64,000 bases of DNA, taken from NCBI RefSeq assembly GCF_900129765.1, contig NZ_FQWU01000006.1, positions 1 to 64,000 of the forward strand, given 5' to 3'. This DNA is from Massilia sp. CF038 (GTDB lineage Bacteria > Pseudomonadota > Gammaproteobacteria > Burkholderiales > Burkholderiaceae_D). A program made the translations under genes and the position numbers. A model generated the notes under the pieces. That model ran no database searches. It had not been told where the DNA came from and saw only the letters and a program-made list of their open reading frames with translations. Shown piece after piece: positions 1 to 64,000 of the stretch (its first letter is position 1; every line of letters begins with the position of its first letter).

Positions 1-109
1 CGAAACAGGCTCACGGCCTTGAGGACGATTCAGCCTGCCTGCGCTCGGTTTTCCAAGCGTCCCTGGAATCATAACGTCTTCGTGACGTATAGAGGGCGAT
101 GTGGGTGCG

Positions 110-535
110 TTAAAAGGTTTTGCGGAAGCAGATGGCTTCGGCGCGGCCGATGTACTGGCCGTAGTTCGGCATTTCCGCATAACCGTGCTTGCGGTAGAAC
201 GCCACTGCACGGGCATTCACCTTACGCGTTTCCAGCCACAGTTCCGGAAAACCCTGCGTCTCCAGATGCGCCAGAATGGCCGCACCCACGCCGCGTGTCC
301 CGGGCCGCGCGTACATGCGCTTGATCTCGCCCACGCCCTCGGCCAGGGGCCGCACTGCCCCGCAGCCAAGCAAGCCACAGTCATCAGCGCGGGCAACCAC
401 GAACACCAAGCCTGCATCACCAGCCGCAAACGAGGCCTTGCCGCTGGCCCCTGTGATCGCTGCCAGCGTGGCCGACAGCTCTTCCATCAGCACCTGCGCA
501 TCGGCGCTGGCCGGGTCGCAGGCGCTGATCTTCAC
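110..535 (-). CDS. GNAT family N-acetyltransferase
   Basis: This 141-residue protein has the single-domain length of GCN5-related N-acetyltransferases, which move an acetyl group from acetyl-CoA to an amine. The acetyl-CoA pyrophosphate loop is visible as RPGTRGVGAAIL near residues 77-88. It is followed by the typical LWLETRKVNARAVAFYRKHGY segment with the motif B helix and the C-terminal AFYRKHGY signature. The start is GTG at 535, only 2 nt after the tex stop codon, so it is probably the second gene of a tex operon and translationally coupled. The acceptor substrate cannot be told from sequence. Confidence 0.85.
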   Translation of the reverse strand: MKISACDPASADAQVLMEELSATLAAITGASGKASFAAGDAGLVFVVARADDCGLLGCGAVRPLAEGVGEIKRMYARPGTRGVGAAILAHLETQGFPELWLETRKVNARAVAFYRKHGYAEMPNYGQYIGRAEAICFRKTF

Positions 536-537
536 GC

Positions 538-2898
538 TTAGCCGCGCAGCTTGGCGAAGGCCGCTGCCATGGTGCCGCCTGCTGGCGCTGGCGTGCGGTC
601 ATTCTTTTGCTGGTGCTGCGCCAGGCTCTTGCGATCATTGCGGTCGCCACGCTGCTCCGGCTTGGCACCGGCTTGCGGCGCGCTGTCGGTCAGGCGCATG
701 GTCAGGGCGATGCGCTTGCGCTTTTCATCGACTTCCAGCACCTTCACGCGCACCACCTGCCCGGCTTTGACCACCGTGTGCGGATCCTTGACGAAGGTAT
801 TCGACAAGGCCGAAATATGCACCAGACCATCCTGGTGCACGCCGATGTCCACGAACGCGCCAAACGCGGCCACGTTGGTGACCACGCCCTCGAGGATCAT
901 GTCCGGGCGCAGGTCGCGGATCTCTTCCACGCCTTCCTTGAAGGTGGCGGTGGTGAATTCCGGACGCGGATCGCGGCCCGGCTTTTCCAGCTCCTTCAGA
1001 ATGTCGGTAATGGTCGGCACGCCGAATTTTTCATCAGCGTAGCGGGCCGGATTGAGCGTCTTGAGCAGCGAGCTGTCGCCAATCACGGCCTTCATGTTCT
1101 TCTTGATATCGGCCAGGATTTTTTCCACCAGCGGATACGATTCCGGGTGCACGGCCGAGGCGTCGAGCGGATTGTCGCCACCCATCACGCGCAGGAAGCC
1201 GGCCGCCTGTTCGAAGGTCTTGTCGCCGAGGCGCGGCACCGCCTTGAGCGCGGCGCGCGAGGTAAAGGCGCCTTTCAGGTCGCGGTACGACACAATGCTT
1301 TGCGCGACCGAGGAGGACAAGCCCGACACCCGCGCCAGCAGCGGCGCCGACGCCGTATTGACATCCACCCCAACCGCGTTCACGCAATCTTCCACTACGG
1401 CGTCGAGCGAGCGCGCCAGCTGGGTTTGCGATACATCGTGCTGGTACTGGCCCACGCCGATCGACTTGGGGTCGATCTTCACCAGTTCGGCCAGCGGGTC
1501 CTGCAGGCGGCGCGCAATCGAGACCGCGCCGCGCAGCGACACATCCATGTCCGGCAGCTCGCGCGAAGCAAACTCCGAGGCCGAGTACACCGAGGCACCC
1601 GCTTCCGAGACGACGATCTTGGTCATCTTCAGTTCCGCGCGCTGCTTGATCAGGTCCTGCGCCAGCTTGTCGGTTTCGCGCGAGGCGGTGCCGTTACCGA
1701 TCGAGATCAGCGACACATTATGCTTGGCCGCCAGCGCGCCCAGGACATGCAGCGAACCATCCCAGTCATTCTTGGGCTGGTGCGGGTAGATCACGGCGGT
1801 ATCGACCACCTTGCCGGTCGCGTCCACCACGGCCACTTTCACGCCCGTGCGCAAACCGGGGTCCAGGCCCATGGTGGCGCGCTGGCCGGCCGGTGCCGCC
1901 AGCAGCAATGCCTTCAGATTGAGGGCGAACACATTGATGGCATCGAGCTCGGCGCGTTCGCGCAGGGCGCCCATCAATTCGGTTTCCAGGTGCATGAAGC
2001 TCTTCACGCGCCAGGTCCAGCGCGCCGTATCGGCCAGCCATTTGTCGGCCGGGCGGCCCAGATTCTTGATACCGAAGCGGGCGGCAATGCGGCCTTCGCA
2101 AGGGTTGTGCGGCGCGTCCCACTTTGGCTTTTCGGCTTCCGTGTCCAGGCGCAGGGTCACGTCCAGAATGCCTTCGCGGCGTCCGCGCAGCAGCGCCAGC
2201 GCGCGGTGCGATGGCACCGTCGAAATGGTTTCGGAATAATCGAAGTAGTCGGCGAACTTTTCGCCTTCATCCTGCTTGCCCTCGACCACCTTGGAATCGA
2301 CCACGCCGTGTTCCTGCACGTAATCGCGCAGCGATTGCAGCAGGGTAGCGTCCTCGGCGAAGCGCTCCATCAGGATCTGGCGCGCACCGTCGAGTGCAGC
2401 TTTGGCATCCACCACGCCGGGATTGTTGCCATCGGTGGTGGTAAACGCTTCCTTCAGATACTTGATTGCTTCTTCTTCCGGGTTGATGGTTGGATCGGCC
2501 AGCAAGCCGTCGGCCAGCGGCGCCAGACCGGCTTCAATGGCGATCTGGGCCTTGGTGCGGCGTTTTTGCTTGTACGGCAGGTACAAATCTTCCAGGCGGG
2601 TCTTGTCTTCCGCATGGGTAACAGCGTCCAGCAACGCTGGTGTCATCTTGTTCTGTTCGGTGATCGAGGCAATGATCGAGGCGCGCCGCTCTTCCAGCTC
2701 GCGCAGGTAGCGCAAGCGTTCTTCAAGCAGACGCAGCTGGATATCGTCCAGGCCGCCGGTTGCTTCCTTGCGGTAACGCGCAATGAAAGGCACGGTGGCG
2801 CCTTCGTCCAGCAGGGCGATGGCGGCGGCAACTTGCACCGGCTTGGCGGCAAGTTCAAGGGCGAGACGTTGTTCAATTGGTGGGAGCATGGGAAACAT
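538..2898 (-). CDS. tex: Tex, RNA-binding transcription accessory protein
   Basis: Tex is a conserved cytoplasmic nucleic-acid-binding protein linked to transcription and RNA metabolism. The protein is 786 residues, close to the usual 770-790. The N-terminal part has the family hallmark [20 protein letters not shown] YqgF/RNase H-like domain begins near residue 340 with [16 protein letters not shown]. Helix-hairpin-helix segments follow ([19 protein letters not shown]). A C-terminal S1 domain lies around 655-730 ([21 protein letters not shown]). The last ~45 residues are a basic, Gln-rich tail. The longest frame opens with TTG at 2904; I prefer ATG at 2898, and ATG at 2889 is equally possible because none has a strong ribosome site. 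The GNAT gene follows 2 nt downstream. Confidence 0.95.
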
Positions 2899-3103
2899 CC
2901 GCAATCGCGGAACGCTGGTGAGTCAAGCCCGGAATGATACGCAATCGCCGCGAATGCGCCAGTCTTGACAGCACCGGGGTGGTGTGCAGGCGGGAGTTAT
3001 TGCCGCCTGGAATCGGTATTAATGCCCATATGCATTTATTCAGCCGGGGTAGCATTGCTGAGTGCGAAAGAGAACAGAACACAAAACGCCCTTTGTCGGA
3101 TAA

Positions 3104-3127
3104 TATCGAGTGTTATCGTTCTCGATA
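3104..3127. promoter_or_regulatory. Perfect inverted repeat upstream of the SNF2 gene
   Basis: TATCGAG at 3104-3110 and CTCGATA at 3121-3127 form a perfect 7-bp inverted repeat with a 10-bp spacer. It overlaps a TAATAT sequence (3101-3106) that could be a -10 box and ends 17 nt before the start codon at 3145. It could be an operator or a leader hairpin. A second hairpin, CAGGCGG/CCGCCTG at 2987-2993 and 3003-3009, lies further upstream in the same 246-bp gap. Function is inferred only from symmetry and position. Confidence 0.35.
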
Positions 3128-3144
3128 CTGCCCTGACAGAAACA

Positions 3145-6100
3145 ATGCACACGACGGATTTAACGCGCGACGAAACCCGCGAAGCAAAACCAGCCACGCC
3201 AGCGGCGCCGCATGCCGCCCCTGCGCCTGCCCTGTCCGCACCGATTGCGAGCTGGCTGCAGCGGGTCGAGGCGGCGGCCCATCCGCAGCCCAAGCTGGAC
3301 CTGGAAGTCAAAGATCCCAAGATCGCCCAATACAAGTTCGTGTATGTGCTGGCGCCCACCAGCGGCGGGCGCCACGTGGCCTTATGTTTATGCAAGGCAC
3401 GCTTGAAGCCGAACGGCGAAGTGGCGGCCGCCAGTCCTGTGAGTGAAGTGTTTTCCCTGCTGTCGGCCCCGCCCGCCTATTTGGAAGGTGATGACGAAGA
3501 CTTGGTCCGCTTCTTTATCGCCATGCGCAGCGGTGCCGCTTCGCAAGGGGGCAGTGCCACCGAGCCCAAGGGCAAGGTAGGCGCCATCCTGCTCGAGATG
3601 CTGTTGCAGCAAGACAAGCTTTTGTGGGCCAATTCCTGGGCCGACATGGCCAACGGCCTGATCTATCCCCTGCAGCAGGGACCGGTGCGCGCGGCGAACC
3701 TGGTGTGGCGCGACGAGGGCCGCACCGCCAAGCTGGGCTGGCAGGTGGAAGCGCCCAAGGGCGCCACCCACAGCGGCGCCGATCAGATCGACTACATGCT
3801 GCCCACCGATCCCCCTTGGTATATCGACAACCTGTCCTGCGGCGCGCTGGCGCTCAACCGCGGCGGCGTCGATATTTCCCTGGCCGACTTGCAAGCCCTG
3901 GTTGCGCAAGCCCCTGCCCTGACCGGCAACGACAAGAAACGCGTATCCCAACTGCTGCTCGCGCATGGCTTGCAGCAACTGATGCCTTTGCCGCAGCCGC
4001 TGACCCAGCGCATGCGCGACGACGTCAAGCCACGTCCCTATCTGCTGCTCGACAGCGTGCAACTGGCCGATGGCACGCTGCAGCGCTGGCATGATTACGC
4101 CGTCATTTCCTTTGACTACGATGGCGAACGCGTGTCCTTCGATCCGGCCCAGCGCGTGGTGCGTCAGATTGGCGACGTGACTGAAGTCATTGCGCGCGAT
4201 GTCGACGCTGAAGCCGCTGCGCTGGAGCAATTGACCGCGCTTGGTTTCCGCAAGCCGCAGACGCCGCCGCTCAATGGGCTGGCTGGCGCCTTGCAGCTGG
4301 AGAGCCAGGCGCACTGGCTGCGCTTTGCCGAAGGCGAGCTTGACGGGCTGAGCGACAGCGGCTGGCATGTTCAGAAATCGAATAAATACCGCTACGACGT
4401 GGTCGCAGTGGAAGACTGGTACGCCGAAATCGACGAGCCTGCCGAAGCCGGCAACGCCTGGTTCGAGCTGGAGCTGGGCATCGTGGTGGCGCAAAAGCGC
4501 GTGCCGCTGCTGCCGGTGCTTGTGCAACTGATCCGCAGCGCGCCCACCGACTTCAACCCCGAAGTACTGGCCGCCCACGCCGACATTGACCAGATGCTGG
4601 CCACCTTGCCCGATGGCGTGCGCGTGGCTCTGCCCTGGGGCCGCCTCAAACCTATCTTGAACACGCTGGGTGAACTCTACTTCAGCGAAAAGATCAAAAA
4701 CAAGGTCCGGCTGTCGACGCTGGACGCGGGGCGCCTGGAAGAACTGGCGCGTGGCACCGAACTCAATTGGTTCGGCGGCGAAAAGCTGCGCGAAACCGGC
4801 CGCAAGCTCAGTCTGTTTGGCTCGGTGCAAAAGGTGGCGCCGCCAGCCGGCTTGCAAGCCACCCTGCGTGACTACCAGCTGGACGGTCTGGCCTGGATGC
4901 AATTCCTGCGCGAATACGACCTGGCTGGCATTCTGGCCGACGACATGGGTCTGGGCAAAACCGTCCAGACCCTGGCGCACATCCTGATCGAAAAAGAGGC
5001 AGGGCGCCTGACTGCGCCAGCCCTGGTGATTGCCCCGACCAGCCTGATGACCAACTGGCAGGACGAAGCCGCGCGCTTTGCGCCGAGCTTGCGCGTGCTC
5101 CTGCTGCAAGGGAAAGAACGGCTGGAACAATTCGACAAGATCGACGAATGCGATCTGATCCTGACCACCTACGCATTGCTGCCGCGCGACGAAGAAAAAC
5201 TGCGCGAGCACGAGTATCACCTGGTGATCCTGGATGAATCACATTACATCAAGAACAACCGCTCCAAGGCAGCGCAAAGCGCGGGCTTGCTCAAGTCGCG
5301 CCACCGCCTGTGCCTGACCGGCACGCCGCTGGAAAACCACCTGGGCGAACTGTGGTCGCAGTTCCACTTCCTGCTGCCGGGATTGCTGGGGGACGAAAAG
5401 ACCTTCAACACGCAGTTCCGCCACCCGATCGAACGCCAGGACGACCCGCTGCGCCGCGCGCTGCTGAACCGCCGCATCCGTCCCTTCCTGCTGCGCCGTA
5501 CCAAAGACAACGTCGCCAAGGAACTGCCGCCGAAAACGGAAATGGTGCGCAAGGTGGAATTGTCAGGCGCCCAGCGCGACCTGTACGAAACCGTGCGCCT
5601 GGCGATGGACAAGAAGGTGCGCGACGAGATCGACAAAAAAGGCGTGGCCCGCAGCCAGATCGTGATTCTGGAAGCGCTGCTCAAGCTGCGCCAGGTTTGC
5701 TGCGACCCGCGCCTGGTCAAAACGCTACCGTCGCGCAAGAAGGAAAGCGGCTCGGCCAAGCTGATCGACCTGATGCAAATGGTCGACGATCTGCTGGAAG
5801 AAGGCCGCAAAATCCTGGTGTTCTCGCAATTCACCAGCATGCTGGCCCTGATCCAGGAAGAACTCGACCTGCGCCGCATTCCTTATGCGCTATTAACTGG
5901 CGACACCAAAGACCGCTCCGCCCAGGTGGCCGCGTTCCAGCAGGGCGCAGTACCGATCTTCTTGATCAGTCTGAAAGCAGGCGGCGTCGGTCTGAACCTG
6001 ACAGCGGCGGACACCGTGATCCACTACGACCCATGGTGGAATCCGGCTGCCGAAAACCAGGCCACCGACCGCGCCTGGCGGATTGGCCAGGACAAGCCGG

Positions 6101-6267
6101 TGTTTGTGTACAAGCTGATCGCCAAGGGCACGCTGGAAGAAAAGATTCAGCTGTTGCAGCAGAAAAAATCGGACCTGGCGCAATCGATCCTGGCCGAAGG
6201 CGAAGCCCACAAGATGGCCCTGACGCAAGAAGACCTGCAAGCCATCTTTGCTCCGCTGGAAGAGTAA
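3145..6267 (+). CDS. SNF2-family DNA-dependent ATPase (DEAD/DEAH helicase superfamily 2)
   Basis: The protein is 1040 residues from ATG 3145; the open frame extends upstream to 2965, but that part has no family resemblance. The C-terminal ~470 residues form a SNF2 motor. The Walker A sequence GLGKT is at 602-606 and the Walker B box reads DESH at 697-700. LTGTPLENHLGELWSQ follows, then a helicase C domain with FSQF, GGVGLNLTAADTVIHYDPWWN and DRAWRIGQ. Such proteins translocate on double-stranded DNA and remodel protein-DNA complexes. The first ~570 residues match no domain I recognise and show no cysteine-rich SWIM finger. It stands alone between tex and a two-component system. A larger SNF2 paralogue lies at 43663-47793. 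Confidence 0.92.
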   Translation: MHTTDLTRDETREAKPATPAAPHAAPAPALSAPIASWLQRVEAAAHPQPKLDLEVKDPKIAQYKFVYVLAPTSGGRHVALCLCKARLKPNGEVAAASPVSEVFSLLSAPPAYLEGDDEDLVRFFIAMRSGAASQGGSATEPKGKVGAILLEMLLQQDKLLWANSWADMANGLIYPLQQGPVRAANLVWRDEGRTAKLGWQVEAPKGATHSGADQIDYMLPTDPPWYIDNLSCGALALNRGGVDISLADLQALVAQAPALTGNDKKRVSQLLLAHGLQQLMPLPQPLTQRMRDDVKPRPYLLLDSVQLADGTLQRWHDYAVISFDYDGERVSFDPAQRVVRQIGDVTEVIARDVDAEAAALEQLTALGFRKPQTPPLNGLAGALQLESQAHWLRFAEGELDGLSDSGWHVQKSNKYRYDVVAVEDWYAEIDEPAEAGNAWFELELGIVVAQKRVPLLPVLVQLIRSAPTDFNPEVLAAHADIDQMLATLPDGVRVALPWGRLKPILNTLGELYFSEKIKNKVRLSTLDAGRLEELARGTELNWFGGEKLRETGRKLSLFGSVQKVAPPAGLQATLRDYQLDGLAWMQFLREYDLAGILADDMGLGKTVQTLAHILIEKEAGRLTAPALVIAPTSLMTNWQDEAARFAPSLRVLLLQGKERLEQFDKIDECDLILTTYALLPRDEEKLREHEYHLVILDESHYIKNNRSKAAQSAGLLKSRHRLCLTGTPLENHLGELWSQFHFLLPGLLGDEKTFNTQFRHPIERQDDPLRRALLNRRIRPFLLRRTKDNVAKELPPKTEMVRKVELSGAQRDLYETVRLAMDKKVRDEIDKKGVARSQIVILEALLKLRQVCCDPRLVKTLPSRKKESGSAKLIDLMQMVDDLLEEGRKILVFSQFTSMLALIQEELDLRRIPYALLTGDTKDRSAQVAAFQQGAVPIFLISLKAGGVGLNLTAADTVIHYDPWWNPAAENQATDRAWRIGQDKPVFVYKLIAKGTLEEKIQLLQQKKSDLAQSILAEGEAHKMALTQEDLQAIFAPLEE

Positions 6268-6354
6268 GCCCCTTTAACGTAAACGGCCTGGGGTCAGACC
6301 TCATTTTTGCAAGTTGTCCGCGCCCAGCAACCCCGGTGTTGAGAAAGGTTTCCG

Positions 6355-7470
6355 ATGAGCCGCAGTGCTGCAGAACACGAATCCCACCCTGGCCATGGCA
6401 GCGTTGAGCAATTTCGCGCCATTGCGGAGCTGCATGGCGACATTGCCTGGATTGTCGATTGCGTCAGCGGCTTGCCGGTCTATTTGAGCCCATCAGCCGC
6501 CGCCATCTCGGGCTACGATCTGGACGATGTGCGCGCCGAGTTCGCTGGCGGCACGAGCGGCGGTCCCCTGGCCAGCGTGTGCGCGGGCTTGCCCGAGCGG
6601 CTACGCCGTTTCACCGCTGGTGATCGCTCGCGCGAACGCGTCGTGCGGCAGTTCGAATTGCGCCTTGCCGACGGCCGTACTCTGCCGGTGGAAGTGAGCT
6701 CCACCATTCTTGTCAACGCCCACGGTGTCGCCGCTTCTGTTGTCGGCGTCGTGCGCGACGTCAGCGCAGCGCGCGAGCAGGCTGCACGCCAGCGCAAGTT
6801 CACCAGTATGCTCAACCACGAATTCCGTACACCATTGTCGACCATCGACGGCGCCATCCAGCGCCTGGAGTCGGGCGCCAGTGCGGTTGATGAGCCCACT
6901 CGCCAGCGTTATCGCAAAATCCAAGCCGCTGTCGACCGCTTGATCGGGATAATGGACGAATATTTGTCGCCGGAACGTATGGCCGAGGCGGGCGCGTCCA
7001 AGCCGGCCGACAGTGCTTCGCCTGCGGTCTTGCTGGAAGAGGCGGCAGCCATGGTGCGCGCGGCGGGCCGTGAGGTAGTGGTGGAACTCGGTCACTTGCC
7101 AGTCAGTCTGCGTTGCCAGCCAAGCGGGCTGCGCATGGCACTCAAGGTGCTGGTCGATAACGCGCTCCAGTACTCACCCGCCGCTGCGCCTCTGGTTCTG
7201 ACCGGCATGCAGGCCGATGGCGGCACGGTCTTCCAGCTGCGCGACGCGGGCCTCGGTGTCCCGGAAGCGGAGCTTGAAACGATTTTTGGCAAGCGCTACC
7301 GAGGCAGCAACGCGCTCGGCGCTGGCTCCGGCCTGGGCCTGTACATGGCGAAATCGGTGATTGAGGTGCATGGTGGCAATATCAGCGCCCGGAATGTTGC
7401 GCCAGCGGGCGCAGAATTCCGAATATGGTTGCCTGCGCAAAGCGGAACAGGGAAAAGTGTTGCATCCTAA
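6355..7470 (+). CDS. PAS-domain sensor histidine kinase
   Basis: This 371-residue protein carries a PAS domain (about 20-135, with a PAC-like segment FELRLADGRTLPVEVS). A HisKA dimerisation domain follows with the H-box HEFRTPLS; the phospho-accepting residue is His155. The HATPase_c domain shows an N-box (LVDNALQYSP), DAGLGVP and GSGLGLYMAKSVIEVHGG. No transmembrane segment is visible, so it is probably cytoplasmic and senses an internal signal through the PAS pocket. It starts at ATG 6355 behind an AAAGG ribosome site. The response regulator gene follows after 106 bp, so the pair is in kinase-first order. Confidence 0.92.
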   Translation: MSRSAAEHESHPGHGSVEQFRAIAELHGDIAWIVDCVSGLPVYLSPSAAAISGYDLDDVRAEFAGGTSGGPLASVCAGLPERLRRFTAGDRSRERVVRQFELRLADGRTLPVEVSSTILVNAHGVAASVVGVVRDVSAAREQAARQRKFTSMLNHEFRTPLSTIDGAIQRLESGASAVDEPTRQRYRKIQAAVDRLIGIMDEYLSPERMAEAGASKPADSASPAVLLEEAAAMVRAAGREVVVELGHLPVSLRCQPSGLRMALKVLVDNALQYSPAAAPLVLTGMQADGGTVFQLRDAGLGVPEAELETIFGKRYRGSNALGAGSGLGLYMAKSVIEVHGGNISARNVAPAGAEFRIWLPAQSGTGKSVAS

Positions 7471-7576
7471 GTGATCAACTGTGATAATTCCGCTAATGGA
7501 AGCAGGGTAGGCACCGCGATTTTTCTTGAAAAATCACACGCTCGGGGTTCACGAATTAAATAAGAATGGCCAACCC

Positions 7577-8260
7577 ATGACGCAAATTTTAATTGTTGAA
7601 GACAACGGTGATTACGCAGGCGATATGGCGGAGTTCCTTTCGGAACTCGACCATGAAGTCACGATTGCCACCACCGCCGGTGAAATGTGGGCCGCGCTGA
7701 CCAAGACGCCAGCTGCCGTGGTCGTTCTTGATCTTGGCCTACCGGATGAGGACGGCTTCAACGTCATTCCCCGCATGCGCCAGCTGTATCCCGAAATCGG
7801 CTTGCTGGTGCTCACCGGCCGCGTTGCTTTCGACAACCGTATTCTCGGCCTGCGCCTGGGCGCCGACCACTATCTCACCAAACCCATCAAGTTCCCCGAG
7901 CTGGCTGCGCACATCGAAGCGCTGGACCGCCGCGTCCGTCCACCTGAACCGAGCACCCCGCAGCCGAGCAAGTGGACATTGAAAGTAAGTGCCCGCCAAC
8001 TTGAGCTCATGGGTTCGGTGATTGATTTGACTGAGAAGGAATGCAATTTCCTTCACTTACTTACTATTAATACCCGGCCAGTACCGCGCCAGGTGATTGT
8101 GGCTGGCATGGGCGGGGAAGATCCGGATGCGAGCCGTCGCGTCGACATGCTCGTGTACCGCTTGCGCAAGAAGGCGCGCAGTGGTCTGGGGCAGGACCTG
8201 CCATTGCGCAGTGCATACGGCGAAGGTTACAGCCTGTCAGCGGGCTTTACCCTTTCCTAA
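7577..8260 (+). CDS. Response regulator, receiver plus winged-helix DNA-binding domain
   Basis: The receiver domain (1-115) starts with ILIVEDN, has the phospho-acceptor Asp52 in VLDLGLPDEDG and the conserved Lys102 in LTKPIK. The C-terminal ~100 residues look like an OmpR/PhoB-type winged helix (DLTEKECNFLHLL, then VYRLRKKA and a GEGYSL wing), but the recognition-helix region is divergent. The frame is open from a TTG at 7526; ATG 7577 is chosen because the receiver fold begins there. It is the cognate regulator of the upstream PAS kinase. A long hairpin repeat begins 3 nt after the stop codon. Confidence 0.92.
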   Translation: MTQILIVEDNGDYAGDMAEFLSELDHEVTIATTAGEMWAALTKTPAAVVVLDLGLPDEDGFNVIPRMRQLYPEIGLLVLTGRVAFDNRILGLRLGADHYLTKPIKFPELAAHIEALDRRVRPPEPSTPQPSKWTLKVSARQLELMGSVIDLTEKECNFLHLLTINTRPVPRQVIVAGMGGEDPDASRRVDMLVYRLRKKARSGLGQDLPLRSAYGEGYSLSAGFTLS

Positions 8261-8263
8261 CCA

Positions 8264-8361
8264 ACATCGCCCTCGCGCAGGCGGGGGCCTATTCCACTTT
8301 AGCAAATCCGGAAAAGCGCTATGGGGGCTCGCATGCGAGCCCGCCTTCGCGAGGGCGATGT
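8264..8361. repeat. REP/BIME-like long inverted repeat, copy 1
   Basis: This 98-bp element begins ACATCGCCCTCGCGCAGG and ends CCTTCGCGAGGGCGATGT, so its ends are inverted repeats. The left arm continues CGGGGGCCTATTCCA. The right arm is the variant form, in which GGGGGCTCGCATGCGAGCCC replaces the plain GGCCCCCG complement and so adds a small inner palindrome. It starts 3 nt after the response-regulator stop and lies about 105 bp upstream of the RAYT start codon. Further copies are at 35141, 43558, 56013 and 63453. It probably folds as a strong stem-loop at the end of the upstream transcript. Confidence 0.9.
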
Positions 8362-9278
8362 AAATGGGGACAGAGTCGCCCATGCAAATCCATCTTGCTA
8401 AAATAATTAGGGACAGGTCGAGCGCGATTCGCTAGAATCGGCTTTTCCTGTCCTTTTTACCGTCCCATGGCCCGCCTTCCCCGCCTCGTTGTCGCCAATT
8501 ACCCGCACCACATCATCCAATCTGGTAACAACAACCAGGCGATCTTCCGTGAAGACGAAGATTATCAGCGCTTTTTAGGCTGGCTGAAGGAAAGCGCCAA
8601 GGAATTCAAGGTGGCGATTCACGCCTACGCCCTGATGCAGGATCACCTTCACCTGCTGGCTACCCCTGCCACAGTCGAGGGCCTGGCCCAGACCATGCAA
8701 CGGGTCGGCCGCTATTACGTTCCCTGGTATAACGCCAAATATGCACGTAGCGGCGGCCTGTTCCAGGGCCGATTCAAGACTTCGCTGATCGATCCCGAAC
8801 GCTATTTCATGCTGGTCAGCCGCTATATCGAAACGAACGCCGTGCGCAATCTGCTTGTTTCCGACCCGCTGCACTATCCCTGGTCCAGCTACCCCCACCA
8901 TACCGGCATTAAACCAGACTCCGTCATCACCGATCACGCCCTGTATTGGGCTCTCGGCAATACGCCGTTTCAGCGCGAGGCTGCCTATATTGAACTGAGC
9001 CGCCCCTCCTTGAGCCCGGCTGAGCGGGAAGCGGTCGACGCGGCTGTATTGAAAGGCTGGCCCCTGGGTTCCGACAAATTCAAGGCCGAGCTACAGCTGC
9101 GCGCCAAGCGCCAGGTTCTGCCCGCCAAGCGCGGCCGCCCCTTCAAAAAGCCTGTCGAAGCAACCTGACATAACGATTTCTTGGACGCGCCCTGACCGAG
9201 TACTGCCGTGATCGACTGTGTCCCTAATTAATTTCCGCGTCAACCCACTTCCAATTAATTCGACTCCGACCCTATTTA
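8361..9278 (+). mobile_element. RAYT gene with nested inverted repeats
   Basis: Two nested pairs of inverted repeats enclose the RAYT gene. The outer pair is TAAATGGGGACAGAGTCG at 8361-8378 and CGACTCCGACCCTATTTA at 9261-9278, matching at 15 of 18 positions when inverted. The inner pair is AATTAGGGACAGGTCGA at 8405-8421 and TCGACTGTGTCCCTAATT at 9212-9229, which match with a single gap. The unit differs from canonical IS200/IS605 elements, whose ends are not simple inverted repeats. The element boundaries are my inference; no target duplication was looked for beyond these repeats. Confidence 0.6.
8467..9168 (+). CDS. REP-associated tyrosine transposase (RAYT), Y1/HUH family
   Basis: This 233-residue protein belongs to the IS200-like Y1 transposase superfamily, RAYT branch. 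It has the metal-binding HUH motif as His60-Leu-His62 in MQDHLHLL, the RAYT hallmark GGLFQGRFKTSLI (96-108), and a candidate catalytic tyrosine at Tyr120 in SRYIETNAVR. PWSSY follows at 138-142. RAYTs are single-copy domesticated relatives of transposases thought to cleave and spread REP hairpins by single-strand DNA chemistry. The basic C-terminus (KRGRPFKKP) fits DNA binding. The reading frame is intact. A REP-like hairpin lies just upstream and four more copies occur in the window, which supports the assignment. Confidence 0.9.
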   Translation: MARLPRLVVANYPHHIIQSGNNNQAIFREDEDYQRFLGWLKESAKEFKVAIHAYALMQDHLHLLATPATVEGLAQTMQRVGRYYVPWYNAKYARSGGLFQGRFKTSLIDPERYFMLVSRYIETNAVRNLLVSDPLHYPWSSYPHHTGIKPDSVITDHALYWALGNTPFQREAAYIELSRPSLSPAEREAVDAAVLKGWPLGSDKFKAELQLRAKRQVLPAKRGRPFKKPVEAT

Positions 9279-9284
9279 ATCTTA

Positions 9285-9312
9285 TTGACGCTGTCTGCTG
9301 CATTGCACTAAT
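9285..9312 (+). promoter_or_regulatory. Candidate promoter for gltBD
   Basis: TTGACG at 9285-9290 and ACTAAT at 9307-9312 are separated by 16 bp, giving a plausible sigma-70 promoter about 37 bp before the gltB ATG. The match is modest. It is the best candidate in the gap between the RAYT unit and gltB. Confidence 0.4.
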
Positions 9313-9348
9313 CTTGAGTTTCGACTTCAAAAGCTGTGGAGAAAACGC

Positions 9349-14064
<4,716 letters not shown>

Positions 14065-14094
14065 GCGCGCAACAGAGAACAAAAGGAAAACATC

Positions 14095-15558
14095 GTGGGT
14101 AAAATCACCGGCTTCATGGAATTCAAGCGTCAGGACGAGGGCTATCTCGAGCCCGCGGCGCGCCTCAAGAACTACAAGGAATTTGTCCTGCATCTGTCCG
14201 ACCCGCAAGCCAAAGTGCAGGCCGCGCGCTGCATGGATTGCGGCATCCCCTTCTGCAACAGCGGCTGCCCGGTCAACAACATCATCCCGGACTGGAATGA
14301 TCTGGTTTACCACGGCAACTACCGCGCTGCGCTGGAGAACCTGCACTCGACCAATAACTTCCCGGAGTTCACCGGCCGCATCTGCCCTGCGCCTTGCGAA
14401 TCGGCTTGCACCCTTGGCATCAACAACGATCCGGTCGGCATCAAGTCCATCGAACACAAGATCATCGATACCGGCTGGGAGCACGGCTGGGTCGTGCCCC
14501 TGCCACCGGAAACGCTGACCGGCAAGAAAGTCGCCGTGATTGGCTCCGGTCCGGCCGGGCTGGCAGCGGCGCAGCAACTGGCGCGCGTGGGCCACGCCGT
14601 CACCGTGTTTGAAAAGAGCGACCGCATCGGTGGCCTGCTGCGTTACGGCATCCCCGACTTCAAGATGGAAAAGACGCATATCGACCGCCGCGTCGAGCAG
14701 ATGCAAGCCGAGGGCGTCGTGTTCCGCACCAGCGTGTTGGTCGGCAAGGACTTCCCTGCCACCGTCAACAACTGGGCCAAGGAAACGATCTTCCCGGAAG
14801 ACCTGGCCAAGGACTTCGACGCCATCATCATGGCAGGTGGCGCCGAAGCGCCGCGCGACTTGCCAGTGCCTGGCCGCGAGCTCAAGGGCGTGCATTTCGC
14901 CATGGATTTCCTGCCGCTGCAAAACAAGGTCAACGCCGGCGACAAGGTCAAGGACCAGATCAAGGCCAGCGGCAAGCACGTGGTCGTCATCGGCGGTGGT
15001 GACACCGGTTCCGACTGCGTGGGTACCTCTAACCGCCATGGCGCCGCATCGGTCACGCAATTCGAATTGATGCCCATGCCACCGGAACAGGAGAACAAGC
15101 CGCTGGTCTGGCCCTACTGGCCGACCAAGCTGCGCACCTCGTCCTCGCACGAAGAAGGTTGCGAGCGCGACTGGGCCGTTGCCACCAAGCGCCTCGAAGG
15201 CAAGGGCGGCAAGGTCGAGAAGCTGATTGCTTGCCGCGTTGAGTGGAAAGACGGCAAGATGGCTGAAGTGCCGGATTCCGAATTCGAAATGAAGGCGGAC
15301 CTGGTCTTGCTGGCGATGGGCTTCGTGTCGCCAGTGCAGCAAGTGCTGGATGCCTTTGGCGTCGAAAAAGATGCGCGCGGCAACGCCAAGGCCACGACGG
15401 ACGGCGAAGGCTGCTACCAGACCAGCGTGCCGAAAGTGTTTGTCGCGGGCGACATGCGCCGCGGCCAGTCGCTGGTGGTATGGGCCATCCGCGAAGGGCG
15501 CCAGGCTGCTCGCGCTGTCGACGAGTTCCTGATGGGTTCGTCGGTTCTGCCGAGGTAG
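14095..15558 (+). CDS. gltD: Glutamate synthase small subunit
   Basis: GltD passes electrons from NADPH through FAD and iron-sulfur clusters to GltB. The 487-residue protein starts with GTG at 14095 behind AAAAGGAAAA. The N-terminal cysteine cluster [17 protein letters not shown] and a second set [10 protein letters not shown] bind 4Fe-4S clusters. The FAD-binding motif is [13 protein letters not shown] (near 145) and the NADPH-binding motif is [11 protein letters not shown] (near 300). A C-terminal [18 protein letters not shown] closes the FAD site. It forms an operon with gltB, closed by a terminator at 15597-15624. Confidence 0.98.
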
Positions 15559-15596
15559 TCGACGAAAACCAGATTGGTCTAAATACTATTCCTTGC

Positions 15597-15624
15597 AAAA
15601 GCCCGGCTGTATGCCGGGCTTTTT
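15597..15624 (+). terminator. Rho-independent terminator after gltD
   Basis: A perfect 7-bp stem GCCCGGC/GCCGGGC with a 5-nt loop is preceded by AAAA and followed by TTTTT. It lies 38 bp after the gltD stop codon. Confidence 0.9.
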
Positions 15625-15782
15625 GCGCTGTGGATTGCGAAAATCTAAGAAAAACTGCGTTTGCTCTGTTTCGTGACGGAATGAATTTGAACGAGCGCAA
15701 AAGGCGAGCTAGATCACGACCTCGAGCTCAATCATCGGTTCCACTAGGCATTCGTAATGTCAGCGTTAGCAAAGGTGACTAT

Positions 15783-16016
15783 ATGAGATATGCTGCTGGC
15801 GAGTTAGTAAAAATGGGCGACAAGGTGCAGCTAGGCAGTGATAAAGAGGGAGAAGTGGTGTGCATCATTGATACCAACGAGTACAGTGAGAGATATTCGC
15901 GGGTGAACTGGAGTTATCTAAACAAAGGAGTTTTGATCAATTTCCCGCAGCATGGGTTGTTGCACTACGACTTACTTGGTGCCGATGTTCACCTTGTAGC
16001 ACGCGGTGGCTCCTGA
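15783..16016 (+). CDS. Small hypothetical protein, AT-rich orphan gene
   Basis: This 77-residue protein starts at ATG 15783 behind AAAGGTGA, a good ribosome site. The sequence MRYAAGELVKMGDKVQLG, then EGEVVCIIDTNEYS, suggests a small beta-rich, SH3/KOW-like fold; I cannot name the family with certainty. Codon use is unlike the neighbours: AGA, TTA, CTA and AGT codons are frequent and the gene is clearly less GC-rich than gltD. That suggests recent acquisition. A terminator follows immediately at 16030-16065. It is a stand-alone gene with no functional partner visible. Confidence 0.65.
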   Translation: MRYAAGELVKMGDKVQLGSDKEGEVVCIIDTNEYSERYSRVNWSYLNKGVLINFPQHGLLHYDLLGADVHLVARGGS

Positions 16017-16029
16017 GGTTGGCGCTTCC

Positions 16030-16065
16030 GGAGCCGCGCTGATAAAGCATAGGCGGCTCCTTTTT
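16030..16065 (+). terminator. Rho-independent terminator after the small orphan gene
   Basis: The stem GGAGCCGC (16030-16037) pairs perfectly with GCGGCTCC (16053-16060) and is followed by TTTTT. It begins 13 nt after the stop codon at 16016, which supports the small gene being a real transcription unit. Confidence 0.8.
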
Positions 16066-16095
16066 CGGCAAAAGTGTTCTGCAAAAGTAGTCTGG

Positions 16096-17256
16096 CTATT
16101 TGATTTGCTTTGCCAGCGCGGCCGACACTGCTGCGTCAAACCCGCTTTGACTACCGCGCTCGCTGCGCTGTGCAGCCAAATACTGGTCGCGCTGTTTCGA
16201 GAGCGCCACGATACGCTCGCGCAAGTCCTTGCGCTGCGCAAGCGCCTGGTCCAGGGCCGCTTGCCGCTGGGCCGGCGATAGCTTGCGCAATGCATCCGGC
16301 AATTCCGCTTCCGCAATCTGTGGCAAGGTCACTTTCCCCGCTTCCGCTTGTTGCAGCAGATCGCTGTCGTCATAGGCCCTGGCATTCAGCGCCTTGTTGA
16401 CGGCGCGGTCGGCCTTGGCTGCCGCCGGTGCCGCCGCCACTACGTTTGATTCCATTGCCACCTGCGCCGACTGACTGGCGCGCCGCTTTTCAGTATTGCC
16501 ATACGCCATATAGGTACCGCCAATCTGTTCGCCCAGGCGCGCCAGGTCCTGGTCATAGGGTGTCACCACCACATCGACCCCGCCGTCCTGTGCGATAGCG
16601 AAATATTCGCCGCCGCCCCACTGGGCCGCGCTGCGCCAGGCGTGGCGGGTTTCGGGATCGTCGCCGCACTGAATCGCATTGACAATAATGCCGCGCCGGC
16701 TGGCATTGCGTGCAGTGGTATCAGTAGCCGGCATGTTGCGGTAATCGTCGTGCGGCGGCGCGTCGCCCACCAAAAAGATGACCTGCGAGGTTGATGACGA
16801 AGGCGCCGACCAGCCGCCCAGGCGCACAGCCTCGGCCATGGCGCTGCGGACATCCTCGGGCGAATCGCCACCACCCTGAGCTTTGAAGTTCATCAACTGG
16901 GCGTACACGGCATCCAGATTCGCACTAAGCGGCGTGACGCGGGTGACATAGTTGTCGCCACGATCTCGGTAGGCTACCAGCCCGACCCGGATGGTCGCAC
17001 CTGCATTGCGCCTTTGCTGCAGCACCTCATTGACGATACCCCATATTTTTGCTTTTGCACCTTCGAGCATGCCACCCATCGAGCCGGTGGTGTCCAGCAC
17101 GAACATTAGTTCGATGGTTGCCTGACGTCCGGGGATTGATTGATCCTGGTGCGGGACTGCCACGGGGGCATTGATGCGAGTGGCGTGGGCGGGCAGGCTG
17201 GCCAGGCCGGCCAGAATCAGGGCGGCTAGCAGGCCGGGGTAGCATCGTGCGTTCAT
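16096..17256 (-). CDS. Secreted von Willebrand factor A domain protein
   Basis: The 386-residue protein has an N-terminal signal peptide ending near PAHA. A VWA domain covers about 45-240, with the metal-ion-dependent adhesion site DTTGSMG at its start, GGGDSPEDV and FLVGDAPPHDD. VWA domains bind protein ligands through a divalent metal. The last ~110 residues are Ala/Lys/Gln-rich helices (SPAQRQAALDQALAQRKDLRERI) that may form a coiled coil. The start is ATG 17256, because GGAG lies 6 nt before it; ATG 17259 is directly upstream. It is transcribed alone and its ligand is unknown. Confidence 0.85.
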   Translation of the reverse strand: MNARCYPGLLAALILAGLASLPAHATRINAPVAVPHQDQSIPGRQATIELMFVLDTTGSMGGMLEGAKAKIWGIVNEVLQQRRNAGATIRVGLVAYRDRGDNYVTRVTPLSANLDAVYAQLMNFKAQGGGDSPEDVRSAMAEAVRLGGWSAPSSSTSQVIFLVGDAPPHDDYRNMPATDTTARNASRRGIIVNAIQCGDDPETRHAWRSAAQWGGGEYFAIAQDGGVDVVVTPYDQDLARLGEQIGGTYMAYGNTEKRRASQSAQVAMESNVVAAAPAAAKADRAVNKALNARAYDDSDLLQQAEAGKVTLPQIAEAELPDALRKLSPAQRQAALDQALAQRKDLRERIVALSKQRDQYLAAQRSERGSQSGFDAAVSAALAKQIK

Positions 17257-17430
17257 CATGGTCTCCGTCGGTGGGCACGCACCTGCGCGCCCTCTTCTTT
17301 GAAACGGCGGTTCCGCAATGACGGGGTTGGACCATCTTGTAACAAGTTGTTCGAACGGGCCTGCATGCTCCTGACAGAAATTGACGCAGCCTGCCTATAA
17401 CATTTTGGCATTCAAGTTCAGGAGGCAGAT

Positions 17431-17913
17431 ATGCAGCAAGCTTCATTCTTCCCCGCACCCCACGCGCCCACATCCAGCCGGAGTTGGATTGCGGTGGCAT
17501 CCGCCGACCACGTGCGCCAGGGCCGCGTACAGGGATTCATGCAGGTGTGCCACGGTAAGGGCGGGCCGCTCAAGCGCATTCGTCCAGGCGATACGGTGGT
17601 TTACTATTCACCGAGCGAGCGGTTCGGCGAGCGCCTTCCTTTACAATCATTCACTGCCATTGGGGAGGCGCTTGCCCGTGACCCTTACCAGGTGCTGGTG
17701 AGCGAGCAGTTTCAGCCTTTTCGGCGCGATGTGGCCTGGTGGGAGGCGCGCGAGACACCCATCAAGCCTCTGCTGTCGCGGCTGGCGTTTTCGTCAGGGG
17801 TAAAGAATTGGGGCTACCAGCTGCGCTTTGGCTTGTTTGAAATCTCGGAGCAGGACATGCGCCTCATTAGCGCAGCGATGCTGATACAGCAAGGCGCGTC
17901 TGGCGATACTTGA
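17431..17913 (+). CDS. EVE domain protein (UPF0310-like)
   Basis: The 160-residue protein opens after a short tail with [15 protein letters not shown], then [16 protein letters not shown] and a long middle segment ending [17 protein letters not shown]. This is the layout of the EVE/UPF0310 family, small PUA-like domains that in characterised members recognise modified bases. A ribosome site GGAGG lies at 17421-17425. It is divergent from the VWA gene and has no clear operon partner, so its own substrate is not known. Confidence 0.8.
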
Positions 17914-18152
17914 AGGAGCGTCTGGCTAGCCTTCCAATAAATTGCCAAACTACAACAGTCATGGCAGGACCAGGTTTATCGCATGCCACGTACCATCGTC
18001 GAAAATTTCCTTCGTAGAAACAATCACTTGCGCGCATAAATATCTGACCCGCCGTTCAGTAGTGTTGTATTCTAGCCCCCTTGACCCCCTGTAAACCGCC
18101 CCTCTCCCAGCAGGGATTGCCGTTTCTGCACTACAATACGGCATTCCCAAAA

Positions 18153-18968
18153 ATGAATAGTCCCGTGTCCAATCTTGTCGAAATCCGCGATCTGCACTTT
18201 GCCTATGGTGAACGTTCGATTCTGTCGAATCTGAACATGGACTTCCCGCGCGGGAAAGTCGTGGCCGTCATGGGCGGTTCCGGCTGCGGCAAGACTACCG
18301 TGCTGCGCTTGATCGGCGGCCAGATCCGCCCACAAAAAGGCGAGGTCAAGGTGGCTGGCGAGATCGTGCACAAGCTCGATATCGATGGCTTGTACCGCCT
18401 GCGCCGCAAGATGGGCATGCTGTTCCAATTTGGCGCCTTGTTCACCGATCTGACGGTGTTCGAAAATGTCGCGTTTCCGCTGCGCGAGCACACCAATTTG
18501 CCGGAAGAACTGATCCGCGACCTGGTGCTGATGAAGCTGCACGCTGTTGGTCTGCGCAACGCGGCCCAGCTCAAGCCGGCCGAGATTTCTGGCGGCATGG
18601 CGCGCCGCGTGGCCGTGGCCCGCGCTGTTGCGCTCGATCCGGAACTGATCATGTACGACGAGCCGTTCGCCGGTCTCGATCCAATTTCGATGGGCGTGAC
18701 CGCAAACCTGATTCGCAGCCTGAACGTGGCGCTCGGCTCGACCTCGATCCTGGTGTCGCACGATGTGCACGAGTGTTTCGCGATCGCCGACTATGTTTAC
18801 TTTATGTCCGCAGGCAAGATCGTCGCCCAGGGTACCCCGGCCGACCTGCGTGTTTCGGAAGATCCTTACGTGAAGCAGTTCGTCAATGCAGCGCCGGACG
18901 GCCCGGTGCCGTTCCACTACCCTGGCCGTTCGCTGGCCGATGACCTTGGTCTGGGAGCGCAGCCATGA
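18153..18968 (+). CDS. mlaF: Phospholipid transport ATP-binding protein MlaF
   Basis: MlaF is the ATPase of the MlaFEDB inner-membrane complex that moves phospholipids to keep the outer membrane asymmetric. The 271-residue ABC protein has Walker A GGSGCGKTT, a signature loop ISGGMARR (divergent from LSGGQ, as usual in MlaF) and Walker B LIMYDEPFAGLDP. ATG 18153 is chosen because the fold begins there; the open frame extends to 18081. The stop overlaps the mlaE start by 4 bp. This opens the six-gene order mlaF-E-D-A-C-B. Confidence 0.96.
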   Translation: MNSPVSNLVEIRDLHFAYGERSILSNLNMDFPRGKVVAVMGGSGCGKTTVLRLIGGQIRPQKGEVKVAGEIVHKLDIDGLYRLRRKMGMLFQFGALFTDLTVFENVAFPLREHTNLPEELIRDLVLMKLHAVGLRNAAQLKPAEISGGMARRVAVARAVALDPELIMYDEPFAGLDPISMGVTANLIRSLNVALGSTSILVSHDVHECFAIADYVYFMSAGKIVAQGTPADLRVSEDPYVKQFVNAAPDGPVPFHYPGRSLADDLGLGAQP

Positions 18969-19747
18969 TCGCCACCGCTCTGGCCGCAGTCGGCTCTACC
19001 TTGCGCGAAAGCATTGCCAGCGTTGGCTTTGCGACGCGTTTCTTCTTTAATTTGCTGGGCGTCTCGCCAGGCGCCTTGCGCCGTCCGGGCTTGATCTCGG
19101 AGCAGACTCACTTCATCGGTAACTATTCGCTGGTGATTATCGTGGTGTCGGGCTTGTTCGTCGGCATGGTGCTCGGCTTGCAGGGTTACATCACGCTGAC
19201 GCCTTACGGTGCCGAACAAAAGCTGGGTCAGGTCGTGGCACTGGCGCTGGTGCGCGAACTGGGTCCGGTCGTGACGGCTCTGCTGTTTGCCGGCCGCGCC
19301 GGCACTTCGCTAACCGCCCAGATCGGTTTGATGAAAGCCGGCGAGCAACTGTCGGCCATGGAAATGATGGCGATCAATCCAATCCAGCGCGTGCTGGCGC
19401 CCCGTTTCTGGGCTGGCGTGATTGCGATGCCAGTGCTGGCCACCATCTTCAGTGCGGTGGGCGTGCTCGGTGGTTATCTGGTTGGCTGCAAATTGATTGG
19501 TGTGGACGAAGGCGCGTTCTGGTCGCAGATGCAAGCCAACGTCGATGTGCGCGCCGACGTCATGAATGGCGTGGTCAAGAGCTTCGTGTTTGGTATCGCG
19601 GTCACCTTCACCGCCCTGTTCCAGGGCTATCACGCGCAGCCGACGCCGGAAGACGTGTCGCGCGCGACCACCCGCACTGTGGTGATCGCGTCGCTGATGG
19701 TCTGGGGCCTCGATTTCGTGATGACCGCCATCATGTTTAACAAGTAA
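18965..19747 (+). CDS. mlaE: Phospholipid transport permease MlaE
   Basis: MlaE (260 residues) is the integral membrane permease of the Mla complex, in the MlaE/DUF140 family. Several hydrophobic segments are visible (about 50-80, 100-120, 150-175, 200-220, 240-258). The conserved stretch REPLGPVVTALLFAGRAG is present here as RELGPVVTALLFAGRAGTS, followed by EIGLMK-type AQIGLMKAGEQLSAMEMM. Its start codon overlaps the mlaF stop (ATGA). Confidence 0.96.
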   Translation: MIATALAAVGSTLRESIASVGFATRFFFNLLGVSPGALRRPGLISEQTHFIGNYSLVIIVVSGLFVGMVLGLQGYITLTPYGAEQKLGQVVALALVRELGPVVTALLFAGRAGTSLTAQIGLMKAGEQLSAMEMMAINPIQRVLAPRFWAGVIAMPVLATIFSAVGVLGGYLVGCKLIGVDEGAFWSQMQANVDVRADVMNGVVKSFVFGIAVTFTALFQGYHAQPTPEDVSRATTRTVVIASLMVWGLDFVMTAIMFNK

Positions 19748-19798
19748 TTTTGAATCCGGCGCGTAACTAGCGCCGAACAACAAGGGTTAGGAAATAAA

Positions 19799-20272
19799 AT
19801 GCATCGTAAATCTGTTGACGTCTGGGTTGGCCTGTTTGTCCTGCTGGGCCTGGCCGCACTATTGTTCCTGGCGCTCAAGGCCGGCAACATGAGCACCCTG
19901 TCATTCGGACAGACGTACTCGGTGACCGGCAAGTTCGACAATATCGGCGGCCTCAAGCCGCAAGCACCGGTCAAGAGTGCCGGTGTGGTGGTCGGGCGCG
20001 TCGGTGAAATCAAGTTTGATGACAAGACTTATCAGGCGCTGGTAACCTTGGAACTCGAAGCGGGCTATAAATTCCCGAAAGATAGTTCCCTGAAGATCCT
20101 GACTGCTGGCCTGTTGGGCGAGCAATACATTGGAATTGAAGCGGGTGGCGATACCAACAATCTGGCCAATGGCGACCGGATTGCGCGCACCCAGTCCGCC
20201 ACCGTGCTGGAAGACTTGATCAATCAATTCATCTACAGCAAGGCCGCTGAAGGAAAAGAAGAAAGCAAATGA
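19799..20272 (+). CDS. mlaD: Phospholipid-binding MCE protein MlaD
   Basis: MlaD is the periplasmic, membrane-anchored substrate-binding hexamer of the Mla complex. The 157-residue protein has one N-terminal membrane helix (VGLFVLLGLAALLFLAL) and a single MCE domain (about 40-115, including GLKPQAPVKSAGVVVGRVG). LTAGLLGEQYIGIEAGG is typical of the family's conserved core. Its stop overlaps the mlaA start. Confidence 0.96.
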   Translation: MHRKSVDVWVGLFVLLGLAALLFLALKAGNMSTLSFGQTYSVTGKFDNIGGLKPQAPVKSAGVVVGRVGEIKFDDKTYQALVTLELEAGYKFPKDSSLKILTAGLLGEQYIGIEAGGDTNNLANGDRIARTQSATVLEDLINQFIYSKAAEGKEESK

Positions 20273-21216
20273 TGAAAACTAATTTCGCAGGCATGCGCGC
20301 CGCCGCGCTGCTGGCTATCGCAGTGGCTCTGACCGGCTGCGCTTCCTTGTCCGAGAAAGACCCGTACGAGAAGTACAACCGTTCGATGTTCAGCTTCAAC
20401 GACGCGGTGGACCGCAATGCCCTCAAGCCAGTCGCCACTGCGTACAAGACGGTGCTGCCAAGCTTTGTGCAAACAGGCGTGAACAATTTCTTCGGAAACT
20501 TGGGCGACATCTGGACCGGTGCCAATAACTTTATGCAGGGCAAAGGCGAGCGCGGTTTCTCCGACCTGACCCGCGTGATGATCAATTCCACCTTCGGTCT
20601 GGCTGGTTTGCTCGATATCGCATCCGATGCCGGTCTGCAAAAGCACAACGAAGACTTCGGCCAGACGCTGGGTTACTGGGGCATGCCGAGCGGTCCGTAT
20701 GTGATGCTGCCGCTGCTGGGCCCATCGACCCTGCGCGATACCGCGGCATTGCCGGTGGACATTTATGCCGACCCCTGGGGTAACGGCATGTCCTCGCGCG
20801 CCCAGAACATCGGTACCGTGCTGCGCGTAGTTGACCAGCGCGCTGTCTTGCTCGACGCCACCAATCTGATGGAAGAAGCTGCCCTGGACCGTTACGAATT
20901 CATTCGTGATGGTTATTTACAACAGCGCCAGAACCGTATTTTCGATGGCGAAGCTTCGCGCAAGGAAGCGCAGGCCGCCCGCCGCGACGATGCCGAGCCG
21001 ACCGCGCAGAGCATTCGTGCCGCTTATGAAGATCCGGACGCCGGCGCCCCTGCCAAGGCCGCGGAAACTCCTGCGCCAACCTCGGCAGACGTGCCTGCAG
21101 CCGCTCCTGCAGCTGCCCCGGCCGATGCAGCGCCAGCAGCTCCGGCGACCGCGGCGGTGGCTGCCCCGGCAGAGCCGGAAATGAAACCCGTGTCATCCGA
21201 ATCGCCCACCAAGTAG
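20269..21216 (+). CDS. mlaA: Outer-membrane lipoprotein MlaA (VacJ)
   Basis: MlaA removes misplaced phospholipids from the outer leaflet of the outer membrane and hands them to MlaC. The 315-residue protein has a lipoprotein signal ending LTGC and the VacJ core (DPYEKYNRSMFSFNDAVD, GLAGLLDIASDAGL, EDFGQTLGYWG). The C-terminal ~70 residues are a low-complexity Ala/Pro tail, longer than in E. coli VacJ. Here mlaA sits inside the mla operon between mlaD and mlaC, whereas in E. coli it is at a separate locus. Start is the first of two adjacent ATG codons, in a 4-bp overlap with mlaD. Confidence 0.96.
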   Translation: MMKTNFAGMRAAALLAIAVALTGCASLSEKDPYEKYNRSMFSFNDAVDRNALKPVATAYKTVLPSFVQTGVNNFFGNLGDIWTGANNFMQGKGERGFSDLTRVMINSTFGLAGLLDIASDAGLQKHNEDFGQTLGYWGMPSGPYVMLPLLGPSTLRDTAALPVDIYADPWGNGMSSRAQNIGTVLRVVDQRAVLLDATNLMEEAALDRYEFIRDGYLQQRQNRIFDGEASRKEAQAARRDDAEPTAQSIRAAYEDPDAGAPAKAAETPAPTSADVPAAAPAAAPADAAPAAPATAAVAAPAEPEMKPVSSESPTK

Positions 21217-21286
21217 TTAACTGAAGAACTGAACCCATGAAATGGGTTGCGGTCTTCCCAAAATGCAACTATTTAGAAAAGAGCTT

Positions 21287-21925
21287 ATGAAACTGATCAA
21301 ACAACTTATCGCCGGTGTTGCCCTCGCGGCCACCGCCAGCGCCTTTGCCCAGGCGCCTGCCAACGAAGCACCAGACGCGCTCGTCAAGCGCATCAGCGCC
21401 GAAGTCATCGATACCGCCAAGGCCGACAAAGAAATTCAAGCCGGCAACCAAAAGCGCGTGATGGACCTGGTGGAAACCAAGATCCTGCCTTACGTCGATT
21501 TCCAGCGCATGACCGCACTGGCTGCTGGCCGTCACTGGCGCGATGCCACTCCGGAACAGCAGAAGCAGCTGTCGAACGAATTCCGCACCCTGCTGGTGTT
21601 CACGTATTCGGGCGCCCTGTCGCAAATCAAGAATGAAACCGTGGAATTCAAGCCACTGCGCGCCGACCCGGCCGACCAGGAAGTGGAAGTGCGCTCGGTG
21701 GTCAACATGGCCCGCGGCGAGCCAGTCACCCTGAACTATCGCCTGGCCAAGTCGCCACAGGGCTGGAAAATTTTCGACATCAACGTGCTGGGCGCGTGGC
21801 TGGTGGAAACCTACAAGGGTACCTTCGCCACCGAGATCAGCAAGTCGGGTATCGACGGTTTGATCAAGGCCTTGGCTGAACGCAACAAGAAGCTGGCCAG
21901 CAAGCCAATCAAACCTGCGAAATAA
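21287..21925 (+). CDS. mlaC: Periplasmic phospholipid carrier MlaC
   Basis: MlaC ferries phospholipids through the periplasm between MlaA and MlaD. The 212-residue protein has a signal peptide (LIAGVALAATASAFAQ) and the MlaC/Ttg2D fold, with KILPYVDFQRMTALAAGRHW and GWKIFDINVLGAWLVETYK. The frame extends to 21242, but ATG 21287 is chosen since the signal peptide begins there. Confidence 0.95.
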   Translation: MKLIKQLIAGVALAATASAFAQAPANEAPDALVKRISAEVIDTAKADKEIQAGNQKRVMDLVETKILPYVDFQRMTALAAGRHWRDATPEQQKQLSNEFRTLLVFTYSGALSQIKNETVEFKPLRADPADQEVEVRSVVNMARGEPVTLNYRLAKSPQGWKIFDINVLGAWLVETYKGTFATEISKSGIDGLIKALAERNKKLASKPIKPAK

Positions 21926-21933
21926 AGCGACAC

Positions 21934-22230
21934 ATGTCTCAAGCAAACAAGCTGCAAAGCATCGAGTCCCTGACTGTCCAGAACGCCACTTCGGCGCTGG
22001 ACCAGGGCCTCGCTGCCATCAAGGCAGGCACCACCGTGTTCGACCTGGCATCGGTCAAGCTGGCCGATTCCTCGGCCGTGGCGGTCCTGCTGGCCTGGAA
22101 ACGCGCTGCCCGCAAGTCCGGCACCGCGCTGTCTTACGTTAACGTGCCTGCCGGCCTGCAAAGTCTTGCCGCGCTCTACGGCGTTGACTCCTTCCTGGTG
22201 GAATCGCCCGCCAATCTGCATCACCATTGA
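21934..22230 (+). CDS. mlaB: STAS-domain protein MlaB
   Basis: MlaB is the small cytoplasmic STAS subunit that binds and supports MlaF. The 98-residue protein has the STAS core FDLASVKLADSSAVAVLLAW, with the conserved DSS motif. It is the last of the contiguous mla genes, 8 bp after mlaC, and is followed by an imperfect hairpin at about 22244-22270 that may end the transcript. Confidence 0.92.
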   Translation: MSQANKLQSIESLTVQNATSALDQGLAAIKAGTTVFDLASVKLADSSAVAVLLAWKRAARKSGTALSYVNVPAGLQSLAALYGVDSFLVESPANLHHH

Positions 22231-22243
22231 TCCTGCCTTTTGA

Positions 22244-22270
22244 GAGCGGAACCGGGTCCCGGTCCTGCTC
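22244..22270 (+). terminator. Imperfect hairpin after mlaB
   Basis: GAGCGGAACCGGG pairs with CCCGGTCCTGCTC at 11 of 13 positions almost without a loop. It lies 13 nt after mlaB. There is only a weak T-rich tail (TTGTC), so it may be an attenuator or processing stem rather than a full terminator. Confidence 0.4.
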
Positions 22271-22323
22271 TTGTCTAGACGAGTGGTTATCTCCCATTCG
22301 ATTCAGCAATACAAGATTTCCCC

Positions 22324-22377
22324 TATAATTGACGGCTCACTTCGCACTGTATATGCATGCTGTATATACATCCGAAG
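22324..22377 (+). promoter_or_regulatory. Promoter -10 box and AT-rich leader stem upstream of the ABC-2 exporter
   Basis: A consensus TATAAT lies at 22324-22329; a clear -35 box is not visible. Downstream, CTTCG (22340-22344) pairs with CGAAG (22373-22377), and TGTATAT (22348-22354) pairs with ATATACA (22364-22370), giving a leader stem that ends 16 nt before the ATG at 22394. It could be an operator or an RNA structure that controls translation. The reading is from symmetry only. Confidence 0.45.
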
Positions 22378-22393
22378 CTCACCTGAAAAAAGC

Positions 22394-23317
22394 ATGACTG
22401 CAATCCAGATTACCAAGGTCGAAAAAAGCTACAAGTCCCTCAAGGCCTTGGGCGGCGTGTCCCTGAGCATCGAAGAAGGCGAATTCTTCGGTTTGCTGGG
22501 CCCCAACGGCGCCGGCAAGACCACGCTCATTTCCACCATCGCCGGCTTGATCCGGCCCGATGTGGGCAGTGTCGCCATCCACGGCCACGACGTCGTCACC
22601 GATTTTCGCGCTGCACGCGGCAAGCTGGGCGTGGTGCCGCAGGAACTCGTGTTTGATCCCTTCTTCACGGTGCGCGAAACGCTGCGCCTGCAGTCCGGTT
22701 ACTTTGGCCTGAAGAACAACGACAAGTGGATCGACGAGGTCATGGGCGAACTGGACCTGACCAACAAGGCGGACGTCAACATGCGCGCCCTGTCCGGCGG
22801 CATGAAGCGGCGTGTGCTGGTGGCCCAGGCCCTGGTCCACAAGCCGCCCGTGATCGTGCTCGACGAGCCCACCGCCGGTGTGGATGTGGAGCTGCGCCAG
22901 ACCCTGTGGAAGTTCATCTCGCGCCTGAACCGCGAAGGCCACACCGTGGTGCTGACCACCCACTATCTGGAAGAAGCGCAAGCCATGTGCCAGCGCGTGG
23001 CCATGCTCAAGGCCGGCCAGGTGGTTGCGCTGGACACCATGTCGGCCCTGATCCGCCGCATCTCGGGTTCGCAGCTGATTGTGCACCTGGCCAGCGGCGA
23101 CTTGCCCGAGGACTTGCGCCACCTGGTGTCGCACGACGAACACGATAGTGGCAACAGCGGTGGCAACAAGTATTCGCTGCGCGTGAACGAATACACCGAC
23201 GTCGAACCGATCCTGGCGCGCCTGCGCGAAAGCGGCGCCGTCATCGACGAAATGCAGTTGCAGCAAGCCGATCTCGAAGATATCTTCTTGCAGATCATGG
23301 ACAAGGGTGCTTTATGA
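22394..23317 (+). CDS. ABC-2 type exporter, ATP-binding protein (YadG-like)
   Basis: The 307-residue protein is an ABC ATPase with Walker A GPNGAGKTT, signature LSGGMKRR, Walker B VIVLDEPTAGVD and H-loop TTHYLEEAQ, followed by a ~80-residue C-terminal regulatory part. It pairs with the permease directly downstream (4-bp overlap), like E. coli YadGH. Such pairs export lipids, polysaccharides or drugs; the cargo is unknown. The position between mlaB and ibaG-murA suggests an envelope role, but this is inference. ATG 22394 is chosen because the family fold starts there. Confidence 0.93.
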   Translation: MTAIQITKVEKSYKSLKALGGVSLSIEEGEFFGLLGPNGAGKTTLISTIAGLIRPDVGSVAIHGHDVVTDFRAARGKLGVVPQELVFDPFFTVRETLRLQSGYFGLKNNDKWIDEVMGELDLTNKADVNMRALSGGMKRRVLVAQALVHKPPVIVLDEPTAGVDVELRQTLWKFISRLNREGHTVVLTTHYLEEAQAMCQRVAMLKAGQVVALDTMSALIRRISGSQLIVHLASGDLPEDLRHLVSHDEHDSGNSGGNKYSLRVNEYTDVEPILARLRESGAVIDEMQLQQADLEDIFLQIMDKGAL

Positions 23318-24078
23318 GTTTCATCTCCGTCGGTTTCCAGACCCTGCTGTACAAGGAGACGCTGCGCTTCTGGAAAGTCGCCACGCAGACCGTGGCTGCG
23401 CCCGTCCTCACGGCCATGCTCTACCTGCTGATCTTTGGCCACGTGCTCGAAGGCCGGGTCGAAGTGCACGGCACCACCTACACCGCCTTCCTGATTCCCG
23501 GTCTGGTGATGATGAGCGTGCTGCAAAACGCGTTTGCCAATTCCTCGTCCTCGCTGATCCAGTCCAAAATCACTGGCAACCTGGTCTTCATTCTGCTGCC
23601 GCCGCTGTCGCACTGGGAAATCATCTCGGCCTACGTGCTGGCCTCCGTGGTGCGCGGCCTGGCCGTGGGCCTTGGCGTGTTCACCGTCACCGTGTGGGCC
23701 GCCCACCTGTCGTTCGAGGCGCCGCTGTGGATCCTGGTATTTGCGCTGATGGGCGCCGCCATCCTCGGCACCATGGGCGTCATCGCCGGCATCTGGGCGG
23801 AAAAATTCGACCAGCTGGCGGCCTTCCAGAACTTCCTGATCATGCCGGCCACCTTCCTGTCCGGCGTGTTCTATTCGATCAAATCGCTGCCGCCGTTCTG
23901 GCAGGCGATTTCGCATTTCAATCCATTCTTCTACATGATCGATGGCTTCCGCTACGGCTTCTTCGGCAAGTCCGACGTTTCGCCGTGGATGAGCCTTGCG
24001 ATCGTGTCGGTGTTCTTCGTGGTACTCGCGGGGATCGCCATCAACTTGCTCAAACGCGGCTACAAGCTGCGTCACTAA
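23314..24078 (+). CDS. ABC-2 type exporter, permease (YadH-like)
   Basis: This 254-residue membrane protein has six predicted helices and the ABC-2 permease signature around LIPGLVMMSVLQNAFANSS, with a conserved FLSGVFYSIKSLPPFWQ near 185-200. It overlaps the ATPase gene by 4 bp and forms the exporter with it. Confidence 0.93.
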   Translation: MSFISVGFQTLLYKETLRFWKVATQTVAAPVLTAMLYLLIFGHVLEGRVEVHGTTYTAFLIPGLVMMSVLQNAFANSSSSLIQSKITGNLVFILLPPLSHWEIISAYVLASVVRGLAVGLGVFTVTVWAAHLSFEAPLWILVFALMGAAILGTMGVIAGIWAEKFDQLAAFQNFLIMPATFLSGVFYSIKSLPPFWQAISHFNPFFYMIDGFRYGFFGKSDVSPWMSLAIVSVFFVVLAGIAINLLKRGYKLRH

Positions 24079-24091
24079 CTTAGGAATTATC

Positions 24092-24328
24092 GTGGCGACC
24101 ACTCCCGAACTTATCCACGGCTACATCAGCGCCGGTCTCGAATGCACCCACCTCGAAGTGGAGGGCGACGGCCAGCACTTCACCGCCGTCATCGTCTCGC
24201 CTGCCTTTGCCGGCAAGCGGCCGATCCAGCGTCACCAGATCGTCTACGCAGCACTGGGCGACCGCATGCGCGAAGAAATTCACGCGCTGTCGATGAAGAC
24301 CCTGACCCCTGAAGAATACCAAGGATAA
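24092..24328 (+). CDS. ibaG: BolA-family protein IbaG
   Basis: This 78-residue protein starts with GTG at 24092 behind TAGGAA. It has the BolA core: LECTHLEVEGDGQHFTAVIV, followed by FAGKRPIQRHQIVYAALG. BolA-like proteins pair with monothiol glutaredoxins in iron-sulfur handling. ibaG lies next to murA in many proteobacteria, as it does here (3 bp apart), which supports the name. Confidence 0.9.
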   Translation: MATTPELIHGYISAGLECTHLEVEGDGQHFTAVIVSPAFAGKRPIQRHQIVYAALGDRMREEIHALSMKTLTPEEYQG

Positions 24329-24331
24329 AAC

Positions 24332-25582
24332 ATGGACCAGCTTAAAATCATCGGCGGCAACCGCCTTGACGGCGAGATCGTCATCAGCGGCGCCAAGAAC
24401 GCGGCCCTGCCGATCCTGTGCGCCGGCCTGCTCACCGCAGGCAATCTGGAACTGTCGAACGTGCCGCGCCTGCACGACGTCAAGACCATGCTCAAGCTGC
24501 TGGCAAAAACCGGCCTCAAGGTCGATCAGGACGACGAGCGCGTGACCCTCAACGGCAGCGCCATCGACACGCTGGAAGCGCCCTACGAGCTGGTAAAAAC
24601 CATGCGCGCTTCGATTCTGGTACTGGGTCCGTTGCTGGCACGCTTTGGCGAAGCCAAGGTCTCGCTGCCAGGCGGCTGCGCGATCGGTTCGCGTCCGGTC
24701 GATCAGCACATCAAGGGTCTGCAGGCGCTGGGCGCCGAGATCACCATTGAAGGCGGCTACATCTACGCCAAGTGCAAGAAGCTCAAGGGCGCCCGCATCC
24801 ACACCGACATGATCACCGTCACCGGTACCGAAAACCTGCTCATGGCAGCGACCCTGGCCGAAGGCGAAACCGTGCTGGAAAACGCCGCGCGCGAACCGGA
24901 AGTGACCGACCTGGCGCACCTGCTGGTGAAGATGGGCGCCAAGATTGAAGGAATCGGCACCGACCGCCTGGTGATCCAGGGCGTGGCCGAACTGCATGGC
25001 GCCAGCCACGCGGTGATTTCCGACCGCATTGAAGCGGCGACCTTCCTGTGCGCAGTCGCGGCCACCGGTGGCGACATTCTGCTCAAGAACACCCGCACCG
25101 ACATTTTTGATGTGGCGCTCGACAAGCTGCGCGACATCGGCGTGGTGCTCACTGCGACGCCGGATTCGATCCGCGCCCAGATGAGCAGCCGTCCGAAGCC
25201 GGTATCGTTCCGTACCACCGAATATCCGGGCTTCCCGACCGACATGCAAGCGCAGTTCATGGCAGTGAACACGGTCGCTTCCGGCACCAGCCGCGTGACC
25301 GAAACCATTTTTGAAAACCGCTTCATGCATGTGCAGGAAATGAACCGCCTGGGCGCGTCCATCCAGACCGAAGGCAACACCGCCTTCATCAAGGGTGTTG
25401 ACCACCTGGTCGGCGCACCCGTGATGGCAACCGACCTGCGTGCTTCGGCCTCGCTGGTGATTGCCGCCATGGCTGCCAAGGGCGAAACCATCATCGACCG
25501 CATCTATCACCTCGACCGCGGTTACGACCGCATGGAAGTGAAGCTGTCGCAAGTGGGCGCGAACATCGTGCGCGTCAAATAA
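24332..25582 (+). CDS. murA: UDP-N-acetylglucosamine 1-carboxyvinyltransferase
   Basis: MurA transfers enolpyruvate from PEP to UDP-GlcNAc, the first committed step of peptidoglycan synthesis. The 416-residue protein has the N-terminal [17 protein letters not shown], the catalytic cysteine Cys116 in [14 protein letters not shown] (the fosfomycin target position) and the C-terminal [17 protein letters not shown]. It is translated directly after ibaG and followed 10 bp later by hisG. Confidence 0.98.
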
Positions 25583-25592
25583 GGCAGCGCAG

Positions 25593-26279
25593 ATGAGTCA
25601 ATTCAGTATCGCGGCCCAGTCGCCATTTAGCTCGCAGTTGATCCTGGCGCTGTCGAAAGGCCGCATTTTCGAGGACACCCTGCCGCTGCTGGAAGCGGCC
25701 GGCATCACCGTGCTTGAAAACCCGGAGACCTCGCGCAAGCTGATCCTCGCCACCAACGATCCGAACGTGCGCGTGATTATCGTACGCGCGTCCGATGTGC
25801 CCACCTATGTGCAGCACGGCGCGGCGGACTTCGGCGTGGCCGGCAAGGACGTCCTGCTTGAACACGGCGGCGAAGGCTTGTACCAGCCGATTGACCTGAG
25901 CATCGCCAAGTGCCGCATGTCGGTCGCGGTGAACGCGGGCTTCGATTACGAAAAGGCTGTACGTCAGGGCGCCCGTCTGCGCGTGGCGACCAAGTTCGTC
26001 AACACCGCACGCGAACACTTTGCCGCCAAAGGCGTGCACGTCGACCTGATCAAGCTGTATGGCTCGATGGAGCTGGCCCCGATTGTCGGCCTGTCCGACG
26101 CGATTGTCGACGTGGTTTCCACCGGCAGCACGCTGCGCGCCAACAACCTGGTCGAAGTCGAAGAGATCATGGATATCTCCTCGCGCCTGGTGGTCAACCA
26201 GGCCGCGCTCAAACTCAAGCGTGAGCGCTTGCAACCGATACTTGAGGCGTTCGAACGAGCGTCGAAACTTAACCAATAA
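25593..26279 (+). CDS. hisG: ATP phosphoribosyltransferase, short form
   Basis: HisG condenses ATP and PRPP in the first step of histidine synthesis. At 228 residues it is the short form, which lacks the C-terminal regulatory domain and needs HisZ as a partner; hisZ is not in the window. [16 protein letters not shown] opens the catalytic core and [16 protein letters not shown] is the PRPP-binding site. It opens the his operon directly downstream of murA, so read-through from murA is possible. Confidence 0.97.
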
Positions 26280-26288
26280 TTGAACATC

Positions 26289-27611
26289 ATGTCGCTACAG
26301 ATTCGCAAGCTCGATTCGGCCCAGCCGGACTTCAAACAAAGCCTCGATGCACTGCTCGCATTTGAAGCATCCACCGACGAAGCCATCGAGAAATCTGTCG
26401 CATCCATCCTGCATGATGTGAAAACCCGCGGCGACGCCGCCGTCCTGGAGTACACCAACCGCTTCGACCGCATCCCCGGTGGCGCGGCCAGCATGGCGCA
26501 CTTCGATGTCGCCCAGGCCGAACTGCAGGCCGCGCTGGATGGCCTGCCGCAGGCCCAGCGCGCCGCACTGCAAACCGCCGCCGAGCGCATTCGCGCATTC
26601 CACGAGCGCCAGAAGCAGGAGCTCGGCGGCTTTACCTACACCGAGCCAGATGGCACCGTGCTGGGCCAAAAAATCACGCCGCTCGACCGGGTCGGCATCT
26701 ACGTCCCTGGTGGCAAGGCTGCCTATCCGTCATCCGTGCTGATGAACGCGATTCCCGCCAAGGTGGCTGGCGTACAAGAGATCATCATGGTCGTGCCCAC
26801 GCCGGACGGCGTAAAGAACCAGATGGTGCTCGCTGCCGCCGCCATTGCCGGCGTCACGCGCGTGATTACCATCGGCGGTGCGCAGGCCGTGGGCGCGCTT
26901 GCCTACGGTACTGCCACCATTGCGCCGGTTGACAAGATCGTCGGCCCCGGCAACGCCTATGTGGCTGCGGCCAAGCGCCGCGTCTTTGGCACCGTCGGCA
27001 TCGACATGATTGCCGGTCCGTCCGAAATTCTGGTGCTGTGCGACGGCACGACTGACCCCGACTGGGTCGCCATGGACCTGTTCTCGCAGGCAGAGCACGA
27101 CGAACTGGCGCAAGCCATCATGCTGTGCCCGGACGCCGACTACATCGCCCGCGTGGAGGCGAGCATCCACAAGCTGTTGCCGACCATGCCGCGTCACGAG
27201 ACCATCCGCACTTCCATGAGCGACCGCGGTGCCTTGATCAAGGTACGCGACATGCAGGAAGCCTGCGACATCGCCAATGCGATCGCTGCCGAGCACCTGG
27301 AGATTTCGGCCGAGAATCCGCAGCAGTGGGCTGACCAGATCCGCCACGCCGGCGCCATGTTCCTGGGGCGTTTTTCGTCCGAGTCGCTGGGCGATTATTG
27401 TTGTGGCCCGAATCACGTGCTGCCAACCTCGCGCACGGCACGCTTTTCCTCGCCGCTGGGCGTGTACGACTTCCAGAAGCGCTCGTCGATTATTTTCGTC
27501 AGCGAAGCCGGCGCGCAAACGCTGGGCCGCGTTGCCGCCGAACTGGCGTACGGCGAAGGCTTGCAGGCCCACGCCCGCAGCGCCGAACTGCGTTTGAAAC
27601 CGGTGCCATGA
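26289..27611 (+). CDS. hisD: Histidinol dehydrogenase
   Basis: HisD carries out the last two NAD-linked oxidations from histidinol to histidine. The protein is 440 residues from ATG 26289; an in-frame TTG at 26280 is the only other start. Family motifs include [47 protein letters not shown] and [10 protein letters not shown] (zinc ligands), with the C-terminal [18 protein letters not shown]. Its stop overlaps the start of a DNA methyltransferase gene (ATGA). Confidence 0.97.
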
Positions 27612-28423
27612 GCACCAACTGGGTCAATCAGATCTTTTGCGAGGATGCGCTTTCCGGGCTGGAGCGCATCCCGGACGGTTCCATCGATCTGATCCTGACT
27701 GATCCACCCTACAACCTGGGCAAGGACTACGGTAACGACTCGGACCAGCAAAGCGTGGCCGACTACCTGGCCTGGACCGAGCAATGGATCGCCAAGGCCC
27801 TGCCCAAGCTCAAACCCAACGGCAGCCTGTATATTTTTTTGACCTGGCGCTTTTCGCCGGAGATTTTCGTCATGCTGAAAAAGCGCATGACGATGATGAA
27901 CGAGATTATCTGGGACCGCCGCGTGCCTTCCATGGGCGGCAGCGTGCGCAGTTTCAGTTCGGTACACGACACCATCGGCTTTTTCGTGAACCGCAAGGAT
28001 TACTACTTCGACCTGGACGCTGTGCGCATTCCGTACGACGCCGAGACCAAGAAGCTGCGTTCACGCTCCATTTTCGTCGGCGCGAAATGGCTGGAGATCG
28101 GCTACAACCCCAAGGACCTGTGGAGCGTGTCGCGCCTGCACAAGGAACACCCGGAGCGTGCCGACCATCCGACCCAAAAGCCGCTGGAGATCATTGAACG
28201 CATGGTCAAGGCCTCTTGCCCGCCGGACGGCGTGGTGCTCGACCTGTTCATGGGCAGCGGCACCACCGCCATCGCGGCCAAGCGCTGCGGCCGCAATTTT
28301 GTCGGCTTCGAACTCAATCCCGCTTACTGCGAGATCATTCAAAGCCGCCTGGCCGCGCCCGAACAGCAGGCCGTCAAAAAACCAGTCAAACGCAAAACCA
28401 ACGCACAGAAAGTAGAAGCATGA
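27608..28423 (+). CDS. DNA methyltransferase, beta class (N6-adenine or N4-cytosine)
   Basis: The 271-residue protein has the catalytic motif DPPY at 32-35 ([13 protein letters not shown]) near the N-terminus and the S-adenosylmethionine motif DLFMGSGTT at 212-220 near the C-terminus. This order (motif IV before motif I) marks the beta class, which includes CcrM-like and many solitary enzymes. [14 protein letters not shown] is the conserved stretch before motif I. DPPY favours adenine-N6, though N4-cytosine cannot be excluded. No restriction endonuclease is adjacent. It overlaps hisD and hisC by 4 bp on both sides, so it is co-translated with histidine genes. The target sequence is unknown. 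Confidence 0.92.
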
Positions 28424-29517
28424 GTTCCATCGACAAGCTGCTGGCCAATACCATCCGTCCCGAGATCCTGGCCGACGCCTCGTATCACGTCCCGGAGTCC
28501 AGCGGCTACATCAAGCTCGACGCGATGGAAAACCCGTACCCGCTGCCGATCCACATGCGCGCGGAACTGGGCCGGCGCCTGGCCGAAGCAGTGCTGAACC
28601 GCTATCCGGTGCCCAGCTACGCCAGCCTGAAACACAAGATCCGCGCGCGCCTGGGTGTGCCGAAGGGGTATGACGTCATCCTCGGCAACGGCTCCGATGA
28701 AATCATTTCGATGATCGCCACTGCCGTCACCGGACCAGGCAAGCGCGCCACGATCATGGCGCCGGTACCGGCCTTCGTGATGTTTGCGCGCACTGCCATG
28801 CTGGTCGGCGCCGAATTTGTGGGCGTGCCGCTGCGCGCCGACCTGACGCTCGACCTGGACGCCATGCTGGCTGCCATTGCCAAGCACAAGCCGGCCGTGG
28901 TCTTCCTGGCTTACCCCAACAACCCGACCGGCAACCTGTTCAAGGAAGACGACGTGGTGGCCATCATCCGCGCGCTGGGCGACACGGGCATTGCCGTTGT
29001 CGACGAAGCCTACGGCCCGTTTGCCCGCACCAGCTTCATGCACCGCCTGCCCGAGTTCGAGAACATGATCGTCATGCGCACGGTCTCCAAACTGGGCCTG
29101 GCCGGCATCCGCCTGGGCTACATGGCGGCCGCGCCGGCCCTGCTGGAACAGTTCGAGAAGGTGCGCCCGCCGTATAACGTGAACGTGCTGACCCAGATTG
29201 CCGCTGAGTTTGCGCTGGACAACATTGATGTGCTGAACGATCAAGCGTCGAAGCTGATCGCCGCCCGCGAGCAATTATCGAGCGACCTGGCGCGTTTGCC
29301 AGGCGTCACCGTTTTTCCCTCTGCAGCGAATTTCCTGCTGGTGCGCGTGCCCGATGCCGCCGCCGCCTGCACGAAACTCATTGAGGACAAGGTCATGGTC
29401 AAAAATGTGAGTAAAATGCACGAGATGCTGGCTAACTGCATTCGTGTGACCGTGAGTACGCCGGAAGAAAATTCCGCTTTCCTGGATGCCCTCAAGGCAT
29501 CGCTGATTTCGCACTAA
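28420..29517 (+). CDS. hisC: Histidinol-phosphate aminotransferase
   Basis: HisC is a PLP enzyme that converts imidazole-acetol phosphate to histidinol phosphate. The 365-residue protein has [32 protein letters not shown] and the PLP-lysine region [15 protein letters not shown] 28420 is chosen because it overlaps the methyltransferase stop and begins the conserved fold. hisB follows after 13 bp. Confidence 0.97.
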
Positions 29518-29530
29518 CCGAGCAACGTCC

Positions 29531-30121
29531 ATGACCCGCACCGCAGAAATTACGCGCAACACCAACGAGACGCAAATCCGCTTGTCGATCAACCTCGACG
29601 GCACCGGCCAGCAAAAGCTGAACACCGGCGTGCCCTTCCTCGATCACATGCTCGACCAGATTGCCCGTCACGGCCTGATCGATCTGGACATCGAATGCGT
29701 GGGCGATCTGCACATCGACGCCCACCACACCGTGGAAGACACTGGCATCACGCTCGGCATGGCAGTGGCCAAGGCCATCGGCGACAAGAAGGGCATCCGC
29801 CGCTACGGCCATGCCTACGTGCCGCTGGATGAAGCGCTGTCGCGCGTGGTCATCGATTTCTCCGGCCGTCCGGGGCTGGAAATGCACGTGCCCTGGAAGC
29901 GCTCCATGATCGGCGCGTTCGATGTCGACCTGGCGCACGAATTCTTCCAGGGGTTCGTCAACCACGCCCTGGTCTCGCTCCACATCGACAACCTGCGCGG
30001 CGAGAACGCCCACCACCAGTGCGAAACCGTGTTCAAAGCCTTCGGCCGCGCGCTGCGCATGGCTGCCGAGCTGGACGCGCGTTCGGCTGGCACCATTCCA
30101 TCCACCAAGGGCAGCCTGTAA
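29531..30121 (+). CDS. hisB: Imidazoleglycerol-phosphate dehydratase
   Basis: HisB dehydrates imidazoleglycerol phosphate. At 196 residues it is the single-function form without the phosphatase domain of the enterobacterial fusion. Metal-binding motifs are visible as [27 protein letters not shown] and [19 protein letters not shown] separate histidinol phosphatase must be encoded elsewhere. Confidence 0.98.
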
Positions 30122-30140
30122 GCCGGCAATCGATCTCGCG

Positions 30141-30776
30141 ATGAAAAAAATTGTAGTAGTCGATTACGGCATGGGCAATCTGCGCTCCGTCGCACAAGCC
30201 TTGCGCGCGGTGGCACCGGACGCCAACGTCCTCATTTCCGGCGAAGTGGCCGACATCGACAGCGCCGACCGCATCGTGCTGCCTGGCCAGGGTGCCATGC
30301 GCGACTGCATGGCCAGCCTGCGCGCCTCCGGCGTTGAAGAAGCCCTGCTCCGTGCCTCGAAAACGCGCCCCATGATGGGCGTGTGCGTGGGCGAGCAGAT
30401 GCTGTTCGATGTCAGCGAAGAAGGCGATACGCCTGGCCTGGGCCTGTTGCCCGGCAAAGTGGTGCGCTTTCAGCTTGAAGGCCGCGTGCAGGAAGACGGC
30501 TCGCGTTTCAAGGTCCCGCAAATGGGCTGGAACCGCGTCAAGCAGGTGCGCCCGCACGCTCTGTGGGAAGGCATTGCCGACGATGCGTGGTTCTATTTCG
30601 TGCACAGCTACTACGTGCAGACCGACGCCGCCTACACCGCTGGCGAAACGGATTACGGCGCGCCGTTCTGCTGCGCCGTCGCCCGCGATAATATTTTTGC
30701 GACCCAGTTCCACCCGGAGAAAAGCGCCGGCGCCGGACTGCAGCTGTACAAGAATTTCGTTCACTGGAATCCCTGA
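30141..30776 (+). CDS. hisH: Imidazole glycerol phosphate synthase, glutaminase subunit
   Basis: HisH releases ammonia from glutamine and channels it to HisF. The 211-residue class I amidotransferase has the nucleophile cysteine in [12 protein letters not shown], the PQMGWN segment, and the His/Glu pair in TQFHPEKS. The start at ATG 30141 gives [14 protein letters not shown], the usual N-terminus. Confidence 0.97.
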
Positions 30777-30810
30777 TTTCAACTCAACCCTTTAACAACT
30801 GATACCGATC

Positions 30811-31590
30811 ATGCTGCTCATTCCTGCCATCGACCTGAAAGACGGTCACTGCGTTCGCCTCAAACAGGGCGATATGGAACTTGCCACCGTCTTCTCGGAA
30901 GACCCTGCCGAAATGGCGCTGCACTGGCTCAAGCAGGGCGCACGCCGCCTGCATCTGGTCGACCTGAATGGCGCCTTTGCCGGTAAACCCAAGAACGAGT
31001 CGGCCGTCAAATCGATTCTGCAGGTGGTGCAGGAATTCGCGGTCGACAATGACATCGACGAGATCCCCGTGCAACTGGGCGGCGGCATCCGTGACCTGGA
31101 CACCATCGAGCGCTATCTGGACGACGGCATCACCTACATCATCGTCGGCACCGCCGCGGTCAAGAACCCGGGCTTCCTGCATGACGCCTGCGGCGCTTTC
31201 CCGGGCAGTATCATCGTCGGCCTGGACGCCAAGGATGGCAAGGTCGCCACCGATGGCTGGAGCAAGATGAGTGGCCACGAAGTGATCGACCTGGCGCAGA
31301 AATTCGAAGCCTATGGCGTGGAATCGATCATCTACACCGACATCGGCCGCGACGGCATGATGGGCGGCATCAACATCGAAGCCACCGTCAAGCTGGCCCA
31401 GTCGGTACGCATTCCCATCATCGCCTCGGGCGGCCTGCACAACATTGGCGACGTTGAAGCCCTGTGCGCAGTACAGGACGAAGGCATCGAAGGCGTCATT
31501 TGCGGCCGCTCGATCTACGAAGGCACCATCAATCTCGGCGAAGCGCAAACGCGCGCCGACGAACTCACCGACGGCGCAGCAGCCGAATAA
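30811..31590 (+). CDS. hisA: ProFAR isomerase
   Basis: HisA isomerises the ribose of the histidine intermediate ProFAR. The 259-residue TIM barrel begins [16 protein letters not shown] and carries the phosphate-binding loops GGGIRD and ASGGLHN, with catalytic aspartates in AIDLKDG and YTDIGRDG. It is followed 2 bp later by hisF. Confidence 0.98.
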
Positions 31591-31592
31591 CA

Positions 31593-32354
31593 ATGCTCGC
31601 AAAACGAATCATCCCCTGCCTGGACGTGACCGATGGCCGCGTTGTCAAGGGCGTCAATTTCACCGAGCTGCGCGACGCGGGCGATCCGGTGGAAATCGCA
31701 CGCCGCTACGACCAGCAGGGTGCCGACGAAATCACCTTCCTCGACATTACCGCTTCCAGCGATGGGCGCGACCTGATCCTGCACATCATCGAAGCAGTGG
31801 CCTCCACCGTGTTCATTCCGCTCACCGTCGGTGGCGGTGTGCGCAAGGTGGAAGATGTGCGCCGTCTGCTCAATGCCGGCGCTGACAAGGTCAGCATGAA
31901 CACCTCGGCCGTCACCAATCCGGAACTGGTGTTCGACGCCTCGCAAAAGCACGGCTCGCAATGCATCGTGGTGGCGATCGACGCCAAGCAGGTGGCGCCG
32001 GGCAAATGGGAAGTGTTCACCCACGGTGGGCGCAAGGCCACAGGTCTGGACGCGGTCGAATGGGCAATGAAGATGGAAAAACTCGGTGCCGGCGAAATTC
32101 TGCTCACCTCCATGGACCGTGACGGTACCAAGGTCGGCTTCGACCTGGGCCTGACCAGCAGCGTATCGAACGCGGTGGGCATTCCCGTCATCGCCTCCGG
32201 CGGCGTGGGTGGCCTGCAGGATCTGGCCGACGGCATCAAAATTGGCAAGGCCGATGCCGTGCTCGCAGCCAGCATCTTCCACTACGGGCAGCACACGGTG
32301 CAGGAAGCGAAGCGCTTCATGGCCGCGCAGGGCATCCCCATGCGTTTGGATTAG
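31593..32354 (+). CDS. hisF: Imidazole glycerol phosphate synthase, cyclase subunit
   Basis: HisF uses ammonia from HisH to form imidazoleglycerol phosphate and AICAR. The 253-residue TIM barrel begins [18 protein letters not shown]; Asp residues in CLDV and in TSMDRDGTK are the catalytic pair. VGGGVR and ASGGVGG are phosphate loops. Starts at ATG 31593, chosen because the conserved fold begins there. Confidence 0.98.
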
Positions 32355-32363
32355 GAGATTTGT

Positions 32364-32798
32364 ATGCCTAACAGTGCAGCTGGAGCCAACGCAAAATGGC
32401 TCAAGAAAGTCAAATGGGATGAACACGGGCTGGTGCCTGTCATCGCCCAGGAAGCAGGTTCGAACGATGTGCTGATGTTCGCCTGGATGAACCGTGATGC
32501 GTTGTCCAAAACGGTGGAGCTGGGTGAGGCAGTGTACTGGAGCCGCTCGCGCAAGAAGCTGTGGCACAAGGGTGAAGAGTCGGGCCACACCCAGAAAGTG
32601 CTGGAGATCCGCCTCGATTGCGACGAAGACGTGGTCCTGCTCAAGATCGAGCAGACCGGTGGCATCGCTTGCCACACCGGCCGCCATTCCTGTTTCTTCC
32701 AGAAGTTTGACGGCGACGCCAAAAGCGGCGACTGGCAGGTCACCGAACCGGTGCTGCAGGATCCGGACACCATTTATTCCAAACCAAAGAACACATAA
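32364..32798 (+). CDS. hisI: Phosphoribosyl-AMP cyclohydrolase
   Basis: HisI opens the adenine ring of phosphoribosyl-AMP. At 144 residues it is the separate cyclohydrolase, not fused to His[17 protein letters not shown] and the metal-binding region [10 protein letters not shown], then [11 protein letters not shown], are family signatures. Its stop overlaps the hisE start (TAATG). Confidence 0.97.
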
Positions 32799-33136
32799 TG
32801 AGCGTAACCCTGGCCCGTGTGGCAGCAGTGATCGAATCGCGCAAGATCGACAAGGGCGGCGACCCGGCCACCTCGTATGTGTCGCGTTTGTTTTCCAAAG
32901 GTGACGACGCGATCCTGAAAAAAATCGGGGAAGAAGCGACCGAACTGGTGATGGCCGCCAAAGATGCGCGCGTCGACGGCGATAGCGCCAAGGTGCTGTA
33001 CGAGTGCGCCGACCTGTGGTTCCATTCCATGGTCTTGCTGGCCCAGTTCGGCCTGAGCCCGCAGCAGGTGCTCGACGAGCTGGCCCGCCGCGAAGGCGTG
33101 TCGGGCATCGACGAAAAAGCCGCTCGCCCTACCTAA
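32798..33136 (+). CDS. hisE: Phosphoribosyl-ATP pyrophosphatase
   Basis: HisE removes pyrophosphate from phosphoribosyl-ATP, the second step of the pathway. The 112-residue all-alpha MazG-like protein shows [21 protein letters not shown], the metal-binding [15 protein letters not shown] and [11 protein letters not shown]. It ends the his gene run; hinT begins 21 bp later. Confidence 0.97.
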
Positions 33137-33157
33137 TTTAATACTCGGGAGCCCACG

Positions 33158-33529
33158 ATGGACAACTGCCTGTTCTGCAAAATCGTCGCCAAGCAAATTC
33201 CTTCGACCGTTGTGTACGAGGACGACGATCTGCTCGCGTTCAAAGATATCCACCCGCACGCACCGGTGCACTTGCTGGTCATTCCCAAGGTGCATGTGTC
33301 GACCTTGTCCGAATGCGATGCCAGCCACACCCCCATTTTGGGCAAGATGTTGGCACTGGCACCAAAACTTGCAGCCGAGCATGGTTGCGCGGTATCGTAT
33401 GATGCTGACGGCAAGCCGCAGGGCGGTTACAAGACCTTGATCAACAGTGGTCCGGATGGTGGGCAGGAGGTCTACCATTTGCACCTGCATCTGGTGGGCG
33501 GACCGCGCCCATGGCGGGTCCAGGGCTGA
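33158..33529 (+). CDS. hinT: HIT-family nucleotide-binding protein
   Basis: HIT proteins are small nucleotide hydrolases or transferases; the HinT type hydrolyses phosphoramidates of AMP. The 123-residue protein has [13 protein letters not shown] at the N-terminus and the histidine triad HLHLHLVGG near residue 107-115. The his-hinT-tat order is common in betaproteobacteria. The symbol is by family resemblance. Confidence 0.9.
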
Positions 33530-33615
33530 GCCCACGGCACGTACGAGCTGCATCGCGTAAAATAACGAAGTTGGCATTCACGAATTCGGGCTTTTTGCCT
33601 GGCAAGGAGAAGATG

Positions 33616-33840
33616 ATGGGTGGATTGAGTATTTGGCACTGGCTGATCGTGCTGGTGGTCGTGGTGCTGGTGTTTGGTACCAAAAAGCTGGGCAATATGG
33701 GTGGCGACATCGGCAAGGCCGTCAAGGGCTTCAAGGATGGCGTGCGCGGCGAAGAAGACAAGCCAGTTGCTTCTGCACCAAGCCAGGTGGCTGACAAGAC
33801 CACGATCGACGTCGAAACGAAAGAGAAGAACAAGCTCTGA
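33616..33840 (+). CDS. tatA: Sec-independent translocase subunit TatA
   Basis: TatA forms the pore of the twin-arginine pathway that exports folded proteins. The 74-residue protein has one membrane helix ([12 protein letters not shown]), the hinge [10 protein letters not shown] and an amphipathic helix [14 protein letters not shown] 33616 is chosen over the adjacent ATG 33613 because AAGGAG (33604-33609) is then 6 nt away. Confidence 0.95.
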
Positions 33841-33887
33841 TGCCCATGCGCGCCCACGTTGCGCCTGGCCAGATGCTGTAAAACTCC

Positions 33888-34373
33888 ATGATCGATCTTG
33901 GACTGACAAAAATCGCCGTCATCGGCGTGGTGGCGCTGGTCGTGATTGGCCCCGAAAAGTTGCCGAAAGTGGCTCGCATGGCTGGGAGTCTGTACGGCCG
34001 CATGCAGCGTTACCTGCACGAGGTCAAGTCCGAGGTCAGCCGCGAGATCGAGCTCGAAGAATTGCGCAACCTGAAAAAGGAAGTCGAAGAGACGGCGCAG
34101 ACTATTCGCTCCGACGTCGAAACCTCGATCAAGGAAAGCATGGACGATGTGGAGTCCGCCTGGCGCGACCTGCCCACCTCGACCATGCCGGCCGCCACCA
34201 TGAGCGACCTGGAACGCAAGGCGCGCGACTTCCGCCGCAAAAAGCTGGTCCGCAATTCGGCCATTCCTGGCTGGTACAAGCAGCGCAATGGCGGCAAGTC
34301 GCACATTATTTCTGGCGCCGCGCGCGTGAAAAAGTTCCGTCCGCGTGCAAGCTCAACCTCTTCGTTCTTCTAA
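33888..34373 (+). CDS. tatB: Sec-independent translocase subunit TatB
   Basis: TatB helps recognise twin-arginine signals together with TatC. The 161-residue protein has an N-terminal membrane helix (IAVIGVVALVVIGPEKLP, with the conserved Glu-Pro hinge), an amphipathic helix (VARMAGSLYGRMQRYL) and a long charged tail. Its stop codon abuts the tatC ATG. Confidence 0.95.
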   Translation: MIDLGLTKIAVIGVVALVVIGPEKLPKVARMAGSLYGRMQRYLHEVKSEVSREIELEELRNLKKEVEETAQTIRSDVETSIKESMDDVESAWRDLPTSTMPAATMSDLERKARDFRRKKLVRNSAIPGWYKQRNGGKSHIISGAARVKKFRPRASSTSSFF

Positions 34374-35129
34374 ATGACAGACAACGCTCCGGGCGAAGAG
34401 ACCTTCATCTCTCATCTGATTGAACTGCGCGACCGCCTGGTCAAAGCCATCATTGGCATTGCCATCGTCGCTGCCGGCCTGTTTGCCTGGCCCGGTCCTT
34501 CCCGCATTTACGACTTCCTGGCGCAGCCGATGATCGACTCGCTGCCGGTGGGCGCGAAAATGATTGCTACAGGCGTCATTTCGCCTTTCCTGGTGCCCAT
34601 GAAGGTGACTTTGGTTATTGCCATCATCCTGGCGCTGCCTTGGGTGTTCTATCAGCTGTGGGCCTTCGTCGCACCGGGCTTGTACGCGCACGAAAAGCGC
34701 CTGGTCATGCCGCTGGTGGTGTCGTCTTCGGCCTTGTTCATGTCTGGCGTGGCGTTTTGCTACTTTGTCGTGTTCGGGCGGGTGTTCAAGTTCATCAGCG
34801 ATTTTTCTCCGCAGTCAATTGCGGTGATGCCGGATATTGAAAACTATCTCGATTTTGTCATGTCCATGTGCCTGGCCTTTGGGGCCGCGTTCGAAGTGCC
34901 GGTGGTGGTGGTGATCCTGGTACGCATGGGCATGGTCAGTGTAGAAAAGCTCAAGGAATTGCGGCCGTATGCCATTGTCACGGCCTTCGTATTTGCCGCC
35001 GTGGTCACGCCACCGGACGCGGTCAGCATGCTGGCGCTGGCGATCCCCATGTGTTTGCTGTTCGAGCTGGGCTTGATTGTGGCGCCAATGTTCGTCAAAG
35101 CCACGCAAGCGCCCGAAGAAACCGCCTGA
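34374..35129 (+). CDS. tatC: Sec-independent translocase subunit TatC
   Basis: TatC is the polytopic receptor of the Tat system. The 251-residue protein opens with ETFISHLIELRDRLVKA, a conserved signal-recognition stretch, and has six hydrophobic segments. VFYQLWAFVAPGLYAHEKR is the conserved second loop region. It ends the tatABC operon, and a hairpin repeat begins 11 nt after its stop. Confidence 0.97.
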   Translation: MTDNAPGEETFISHLIELRDRLVKAIIGIAIVAAGLFAWPGPSRIYDFLAQPMIDSLPVGAKMIATGVISPFLVPMKVTLVIAIILALPWVFYQLWAFVAPGLYAHEKRLVMPLVVSSSALFMSGVAFCYFVVFGRVFKFISDFSPQSIAVMPDIENYLDFVMSMCLAFGAAFEVPVVVVILVRMGMVSVEKLKELRPYAIVTAFVFAAVVTPPDAVSMLALAIPMCLLFELGLIVAPMFVKATQAPEETA

Positions 35130-35140
35130 CGCGCACCACC

Positions 35141-35227
35141 ACATCGCCCTCGCGGAGGCGGGGGCCTATTCCATGCCGCCGAAGTTGTTCTGCGTGGTAT
35201 AGGCCCCCGCCTCCGCGAGGGCGATGT
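35141..35227. repeat. REP/BIME-like long inverted repeat, copy 2
   Basis: This 87-bp copy is the most symmetrical. ACATCGCCCTCGCGGAGG at the left mirrors CCTCCGCGAGGGCGATGT at the right, and the complementarity continues through CGGGGGCCTA/TAGGCCCCCG. The spacer is about 29 bp. It lies 11 nt after tatC and should form a strong stem-loop in the tat transcript. Confidence 0.92.
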
Positions 35228-35304
35228 GCTTGGGGTCCTAAATTCGCGTTGAATTCACCATATGAAACTGGCATACTTCTTAGCAATTGACTAAGAGGTG
35301 ATGC

Positions 35305-35667
35305 ATGCATGCATGGCTCAAACCGGCAATTCCGAAGCTCGCCTCCCTGAACATCGAGCGCAGCGTAGTCTTTTTCGAACACCTCGGCTTCGAGCGCGTG
35401 CTGGTCGAACCCACGGTGGCCATGGTCAGCCGCGGCCCGGTCGACATCCACTTCTGGCTCACCAGCGACGCGAGTGTGCCGCGCGCCACCGGTTGCCGCG
35501 TGAATGTCGACGACATTGAAGCGCTATATCAGGAATATCTCGCGCTCGACGTGGTGCACCCCGACGACCTGCTTGGTGACAAGGCGTGGGGCAAGCGCGA
35601 GTTCTCCATCCTCGATATTGACGGCAATGTGCTGACCTTTGCAGCAGCCATTCCGGCTGCTGCCTGA
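35305..35667 (+). CDS. VOC-superfamily protein (glyoxalase/bleomycin-resistance-like)
   Basis: The 120-residue protein has the paired beta-alpha-beta layout of the VOC family: PKLASLNIERSVVFFEHLGF at the start, then IHFWLTS, and WGKREFSILDIDGNVLTF at the end. It resembles the bleomycin-binding (Ble/Sh) type that lacks a metal centre, but the ligand is unknown. It stands alone after the tat operon repeat. Confidence 0.85.
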   Translation: MHAWLKPAIPKLASLNIERSVVFFEHLGFERVLVEPTVAMVSRGPVDIHFWLTSDASVPRATGCRVNVDDIEALYQEYLALDVVHPDDLLGDKAWGKREFSILDIDGNVLTFAAAIPAAA

Positions 35668-35674
35668 GCGCAAT

Positions 35675-36274
35675 TTAATGCCGCTGGAGCGATGGCTCCG
35701 GCAATTTCTTGGACATGAAGCGCGCTGCCATGACGGCCGCACCCAGGCCAACCACAATCGCCGTCGTGCTGCCGGAAAAACCGACTGCCGTGTTCTTGGC
35801 AATTTTGCCCGCCTTGGGTTTCAGCAGTGCCAAGCGGCGGCTGGTCATCTGGGTACCCAGTTCCTCCAGCCTTTCCTTGCTGAGCATGGTTTCGGCTGCG
35901 GGCAGGAGCACCGTTTCCTCATCGGCCACGTGGTGCATCACGTCGCGCATCAGGTCGTTAAGAATTTGATCGTGACGCACATCTTTGGCATCGGTCGCGC
36001 GCAGCTCGGCAATCAGGCGCCGCATTTCGTCATGCTCGGGTTCGCTTTTCTGGATGATGGGTTCGTTCGGATCCAGGCGCCGCAAGACCGGGTAGAAAAT
36101 CTCTTCTTCCAGCGTGGCATGGATTTCCAGCGCATCGCAGATGGTGTCTGCCAGCGCCTTCTTCACGCTGGGGCGGCTGTTGGCGGTGTATTGGTGAAAA
36201 GTTACCAGGACGTGGGAATGGTCGAAGCGGATCATGTCCGTGACCGATGGGCTGAGTTTGCTTAAAGAAAACAT
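35675..36274 (-). CDS. Hemerythrin HHE-domain protein with C-terminal membrane helix
   Basis: The 199-residue protein has a hemerythrin-like four-helix domain with metal ligands in FDHSHVL, HATLEEEIFYP, EPEHDEM and HHVADEETVLLP, which would bind a di-iron site. A C-terminal hydrophobic segment (AIVVGLGAAVMAARF) suggests membrane anchoring. Proteins of this type bind oxygen or NO, or buffer iron; the role here is unknown. It converges on the VOC gene (7 bp between stops). Confidence 0.88.
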   Translation of the reverse strand: MFSLSKLSPSVTDMIRFDHSHVLVTFHQYTANSRPSVKKALADTICDALEIHATLEEEIFYPVLRRLDPNEPIIQKSEPEHDEMRRLIAELRATDAKDVRHDQILNDLMRDVMHHVADEETVLLPAAETMLSKERLEELGTQMTSRRLALLKPKAGKIAKNTAVGFSGSTTAIVVGLGAAVMAARFMSKKLPEPSLQRH

Positions 36275-36459
36275 GGCGGTCTCCCGTCGTTAGGCCAGCT
36301 TTCAGAATAGTCAGCGTTAGCGGAAATGTAAGTAGGAGAAGGCCGCAATGGCGTGTCGGCGTCGGCCGTTTATCGGCGCTTGCCACCATCGGTCCCCATG
36401 CGCGTGCCGTTCGTCGCGCCGGCATCGCACGGCCCGGGTCGCACTGTCACACTGGAAGC

Positions 36460-36948
36460 ATGAAAACAATCTTCCTTGCCTGCGCCCTGAGCGCCCTCGC
36501 CCTGCCCGCCACGGCTGCCGATCCTTTGTACGAAGCAATGGCGGCGGCAGACAGCGCCGCCTTCGACGCCTTCAACCGTTGCCAGGAGCCGGCGCAACTG
36601 GCGCGCCATGCCAGTTTCTTTTCGCCCGACGTTGAGTTCTATCACGACAATGGCGGCGTGACGTGGACCCGCGACGCCATGCTGGCCAACACGGCTAAAT
36701 ATGCATGCGGCAAATTTCGCCGGGAACTCATTCCGGGAAGCTTGCACGTGTTCCCCATCAAGGGCTTTGGCGCCCTGGTGCAGGGCGCGCACCGCTTTTG
36801 TCAGTACGAGAGCGGCAAGTGCGAAGGTATGGCCGATTTCACGGCCATCTGGCGTCACAGCGATGGCCAATGGCAAATGACGCGTGTCATGAGCTATGGC
36901 CACCGCAGTGTCGCTGCCGATCAGGGACAGTTGCCAATCACGAAGTAA
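36460..36948 (+). CDS. Secreted NTF2-like (SnoaL/DUF4440-type) protein
   Basis: The 162-residue protein has a signal peptide (IFLACALSALALPATAA) and then an NTF2-like cone fold: AFNRCQEPAQLARHASFFSPDVEFYHDNGG, GFGALVQGAHRF, and ADFTAIWRHSDGQWQMTRVMSYGH. The fold serves either as an enzyme pocket or as a ligand binder; no function is evident. Its last 28 bp overlap the convergent esterase gene. Confidence 0.8.
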   Translation: MKTIFLACALSALALPATAADPLYEAMAAADSAAFDAFNRCQEPAQLARHASFFSPDVEFYHDNGGVTWTRDAMLANTAKYACGKFRRELIPGSLHVFPIKGFGALVQGAHRFCQYESGKCEGMADFTAIWRHSDGQWQMTRVMSYGHRSVAADQGQLPITK

Positions 36949-38660
36949 CCGGCTGCCGTCTGTGCCAGCGTGCTGGTGTAGAAGGTGTTGTTGAGCCCCA
37001 TGTTCTGGTTCGACCCCGTTGCCAGCGCATAGCCGCCGCTGTTGTAGGCACGGCCCGCGCTCACGTGCGCGTAGTTGCTGCTGGTGGTCGCGCTGCACGT
37101 GAATGCGGACTTGGTAGTGCCGGTGACCGGGCTCGAGAGCGCGCTTTCCACGCCACCACTGCTGACCGACGACACTTGATAGCTGTAACTGGTGCTTGCC
37201 GTCAGGCCGGTATTGGTAAAGCCGGTGGCGCTGACCGGCGTGCCTGTGATCTTGCTGCCGTTCCTGTACACGTGGTAGCCCGAAGCACCACTGACCGCGC
37301 TCCACGAAAGGGTGATGGCGTTGGCAGTACTGCTGCTCACGGCCAGCGATGCCGGTGGTGCCAGTGGTGGTACTGGTCCGACCAGGAACTGGGCGATATT
37401 GCAGGCTGCCGAGGTTTGTCCGGTGCCGGCATCGCTGGCGCTCACGCTGCCGCTGTAATAGCCGTTGGACAGGGCGTAGCCGACACTGAAACTTGTCCCG
37501 CTGCCAGTGGTCTGATTAATGGGCGTGGGACCGTTCAAGATGACGCGGTAGCTGCTGATGCTGCCGCCGGCGTCCGTTGCGGCGCCGCTGATGGTGGCGG
37601 TATTGCCAGACACGCTGGCGTTACACGCCGTCATCACCGGCGCGGGTATCGCGGTCGCGCGCAAATTGTTCCTGAACCAGAAATCCATCACCACGCTGGG
37701 GTAATTGACCTTGTTGCCGTCAACGTAGTTGCTGTTCTGGCCGCCACTGCCGGCAGGCCAGGCGTGCCCCATGCTGGCGACCACAATTTCCGAGGTGCGC
37801 AGCTTGCCGTTGGCATCGGTATAAGGCGTGTCGGTACCGCCGCCCGCCACGGCCGCGTTGCTACCCTTGGTAAAGCTGCCGCCGTAGGCGCCGCGCATGG
37901 CCGCTGCGTCCATCGGGCCATAAGCCTGGGCCACGGTGTAGTCGCTGGTGCCCCAGATGACGCTGGCAATCTGCGTGGCAAAGTACGATGCGTTCCCGCC
38001 AGCGAGGGACTTGCAATTGTTGGCTGCCGTCGTGGCCGTGTATCCCGACGGCACGAAGCCGATCTGGCTGGTGGTGGTGCCAGGCGGCGGGCCCGCGTTA
38101 ATACCCACGCCGGCAAAAATATCGGGCGCCATGCAGCCCAGCGCCATGGTTTCGCCGCCGCCGGACGACAAACCGGTCACATACACCTGCTTGGGATCGA
38201 TCGCATAGGCGCTGTTGCTGACGAAGCGATTGATCAGATCGATCAGTACCGCATCGTGCCCGCTGCTGCGGTTGTGGCGGGTGCTGGCGTAGTCCCAGCA
38301 GTGGCTGCCGTACACATTCCCCGTGGCATTTGGCGCCAGAATTACGGCGCCGTAGCGATCGGCGGCGGCTTTCCAGTTGAAGCCCTGGTCGCTGCCCGAG
38401 GCAATCACATCGCCCGCGGCTGTTTGTGCGCAGCCATGCAATACCAGTACCAGGGCGCGCTTGCCGCCCAGTGTCGGCTGGCTGGCCGGCCAGTAGAAGT
38501 AACCCGTGAGGTTGCCGCCATTGACGCTGTCGGCGGCCCAGGTTTGATTGGCGCTCCAGACGCCGGGGCCGGCTGTGACTTGCGCGCTGGCGCTGATCGG
38601 TAGAAGGATGCATAGCGACGCAGCGAGGCGTCCAACCAGTTGCTTGATGCCGAGTTTCAT
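36921..38660 (-). CDS. Secreted PHB-depolymerase-family esterase with C-terminal accessory domains
   Basis: The 579-residue protein has a signal peptide (LAASLCILLPISASAQ) and a PHB-depolymerase/feruloyl-esterase-type alpha/beta hydrolase domain (about 30-345). The oxyanion region is LVLHGCAQT and the nucleophile is Ser165 in GLSSGG. The C-terminal part has a beta domain, a fibronectin type III domain (about 435-515; ITLSWSAVSGASGYHVYRNG) and a final module with NYAHVSAGRAYNSGGYALATG found in other secreted esterases. It probably hydrolyses an extracellular polyester or aryl ester. ATG 38660 is chosen since the signal peptide starts there; the frame is open to 38738. Confidence 0.88.
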   Translation of the reverse strand: MKLGIKQLVGRLAASLCILLPISASAQVTAGPGVWSANQTWAADSVNGGNLTGYFYWPASQPTLGGKRALVLVLHGCAQTAAGDVIASGSDQGFNWKAAADRYGAVILAPNATGNVYGSHCWDYASTRHNRSSGHDAVLIDLINRFVSNSAYAIDPKQVYVTGLSSGGGETMALGCMAPDIFAGVGINAGPPPGTTTSQIGFVPSGYTATTAANNCKSLAGGNASYFATQIASVIWGTSDYTVAQAYGPMDAAAMRGAYGGSFTKGSNAAVAGGGTDTPYTDANGKLRTSEIVVASMGHAWPAGSGGQNSNYVDGNKVNYPSVVMDFWFRNNLRATAIPAPVMTACNASVSGNTATISGAATDAGGSISSYRVILNGPTPINQTTGSGTSFSVGYALSNGYYSGSVSASDAGTGQTSAACNIAQFLVGPVPPLAPPASLAVSSSTANAITLSWSAVSGASGYHVYRNGSKITGTPVSATGFTNTGLTASTSYSYQVSSVSSGGVESALSSPVTGTTKSAFTCSATTSSNYAHVSAGRAYNSGGYALATGSNQNMGLNNTFYTSTLAQTAAGYFVIGNCP

Positions 38661-38881
38661 GTCTCGTCTCCTGATTATTCTGCTCTTATATATGGGACCG
38701 GCCAGGTCTCGATACGTGCGGGCGGCACGAGGCCTCACCGTCCAGATCGGGGTGATCGGTTTTCTGTTTGTAGAGGGATCCCAAAATAAATTCTACAGGG
38801 ATAAAAATTCAAGATGGTAAGATTACCTGCTCGTGCAGGCACCCCGTTTGTGCGAATTTGCACACGAATAAAGAGGTGGAC

Positions 38882-39418
38882 ATGGCAGAGATTGCCAATC
38901 TGGTACTGCTGGCGTCCTACAACCGCTGGATGAACGAGAAGTTGTACGCCGCCGCAGCCGCGCTACCGCAGCAGGCGCTGGAGCAGGACCGTGGCGCCTT
39001 TTTCGGTTCCATCATCGGCACGCTCAATCACATCGTGGCGGGCGACACCATCTGGCTCAAGCGCTTTGCCGCACTGGCCGATCATGCAGTCCCGCTGGCA
39101 CCAGTGCTGGCCTTATCGACACCGCCGGCACTGGCGACCATCTTCAGTACCGAGCTGGCGCTGCTGGCCCCGCACCGGGCCATGCTTGATGGCGTGATTG
39201 AAGCGTGGGTCGCCACGCTCGACGCTGCCGCGCTGGACGCCACTCTGCATTACCAGAACAGCAAAGGTGTGGTGGGTGACAAGCGGCTGGGCAGCGTGCT
39301 GCTGCACTTCTTCAATCACCAGACCCACCATCGCGGTCAGGCCAGCACGCTGCTGTCGCAAGCCGGCGTTGACATCGGCGTCACCGACCTGCTGATGCTG
39401 GTCCCGAACCGCGCCTGA
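38882..39418 (+). CDS. DinB-family metal-binding protein
   Basis: The 178-residue protein is a DinB/YfiT four-helix bundle with the metal-ligand histidines in TLNHIVAGD (His49) and FFNHQTHHRGQ (His near 143 and 147). Some relatives are thiol transferases, but the substrate here is unknown. A GAGGTGG ribosome site precedes ATG 38882. Its stop codon directly abuts the stop of the convergent hydrolase gene. Confidence 0.9.
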   Translation: MAEIANLVLLASYNRWMNEKLYAAAAALPQQALEQDRGAFFGSIIGTLNHIVAGDTIWLKRFAALADHAVPLAPVLALSTPPALATIFSTELALLAPHRAMLDGVIEAWVATLDAAALDATLHYQNSKGVVGDKRLGSVLLHFFNHQTHHRGQASTLLSQAGVDIGVTDLLMLVPNRA

Positions 39419-40180
39419 TCAGTGCGACAGCGCTTTCGGATAGTCAGCGCTGTCCGAGATGGTGTTGTGTCCTGTGGCCGGGATTTGCACGTAGCGCGCT
39501 ACCCCAGGCTTGAAGCGCGAGAATAACAGCTCCGAACTGGCGCGTGGAATCAGTTCATCGTTTTCAGCTGCGATGATGGTGGTGGGCGCCGTCACTTGCG
39601 GTGCATCGCGCCAGGATTCGAATTTATCGGTCAGCAGAATACTGACCGGGAAAATCGGAAACTGCTGCGCCGCCAGACCGGCAATGCTGTCGTAGGGCGT
39701 GACCAGCACCAGACGCGCGACTGGCCGCTGGCTGGCCACGTGCACTGCCACGCCGCTGCCCAGGCTGCGCCCGATCACGGTAATGTGCGCATGCTCGGCA
39801 TGGAGCTTGTCAAACAGCGCCAGCGCGTCGGCAAACACCGCTTCCTGGCTTGGTTTGCCGGCGCTGCCGCCGTAGCCGCGGTAGTGCAGCAGATAGACCG
39901 CGCGATCCGGAAACGCAGCCGACACGGCCGGCAGGCTGCCTGACACGTCTTCCGCATTGCCGCCGAAGTAAAGCACCGCATCGGGGCCAGCCTGCTGCCG
40001 GCTCGAGACCAGCAATTGCTGGCCATTGAGCTGCATCTTGAGCACCGTGCTTTCATTGCCGTAACGGCGGGGCTGCGGATAAAAAATCAGCGAGCGCTGG
40101 GCCAGATACAGGCCCAGACAGGCAAGCGCATACAGCGCGATGGCGGCCAGCGCCATCCCGAACACAATTCGCATGCCCAT
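39419..40180 (-). CDS. Alpha/beta hydrolase, BEM46-like, membrane-anchored
   Basis: The 253-residue protein has an N-terminal membrane helix (FGMALAAIALYALACLGLYLA) and an alpha/beta hydrolase fold with FGGNAEDV, YRGYGGSAGKP, the nucleophile elbow GRSLGSG, the acid ENDELIP and the His in TGHNTI. This is the YfhR/BEM46 layout. Substrate unknown. It ends 3 bp before the start of the DUF885 gene, so they are probably co-transcribed. Confidence 0.9.
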   Translation of the reverse strand: MGMRIVFGMALAAIALYALACLGLYLAQRSLIFYPQPRRYGNESTVLKMQLNGQQLLVSSRQQAGPDAVLYFGGNAEDVSGSLPAVSAAFPDRAVYLLHYRGYGGSAGKPSQEAVFADALALFDKLHAEHAHITVIGRSLGSGVAVHVASQRPVARLVLVTPYDSIAGLAAQQFPIFPVSILLTDKFESWRDAPQVTAPTTIIAAENDELIPRASSELLFSRFKPGVARYVQIPATGHNTISDSADYPKALSH

Positions 40181-40182
40181 CC

Positions 40183-42105
40183 TTATTGCATCAGCTCGCC
40201 GATCATCTTGACTGGCGCGCTCCCATAGCTAAGGAACTGGTCGTGGAATGCCTTCAGATCGAAGCGCGGGCCCAGGGCCTGCTTGCGCCGTTCGCGCAGC
40301 TCCATGATTTCGCTGTAGCCGCTGAAGTAGCTGGTCAGCTGCACCGACGACACTTGCGCGCGGTGCCATTTTTCGGTGGCTTCGCTGCGGGTCTGGAAGG
40401 CCTGGCGCATCAGCATGTCCATCGCTTGCGCTTCGGTCAGACCTTGCACGTGGATGCTGTAATCGAGGATGGTGTTGGTGACCGTGCGCAGGTTCCACTT
40501 CGAGTACATCAGCCACATTTCAGGCGTGTTGTCGCCATAGCCCGATTCGAGCATCATGCGCTCGCCGTACACGGCCCAGCCTTCGACCATGGCGCCGTTA
40601 CCGAACAGTGATTTGATCAGCGACGGCGACTTGTTCGCATACACCAGCTGCGCGTAGTGGCCCGGAATCGCTTCGTGGATGTTGAGGATCTGCAGAATCC
40701 AGTGGTTGTATTCGCGCAGCTGGCTTTCGGCCTGCGCCGGCGTCATGCCATCCATCGGGGTGACGTTGTACCAGGTCTTGTCCTGCGGCCGGTAAGGGCC
40801 CGGCGCATCAATGCTGGCACCGGCCACGCCGCGCTGGTACATGGGCGTTTCACGCACCACCAGCGGTTTTTTCGGATCGAGCGTAAGCAGGTTGTTCTTG
40901 ATGACCCAGTCCTGCAACACGGGAATCTGGCGCCGGATCTCGGGGAAGAAGTTTTCCGGTGCCACGTGGTTGGCCGACAGCTTGTCGATCACCATGCCGA
41001 TTTTGGCCGTGCGGTCGGCCGGCTTGGCCGCGCCGCCCATGGTCTTGCCCCACAAGTCATCGGCCAGCACGTCCATGCGCTGCAGCAGCTGCTCGCGCGC
41101 GGCCAGCGCCTTCTGGTACATCTGCTCGGCGCTGACCCCGGCCTGGATGTCGTAGTTGAACTTCTGTTCGTACAGGGCGCGACCGATGCGGAACGAACGC
41201 GCCGTGCCGCTGGCCTGCTGCTGCTTGTCGAGCGCCGTAAGGAAGTCGACATAGCCCATCAGCGCCGTGCCGGCTGCCGCGATGCGCTGGGCAAACAGCT
41301 CTTTTTCCTGCGCGCTCAGGATCGAATCCTGGGCCGCCTTGCCCAGATCGGCCAGCACCGTGATCGTGCCGGGCGCCTGGGTCAGCGCCAGCTCGGTGTG
41401 TTCGTGGGTCGGGTTGACGATACTCGCTTGCGCCGCCACATAGAAGGCAGGCACATTGGCCAGGCGCTTGAGCAGGGTGCGCAGGCGCTGCGGCTTGGCC
41501 GCGTATTCCGATCCCAAAATCAGATCCAGCGGCGCGGCGATATTGTGCAGCGACGGGTTCCATTCGAATTCGCGGAAGGTGGTCAGGTACCAGCGGTCCG
41601 ACTGCAGCTTGTTGACCAGCAGCGCGTGGTCGGTGCGCTGGCGGGTCGACAGTTTACTGGCATCGATCTTTTCGAATTTCGCCAGCCATTCGTTGATGAA
41701 CGCCAGTTGCGCTGCGCGCGTCTCCGGATTGGGAATGGTCAGCGTGGCGGCGCTATCGTATTTACCGACGTAGATCGCGCTCTCCGGATCCATTTTCCAC
41801 AAGGCGCCCAGGAACTGCATGCTCACCGTATTGAAGCGGCGGTCGCCCGACGCTTCCGGTGTACGCACCTCGGCTGCGGCGGGGCGGGCCACCGGCGCGG
41901 CGGCGGCAAGCGACTTGCCCTTGCCCTTGGCTTTGCCGGCCTTGGCGCCTTTTTTGGCGGCGGCCACGGTACGGGCTTTGCCTGCCTTGGCTTTGACTGT
42001 CTTGCTGGTTTTTGCAGCGCTGGCCTTTTTTGGCTTGGCGGCGTCCGCCGGCGACAGGGCGAAGCAGCCCAGCAGGACTGCAAGGGCGATTTTCGATTTC
42101 ATCAT
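40183..42105 (-). CDS. Secreted DUF885 protein with Lys/Ala-rich N-terminal segment
   Basis: The 640-residue protein has a signal peptide (IALAVLLGCFALSPADA) followed by a strikingly Lys/Ala-rich stretch at about 23-65 that resembles bacterial histone H1-like tails. The rest is a DUF885 domain with HEAIPGHYAQL near residue 480, the likely metal-binding motif of this peptidase-like family. DUF885 proteins are often called lipoprotein or peptidase-like, but the reaction is not established. The Lys-rich segment is not expected in DUF885 and may be a spacer, a wall-binding region or, if not exported, a nucleic-acid binder. Confidence 0.85.
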   Translation of the reverse strand: MMKSKIALAVLLGCFALSPADAAKPKKASAAKTSKTVKAKAGKARTVAAAKKGAKAGKAKGKGKSLAAAAPVARPAAAEVRTPEASGDRRFNTVSMQFLGALWKMDPESAIYVGKYDSAATLTIPNPETRAAQLAFINEWLAKFEKIDASKLSTRQRTDHALLVNKLQSDRWYLTTFREFEWNPSLHNIAAPLDLILGSEYAAKPQRLRTLLKRLANVPAFYVAAQASIVNPTHEHTELALTQAPGTITVLADLGKAAQDSILSAQEKELFAQRIAAAGTALMGYVDFLTALDKQQQASGTARSFRIGRALYEQKFNYDIQAGVSAEQMYQKALAAREQLLQRMDVLADDLWGKTMGGAAKPADRTAKIGMVIDKLSANHVAPENFFPEIRRQIPVLQDWVIKNNLLTLDPKKPLVVRETPMYQRGVAGASIDAPGPYRPQDKTWYNVTPMDGMTPAQAESQLREYNHWILQILNIHEAIPGHYAQLVYANKSPSLIKSLFGNGAMVEGWAVYGERMMLESGYGDNTPEMWLMYSKWNLRTVTNTILDYSIHVQGLTEAQAMDMLMRQAFQTRSEATEKWHRAQVSSVQLTSYFSGYSEIMELRERRKQALGPRFDLKAFHDQFLSYGSAPVKMIGELMQ

Positions 42106-42162
42106 GATGTTATGACCTTGTAAATATACGGGCGCAACTGTACAGCGGGCGTCAGATTAGCA

Positions 42163-43041
42163 TTAATCGAGCTGCCTCAGCGCTTTTACGACATGGGGCA
42201 TGATGCGTGCCCGTTGCGCCGCATCGCTGCTTTCGCCCAATGCGACGTACAGAGGCTGCAGAAAGCCCTTCAGATTGTGGCGCTGCGCGAGTGATGTTTG
42301 GGTGAACGGCCCGGGCGTGACGGACAGCGCGGCGAACCAGGCTTGCCATTGCTCGCTGCTGATGCTGTCGCGCCGCGCCAGATAAAACACGGGGGCCATC
42401 AGGCGTTCGCCCTCGCCGTACTGGTAAAAATGCCCTTGCTGCGCGGGAGCGCTGATTTGCGCGGCGACAGCAGCCAGCACGGTGCGCTGCTCGTCCGGCG
42501 ACAAGGCCGGATGCACGGCCAGTTGCAGCATCAGATCAGCGCCGTGGGCGACGCCATGGCGCCATCCCTGCTGCGCGTCAAAGCCGCGATAGTCGCGCAG
42601 GGTGCGCAGATAGGCACTGCCGGCGCCGACGATCTCGTGGCGCTGCGTTGCGCTCATGAAGCTTTGGATGCGGTCGGCGCGCACCACTTCGGCCAGTGCC
42701 AGTGCCGCAAACGGCCGGCTGAACCCGGCGTGGTCGGCCTCGGCCAGACGCGCCAGCAGCGCCACGCGCAGGGTTTGCATGGTCGCCACGTCGAGCTGGC
42801 GCCCGCGCAGCATGAACTGGATCGACTCGAAGGCGGCATCATCGCGCAGCGCCGGGTCGGGGTCGGCCAGGCAGTCAAGCATGCCAAGTGCCAGTGCCTG
42901 GCGTTTGGCCGGGTCGGGGACTTCCCATTTGGCCGCGCGCAGCGACAGCAGTTCTGCGCGGGTGATGCCAGCGGGCGGACAGGCGCCGATTGCGCTGCCT
43001 TGCAACAGGACGGCCCCGGTCAGGACCCAAAGCATGCGCAT
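42163..43041 (-). CDS. DUF2785 protein, probably periplasmic
   Basis: The 292-residue protein has a short signal peptide (LTGAVLLQGSAIGA) and a helical DUF2785-type repeat domain with the marker GWRHGVAHGADLMLQLAVHP. No catalytic motif is visible. It follows the membrane gene at 43051-43536 by 9 bp on the same strand, so they probably share a transcript. Confidence 0.75.
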   Translation of the reverse strand: MRMLWVLTGAVLLQGSAIGACPPAGITRAELLSLRAAKWEVPDPAKRQALALGMLDCLADPDPALRDDAAFESIQFMLRGRQLDVATMQTLRVALLARLAEADHAGFSRPFAALALAEVVRADRIQSFMSATQRHEIVGAGSAYLRTLRDYRGFDAQQGWRHGVAHGADLMLQLAVHPALSPDEQRTVLAAVAAQISAPAQQGHFYQYGEGERLMAPVFYLARRDSISSEQWQAWFAALSVTPGPFTQTSLAQRHNLKGFLQPLYVALGESSDAAQRARIMPHVVKALRQLD

Positions 43042-43050
43042 GCCATCCTC

Positions 43051-43536
43051 CTATTCGACGCGGCCTTCACGAATCATGTTCTGGTGCTCTGCGTTCAACC
43101 TGGTCACGGCGTCTTTGCCGCGCGCGATATTGGTCAGACGGATCTCGCTTGCCTTGGTAAAGCGGTGGCCGATGCGGATCGTGTAGGAACCGGTGGCCCA
43201 GCTCCAGAAGCCTTGCTCGAAGGTGGCTTCATCCATGTCGCGCCACTTGACGCCGGCGATGCCTTTCTTCCAGGGCAGGATACCCGAGTACATCCACACG
43301 CCGATGTCGTCATAGTACAGCTGCACGCTGCGGATCAGCAGGAAACGGTAGACCACCAGGATGGCGGACAGCACCAGCACCACTGCAGCGACGATCGGGT
43401 TGACCAGAAATGCCAGCGGCAGCAGACCGCCGAACAGGATGGCGATCAGCAGTACGATGCCCAGATAGGCGATCCATGACTTGACGCCTACAACCTGGGC
43501 GTTCGGTCCGCTGCGGCTTGCGTTGTCTTCTTCCAT
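43051..43536 (-). CDS. Small membrane protein with two N-terminal helices, PH-like domain possible
   Basis: I do not recognise this 161-residue protein with certainty. Two adjacent membrane helices lie at about 20-70 (SWIAYLGIVLLIAILFGGLL, then a second hydrophobic run). The rest is soluble and beta-rich (VQLYYDDIGVWMYSG...IRIGHRFTKASEIRLTNIARGKDAV), like the bacterial PH-type domains of YdbT-like proteins. It is followed by the DUF2785 gene. Confidence 0.7.
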   Translation of the reverse strand: MEEDNASRSGPNAQVVGVKSWIAYLGIVLLIAILFGGLLPLAFLVNPIVAAVVLVLSAILVVYRFLLIRSVQLYYDDIGVWMYSGILPWKKGIAGVKWRDMDEATFEQGFWSWATGSYTIRIGHRFTKASEIRLTNIARGKDAVTRLNAEHQNMIREGRVE

Positions 43537-43557
43537 TTATTCTTCCTTCAATTCGAC

Positions 43558-43659
43558 ACATCGTCCTCGCGCAGGCGGGGACCTATAGCACGTTGATCGA
43601 CTTCGGGGACGTGGAATAGGTCGCGAGGCGTCGCACCGCCGCCTTCGCGAGGACGATGT
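43558..43659. repeat. REP/BIME-like long inverted repeat, copy 3 (diverged)
   Basis: This 102-bp copy has ACATCGTCCTCGCGCAGG at the left and CCTTCGCGAGGACGATGT at the right. The C-to-T change in the left arm is matched by a compensating G-to-A in the right arm, so pairing is kept. The right arm is the long variant. The spacer shares CGTGGAATAGG with copy 4. It ends 3 nt from the stop codon of the minus-strand SNF2 gene. Confidence 0.9.
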
Positions 43660-43662
43660 AAC

Positions 43663-46600
43663 TTAGCGCAAGCCATCCTGCAGCATGCGCAGCATATCCC
43701 CGGGCGACATGCGCGCTGACAGATCACTGCCTTCGAGCAGGCTGTCGGCCAAATCACGTTTGTGCTTGTGCAGATCCACGATGCCCTCTTCGATCGTATG
43801 CCGCGCGACCAGCCGGTAGATTGTAACCGGCCTTTGCTGCCCCATGCGATGCGCGCGGTCCGAGGCCTGATCCTCGACCGCAGGATTCCACCATGGGTCC
43901 ATATGAATCACGTAATCAGCCGCGGTCAGGTTGATCCCAACCCCGCCGGCCTTCAGGCTGATCAAGAATACGTCACCGCTGCCAGCCTGGAAGGCATCCA
44001 CCCGCTTTTTACGTTCCTGCATGGGGGTTGCGCCATCGAGGTACTGGTAGGCGATGCCTTGCTGGTCCAGGTGCTTGCGGATCAGCGTCAGGTGATCGAC
44101 GAACTGGCTGAAGACCAGCACTTTATGACGATTTTCCAGCAAGCCCTCGAGCAGGTGCGCAAACACCGTCAGCTTGCTGCTTTGCAGATGCAGCTCCGGG
44201 GCGACCAGATTCGGATTGCAGCAGGCACGCCGCAGCCGCATCATCTCGGCCAGGATCTGGATCGATTTCTGTGCCTCCGGCGCCTCCAGTGCGGCCAGTT
44301 TTTCCAAGGCTTCGCGGCGCAGCGATTCGTACAGCGTGGTTTCTTCGGCGGTCAGTTCGACCGGCAGCACGATCTCGGTGCGCGGCGGCAGTTCGGACAG
44401 CACCTGGGCCTTGGTCCGGCGCAGGATGAAAGGCTGGATCAAACGCTTCAGACGCAGGCGCGCGCCTGCCTCGGCGCGTTTGTCCTGGGCCCGCTCGATC
44501 GGTCCCGCAAAGCGCAGGTTGAACTGGTCGCTGGTGCCCAGCAAACCGGGGTTGATGAAGCGGAACAGGTTCCACAACTCGCCCAGGTGGTTTTCCAGCG
44601 GGGTGCCGGTGGCAACCATGCGGAAGTCGCCCTGCAGCGCCATCACGGCCTGCGAGCGCTTGGTGGCGTTGTTCTTGATCGCCTGCGCTTCGTCCAGCAC
44701 GATCGTGGTCCAGCGCTGCTTGACGAACGATGGTGCTTCCAGCTGCAGCAAGCCGTAACTGGCGATCACCAGATCGAAAGGCCCGGCTTCGCTCAGCATG
44801 GCGGCGCGGTCGCCGGGTCCGAACAGCTTGACGTTCAGGGTGGGGGCAAAGCGCGCCGCCTCGCTGATCCAGTTCATGCAGACGGAGGTAGGGGCAATGA
44901 CGAGGGTTGGTCCTTGTGGCGCGCGCATCAGAATCAGCGCCAGCGCCTGCAGCGTTTTGCCCAGGCCCATGTCGTCGGCCAGGCAGGCGCCGACGCCCCA
45001 GTGGGCCAGGCGCGCCAGCCATTCGAAGCCTTCCAGCTGATAGTCCCGCAGCTGCGCTTGCAGGGTACTGGGCAGCTGCGGCGTGTAGCTGGTGTTATCG
45101 GCCATGCGCGCCAGATGCGCGCGCCAGGCCTGGTCAGCATCGACGCTACCCGCGTCGTTGGCCAGGTCTTCCAGCGCGAAGCTGGCCAGCGGGTGCACGC
45201 GCACGCCATCACCATGCTCGGTGCCAAAGGCCGACAGCTCCATCAAGCGCCGGTGCAGCTCGGAGGTCAGGGCCAGGAATTGGTTGTCGCCCAGTGCGAC
45301 AAAGCGGCCTCGGCTCGACTTGAGTGATTCGAGCAAGGTGCGCAGATCCATGACGCGATTTTCGTCAATCTGCAGTTCGGCCTTGGCCGCGAACCAGTCC
45401 TTGTCGCGCTTGATGCTCAATCGGACCGATTTGGAATCGGCCTTTTTCACGACCCGGAACGATTCGCCTTCCGGCCACGCCATGACCACCTGGTCCGTGT
45501 CCAGTGCTTGCAGTTCGCTTAATAGTTCCAGGCAGGCGATGGGCTGGCCCAGCAGCCACTCGCCATGATCGGCTTCGGCTTCTTCCAGCGTCCGGCAATG
45601 CGCGACCAGCTGCCGTTCGGCTTCGCGTTCGGCGCTCAGGTCGCGCCGCGCTTCAACCCGCACGCCGTTGACGTCGGCAATCACGCTTTCGTGGCCGGAG
45701 CCGGGTGCGTAGTAGGCTCCGGCGTCAGGCAGGGGGCGCACCAGGATCTGCATTTTCAGGCCGTGCTGGTAGGGCAGCAAATGCACGTGCAGGCGCGGGT
45801 CCGCCTTGACCTGCGCAATGTCGCCCGCGCTGCTGCCAATATCGGATTGCACCGTCACGATGGACGAGATGGCGCCGATCGCCTTGAGCACCTGCTTTTC
45901 CGCGTGCAGCGGCACTACCAGGCCATCGCCCACAATGGCGCCAATGCGGCGATGCTCGTCCTTGATGCGCACAACCCGCAGACGAGTCGGCGTTTCGCGG
46001 GTCACGACCACGTCGTCGGTATCGTCCAGAATGGCGGGCCGCATGCTGATGGTGACGTTGACCGGGTCGGCCTTGATCAGCAGCTCCGGCTCGCCAGGCA
46101 GCAGTTCGACTCGCGTGGCGGGGGACTCGATCCAGTACAGCATGGGGTGGCCAATCAGCGCTGCCACCGCTTTCTCGAGGTCGAATTCGTAGCGCGCACC
46201 GCTGCTGCTGTAGTACTTGTAAGCCTTGATGGTGGCAATCGCATTCAAGTCCTGGGCCGTCAAGAATTCCATCGTCGGCGCGTCTTCTGCCAATCGCTTC
46301 AGACCCACCGCGCGGCCGCGGCTCCAGCCGCCCTGCGCATCGCGCTTCTGTTCGCGCGGTTCAAGTTCCTGCACGCCGTAGTGCGGATCGAACTTGATGC
46401 CCCATACCAGGCGCGTTTCCTTGACCACTTCGACGTTCACCGCCGGCTGCAAGTTGATCAGCGCGTTGAGCTGGCGCTGCCATGGCTCTTCGCGCTCGAA
46501 CCAGGCGGCAAATTCGCCGAAGCGGTGCTGCTGGCGCAGGGCGATGGCACGCTGTTCGAATGGGACCCGTCCCAGGCGCCCCAGCAGCGACGCCAGCTGC

Positions 46601-47793
46601 GCGCTGAGCAGATCGAAGCCGGCCCGCTCGGACAGATCCAGCATGTCTTCAATGGCGGCCTTGCGCTCATTGAGCTGTGGCTGGGCCAGCCAGTAGTGGA
46701 GCAAGGCGCGGAACAGATAGGGCTGCATGGCCGTTTCCCAGTTACGGGTCGGGAGCACGGCCGCATCGACCGTGCCGCCCCGGATCTGGCGCAGCATGCT
46801 CAGTTGCTGGTAGACGGCCGTGTCGTGGCTTTGCACGGCACGCGTGGCGATATCGAGATACGCTTCCGCCGCCTTGTGGTGCTTCGGGTCGGTGCTGCGC
46901 AGCAGGGCCAGCACATATAAATGGCCGCCAAAACCCGGGAAGCACATTTTGCGCTTGCCGGTTTCGCGGCGCAGCGTCTTGAGGGCGGCTTCAAAGCCGG
47001 CAATGGCCTGTTCCAGGTCGTCGCGCAGCAGCGCAATCACGCTGCGGTAAAACAGCGCGAGCGAGTCGTCCAGGTCGTCCAGCATGGCGTGCGCGTCGTC
47101 CAGGCGCCCGCACAGGATCAAATGTTCAGCCATCACCGCGCGCAATGCCATCGATGGCGCACCCTTGGCCATGTGGCGTTCAGCGTAGCTGCGGATCAGC
47201 GGCGCGCTGGCCGGCTCGCGCTGGGTATTCTCGACCAGCACGGTCAGCACTTCGTCGCGCAGCAAGGGGTGGATGCGGGCAAACAGTTCGGGCTCGAACG
47301 GACGCGCACAGATGTCGACCAGCGGGTGCAGATAGCCCGCTTCATGGCATGCCATGCATGCGGCCAGCAAGGGGAAGGCCACGTCCGGATCGCCGCCGCC
47401 GATCAGGCAAATGCGCAGCAGCGCAATGCCCTGACGGTAGCTGCGCAAAATTGCGGCGCCTTCCCAGTTGCGCCGCAATGGCGCCAGCGCCTGGTAGGCC
47501 GTGGCCATCGGCGCAAATTTGCCGCTGTCGAGCAAGGCCTTGAGGGCGGGCCAGGTGAGTTCCGGCGTGGCCACCCAGCCGCGGTGGTTCATTTCGGCGA
47601 TCACGCCCAGGGCGCGCAGTTTGGCCAGATCGTAGGCCAGCAAATCGTCGTCGTCCCCAATTTCGGCGGCGGCAAGATGCTCCAGAATGCGTGTGCGGCC
47701 CATCGGCTCGCCGGCCAGGGCGAGCAGCGCCACGATCATTTTTTCGTGAAAATCGAGTGCTTCAAACTGCGCGTGCAAAGCTGTTCCGGTCAT
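43663..47793 (-). CDS. Large SNF2-family ATPase
   Basis: The 1376-residue protein starts at ATG 47793, overlapping the S9 peptidase stop; the longer open frame is not coding in family terms. The C-terminal ~480 residues are the motor: GLGKT at 943-947, DEAQ at 1034-1037, then GTPLENHLGELWNLF, FSQFVDHL, LKAGGVGINLTAADYVIH and DRAHRMGQ. The long N-terminal part (about 900 residues) begins with a helical region (ALDFHEKMIVALLALAGEP), then a tetratricopeptide-like stretch rich in Ala/Leu/Arg, and ends in beta-rich segments. It resembles the large bacterial HepA/SNF2 proteins but has no clear SWIM finger. Substrate unknown. Confidence 0.9.
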   Translation of the reverse strand: MTGTALHAQFEALDFHEKMIVALLALAGEPMGRTRILEHLAAAEIGDDDDLLAYDLAKLRALGVIAEMNHRGWVATPELTWPALKALLDSGKFAPMATAYQALAPLRRNWEGAAILRSYRQGIALLRICLIGGGDPDVAFPLLAACMACHEAGYLHPLVDICARPFEPELFARIHPLLRDEVLTVLVENTQREPASAPLIRSYAERHMAKGAPSMALRAVMAEHLILCGRLDDAHAMLDDLDDSLALFYRSVIALLRDDLEQAIAGFEAALKTLRRETGKRKMCFPGFGGHLYVLALLRSTDPKHHKAAEAYLDIATRAVQSHDTAVYQQLSMLRQIRGGTVDAAVLPTRNWETAMQPYLFRALLHYWLAQPQLNERKAAIEDMLDLSERAGFDLLSAQLASLLGRLGRVPFEQRAIALRQQHRFGEFAAWFEREEPWQRQLNALINLQPAVNVEVVKETRLVWGIKFDPHYGVQELEPREQKRDAQGGWSRGRAVGLKRLAEDAPTMEFLTAQDLNAIATIKAYKYYSSSGARYEFDLEKAVAALIGHPMLYWIESPATRVELLPGEPELLIKADPVNVTISMRPAILDDTDDVVVTRETPTRLRVVRIKDEHRRIGAIVGDGLVVPLHAEKQVLKAIGAISSIVTVQSDIGSSAGDIAQVKADPRLHVHLLPYQHGLKMQILVRPLPDAGAYYAPGSGHESVIADVNGVRVEARRDLSAEREAERQLVAHCRTLEEAEADHGEWLLGQPIACLELLSELQALDTDQVVMAWPEGESFRVVKKADSKSVRLSIKRDKDWFAAKAELQIDENRVMDLRTLLESLKSSRGRFVALGDNQFLALTSELHRRLMELSAFGTEHGDGVRVHPLASFALEDLANDAGSVDADQAWRAHLARMADNTSYTPQLPSTLQAQLRDYQLEGFEWLARLAHWGVGACLADDMGLGKTLQALALILMRAPQGPTLVIAPTSVCMNWISEAARFAPTLNVKLFGPGDRAAMLSEAGPFDLVIASYGLLQLEAPSFVKQRWTTIVLDEAQAIKNNATKRSQAVMALQGDFRMVATGTPLENHLGELWNLFRFINPGLLGTSDQFNLRFAGPIERAQDKRAEAGARLRLKRLIQPFILRRTKAQVLSELPPRTEIVLPVELTAEETTLYESLRREALEKLAALEAPEAQKSIQILAEMMRLRRACCNPNLVAPELHLQSSKLTVFAHLLEGLLENRHKVLVFSQFVDHLTLIRKHLDQQGIAYQYLDGATPMQERKKRVDAFQAGSGDVFLISLKAGGVGINLTAADYVIHMDPWWNPAVEDQASDRAHRMGQQRPVTIYRLVARHTIEEGIVDLHKHKRDLADSLLEGSDLSARMSPGDMLRMLQDGLR

Positions 47794-49733
47794 GCGGCGC
47801 CAGGCAGGTTGTCGATGCTGACCGGCGCTGGCGCCCCGGGCGCGCTCAGGCCGAACATGCGCAGGTAGAAATACAGTTCCGCCTCCAGCGTGCGCACGAT
47901 GCTGTCCGCCTTGCGAAAGCCATGACCCTCGCCTTCGAGCGTCATGTATGCCACCGGCACGCCGTTCTTGCGCAGCGCGTCGACCATGACCTCCGATTGC
48001 TGGGGCGGCACCACCTTGTCGTCCAGACCCTGGAAGAAGATCATCGGCCGCGTAAGGCGCTGCGCATGGTTGATTGGCGAGCGTGCCTGGTACAGGGCAT
48101 CGGCTTCCGGCTTCGGGGCGATCAGGTATTCGTTGTAGTGCGATTCGAATTTGTGCGAGTCGGCGTCCAGGCCCTTCAGGTCGGACACGCCATAGTAGCT
48201 GGCACCGGCCTTGAATACATCGTGGAAGGTGAGCGCGCACAGGGTCGTCAGGCCGCCGGCGCTGCCGCCGCGGATCACCAGGCGCTCCGGGTCGACCACG
48301 CCGCGGTGGGCCAGGTAGCGTGCGCCGGCAACGCAGTCGTCGACGTCGACCACGCCCCACTGGCCACGCAGCGCGTCGCGGTACTCGCGTCCAAAGCCGC
48401 TGCTGCCGCCGTAGTTCACATCGAGCACGGCAAAGCCACGGCTGGTCCAGAACTGAATCGGCAGCTTGAGCGTATTGCTGGCCATGCCGGTCGGGCCGCC
48501 GTGGCTGATCACCATCAGTGGCGGGCGCGTGTCGGGCAAGGCTTCAATGGCCGCATTGCAGGGCGGGTAGTAGAACGCATGCGCAATGCGGTTGCCGCTG
48601 GTGGGATAGGTGATGCTTTCCGGGACCGACAGGTAGCCGGCCGGCGGCAGCGCTGTGATCGACTGGGCCAGCACTTGCTGGCCGGCGTTGTCCAGGTTGA
48701 TGCGCGCCAGCTCCACCGGAATGGTGGGCGCGCCGCCCAGCATTACCGCCACGCCGGCACTGACGCGCAGGTCGCGGATTTCCTCGTACGGGTTGGGAAT
48801 CGGGTGCAGCTTGCCGCTGGCCGTGGACAGCTGCGCCAGGCGGCTGATGCCATGTTCGATGTAGGTACAGACAATCTCGCCTTCGGCGCGAAAGCCATAC
48901 ATCGAGCCGCCAAAAGTCCAGTGGGGCAGGCCGAATTCTGCTGCGCGGTCGCACAAGGGCTCGATTGCATTGTCCACCAGCCGGTACAAATTCCACCAAC
49001 CGCTGCGGTCCGACACAAAGTGCAGCACGCCCGCTGGCGACCATTCGGGCTGGCAGATTGATTCTTGCGGCCCGCCGGCCACCAGCTGGGGCAGGCCCAG
49101 CGTGCCGTCGGCCAGTACCTCGGCCAGCCACAGTTCGCTGCCTTGCCACGGCATGCGCGGATGGTCCCAGCTGATCCAGGCCAGCGATTTGCCATCGGCT
49201 GACAGGCGCGGCGCAGCGTAAAAGTCGCTGCCGTCCATGAGCACTGTTTCGCTGCCATCGGCGCCGATGGCGCACAGCGTATTGACAGGTTGCGCGCTGC
49301 CTGCAGTATGGTCTTCACGCACGCTGATCAGGCGCTGGCGCTGCTGGTCGAATACGAAGTCGGCGTGGCGCAAGGCGCCGCCCGCGGTCAGGGCGACCGG
49401 CGCGGCGCCGTTGCGGATGACGTAAATGCGGTTGTCGGCGAAATGCGAAAACCAGACCACGCCACCGGCCACTAGGCTGGCACCGCCGCCATACTCGTGC
49501 ACGCGGGTGCGCACGTTGAACGGTGCCGGTGTCATTTCGACGATCTCGCTGCCGCGCTGACGCAGCATGGTGGTGCGGCCACCCTCGCTGGCGCGGCCAG
49601 CCAGCCAGTACACGGCGTCACCGTCAAGCTGCGGCTGCGACAGGGGCGAGGCGCCTGCCGCCACGACCGCCGCCGTGATCGGGGAGGGCCAGATGCCGTA
49701 GGCGGCGCTGCGTTTGGTGTTCGGTGCGGTCAT
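47790..49733 (-). CDS. S9-family prolyl oligopeptidase-like peptidase
   Basis: The 647-residue protein has an N-terminal beta-propeller region and a C-terminal alpha/beta hydrolase domain (about 385-640). The nucleophile is in RGGSAGGLTTL, with DVNYGGSSGFGREYR before it. The catalytic acid and His are probably in QGLDDKVVPP and EGEGHGFRK. This fits acylaminoacyl-peptidase or dipeptidyl-peptidase IV types. No signal peptide is visible, so it is cytoplasmic. The next gene overlaps it by 4 bp. Confidence 0.9.
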   Translation of the reverse strand: MTAPNTKRSAAYGIWPSPITAAVVAAGASPLSQPQLDGDAVYWLAGRASEGGRTTMLRQRGSEIVEMTPAPFNVRTRVHEYGGGASLVAGGVVWFSHFADNRIYVIRNGAAPVALTAGGALRHADFVFDQQRQRLISVREDHTAGSAQPVNTLCAIGADGSETVLMDGSDFYAAPRLSADGKSLAWISWDHPRMPWQGSELWLAEVLADGTLGLPQLVAGGPQESICQPEWSPAGVLHFVSDRSGWWNLYRLVDNAIEPLCDRAAEFGLPHWTFGGSMYGFRAEGEIVCTYIEHGISRLAQLSTASGKLHPIPNPYEEIRDLRVSAGVAVMLGGAPTIPVELARINLDNAGQQVLAQSITALPPAGYLSVPESITYPTSGNRIAHAFYYPPCNAAIEALPDTRPPLMVISHGGPTGMASNTLKLPIQFWTSRGFAVLDVNYGGSSGFGREYRDALRGQWGVVDVDDCVAGARYLAHRGVVDPERLVIRGGSAGGLTTLCALTFHDVFKAGASYYGVSDLKGLDADSHKFESHYNEYLIAPKPEADALYQARSPINHAQRLTRPMIFFQGLDDKVVPPQQSEVMVDALRKNGVPVAYMTLEGEGHGFRKADSIVRTLEAELYFYLRMFGLSAPGAPAPVSIDNLPGAA

Positions 49734-49866
49734 GGCGGGTCCGGTGGGGTTAAAAGCAGTAAAGCATGATAGAGAATCCCCGTCAGCGGCGCAATCGCAC
49801 CGCGTGCGGCGGTGCGCCGTGGGAATGCGATAATAGCGCCTTTATTCCCGCTTTCGATTGTCTCCC

Positions 49867-50946
49867 ATGCCACAATTCGCCCTGCTTCAGAACGATACCT
49901 TCCTGCGCGCCCTGCTGCGCCAGCCAACCGACTATACGCCTGTATGGCTGATGCGCCAGGCTGGCCGCTACCTGCCGGAATACCGCGCCACGCGCGAAAA
50001 AGCAGGATCGTTCCTGGGCCTGGCCAAAAATCCGGACTACGCGACCGAAGTGACGCTGCAGCCAATCGACCGTTACCCGCTTGATGCCTCGATCCTGTTC
50101 TCCGACATTCTGACCGTGCCCGATGCGATGGGCTTGGGACTGTATTTCGTCGACGGCGAAGGCCCGAAGTTCGAGCGTCCGCTGCGCACCGAGGCCGATG
50201 TCATGGCACTGCGCGAGCCCGATCTCGCTTCGCTCGACTATGTGTTCAAGGCCGTCACCCAGATCCGCACGGCTCTCAATGGCCGCGTGCCGCTGATCGG
50301 CTTCTCGGGCAGCCCGTGGACGCTGGCCTGCTACATGGTGGAAGGCGGCGGCTCCAAGGAATTCCACACGATTAAAAAGATGCTGTACAACCGTCCCGAC
50401 CTGATGCACCGCATCCTCGAGACCAATGCCAGCGCGGTGGCGGCCTATCTGAACGCGCAGATCGACGCTGGCGCGCAAGCAGTCATGATTTTCGACTCGT
50501 GGGGCGGCGCGCTGGCCGATGGGGCCTACCAGACCTTCTCGCTGCAGTACATGCAAAAAGTGATGGCGCAGCTCAAGCGCGAAAAAGACGGCGTGCGTAT
50601 TCCGGCGGTGGTGTTCACCAAGGGCGGCGGCCTCTGGCTCGAACAGATCGCCGACATCGGCGCCGACGCAGTGGGCCTGGACTGGACCGTCGATCTGGGC
50701 CGTGCGCGCGCCCTGGTCGGCCACAAGGTCGCCTTGCAGGGCAATCTGGACCCGGCCATTTTGTTTGCCAGCCCGGACCAGATCCGCGCCGAAGTCGAAC
50801 GCACCCTCACGGCCTACGGCAAACCAGCTGCGGGCGGCGGTCACGTGTTCAACCTGGGCCACGGTATTTCGCAATTCACGCCGCCAGAGTCCGTTACGGC
50901 GATGGTGGACGCAGTCCACAGCTTCAGCCGCCAGCAACGTGCCTGA
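49867..50946 (+). CDS. hemE: Uroporphyrinogen decarboxylase
   Basis: HemE decarboxylates the four acetate side chains of uroporphyrinogen III in haem synthesis. The 359-residue protein has the N-terminal signature [16 protein letters not shown] and the second [20 protein letters not shown], both HemE hallmarks. ATG 49867 is chosen; an upstream TTG at 49858 is possible. It lies upstream of priA, a common betaproteobacterial neighbourhood. Confidence 0.98.
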
Positions 50947-51697
50947 TATGTAGTTTGGGTACAGGCTTGCCTGAAAAGACAAGCTTGTCCACCCTCTTGC
51001 AGGGTGCTGCACTGCCCCGTGAAAATCACACTTATTCACAATTTTTCAAAAACGCTAAACGACTTATTAACATTTTCAAAATGAAAACGCACTTTGCGCA
51101 AGTCATTGAATTTTAAGTCTTTTTGATTTTATGCTCTGCAGTTCGGAACGTTTGCCCCACGCTTGGCCTCATAGGGAAAATGGCTTTTTCAGCGTATTGT
51201 CCACAAAGTTATCAACAGCTTCTGTGGATAAAAATAAAAAGACCTGCGTTTACCGTGGGTTAGCGAATTTGATGAGGTTTCACATGAGGTTCGTGCTGCA
51301 TTGCATGATATTTTGATACCGGATGTTGCTGCATGATTCGGCGCGGTAAGCAAATATCTTTTCTTGGTGCTTCTAGGCAAGAAAATAGACCAAAAACGGG
51401 GCGCAATTGACTACAGGCGCACCATTTTTATGACAGGTTATGCACAGTAAACCTCCCCCAGGTAGCGATTTCAGCCTCTCTGGGGTGATATTTGTAAGTT
51501 ATTGATTTTTAAAGAATTTTTAAACTTGATTTTTGGTAGAGGTGAGCCTGCCTTGTGATAGCGCAAACCTTTTCCCTCATGGGAATTTGTTTTGTCCACA
51601 AAGTTGTCCACATCTTTCCTGGCGCTGTGAACAAGCCTGCCAGTTCCGGCCTCGATCGGCCTTTTTCGCACTATTTTCCGTCTCCATACGCGCCTGC
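50947..51697. other. AT-rich intergenic region with a DnaA-box-like cluster
   Basis: This 751-bp gap between hemE and priA has no credible gene. It is much more AT-rich than its surroundings, with long A/T runs at about 51041-51130 and 51490-51535. Seven 9-mers match or nearly match the DnaA box TTATNCACA: TTATTCACA at 51032, TTGTCCACA at 51197, TTATCAACA at 51209, TGTGGATAA at 51223 (exact TTATCCACA on the minus strand), TTATGCACA at 51438, and TTGTCCACA at 51592 and 51604. Three of them fall within 35 bp. The region could be a replication origin, a DnaA-titration site or a DnaA-controlled promoter of priA. Confidence 0.6.
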
Positions 51698-53719
51698 ATG
51701 GCTTACTGCATCCTGAACATTGCGCTGGACACCCCCCTGACCAGCAGTTTTGACTACCGCTGGCCATGCGCGCCGGGTGACGAGCCGCAAGTTGGTCAAT
51801 TGGCATTGGTCAGTTTTGGACGGCGTGAGGTAATTGGACTCATCCTTGAAGTGCGCCATCAGACCGAGGTGCCGGCCGAAAAGCTCAAGGATGCGCTGGC
51901 CGTGCGCAGCCAGCTGGCGCCCTTGTCGGCCCAATGGCTGGCGCTGGCCGCCTTTGCCGCCGACTACTATCAGCGCCCGCTGGGCGAAGTGGCCTTGCCC
52001 GGTTTGCCGAAAAATTTGCGCGTCCTGACCACGGTGGCGCTGGACCGGGCCCTGAAAAAGCTCGACAAGCCGATGGCGGCGCACGATCACACGCCGTTCG
52101 ACATGCCTGCCCTGAATCCCGCCCAGCAGCAGGCCGCCGACGCCATTGGGGGCGCAGCCGGCTTCAATCCCATTTTGCTGTACGGTGTGACGGGCAGCGG
52201 CAAGACGGAAGTGTATCTGCAGGCGTGCGCCCAGGTGCTGGCGCGCGAACGTGAAGGCCAGATCCTGATCCTGGTCCCCGAGATCAATCTGACCCCCCAG
52301 CTCGAAGGGAACATTCGCGCGCGCTTCCCGGGTGTGATGCTGGCCACGCTGCACAGCAGCCTGTCCGAGGGCGAACGCATGCTGCACTGGCTGGCCGCGC
52401 ACCAGGGCAAGGCGCGCATTGTGCTGGGCACGCGTCTGGCGATTCTCGCTTCGCTGCCCAACCTGAAAATGATCGTCATCGACGAGGAGCACGATCCTTC
52501 CTACAAACAGCAGGAAGGGCTGCGCTATTCGGCGCGTGACCTGGCTGTCTGGCGTGCGCGCCAGCTGGGCATTCCGATCGTGCTTGGCTCGGCCACGCCA
52601 TCGCTGGAAAGCTGGCACCATGCTGGCTCGGGACGCTATCGCAAGCTCGAACTGCGCGAGCGCGCCGTGCGCGACGCGGTACTGCCGCGCGTGAAGCTGC
52701 TCGACATGGAACGCGACAAACCCAAGGACGGCCTGACCGCGCAGCTGATTGCGGCACTGCGCCAGCGCATGGAGCGTGGCGAACAGTCGCTCCTGTTCCT
52801 GAACCGGCGCGGCTATGCGCCCGTGATTTGCTGCGAGTCGTGCGGCTGGATCAGCGACTGCACGCGCTGCACCTCCTTCATGGTGCTGCACAAGCCCGAG
52901 CACCGGCTGCGCTGCCACCACTGCAGCCTGGAGATGCGCATTCCGCGTCACTGCCCCACTTGCGGTAATGTCGACCTGCAGCCGCTGGGCCGCGGTACCC
53001 AGCGGGTGGAGGAAGGCTTGCAGCAGATGTTCCCGGAAGCGCGCATTCTGCGCATCGATGCCGACTCCACTCGCCGCAAGGGCAGCGCGCAGGCAGCCTT
53101 TGATACTGTCCATCGGGGCGAAGTCGACATCCTGATCGGCACCCAGATGGTCGCCAAGGGACACGATTTTAAAAAACTCACGCTGGTCGGCATTCTGAAT
53201 CCCGACACCGCGCTGTTCTCCCAGGATTACCGCGCCAGCGAGCGCCTGTTTGCGCAGCTGATGCAGGTGGCGGGGCGGGCCGGGCGGGCCGCACGCCAGG
53301 AAGGCGGCAGCGTCAGCGAGGTGCTGATCCAGACCCGCTATGCGGCACATCCCCTGTATTCGGCCGTCGTCAATCACGACTACGACCGGTTTGCCGGCGC
53401 CCTGCTCGATGAACGGCGCCAGGCCGCGCTGCCACCGTATATGTACCAGGCGCTGATGCGCGCCGAAGCACCGGAGCTGGCCACCGCCATCGCTTTCCTC
53501 GAAAGTGCACGTGACTGCATTGAGCACGAGGGCATTACCATTAACGACCCGATTCCGATGACGATGACCCGGGTGCACAACGTCGACCGCGCGCAGCTGC
53601 TGGTAGAAAGCGCGTCGCGGCCAGTCCTGCAAGCGTTTCTCAAGGCTTGGCTGGGCGCCGTGCGCGAGATGAAAAGCCGCGTCAAATGGTCGCTCGAGGT
53701 GGACCCGCTCGACATTTGA
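51698..53719 (+). CDS. priA: Primosomal protein N' (replication restart helicase)
   Basis: PriA reloads the replisome at stalled forks. The 673-residue protein has an N-terminal DNA-binding domain, Walker A GSGKT at 166-170 (GVTGSGKTEVYLQ), DEEH in VIDEEHDPSYKQQ, and the zinc-binding cysteine block CCESCGWISDCTRC ... CHHC ... CPTCG around 380-430. ATG 51698 is chosen because MAYCILNIALDTPL is the usual N-terminus; the frame extends upstream only by chance. It is preceded by the DnaA-box-rich gap and followed by a terminator. Confidence 0.97.
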   Translation: MAYCILNIALDTPLTSSFDYRWPCAPGDEPQVGQLALVSFGRREVIGLILEVRHQTEVPAEKLKDALAVRSQLAPLSAQWLALAAFAADYYQRPLGEVALPGLPKNLRVLTTVALDRALKKLDKPMAAHDHTPFDMPALNPAQQQAADAIGGAAGFNPILLYGVTGSGKTEVYLQACAQVLAREREGQILILVPEINLTPQLEGNIRARFPGVMLATLHSSLSEGERMLHWLAAHQGKARIVLGTRLAILASLPNLKMIVIDEEHDPSYKQQEGLRYSARDLAVWRARQLGIPIVLGSATPSLESWHHAGSGRYRKLELRERAVRDAVLPRVKLLDMERDKPKDGLTAQLIAALRQRMERGEQSLLFLNRRGYAPVICCESCGWISDCTRCTSFMVLHKPEHRLRCHHCSLEMRIPRHCPTCGNVDLQPLGRGTQRVEEGLQQMFPEARILRIDADSTRRKGSAQAAFDTVHRGEVDILIGTQMVAKGHDFKKLTLVGILNPDTALFSQDYRASERLFAQLMQVAGRAGRAARQEGGSVSEVLIQTRYAAHPLYSAVVNHDYDRFAGALLDERRQAALPPYMYQALMRAEAPELATAIAFLESARDCIEHEGITINDPIPMTMTRVHNVDRAQLLVESASRPVLQAFLKAWLGAVREMKSRVKWSLEVDPLDI

Positions 53720-53729
53720 AGCGGGCATG

Positions 53730-53756
53730 AAAAAAGGCGGCCATGGCCGCCTTTTT
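53730..53756. terminator. Bidirectional terminator between priA and the PEP-CTERM gene
   Basis: A perfect GGCGGCCATGGCCGCC palindrome is flanked by AAAAAA on the left and TTTTT on the right, so it can terminate both convergent transcripts. It begins 11 nt after the priA stop and lies 28 nt beyond the PEP-CTERM stop. Confidence 0.9.
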
Positions 53757-53783
53757 GCTGTGCTGGTGCTGCGCCAGCGCGGC

Positions 53784-54308
53784 TTATTTTTGCAGCTTGC
53801 GACGCGCCGCGAGGGCAATCAACGCAACGCCAAACAAGGCCAGCGGGGCCGGTTCCGGCACCTGGGTGCTGATTGCACCGGCATTGATGAAACGCGTGGT
53901 AAAGCAGTTGTCGCATTCGAATCCGCCGCTCAGATCCACATCGCTGATCACCAGGTTGACGCTGCCGGGCGCCGTCAGTGCGCTGGCAAAGTTCAGACTG
54001 ATGAGCGTCGAGTTATTCACGTCGTTGCTGGTGATCAGGTAGCCGTTCGGCGCGTACAGGTCACGGGCATACAAGGTACTGGTGCTGCTGTCGTAGGTGA
54101 AGCCGGCCAGAACGCCCGCCGACGTGGTCAGGTTCCACGACAGCAGGTCGCCCGTGGTCGATTCCACTTCCAGATAGCCGGACAGGCTGGCGTCGTCATC
54201 GAAGGTGACACCCTGGAAGGTCCAGGTCAGCGGCGTGGCGCTGGCGACCGAGGCGGTCAGGAAAGCGAGACTGAGGAAGACACGCGAAACGATGGCAGAA
54301 AACTTCAA
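53784..54308 (-). CDS. PEP-CTERM sorting-domain protein
   Basis: The 174-residue protein has a signal peptide (FLSLAFLTASVASA), a beta-rich secreted middle region, and a C-terminal PEP-CTERM tail: VPEPAPLALFGVALIALAARRK, that is, the VPEP motif, a hydrophobic helix and basic residues. Such proteins are processed by exosortase (EpsH/XrtA) and are linked to exopolysaccharide. A TTG start at 54308 is preferred because GGAG lies a few bases before it; the ATG at 54356 has no visible ribosome site. No exosortase gene is in the window. Confidence 0.85.
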   Translation of the reverse strand: MKFSAIVSRVFLSLAFLTASVASATPLTWTFQGVTFDDDASLSGYLEVESTTGDLLSWNLTTSAGVLAGFTYDSSTSTLYARDLYAPNGYLITSNDVNNSTLISLNFASALTAPGSVNLVISDVDLSGGFECDNCFTTRFINAGAISTQVPEPAPLALFGVALIALAARRKLQK

Positions 54309-54534
54309 GATGGACTCCGTAGCGGTAGGGTAGGATATTCTTGGGGTAAAAGACATTGCTGCTGTTTAAGCAATTAATGTGCCCTCCACCTAAACACTTG
54401 TTTTGCTTGGATAAACATATGACGGGCGATCCGGGTGTAAAGTTTTCCGACACTTTTCATGCTTGCCGGCAGCTATGGGCGTCCCCATATAGAATCGGTA
54501 GCACTGCACGTCTATCCATATTTACGGGGCCAGC

Positions 54535-55977
54535 ATGAACACCATTACAGTTGACGTCGCCATCATTGGTACAGGCACTGCCGGACTGGCTGCCTACCGC
54601 GCCGCGCGCGCGCAGGGCAAAACAGCCGTTGTCATCGAAAGCGGGCCGTACGGCACCACTTGCGCGCGGGTGGGCTGCATGCCCAGCAAACTGCTGATTG
54701 CAGCGGCCGAGGCGGCGCACATGCTGGCGCTTGCCCCTGGTTTTGGCGTGCATCCGGGCCCCGTGCGGATTGACGGCAAAGCCGTCATGGCGCGTGTGCG
54801 CAGCGAACGTGACCGCTTTGTCGGCTTTGTGCTTGAGGGCGTGGATAACATTCCCGCCGAAGACAAGCTGCGCGGGCACGCGCGCTTCACAAGTCCCCAC
54901 AGCCTGCAAGTGGACGAACACACGGCCATTGAAGCGGGCCGCGTCGTCATTGCCACCGGTTCGACCCCGATGATCCCGCCCAAGCTGCGCGACGTGGGCA
55001 AGGGTGTGATCATCAGCGATGACGTGTTCGAGTGGACTGATTTGCCTGCTTCAGTGGCGGTGATCGGCACTGGCGTGATTGGCCTGGAGCTGGGCCAGGC
55101 CCTGAGCCGGCTGGGCGTACGCGTCAGCTTCTTTGCGCGCGGCGGCAGCGTGGCGCAGCTGAGCGACCCGGAGGTGCTGCACGTGGCAGCGCACACGCTG
55201 GGCGCGGAGATTGACCTGCGCTTCCAGCAAACCATCGTGGCTGCGCGCCAGGATGGCGACGAGGTCGAGCTGACCACGCACAATGCGGCTGGTGTGCAGA
55301 AGGTTGAGCGCTTTCAGTACGTGCTGTCGGCCATCGGGCGCAAGCCCAACGTGGACAAGATCGGTATCGAGCATACGGGCCTGGCGCTTGATCGGCACGG
55401 CATTCCCGTGTACGACAGCAGCACCATGCAGTGCGGGACTAGCCATATTTTTATCGCGGGCGACGCCAATAATGAGCGCCCCGTGCTGCCCGAGGCAGCC
55501 GACCATGGCAAGATCGCGGGCGACAATGCGGGCCGCTATCCGGATGTGCGGCCTGGCCTGCGCCGCACGGCGCTGGCGATTGCTTTCACGGAGCCGCAGA
55601 TCGCTACCCTGGGCGAAACGTACCGGGAGCTGTGCGCCGAAGGGCGGCCCAAGTTCGCGGTCGGTAAAGTTTCGTTCACCAATCAGGGGCGCAGCCGCGT
55701 GATGCTGCAAAATCACGGCATGCTGCGCGTGTATGGCGAATACGGGACGGGCCGCTTCCTGGGCGCGGAGATGATCGCGCCACGCGCCGAGAATCTGGGG
55801 CACTTGCTGTCATGGGCTGCGCAAGCGCGCCTGACCGTGGCGCAGATGCTCGATATGCCGTTCTATCACCCGGTGATTGAGGAAGGCGTACGCACGGCGC
55901 TGCGCGATCTGGCGGCGGAGCTGGAAAAAGGTGCACCGGCCGGGGATGATGGCGCGGAGTGTTTGCCGGGGGTGTGA
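54535..55977 (+). CDS. Dihydrolipoyl dehydrogenase-like flavin disulfide oxidoreductase
   Basis: The 480-residue protein is a class I pyridine nucleotide-disulfide oxidoreductase: FAD-binding IGTGTAGLAAYRAA, redox pair Cys43/Cys48 in TCARVGCMPSK, NAD-binding VIGTGVIGLELGQAL near 180, and FIAGDANNERP before the dimerisation domain, which has the HPVIEEG catalytic region. It resembles Lpd of 2-oxo-acid dehydrogenases but stands alone, with no E1/E2 genes nearby, so the real substrate may be another disulfide. A REP-like hairpin follows. Confidence 0.9.
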   Translation: MNTITVDVAIIGTGTAGLAAYRAARAQGKTAVVIESGPYGTTCARVGCMPSKLLIAAAEAAHMLALAPGFGVHPGPVRIDGKAVMARVRSERDRFVGFVLEGVDNIPAEDKLRGHARFTSPHSLQVDEHTAIEAGRVVIATGSTPMIPPKLRDVGKGVIISDDVFEWTDLPASVAVIGTGVIGLELGQALSRLGVRVSFFARGGSVAQLSDPEVLHVAAHTLGAEIDLRFQQTIVAARQDGDEVELTTHNAAGVQKVERFQYVLSAIGRKPNVDKIGIEHTGLALDRHGIPVYDSSTMQCGTSHIFIAGDANNERPVLPEAADHGKIAGDNAGRYPDVRPGLRRTALAIAFTEPQIATLGETYRELCAEGRPKFAVGKVSFTNQGRSRVMLQNHGMLRVYGEYGTGRFLGAEMIAPRAENLGHLLSWAAQARLTVAQMLDMPFYHPVIEEGVRTALRDLAAELEKGAPAGDDGAECLPGV

Positions 55978-56012
55978 AGCTCACCACGAAAAGATACGCT
56001 GAAAATACCACC

Positions 56013-56111
56013 ACATCGCCCTCGCGAAGGCGGGGGCCCATCCCATGTTACCGAATTCGGCAACGTGGAATAGGGGGCTCGCATGCGAGCCCGCCTCCGC
56101 GAGGGCGATGT
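56013..56111. repeat. REP/BIME-like long inverted repeat, copy 4
   Basis: This 99-bp copy has ACATCGCCCTCGCGAAGG at the left and CCTCCGCGAGGGCGATGT at the right, with the long right-arm variant GGGGGCTCGCATGCGAGCCC as in copy 1. It fills the gap between two convergent genes, ending 3 nt before the stop codon of the minus-strand gene at 56115. Confidence 0.92.
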
Positions 56112-56114
56112 GGT

Positions 56115-56600
56115 TCAGTTCAGATAGGTCGCATCCAGCCGCCCTGCCGCAGCCAGCTCGCGCACAATCCGAATCGTGTCAATATCGGCCTCCTGATACG
56201 CCGACTTGCGGAACTCGTCGTACATGGCATTGGCCGCATCGGTCGCCGCATCATGCCCATCGTCATACTGGAAGCGCACATACAGCGTGTGTTCCGACGG
56301 CGCCTCAATTGTCATCACCAGACTTGACGCGCTGATCTCGCCCTGCGCCGCCACTTCGTAACGCACCTGATGCAGCGGCGTCAAAATCACACGGTCGACG
56401 ATTTCCAACTCGCCGTAGCGCAGGCGGCGCCGGAAGCTGCCGCTTTCGCGCTCGTCGATGGTGCACTCGTCAAGGTGTGGAATGAACATCTTGGGCGAGT
56501 CCGCGCGCAGCACCAGCCCGCGCCAGAGCTGGTCGCGGCTAATGGTGTCGATGAGTGGGTTGAGGGGATCGTTAATCTCGATCAGGTGTTCAAATTTCAT
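56115..56600 (-). CDS. SRPBCC-fold protein (DUF1857/AtaL-like)
   Basis: The 161-residue protein begins MKFEHLIEINDPLNPLID and continues QLWRGLVLRADSP, typical of DUF1857 members of the START/SRPBCC fold, which have a deep hydrophobic ligand pocket. ATG 56600 is chosen since the family N-terminus begins there; the frame extends to 56717. The ligand is unknown. Its stop lies 3 nt from a REP-like hairpin. Confidence 0.85.
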   Translation of the reverse strand: MKFEHLIEINDPLNPLIDTISRDQLWRGLVLRADSPKMFIPHLDECTIDERESGSFRRRLRYGELEIVDRVILTPLHQVRYEVAAQGEISASSLVMTIEAPSEHTLYVRFQYDDGHDAATDAANAMYDEFRKSAYQEADIDTIRIVRELAAAGRLDATYLN

Positions 56601-56715
56601 GGTGCGGCACTCGTTATGATGGGGCGCGCAATGCGCCGATACCGCGATGGTAACGCATGGACAGCGCGCCTGCATTTGTGCGCGCTGGAAACGTTGAAAA
56701 GAGTACACTGCCCGC

Positions 56716-57258
56716 ATGAGAAGCCAACGCAGCGATTACCTGGCCCACGTCGAGGCCGTCCAGCAGCGCAGTAAAGCGCATGTTGAGCAATCGATCGCCG
56801 AAAAGCGGACCATTTCGCGCAGCCTGCCCGAAATGGACGACGAGGCCAGCTTTGGCCAGCGCGCGGCCGACGCGGTGGCGCGCTTTGGCGGTTCGTGGGC
56901 CTTCATCGGCATATTCGCGCTGGTGCTGGGCGGCTGGGTGCTGCTCAATTCCTGGCTTTTGCTGCGCGACGGGCACAAGCCTTTCGATCCCTTCCCCTAC
57001 ATCTTGCTGAACCTGGTGCTGTCGATGCTGGCCGCGATCCAGGCGCCCGTGATCCTGATGTCGCAAAATCGGCAGGGCGAGAAAGACCGCCTGACCGCGC
57101 TGCACGATTACGAGGTCAATCTCAAGGCGGAGCTGGAGATCATGGCGCTGCACAAAAAAATGGACGAATTCAAGCTGCAGCTGGTCGAATTGCAGCAGGA
57201 GCAGCTACGCCTTCTGAACGCCCTGTGCACCAAGCACGAGATCGACGCCCAGCTCTAA
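56716..57258 (+). CDS. DUF1003 membrane protein
   Basis: The 180-residue protein has the DUF1003 core: SFGQRAADAVARFGGSWAFIG, then two membrane helices (FALVLGGWVLLNSWL and PYILLNLVLSMLAAIQAPVI) with FDPFPYILLN between them and SQNRQGEKDRLTA after. The C-terminus is a coiled coil (about 145-172). Function unknown. Its stop overlaps the convergent lysR gene by 4 bp. Confidence 0.88.
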   Translation: MRSQRSDYLAHVEAVQQRSKAHVEQSIAEKRTISRSLPEMDDEASFGQRAADAVARFGGSWAFIGIFALVLGGWVLLNSWLLLRDGHKPFDPFPYILLNLVLSMLAAIQAPVILMSQNRQGEKDRLTALHDYEVNLKAELEIMALHKKMDEFKLQLVELQQEQLRLLNALCTKHEIDAQL

Positions 57259-58166
57259 TCGGGCAAGCCTTCGTCCCAGTACGGCACCGGCCCGAAACGC
57301 GCCGCAAAATAGTCGATGAAGGCCACTGTCTTGGGTGGCAGATAATTACGGTTCAGGTACTGGGCCGACACCACCGACTGCGGCACGATTGGATACTGCC
57401 CCAGCACCCGCACCAGCGCGCCGCTCTTGAGCTGTTCGTACATGGCCCATGTCGACTGCAGCGCGATGCCCAGGCCGGCCACCGCTGCATCGCGCAGGGC
57501 TTCCCCGTTATCGCTCTGCATGCGCCCACGCACGCGCATGACGATCTCGCCATCCCGATCCTGAAACCGCCACGGGTGAAAGCCGTCCAGCACTAGGCAC
57601 TCATGCTGCGTCAGATCATGGGGCGTGGCCGGCGTGCCATGCCGCGCCAGATAATCGGGCGAGGCGCATAGCCACAGGCGGCTGGGCGCCAGCGTGCGCG
57701 CCACCAGGGCCGAATCGCGCAACGGGCCGATCCGCACCGCCACATCGATTCCATTGACTGCCAGGTCGATCACCCGGTCCGACAGGCGCAGGTCGAGCCG
57801 GATGCCGGGATACAGGGCCAGAAACGCCGCCAGCGAGGGCATCAGATGCAGACGTCCGAACGAGACCGAAGCTGCGACCCGCAGCAAGCCATGCGGCCCC
57901 TCGGCGCCGCCACCGACCGAGGACTCGGCCAGTTCGGCCGCTTCCAGCAGCGCCACAGCGCGCTCGAGAAAGGCTTCGCCATCCTGCGTCAGCGCGATCT
58001 GGCGCGTGGTCCGGTGCAGCAGGCGCGCGCCGAGCTGGCGTTCGAGCTGCGCCATGCGGGCGCTGGACGCGGCTGGCGACAGGCCAAACTCGCGCCCCGC
58101 AGCCGACAGATTGCGGGTGGCGCATACCCGCACAAACAGGGCGACATCGATCAGGTCCAGGCTCAT
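57255..58166 (-). CDS. LysR-family transcriptional regulator
   Basis: The 303-residue protein has the LysR winged helix-turn-helix at about 1-60 (FVRVCATRNLSAAGREFGLS) and a substrate-binding-like effector domain after 90. It is divergent from a quinone oxidoreductase-type gene with a 102-bp gap, the usual arrangement of a LysR regulator and its target. Confidence 0.93.
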   Translation of the reverse strand: MSLDLIDVALFVRVCATRNLSAAGREFGLSPAASSARMAQLERQLGARLLHRTTRQIALTQDGEAFLERAVALLEAAELAESSVGGGAEGPHGLLRVAASVSFGRLHLMPSLAAFLALYPGIRLDLRLSDRVIDLAVNGIDVAVRIGPLRDSALVARTLAPSRLWLCASPDYLARHGTPATPHDLTQHECLVLDGFHPWRFQDRDGEIVMRVRGRMQSDNGEALRDAAVAGLGIALQSTWAMYEQLKSGALVRVLGQYPIVPQSVVSAQYLNRNYLPPKTVAFIDYFAARFGPVPYWDEGLPD

Positions 58167-58268
58167 TATTCTGTTTTGGTGAATAGCTATTTAAGCATTA
58201 TGCCAATTATCAAACGAATCGGCGAGCCTCACACTGGGTGCACTCAATCAAACAACAGGAGCCCCACC
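58167..58268. promoter_or_regulatory. Divergent lysR / oxidoreductase promoter region
   Basis: The 102-bp gap separates the divergent start codons. It contains the perfect palindrome AATAGCTATT at 58182-58191, 15 bp upstream of the lysR start, and A/T-rich sequence through 58215. A LysR site is expected here by analogy; the exact T-N11-A box is not established. Confidence 0.45.
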
Positions 58269-59261
58269 ATGAAAGCCATCGCCGTCCAGAACGGAACCCT
58301 GCAAGACCTGACATTGCCCCTGCCGCAGCCCGGCGCGCGCGACCTGGTCGTCAAAATCGAAGCCATTTCGGTCAATCCGGTTGATCACAAGGTGCGCGCC
58401 GGCGAAGCCGCCGACGCCCCCGCGCGCGTGCTGGGCTGGGACGCTGCCGGCACCGTGACGGCAGTGGGACCGGAAGTGACCCTGTTCCGGCCGGGCGACC
58501 AGGTGTATTACGCGGGCAGCATCGTGCGCCCCGGCGCCAACAGCGAGTACCACCTGGTGGACGAGCGAATCGCCGCGCGCAAGCCAGCCACACTCGATTT
58601 TGCTCAGGCTGCAGCGCTGCCGCTGACCAGCATCACCGCATGGGAAGCCTTGTTCAACCGGCTTGGCATTTCCCGTGGCGGCGCCGACCAGGGCAAGCGG
58701 ATTCTGATTGTTGGCGGTGCCGGCGGGGTGGGTTCAATTGCGATTCAGCTGGCCAAAAAGCTGGCGCGCCTGACGGTGGTGGCAACGGCGTCGCGGCCCG
58801 AGTCCGGCGCCTGGTGCAAGCGCCTGGGCGCGGACCACGTGATTGATCACAATGGCGACATCCCGGCGCAGCTGGCGGCGCTTGGCATGCCGGGCGTGGA
58901 CTACATTTTGTGCCTGAACGAGATCGACAAGCACTTCCCGGCGCTGGTGGAGGCGATCGCGCCGCAGGGCCGCATCTGCAGCATCCTGGGCAACCAGGCG
59001 CCATTGGCGCTCGATGGTTTGTTCACCAAGAGCGCAGGACTGGTGTTCGAACTGATGTTCACCCGCTCGATGTTCGAAACCAGCGACATGCTCGAGCAGC
59101 ATATCCTGCTGACCGAAGTGGCAGGCCTGGTCGATGAAAAGGTGCTGGTGACCACTGTCGGCGAATCGTTTGGGAAGATCAACGCAGCCAATATCGAACG
59201 GGCGCATGCGGCTTTGCTGGGCCGGCGCATGATCGGCAAAATTGTTCTGGCGGGCTTTTAA
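58269..59261 (+). CDS. Zinc-type alcohol dehydrogenase-like / quinone oxidoreductase, MDR superfamily
   Basis: The 330-residue protein belongs to the medium-chain dehydrogenase/reductase superfamily. GWDAAGTVTAVGPEVTLFRPGDQVYYAG is the catalytic-domain signature and LIVGGAGGVGSIAIQLAKKL (near 140-160) is the NADPH-binding motif. The cysteine zinc ligands of true alcohol dehydrogenases are absent, which fits quinone reductases. ATG 58269 is preceded by ACAGGAG. It is probably controlled by the divergent LysR regulator. Confidence 0.9.
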   Translation: MKAIAVQNGTLQDLTLPLPQPGARDLVVKIEAISVNPVDHKVRAGEAADAPARVLGWDAAGTVTAVGPEVTLFRPGDQVYYAGSIVRPGANSEYHLVDERIAARKPATLDFAQAAALPLTSITAWEALFNRLGISRGGADQGKRILIVGGAGGVGSIAIQLAKKLARLTVVATASRPESGAWCKRLGADHVIDHNGDIPAQLAALGMPGVDYILCLNEIDKHFPALVEAIAPQGRICSILGNQAPLALDGLFTKSAGLVFELMFTRSMFETSDMLEQHILLTEVAGLVDEKVLVTTVGESFGKINAANIERAHAALLGRRMIGKIVLAGF

Positions 59262-59267
59262 CCGCCC

Positions 59268-59963
59268 TCAGGTCAGCAGCCCGACACGCTGGCGCCGCTG
59301 CAGGAACGCGATCCCCACCAGGATCGCGAACGAAATCGCCAGCAGCACAATCGCATACGCGTGCGCGGTCGGGTAGTTGAGCTTTTGTGCTTCGTCGTAC
59401 AGGGCAATCGAGGCGACCCGGGTTTGCCCGGGAATGCTCCCGCCCAGCATCAGCACCACCCCGAATTCGCCCATGGTGTGCGCAAAGCTGAGCGAGACGC
59501 CCGTGAGCAAACCGTGCTTTGACAGCGGCATCACGATTGACCAGAAGGTCTGGCGCGGCGTGAGCCCCAGCGCCAGCGCCGATTCCACCATCGACGGCTT
59601 GATGCTGCGGAAGGCTTGCTGAAACGGCTGCACCGCAAATGGCAGGCTGTAGATGACCGAGCCGATGACCAGCCCGGTGAACGAAAACGGCAGCGGCTGA
59701 CCGAACACGCTGACCCATGCCGCGCCGAGCGGCTGCTGGGGCGACATCAGCAGCAACAGGTAAAAACCAATCACCGTTGGCGGCAGCACGATGGGCAGGC
59801 TGACCAGCGTTTCAATCAGAATTGCACCCCGCATGCGGCTGGTATTGAGCCACTGTGCCAGCGGCACGCCGATCACCAGCAGGACGAGCGACGACACCGC
59901 CGCCAGGCGCAGTGTCAGGCCCACCGCCTCCCACAGGGCAGGCGGAAACGACCAGTCAAGCAT
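59268..59963 (-). CDS. modB: Molybdate ABC transporter permease
   Basis: ModB is the membrane permease of molybdate uptake. The 231-residue protein has about five helices and the permease motif SFAHTMGEFGVVLMLGGSIPGQT, with the EAA-like loop (ALALGLTPRQTFWSIVMPL). It overlaps modA by 8 bp. No modC is downstream: the next gene is convergent and only 6 bp away. Confidence 0.95.
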   Translation of the reverse strand: MLDWSFPPALWEAVGLTLRLAAVSSLVLLVIGVPLAQWLNTSRMRGAILIETLVSLPIVLPPTVIGFYLLLLMSPQQPLGAAWVSVFGQPLPFSFTGLVIGSVIYSLPFAVQPFQQAFRSIKPSMVESALALGLTPRQTFWSIVMPLSKHGLLTGVSLSFAHTMGEFGVVLMLGGSIPGQTRVASIALYDEAQKLNYPTAHAYAIVLLAISFAILVGIAFLQRRQRVGLLT

Positions 59964-60720
59964 CCTTCTCGCGCGGCAGGGAAAAGCCGTGGCGCAGCAG
60001 GATCGCGCGCGCGGCCGGCGATTGGAGGAACTGCATGAAGCGTGGCGCCAGTGGATTGGCCGCGCCGTGGCGCGTGATGATGGCGCCCTGTTCGATGGGC
60101 GGCGTGCCGTCGGAAGGAATCAGGTAGTAGCTACCCATGCCCTTGACCTTGGGAGCCAGAACGGTTGCGTAAGAGACGACGCCGATCTGCGCATTGCCGG
60201 TCTGGACAAACTGCGCGGTCTGGGCGATGTTTTCGCCCAGGACCAGCTTGGGCTTGACCACGTCCCAGAACCCCAGCGCGGTCAGTGAGGCACGCGCTGC
60301 GCGGCCGTAAGGCGCGACATCAGGGTTGGCGATGGCGAAGCGCGTCAGGCGTTCGTCGTTCAGCACGCGCATACCCTGGCTCAGGTCAAAGCGCTTGTCC
60401 AGCGACCAGAGCACGATGCGGCCAATTGCGTAGGGGGCCAGGGTAGCCGCATCGGCCGCGCCCTCCTGGGCCAGCTGGGCCGGATACTTCATGTCCGCTG
60501 ACAGGAAGACATCGAATGGCGCGCCGTTCTTGATCTGGGCGAAAAAATTCCCCGACGCCCCCAGCGACGTTTTGACCTCGGCACCAGGCACCTGCTGCGC
60601 GAAGGCGCTCGACAGCTCCTCGATACTATAGGTAAGGTCTGCCGCTGCCGCGACGGTGAGCGTCTCGGCCGACACTGGCAGCGCGAGGCTGGCCAGCAGG
60701 GTCATGATCAATTTTTTCAT
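59956..60720 (-). CDS. modA: Molybdate-binding periplasmic protein
   Basis: ModA captures molybdate in the periplasm. The 254-residue protein has a signal peptide (LIMTLLASLALPVSA) and the family markers VAAAADLTYSIEEL, KTSLGASGNFFAQIKNGAPFDVFLSAD and a C-terminal binding region. It is divergent from rep across an 86-bp gap. Confidence 0.95.
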   Translation of the reverse strand: MKKLIMTLLASLALPVSAETLTVAAAADLTYSIEELSSAFAQQVPGAEVKTSLGASGNFFAQIKNGAPFDVFLSADMKYPAQLAQEGAADAATLAPYAIGRIVLWSLDKRFDLSQGMRVLNDERLTRFAIANPDVAPYGRAARASLTALGFWDVVKPKLVLGENIAQTAQFVQTGNAQIGVVSYATVLAPKVKGMGSYYLIPSDGTPPIEQGAIITRHGAANPLAPRFMQFLQSPAARAILLRHGFSLPREKDA

Positions 60721-60806
60721 CCTGTTATTCTACGACAGCTTCACCGCGCATGCGCGGGCGCCGGTGCGCTACAATGGCTGGCTGTTTTATCCAAGAATGC
60801 CCTCCG

Positions 60807-62867
60807 ATGTCCTCCGCCCCCAAGTTTGGCCTGAACGTACCCCAGAGCGAAGCTGTCATGTATCTTGACGGCCCGTGCCTGGTGCTGGCCGGCGCCGGTT
60901 CGGGCAAGACGCGCGTGATCACCCAGAAGATCGCCCACCTGATCGAAGACCGTGGCTACGACCCGCGCACCATCGCCGCGCTGACCTTCACCAACAAGGC
61001 AGCACTGGAGATGCAGGAGCGCATTGCCAAACTGCTCAAGCAGCCGCGCCAGGCCAAGCAATTGACGGTATCGACCTTCCACTCGCTGGGTGTCAAAATC
61101 CTGCGCCAGGAAGCGGCGGGCGTGGGCCTGAAGGATCGCTTTTCGATCATGGACAGCGACGATTGCTATGGCCTGGTGCAGGATCTGGCCATCACCACCG
61201 ACAAGCAGCTTATTCGCAGCATTCAGAATTCGATCTCGCTCTGGAAAAACGGCCTGGTCGACCCGGAAGACGCGATCAAGAACGCCAAAGACGAAGACGA
61301 AGCCCAGGCTGCGCGCGTGTTCCGCAGCTATGTGGCCACTCTGGCCGCATACCAGGCGGTGGACTTCGACGACCTGATTCGCCTGCCTGTGGAACTATTC
61401 CGCAATAACGATCCGATTCGCGACAAGTGGCAGCGCCGTCTGCGCTATCTGCTGATGGACGAATACCAGGACACCAACACCTGCCAGTACGAGCTGGTGA
61501 AGCTGCTGGTCACCGGGATTGGCAAAAAGCCGATGTTCACCGCCGTGGGCGACGACGATCAGGCCATTTATGCCTGGCGCGGCGCGTCGGTGGAAAACCT
61601 GAAAACGCTGGGCGAGGACTTCCCCGACCTGAAGGTCATCAAGCTCGAACAGAACTACCGGTCCACCACGCGTATTCTGCAGGCGGCCAATGCAGTCATC
61701 GGCAACAACCCCAAGCTGTTCGAAAAGGCCCTGTGGTCGGAACATGGCCTGGGTGAGCCGATCAAGGTGCTGGGCATGCAGACCGACGACCAGGAAGCCG
61801 AGCAGGTGGCGATCATGATTTCGGCTGACCGTTTCCAGCGCAAGAACAAGTGGTCCGACTACGCGATTCTGTACCGCGGCAACCACCAGGCGCGCGTGAT
61901 CGAGCAGTCGCTGCGCAAGGAGCGCATTCCATACACGATCTCCGGCGGCCAGAGCTTCTTCGACAAGGCGGAAATCAAGGACATCATCAGCTACCTGCGT
62001 CTGATCGCCAACGACGGCGACGATCCTGCCTTCATCCGCGCGGTGACCACGCCCAAGCGCGGTGTCGGCATGGCGACTCTGGAAGTGCTGGGCGAGTTTT
62101 CCAAGCAGTGGAATTGTTCGCTGTTTGAAGCGACTTTCAAGGGTGGCATCGAAGCCAAGCTGGCCGACCGCCAGCTGCTGCCGCTGCGCGACTTCTGCAA
62201 TTTCATCAACCAGCTCGAAGCGCGCGCCAGCCGTCCAGGGCCATCGGGCAGCGGCGAAAACGCAGCCGCGGTGCTGGATGACATGATGAAAGAGATCGCC
62301 TACGAGAGCTATCTGTACGACGTGTTTGAAGAGCGCGCGGCGCAGAGCAAATGGCAGAACGTGCTGGAATTTACCAACTGGCTCAAGGAGCGCGGCAACG
62401 GCGGCAAGGACAAGTCGGGCGAAGAAAAGAACCTGCTCGAACTGACGCAGATGGTGGCCCTTATGAGCATGCTCGAAGGTCAGGACGAGGAGCCCGACGC
62501 GGTGCGCATGTCGACCCTGCACGCTTCCAAGGGGCTGGAATATCCGCACGTATTTCTGGTGGGGGTCGAAGAAGGCATCTTGCCGCACAAGGGCGACCCG
62601 GATGCGCCGATAGAAACGATCGCTGCGCGGGTGCAGGAAGAGCGGCGCCTGATGTACGTGGGGATCACGCGCGCCCAGCGTACCTTGCAGATCACCTGGT
62701 GTAAAAAACGCAAACGGGCGGGCGAACAGGTGCATTGCGACCCCTCGCGCTTCATCAAGGAGATGGCGCTCGACGTGGGCGACGCCGTGCCAACGGAAGC
62801 GGAAACGCTGTCGCCCAAAGACCGTCTGGCCAGCTTGAAGGCGCTGCTGAACACCCCCAAAACATGA
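60807..62867 (+). CDS. rep: ATP-dependent DNA helicase Rep (UvrD family)
   Basis: Rep is a 3'-5' single-strand DNA helicase that clears forks. The 686-residue protein has Walker A GAGSGKT at 29-35 (CLVLAGAGSGKTRVITQKI), LMDEYQDTN, AVGDDDQAIYAWRGA, EQNYRST and VRMSTLHASKGLEY, the motifs of the UvrD/Rep family, and matches Rep more closely than UvrD in its N-terminus and length. ATG 60807 is chosen since MSSAPKFGLNVPQ starts the fold. slyX overlaps its stop. Confidence 0.94.
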   Translation: MSSAPKFGLNVPQSEAVMYLDGPCLVLAGAGSGKTRVITQKIAHLIEDRGYDPRTIAALTFTNKAALEMQERIAKLLKQPRQAKQLTVSTFHSLGVKILRQEAAGVGLKDRFSIMDSDDCYGLVQDLAITTDKQLIRSIQNSISLWKNGLVDPEDAIKNAKDEDEAQAARVFRSYVATLAAYQAVDFDDLIRLPVELFRNNDPIRDKWQRRLRYLLMDEYQDTNTCQYELVKLLVTGIGKKPMFTAVGDDDQAIYAWRGASVENLKTLGEDFPDLKVIKLEQNYRSTTRILQAANAVIGNNPKLFEKALWSEHGLGEPIKVLGMQTDDQEAEQVAIMISADRFQRKNKWSDYAILYRGNHQARVIEQSLRKERIPYTISGGQSFFDKAEIKDIISYLRLIANDGDDPAFIRAVTTPKRGVGMATLEVLGEFSKQWNCSLFEATFKGGIEAKLADRQLLPLRDFCNFINQLEARASRPGPSGSGENAAAVLDDMMKEIAYESYLYDVFEERAAQSKWQNVLEFTNWLKERGNGGKDKSGEEKNLLELTQMVALMSMLEGQDEEPDAVRMSTLHASKGLEYPHVFLVGVEEGILPHKGDPDAPIETIAARVQEERRLMYVGITRAQRTLQITWCKKRKRAGEQVHCDPSRFIKEMALDVGDAVPTEAETLSPKDRLASLKALLNTPKT

Positions 62868-63085
62868 ACATGGAGTTTGCAGTGAGCCAGGAAGAACGCT
62901 TCGTCACGATCGAAATCAAGCTCGCGCACCAGGAAGACCTGGTCGATGAGCTCAACAAGCTGGTGTACCAGCAAAGCCGCCGCATCGACCAGCTCGAGGC
63001 CATGGTAAGCAAACTGGCCGAGCATGTGCGTAACAACGCGCATTCAGGGCCGGGCACGCTGAACGAGAAGCCGCCGCACTACTGA
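62864..63085 (+). CDS. slyX: SlyX-family protein
   Basis: This 73-residue protein is a short coiled coil with the SlyX core IEIKLAHQEDLVDELNKLVYQQ. Its function is not established. It overlaps rep (ATGA) and its TGA overlaps the next ATG, so rep, slyX and the DUF2809 gene are likely one operon. Confidence 0.9.
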   Translation: MNMEFAVSQEERFVTIEIKLAHQEDLVDELNKLVYQQSRRIDQLEAMVSKLAEHVRNNAHSGPGTLNEKPPHY

Positions 63086-63483
63086 TGCGGCGGCATCGGG
63101 GCTGGTTATGCGTTGCGCTGGCGCTGGTCATCGCACTGGGGCTGGCCTCGCGCCGCGTGCCTGGTTTGTTCCCGCAGGTGCTGCAAAATTATCCGGGTGA
63201 CGCCTTGTGGGCGGTGGCGCTGTTTTTGTGCATTGCGCTTTTGCGGCCTGCGATGCCGTGCGGGATGCTGGCGTCATTGGCGCTGATCGTCGCTTGGGTC
63301 GATGAATTTGCGCAGCTGATCCAGGCGCCATGGCTGGTTGCGCTGCGGCGCACAACGGCGGGGCATCTGGTGCTCGGTTCCGGCTTCGATCCGCTGGACC
63401 TGGTGGCGTATGCAATCGGCATCGCCCTGGCCGCAACCGTCGATTACCTCCTACATCGCCCTCGCGGAGGCGGGGGCCCATAA
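63085..63483 (+). CDS. DUF2809 membrane protein with a REP-encoded C-terminus
   Basis: The 132-residue protein has several hydrophobic helices and the DUF2809 pattern: ASRRVPGLFPQVLQNYPGDALWAVALF near the start and VDEFAQLIQAPW in the middle. The last residues HRPRGGGGP (codons from 63454) and the stop codon are encoded by the left arm of a REP-like hairpin (63453-63537). The protein therefore probably gained its present end when the repeat arrived. Function unknown. Confidence 0.82.
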   Translation: MRRHRGWLCVALALVIALGLASRRVPGLFPQVLQNYPGDALWAVALFLCIALLRPAMPCGMLASLALIVAWVDEFAQLIQAPWLVALRRTTAGHLVLGSGFDPLDLVAYAIGIALAATVDYLLHRPRGGGGP

Positions 63484-63537
63484 CACCTCACCGAATCCGC
63501 ACACGTGGCATAGGCCCCCGCCTGCGCGAGGGCGATG
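63453..63537. repeat. REP/BIME-like long inverted repeat, copy 5
   Basis: This 85-bp copy has ACATCGCCCTCGCGGAGG at the left and CCTGCGCGAGGGCGATGA at the right, with the short right-arm form as in copy 2. Its left arm overlaps the end of the DUF2809 gene and contains the stop codon region. The spacer shares CCGAATCC and ACGTGG with other copies. Confidence 0.92.
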
Positions 63538-63693
63538 AGGTGAAAACGCCGTCAATACTGGCCCGCTTTGTCGCGCACCGCAAACATGCATACACGCTTG
63601 CCAGTGACGCCCCCATGGCATCCTGCTATTATCTTTGGCTACGTGCTGCCTGCTATCCGCTGGCAGTTTTCCCTAGCACTCGCGAAAGATGCC

Positions 63694-64000
63694 ATGAACC
63701 GTCCCCAGATGCTTATCGTAGCCGCCAGCCTGGCGCTCATCCAATCCGCCTATGCCGCGCCTGCCGCCGCGCCGTTGCCGGCGTCGAACCCGCTGGCCGC
63801 GCCAAGCACGCTGCAGTTCGGGTATCCGGCCTTCGACAAGATCAAAAATGAGCACTTCAAGCCTGCGTACGTGGCCGGCATGCGCGAGCAGCTCGCTGAA
63901 ATTGCGGCCATCGCCAACAACAAGGAAGCGCCAACCTTCGAGAACACCATCGTCGCGATGGAAAAATCGGGCCAGCTGCTGACCCGCGTATCGACCATTT
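63694..64000 (+). CDS. M3-family metallopeptidase (peptidyl-dipeptidase Dcp-like), N-terminal part
   Basis: Only the first 102 codons are in the window. A signal peptide (LIVAASLALIQSAYA) precedes LQFGYPAFDKIKNEHFKPAYVAGM and NNKEAPTFENTIVAMEKSGQLL, a stretch characteristic of the N-terminus of oligopeptidase A / Dcp-type M3 peptidases. The zinc site HExxH lies beyond the window. ATG 63694 is chosen because the signal peptide starts there. The gene runs off the right edge. Confidence 0.85.
   Translation, partial: MNRPQMLIVAASLALIQSAYAAPAAAPLPASNPLAAPSTLQFGYPAFDKIKNEHFKPAYVAGMREQLAEIAAIANNKEAPTFENTIVAMEKSGQLLTRVSTI

What the first reader, a model, noticed from the sequence alone, without database searches (positions are those of the whole stretch)
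8264..63537. Dispersed family of five REP/BIME-like hairpins with a resident RAYT
Five copies of a long imperfect inverted repeat (85-102 bp; 8264-8361, 35141-35227, 43558-43659, 56013-56111, 63453-63537) share the ends ACATCGYCCTCGCG and CGCGAGGRCGATGT. A RAYT gene (8467-9168) with an intact HUH motif lies 105 bp from copy 1. RAYTs are known partners of REP sequences in other bacteria (established). That this RAYT spreads this family is inference. Copy 3 shows a compensating base change that keeps pairing, which suggests selection on the stem.
Basis: partly seen in the sequence, partly recalled or inferred. Interest (0 to 1): 0.8.

Follow-up and report, generated by a model that had tools for sequence, protein, structure and literature searches.

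The report
CATC-tagged hairpin repeats with GIY-YIG nuclease
The five hairpins belong to a family of hundreds of short mobile-looking repeats in a Massilia genome, and the gene that goes with them appears to be a tiny GIY-YIG DNA-cutting enzyme elsewhere in the genome rather than the neighbouring RAYT transposase.

Summary
In detail: five hairpins at the stated places. The 5.66-Mb Massilia genome holds 550 exact arms and 168 exact two-arm elements.

The RAYT partnership is not supported. All 17 genus genomes searched carry this RAYT's orthologue; only three carry the repeat in number. None of 38 named relatives has an arm nearby; 33 of 38 carry another repeat beside the gene (AGGGACAG type), as TIRYTs do.

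Each arm is a small hairpin: CATC tag, 8-bp stem GYCCTCGC/GCGGGGRC, loop GNAG, tail CYAT. Base changes compensate within an arm, not across the long hairpin. It is a CATC-tagged offshoot of the CGTC-type REPs of its congeners, paired with tags outward.

A 2013 paper found no enzyme for CGTC REPs. The candidate here is a 97-aa GIY-YIG nuclease, in this genome lying between two arms. All 11 intact Massilia copies have an exact arm within 135 bp, and 13 of 15 sampled records from other genera carry CGTC-type hairpins beside it. It resembles Neisseria Ssn (recalled, not read).

The nuclease linkage is well supported; cutting at the tag and the way copies spread are inferred.

The parts
8264..8361 (.). 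Copy 1: tag-outward (HH) pair of CATC arms, 98 bp; the right arm carries an extra palindrome (GGCTCGCATGCGAGCC)
   Evidence: absent from the same site in relatives
35141..35227 (.). Copy 2: HH pair of plain arms, 87 bp, 11 bp after a predicted stop codon
   Evidence: empty site in G014 and G015
43558..43659 (.). Copy 3: HH pair of T-type arms, 102 bp; the right arm is an alternative type with an extra hairpin
56013..56111 (.). Copy 4: HH pair between predicted convergent genes, 99 bp
63453..63538 (.). Copy 5: HH pair of plain arms, 86 bp; last base A instead of T
8467..9168 (+). Judged not to belong to the repeat system
8366..8416 (+). Left terminal repeats of the Y1 gene (GGGGACAGAGTCG at 8366, AATTAGGGACAG at 8405)
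9213..9266 (-). Right terminal repeats of the Y1 gene (CGACTGTGTCCCT at 9213, TTAATTCGACTC at 9255)

Best explanation
The hairpins are tag-outward pairs of small REP units. Each unit is CATC + 8-bp stem + 4-nt loop + CYAT. They are a lineage-specific, CATC-tagged offshoot of the CGTC-type REPs found across most of the genus. The enzyme that goes with them is not the RAYT but a 97-aa GIY-YIG nuclease resembling the recalled Neisseria Ssn family; in this genome it sits between two arms (G000:C2:55309-55599, outside the window). Shown: the anatomy, pairing within arms, tag switch, intergenic placement near gene 3' ends, insertion without long target duplication at two sites, and the nuclease-repeat linkage in Massilia and in other genera. 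Inferred: the nuclease recognises the arms as single-stranded DNA and cuts at or near the tag; copies spread through that cutting followed by host repair or recombination; the arm-gene-arm unit is the autonomous form and the ~86-bp pairs are its gene-less derivatives; once in place the hairpins act mainly as transcript 3'-end structures.
For: Arm pairing: the 6/23 and 7/22 pairs are Watson-Crick in 154 and 155 of 168 arms, against shuffled means of 79.9 and 144.1 (maxima 100 and 149); covariation score 0.179 against 0.084 +/- 0.010, 0 of 500 shuffles. Of 84 dimers, 32 differ between arms at pair 6/23, 22 of them on both sides. Genus: arms of the looser type CNTC number 60-703 in 14 of 17 genomes and 0, 3 and 20 in the rest; CATC makes up 635 of 703 in G000, 46 of 92 in G014, 47 of 206 in G007 and at most 4 elsewhere. 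Nuclease: in 13 of 17 genomes, one gene each, PF01541 over cut-off. All 11 intact copies have an exact arm within 135 bp, at four or more genomic sites including the flhA-flhF region and beside dnaE. Only 1 of 1354 predicted genes in the C2 sample lies between two outward arms within 100 bp: this one. Its unit ends match the best-matching dimer ends at 40/43 and 37/40 bases. Other genera: 13 of 15 fetched records have CGTC-, TGTC- or CCTC-tagged hairpins within ~320 bp of the gene, shuffled mean 0.01-0.07; in 7 of 15 the nearest hairpin on each side has its tag outward. Control stretches of five of those plasmids: 2-15% of dummy genes have a formal match, and none of the 18 matches in 150 kb is a CCA-tailed repeat of these kinds. 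The Neisseria gonorrhoeae homologue is 52.7% identical with 7 such hairpins near it. Placement: 96 of 99 dimers intergenic, 39 of them convergent.
Against: G001 (225 arms) and G015 (130 arms, 81% complete) have no detectable nuclease, so the repeat can persist without it. Presence tracks arm number only moderately: 12 of 14 against 0 of 3, p = 0.015, not corrected for relatedness. Seven of the intact Massilia copies share one region, so they are not independent. Planktothrix and Spirosoma homologues have no such hairpin. Inside the arm, the unit's ends agree with dimer ends only modestly on average: 6.3 and 5.3 of 13 bases, random 3.5. GIY-YIG nucleases are not known to join DNA, so the way copies spread is unexplained. 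No biochemical test was possible, about 4 of the 5.66 Mb were not read, and the Ssn paper could not be read.
Confidence: 0.78

Rival explanations
1. The window's RAYT (8467-9168) recognises and spreads the hairpins, as GTAG-type RAYTs do for their REPs.
For: Copy 1 lies 105 bp from the gene; the protein class (Y1 HUH) is the right one for REP processing.
Against: Orthologue in all 17 genomes, repeat numerous in 3. With CNTC arms (up to one mismatch), 2 of 17 orthologue loci have a match within 215 bp: the window's own and a G004 match (CTTCACACTCGCGTAAGCG) judged chance. 0 of 38 named relatives by the ACATCG pattern, 1 of 38 by CNTC, with that same CTTC sequence. The gene has its own TIRs and scores 51.8 bits against the NCBIfam RAYT cut-off of 80. 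Copy 1 is an insertion missing at the same site in relatives.
Confidence: 0.03
2. The nuclease gene is only one more insertion target or passenger of the repeats; the repeats are relics spread by an enzyme now lost or not found.
For: G001 and G015 hold many arms without a detectable nuclease; about 13% of C2 genes have an arm within 215 bp anyway; Di Nocera 2013 suggested that CGTC enzymes may have been lost (PMC3733652, passage).
Against: 11 of 11 intact Massilia copies and 13 of 15 sampled records elsewhere are flanked, against 2-15% for dummy genes in five of those plasmids; the repeat type at the gene differs between hosts.
Confidence: 0.12
3. The hairpins are kept only as RNA or DNA structures (bidirectional terminators, mRNA 3' protection) and their spread is old.
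For: 96 of 99 dimers intergenic, 39 of these 96 in convergent gaps that hold 15% of intergenic DNA; median 36 nt to flanking gene 3' ends; very stable folds.
Against: Compensation is within arms and ignores the long stem; copies 1 and 2 are missing at the same site in relatives; copy number varies greatly between species. Not exclusive with the main reading.
Confidence: 0.07
4. Ordinary MITEs of a DDE insertion sequence.
For: Terminal inverted repeats, about 86 bp, high copy number.
Against: No target duplication visible at the two sites with an empty counterpart; no transposase among the 10 of 1354 C2 genes with arms on both sides within 400 bp, judged by eye from their first 60 residues; each arm is a hairpin in itself.
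Confidence: 0.03

Closest known systems
CGTC-tagged REPs (Di Nocera et al. 2013, PMC3733652; includes dRS3 of Neisseria)
   Same: 8-bp stem, 4-nt loop, short CCA-like tail, mostly tag-outward (HH) dimers, intergenic, no RAYT flanked by them; congeners carry plain CGTC versions
   Different: Tag is CATC (204 of 240 arms in the sample); first stem pairs are G-C and Y-R instead of A-T; a T-G wobble in the stem in 179 of 187 in-register arms
Ssn, GIY-YIG site-specific single-strand nucleases acting on the NTS repeat in Neisseria (recalled from memory; paper not held)
   Same: Small GIY-YIG protein; the Neisseria gonorrhoeae homologue found here is 52.7% identical and flanked by CGTC hairpins
   Different: Massilia member with CATC repeats; activity not tested; in G000 the gene lies between the two arms of a pair. 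That the gonococcal homologue is Ssn itself is inferred
REPINs / GTAG REPs with RAYT (Bertels and Rainey 2011, search listing seen; PMC6006769, section 12 and passages seen)
   Same: Paired inverted small hairpins with variable spacer, hundreds of copies, genome-specific
   Different: No GTAG tag; no cognate RAYT; the linked enzyme is a GIY-YIG nuclease
TIRYT / TIRtron (Di Nocera 2013); PMC6006769 says its subclass 2.1 probably corresponds
   Same: The window's Y1 gene is flanked by GGGGACAG / AGGGACAG repeats, fitting or nearly fitting GGGGWSAS
   Different: No dispersed family of these repeats in the 1.6-Mb sample

Membership tests
CGTC-tagged REP | CGTC tag (TGTC, CCTC variants reported) | tested here: not met
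   CATC in 204 of 240 arms, CGTC in 16, CCTC 4, TGTC 2, others 14; filed only as a derived offshoot because congeners hold CGTC forms and G014 and G007 hold CATC and other CNTC forms
CGTC-tagged REP | 8-9 bp stem, 4-5 nt loop, short CCA-like tail | tested here: met
   8 pairs, 99.5% of cells paired, loop GNAG; tail CYAT in most arms
CGTC-tagged REP | A-T pairs in the first two stem positions (almost invariable) | tested here: not met
   G-C then Y-R
CGTC-tagged REP | Mostly HH dimers | tested here: met
   198 of 232 arms lie in 99 HH dimers
GTAG REP / REPIN with RAYT | GT[AG]G tag and flanking of the RAYT by the repeat | tested here: not met
   CATC tag; of 17 orthologues only the window's own has what I judge a real arm near it
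RAYT (NCBIfam REP_Tyr_transpos) | Score above the curated cut-off of 80 bits | tested here: not met
   51.8 bits
TIRYT | Y1 gene flanked by TIRs of GGGGWSAS type, not by REPs | tested here: met
   33 of 38 relatives on at least one side, 27 on both
Ssn-like GIY-YIG nuclease | GIY-YIG domain | tested here: met
   PF01541 42.7 bits, cut-off 22.6
Ssn-like GIY-YIG nuclease | Gene accompanied by its cognate repeat (feature recalled) | tested here: met
   11 of 11 intact Massilia copies, 13 of 15 other records
Ssn-like GIY-YIG nuclease | Sequence-specific cutting of single-stranded DNA only (feature recalled) | not testable with these tools
   needs purified protein
MITE of a DDE insertion sequence | Target-site duplication | tested here: inconclusive
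   none seen at two empty sites, but only two sites, compared by eye with diverged relatives

The most novel reading that the evidence does not exclude
CGTC-type REPs and a GIY-YIG nuclease form one two-part mobile system with no transposase: an autonomous arm-nuclease-arm unit (418 bp here) and gene-less ~86-bp derivatives, moving by single-strand cuts at the tag plus host repair. In the G000/G014 lineage the tag changed from CGTC to CATC together with a W-to-F change at an otherwise near-invariant position of the nuclease, which points to a residue that may read the tag.
Probability: 0.35. Interest if true: 0.82.

Novelty: new variant of a known kind. Interest (0 to 1): 0.62.

Why it matters
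Di Nocera et al. (2013) left open which enzyme serves the widespread CGTC-tagged REPs. The linkage seen here, in Massilia and in records from other genera, names a small GIY-YIG nuclease as the candidate, and a natural tag switch (CGTC to CATC) gives a direct test: do the nucleases of the two kinds of genome cut their own tag and not the other? It also warns that a RAYT beside a REP-like repeat is not evidence of partnership. Part of this may already be in the Ssn paper (recalled, unread), which keeps the novelty at variant level.

Tried and rejected
RAYT as partner: rejected on distribution, flanks and family cut-off. The two other Y1 genes of the genome (L001, L003) and the further Y1 loci L087-L099: 0 of 15 loci (14 genes; L095 is the same gene as L001, and L092 and L099 are cut short) have an arm nearby. 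Rfam at gathering thresholds: no match in the window. Canonical CGTCATTCCCGCG arms within 3 mismatches in the C2 sample and the window: none. PDB sequence search with the nuclease: the best hits are WD-40 entries of unclear meaning, with one UPF0213 chain (1zg2) at E 0.005; not used. Phage collection: no homologue of the nuclease. Papers: listings of searches for Massilia REPs, Janthinobacterium repeats (10 of 21,111 listed), CGTC transposase (15 of 23 listed), dRS3, REPIN/Neisseria and GIY-YIG/Ssn (15 of 107 listed) showed nothing that names this family or its nuclease; that is limited to this open-licence library and mostly to titles and abstract starts. A first translation of the nuclease loci used the wrong strand for the minus-strand ones and was redone.

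Dropped rows: in the arm statistics, 21 of 208 arms (104 dimers) were out of register and left out of pair counts; arms of the alternative types and some further variants among 65 distinct in-register arms were left out of the 47-arm alignment; of 33 plasmid-collection hits 18 were not fetched. The looser CNTC pattern is not free of chance matches: reversed control 0-5 per genome without mismatches and 6 on one strand of the C2 sample with one mismatch.
Full report
Observation. The five hairpins exist as described. Nine of ten ends match exactly and the tenth has one mismatch. Their folds are very stable. The Y1 gene at 8467-9168 is real. RAYT relatives in named Massilia genomes at up to 80% identity place the window in or next to Massilia.

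Size of the family. The whole genome (5.66 Mb) holds 266 + 284 exact arms, with zero matches to the reversed control, and 168 exact two-arm elements. In a 1.6-Mb sample of contig C2 there are 232 arms at up to two mismatches (control 0), 99 outward pairs and 34 single arms. The window is therefore an ordinary piece of a repeat-rich genome.

What an arm is. In register, an arm reads (A)CATC-GYCCTCGC-GNAG-GCGGGGRC-CYAT. The base before CATC varies (163 of 187 are A), and loop base N varies (A 110, C 43, G 31, T 3). Of plain arms, 158 of 158 are T-A or C-G at positions 6/23. Over the 84 pairs with both arms in register, positions 6/23 and 7/22 are Watson-Crick in 154 and 155 of 168 arms, against shuffled maxima of 100 and 149. 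On 47 distinct arms the covariation score is 0.179 against 0.084 in shuffles, 0 of 500 reaching it. Mixed pairs (one T-type, one C-type arm) are common: 13 of 59 plain pairs. The unit that is inherited and paired is thus the arm hairpin; the long hairpin follows from two arms facing each other. Shuffles ignore relatedness, and two positions carry most of the signal. At 6/23, 14 of 187 in-register arms are not Watson-Crick.

Where copies lie. By a simple hexamer gene finder of my own, 96 of 99 pairs are intergenic, against 274 of 3000 random placements. Of the 96, 39 are between convergent genes and 11 between divergent genes; convergent gaps hold 27.8 of 187.5 kb of intergenic DNA. The median distance to flanking gene 3' ends is 36 nt over 124 distances. 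Copy 1 is missing in at least eight relatives that keep the same upstream regulator gene, and copy 2 is missing in G014 and G015. The junctions show no long duplication, but only two sites were compared, by eye.

The RAYT. Its orthologue is in 17 of 17 genus genomes at 68-80% identity, two of them interrupted by stops, whereas exact arms are numerous in only three (550, 55, 39) and 0-3 in the other 14; a 20-base arm pattern occurs in 3 of 294 genomes drawn from the family. None of 38 named relatives has the 14-base arm within 3 kb. Within 250 bp upstream or 300 bp downstream of the gene, 33 of 38 carry AGGGACAGAGTCG-type repeats, 27 on both sides; control stretches 0 of 38; the five without are among the most distant loci, L036-L040 (alignment). 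With the looser CNTC pattern, 2 of 17 orthologue loci have a match within 215 bp: the window's own copy 1 and a G004 match that I judge chance because its sequence is not of the arm type; 1 of 38 named relatives shows that same sequence. The protein scores 51.8 bits where the NCBIfam RAYT model asks for 80; the two other Y1 genes of the genome also fall below it (71.2 and 67.8). The flanking motif fits GGGGWSAS, which Di Nocera et al. 2013 (abstract, passages and three sections read) give for TIRYTs. PMC6006769 (section 12 and passages read) reports no REP-like sequences beside subclass 2.1, which it says probably corresponds to TIRYTs; I did not assign the subclass by a tool.

Relation to CGTC REPs. 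Di Nocera et al. describe CGTC-tagged REPs: 8-9 bp stems, 4-5 nt loops, CCA tails, mostly HH dimers, no dedicated transposase. A degenerate pattern CNTCNYNCYCGCGNANGCG finds 703 arms in this genome and 60-296 in 13 others of the 17 (20, 3 and 0 in G005, G012 and G013; reversed control 0-5 per genome). The listed arms of G001 and G002 are CGTC types. CATC accounts for 635 of 703 here, 46 of 92 in G014, 47 of 206 in G007 and at most 4 elsewhere. A tree of one gene of about 750 bp joins G000 and G014 (support 0.988), then G015 (0.979). The window's family is therefore best read as a tag-switched offshoot of the genus's CGTC REPs. By strict definition it fails the tag test and the A-T stem-start test.

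The nuclease. Looking for genes with CNTC arms on both sides within 400 bp gave 10 of 1354 predicted C2 genes. One encodes a 97-aa protein with a GIY-YIG domain at G000:C2:55309-55599. It is the only gene of the 1354 lying between two outward-facing arms within 100 bp. The 418-bp unit's ends match the best-matching pair ends at 40 of 43 and 37 of 40 bases; just inside the arm the average agreement is modest, 6.3 and 5.3 of 13 bases against 3.5 for random 13-mers. In the genus, 13 of 17 genomes have one homologue. The 11 intact ones all have an exact arm within 135 bp; the G014 copy, interrupted in the assembly, has a degenerate arm at 77 bp; the G013 copy, shortened inside, has none, and that genome has no arms. 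Seven intact copies have an FlhF- or FlhA-like neighbour, two lie beside dnaE, and G007 and G000 are elsewhere (one example of each neighbour checked by profile, the others by likeness), so there are at least four sites. Of 14 genomes with 60 or more arms 12 have the gene; of three with 20 or fewer none has an intact one (p = 0.015). The exceptions are G001 and G015.

Other genera. The nuclease has relatives in 33 plasmid-collection records and none in the phage collection. I fetched 15 of the 33. In 13 of 15, CGTC-, TGTC- or CCTC-tagged hairpins lie within about 320 bp, against shuffled means of 0.01-0.07; in 7 of 15 the nearest hairpin on each side points its tag outward. The repeat differs by host (8-bp stem with 4-nt loop in Neisseria, Aeromonas, Azospirillum and Photobacterium; 9-bp stem or 5-nt loop types in rhizobia and sphingomonads). 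The two without are Planktothrix and Spirosoma. In 30-kb control stretches of five of the same plasmids, 2-15% of dummy genes had a formal match on at least one side, and none of the 18 matches was a CCA-tailed repeat of these kinds. Species or groups named by Di Nocera et al. for CGTC repeats (Neisseria, S. meliloti, A. lipoferum, N. aromaticivorans) are among the hosts.

A possible tag reader. Across 27 aligned sequences the position after REKxxKx is W in 25, F in this genome and Y in one Shinella; the G014 fragment also has F. G000 and G014 are the two sisters with many CATC arms. This is one evolutionary event, so it is a hint, not a test.

Mechanism. Shown: linkage, anatomy, tag switch. 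Inferred: single-strand cutting at the tag, spread by repair after cutting, the embedded gene as the autonomous form, a transcript-end role. From memory, a 2025 paper describes Ssn, GIY-YIG nucleases that cut only single-stranded DNA at a repeat called NTS in Neisseria and affect natural transformation; I could not find it, so how much of the present linkage is already in print is unknown to me.

Noticed in passing
G000:C2:1399759-1400568 and C2:2219700-2220226: Tandem arrays of whole pairs: five pairs spaced 179-182 bp and four pairs spaced 147 bp.
   Followed up: no
window copies 1, 3, 4; 45 of 104 pairs in the combined set: At least one arm departs from the plain form; many carry an extra palindrome (such as GGCTCGCATGCGAGCC or a CCGGCGCATGCGCCGG type) in the 3' half of the arm. 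Origin unknown.
   Followed up: partly
window 8366-8416 and 9213-9266: Terminal repeats of the Y1 gene, conserved in relatives but with no dispersed family in the 1.6-Mb sample: a single-copy TIRtron.
   Followed up: partly
window 3145-6267 (+) and 43663-47778 (-): Two large predicted genes related at DNA level (inverted repeat pair I1, 182 nt at 71%, and shorter pairs), probably paralogues.
   Followed up: no
G007 (47 CATC of 206 arms): A genome that is not the sister of G000/G014 holds a CATC minority although the arms near its nuclease are CGTC; separate origin or transfer.
   Followed up: no
G001 (225 arms), G005 (20 arms), G015 (130 arms): CNTC arms without a detectable nuclease; possible gene loss, or for G015 (81% complete) a missing piece.
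   Followed up: no
L247 (Planktothrix agardhii plasmid): A homologue of the nuclease lies between an MmeI-type restriction gene and DISARM drmA, without the repeats; perhaps a different use of the same enzyme family.
   Followed up: no
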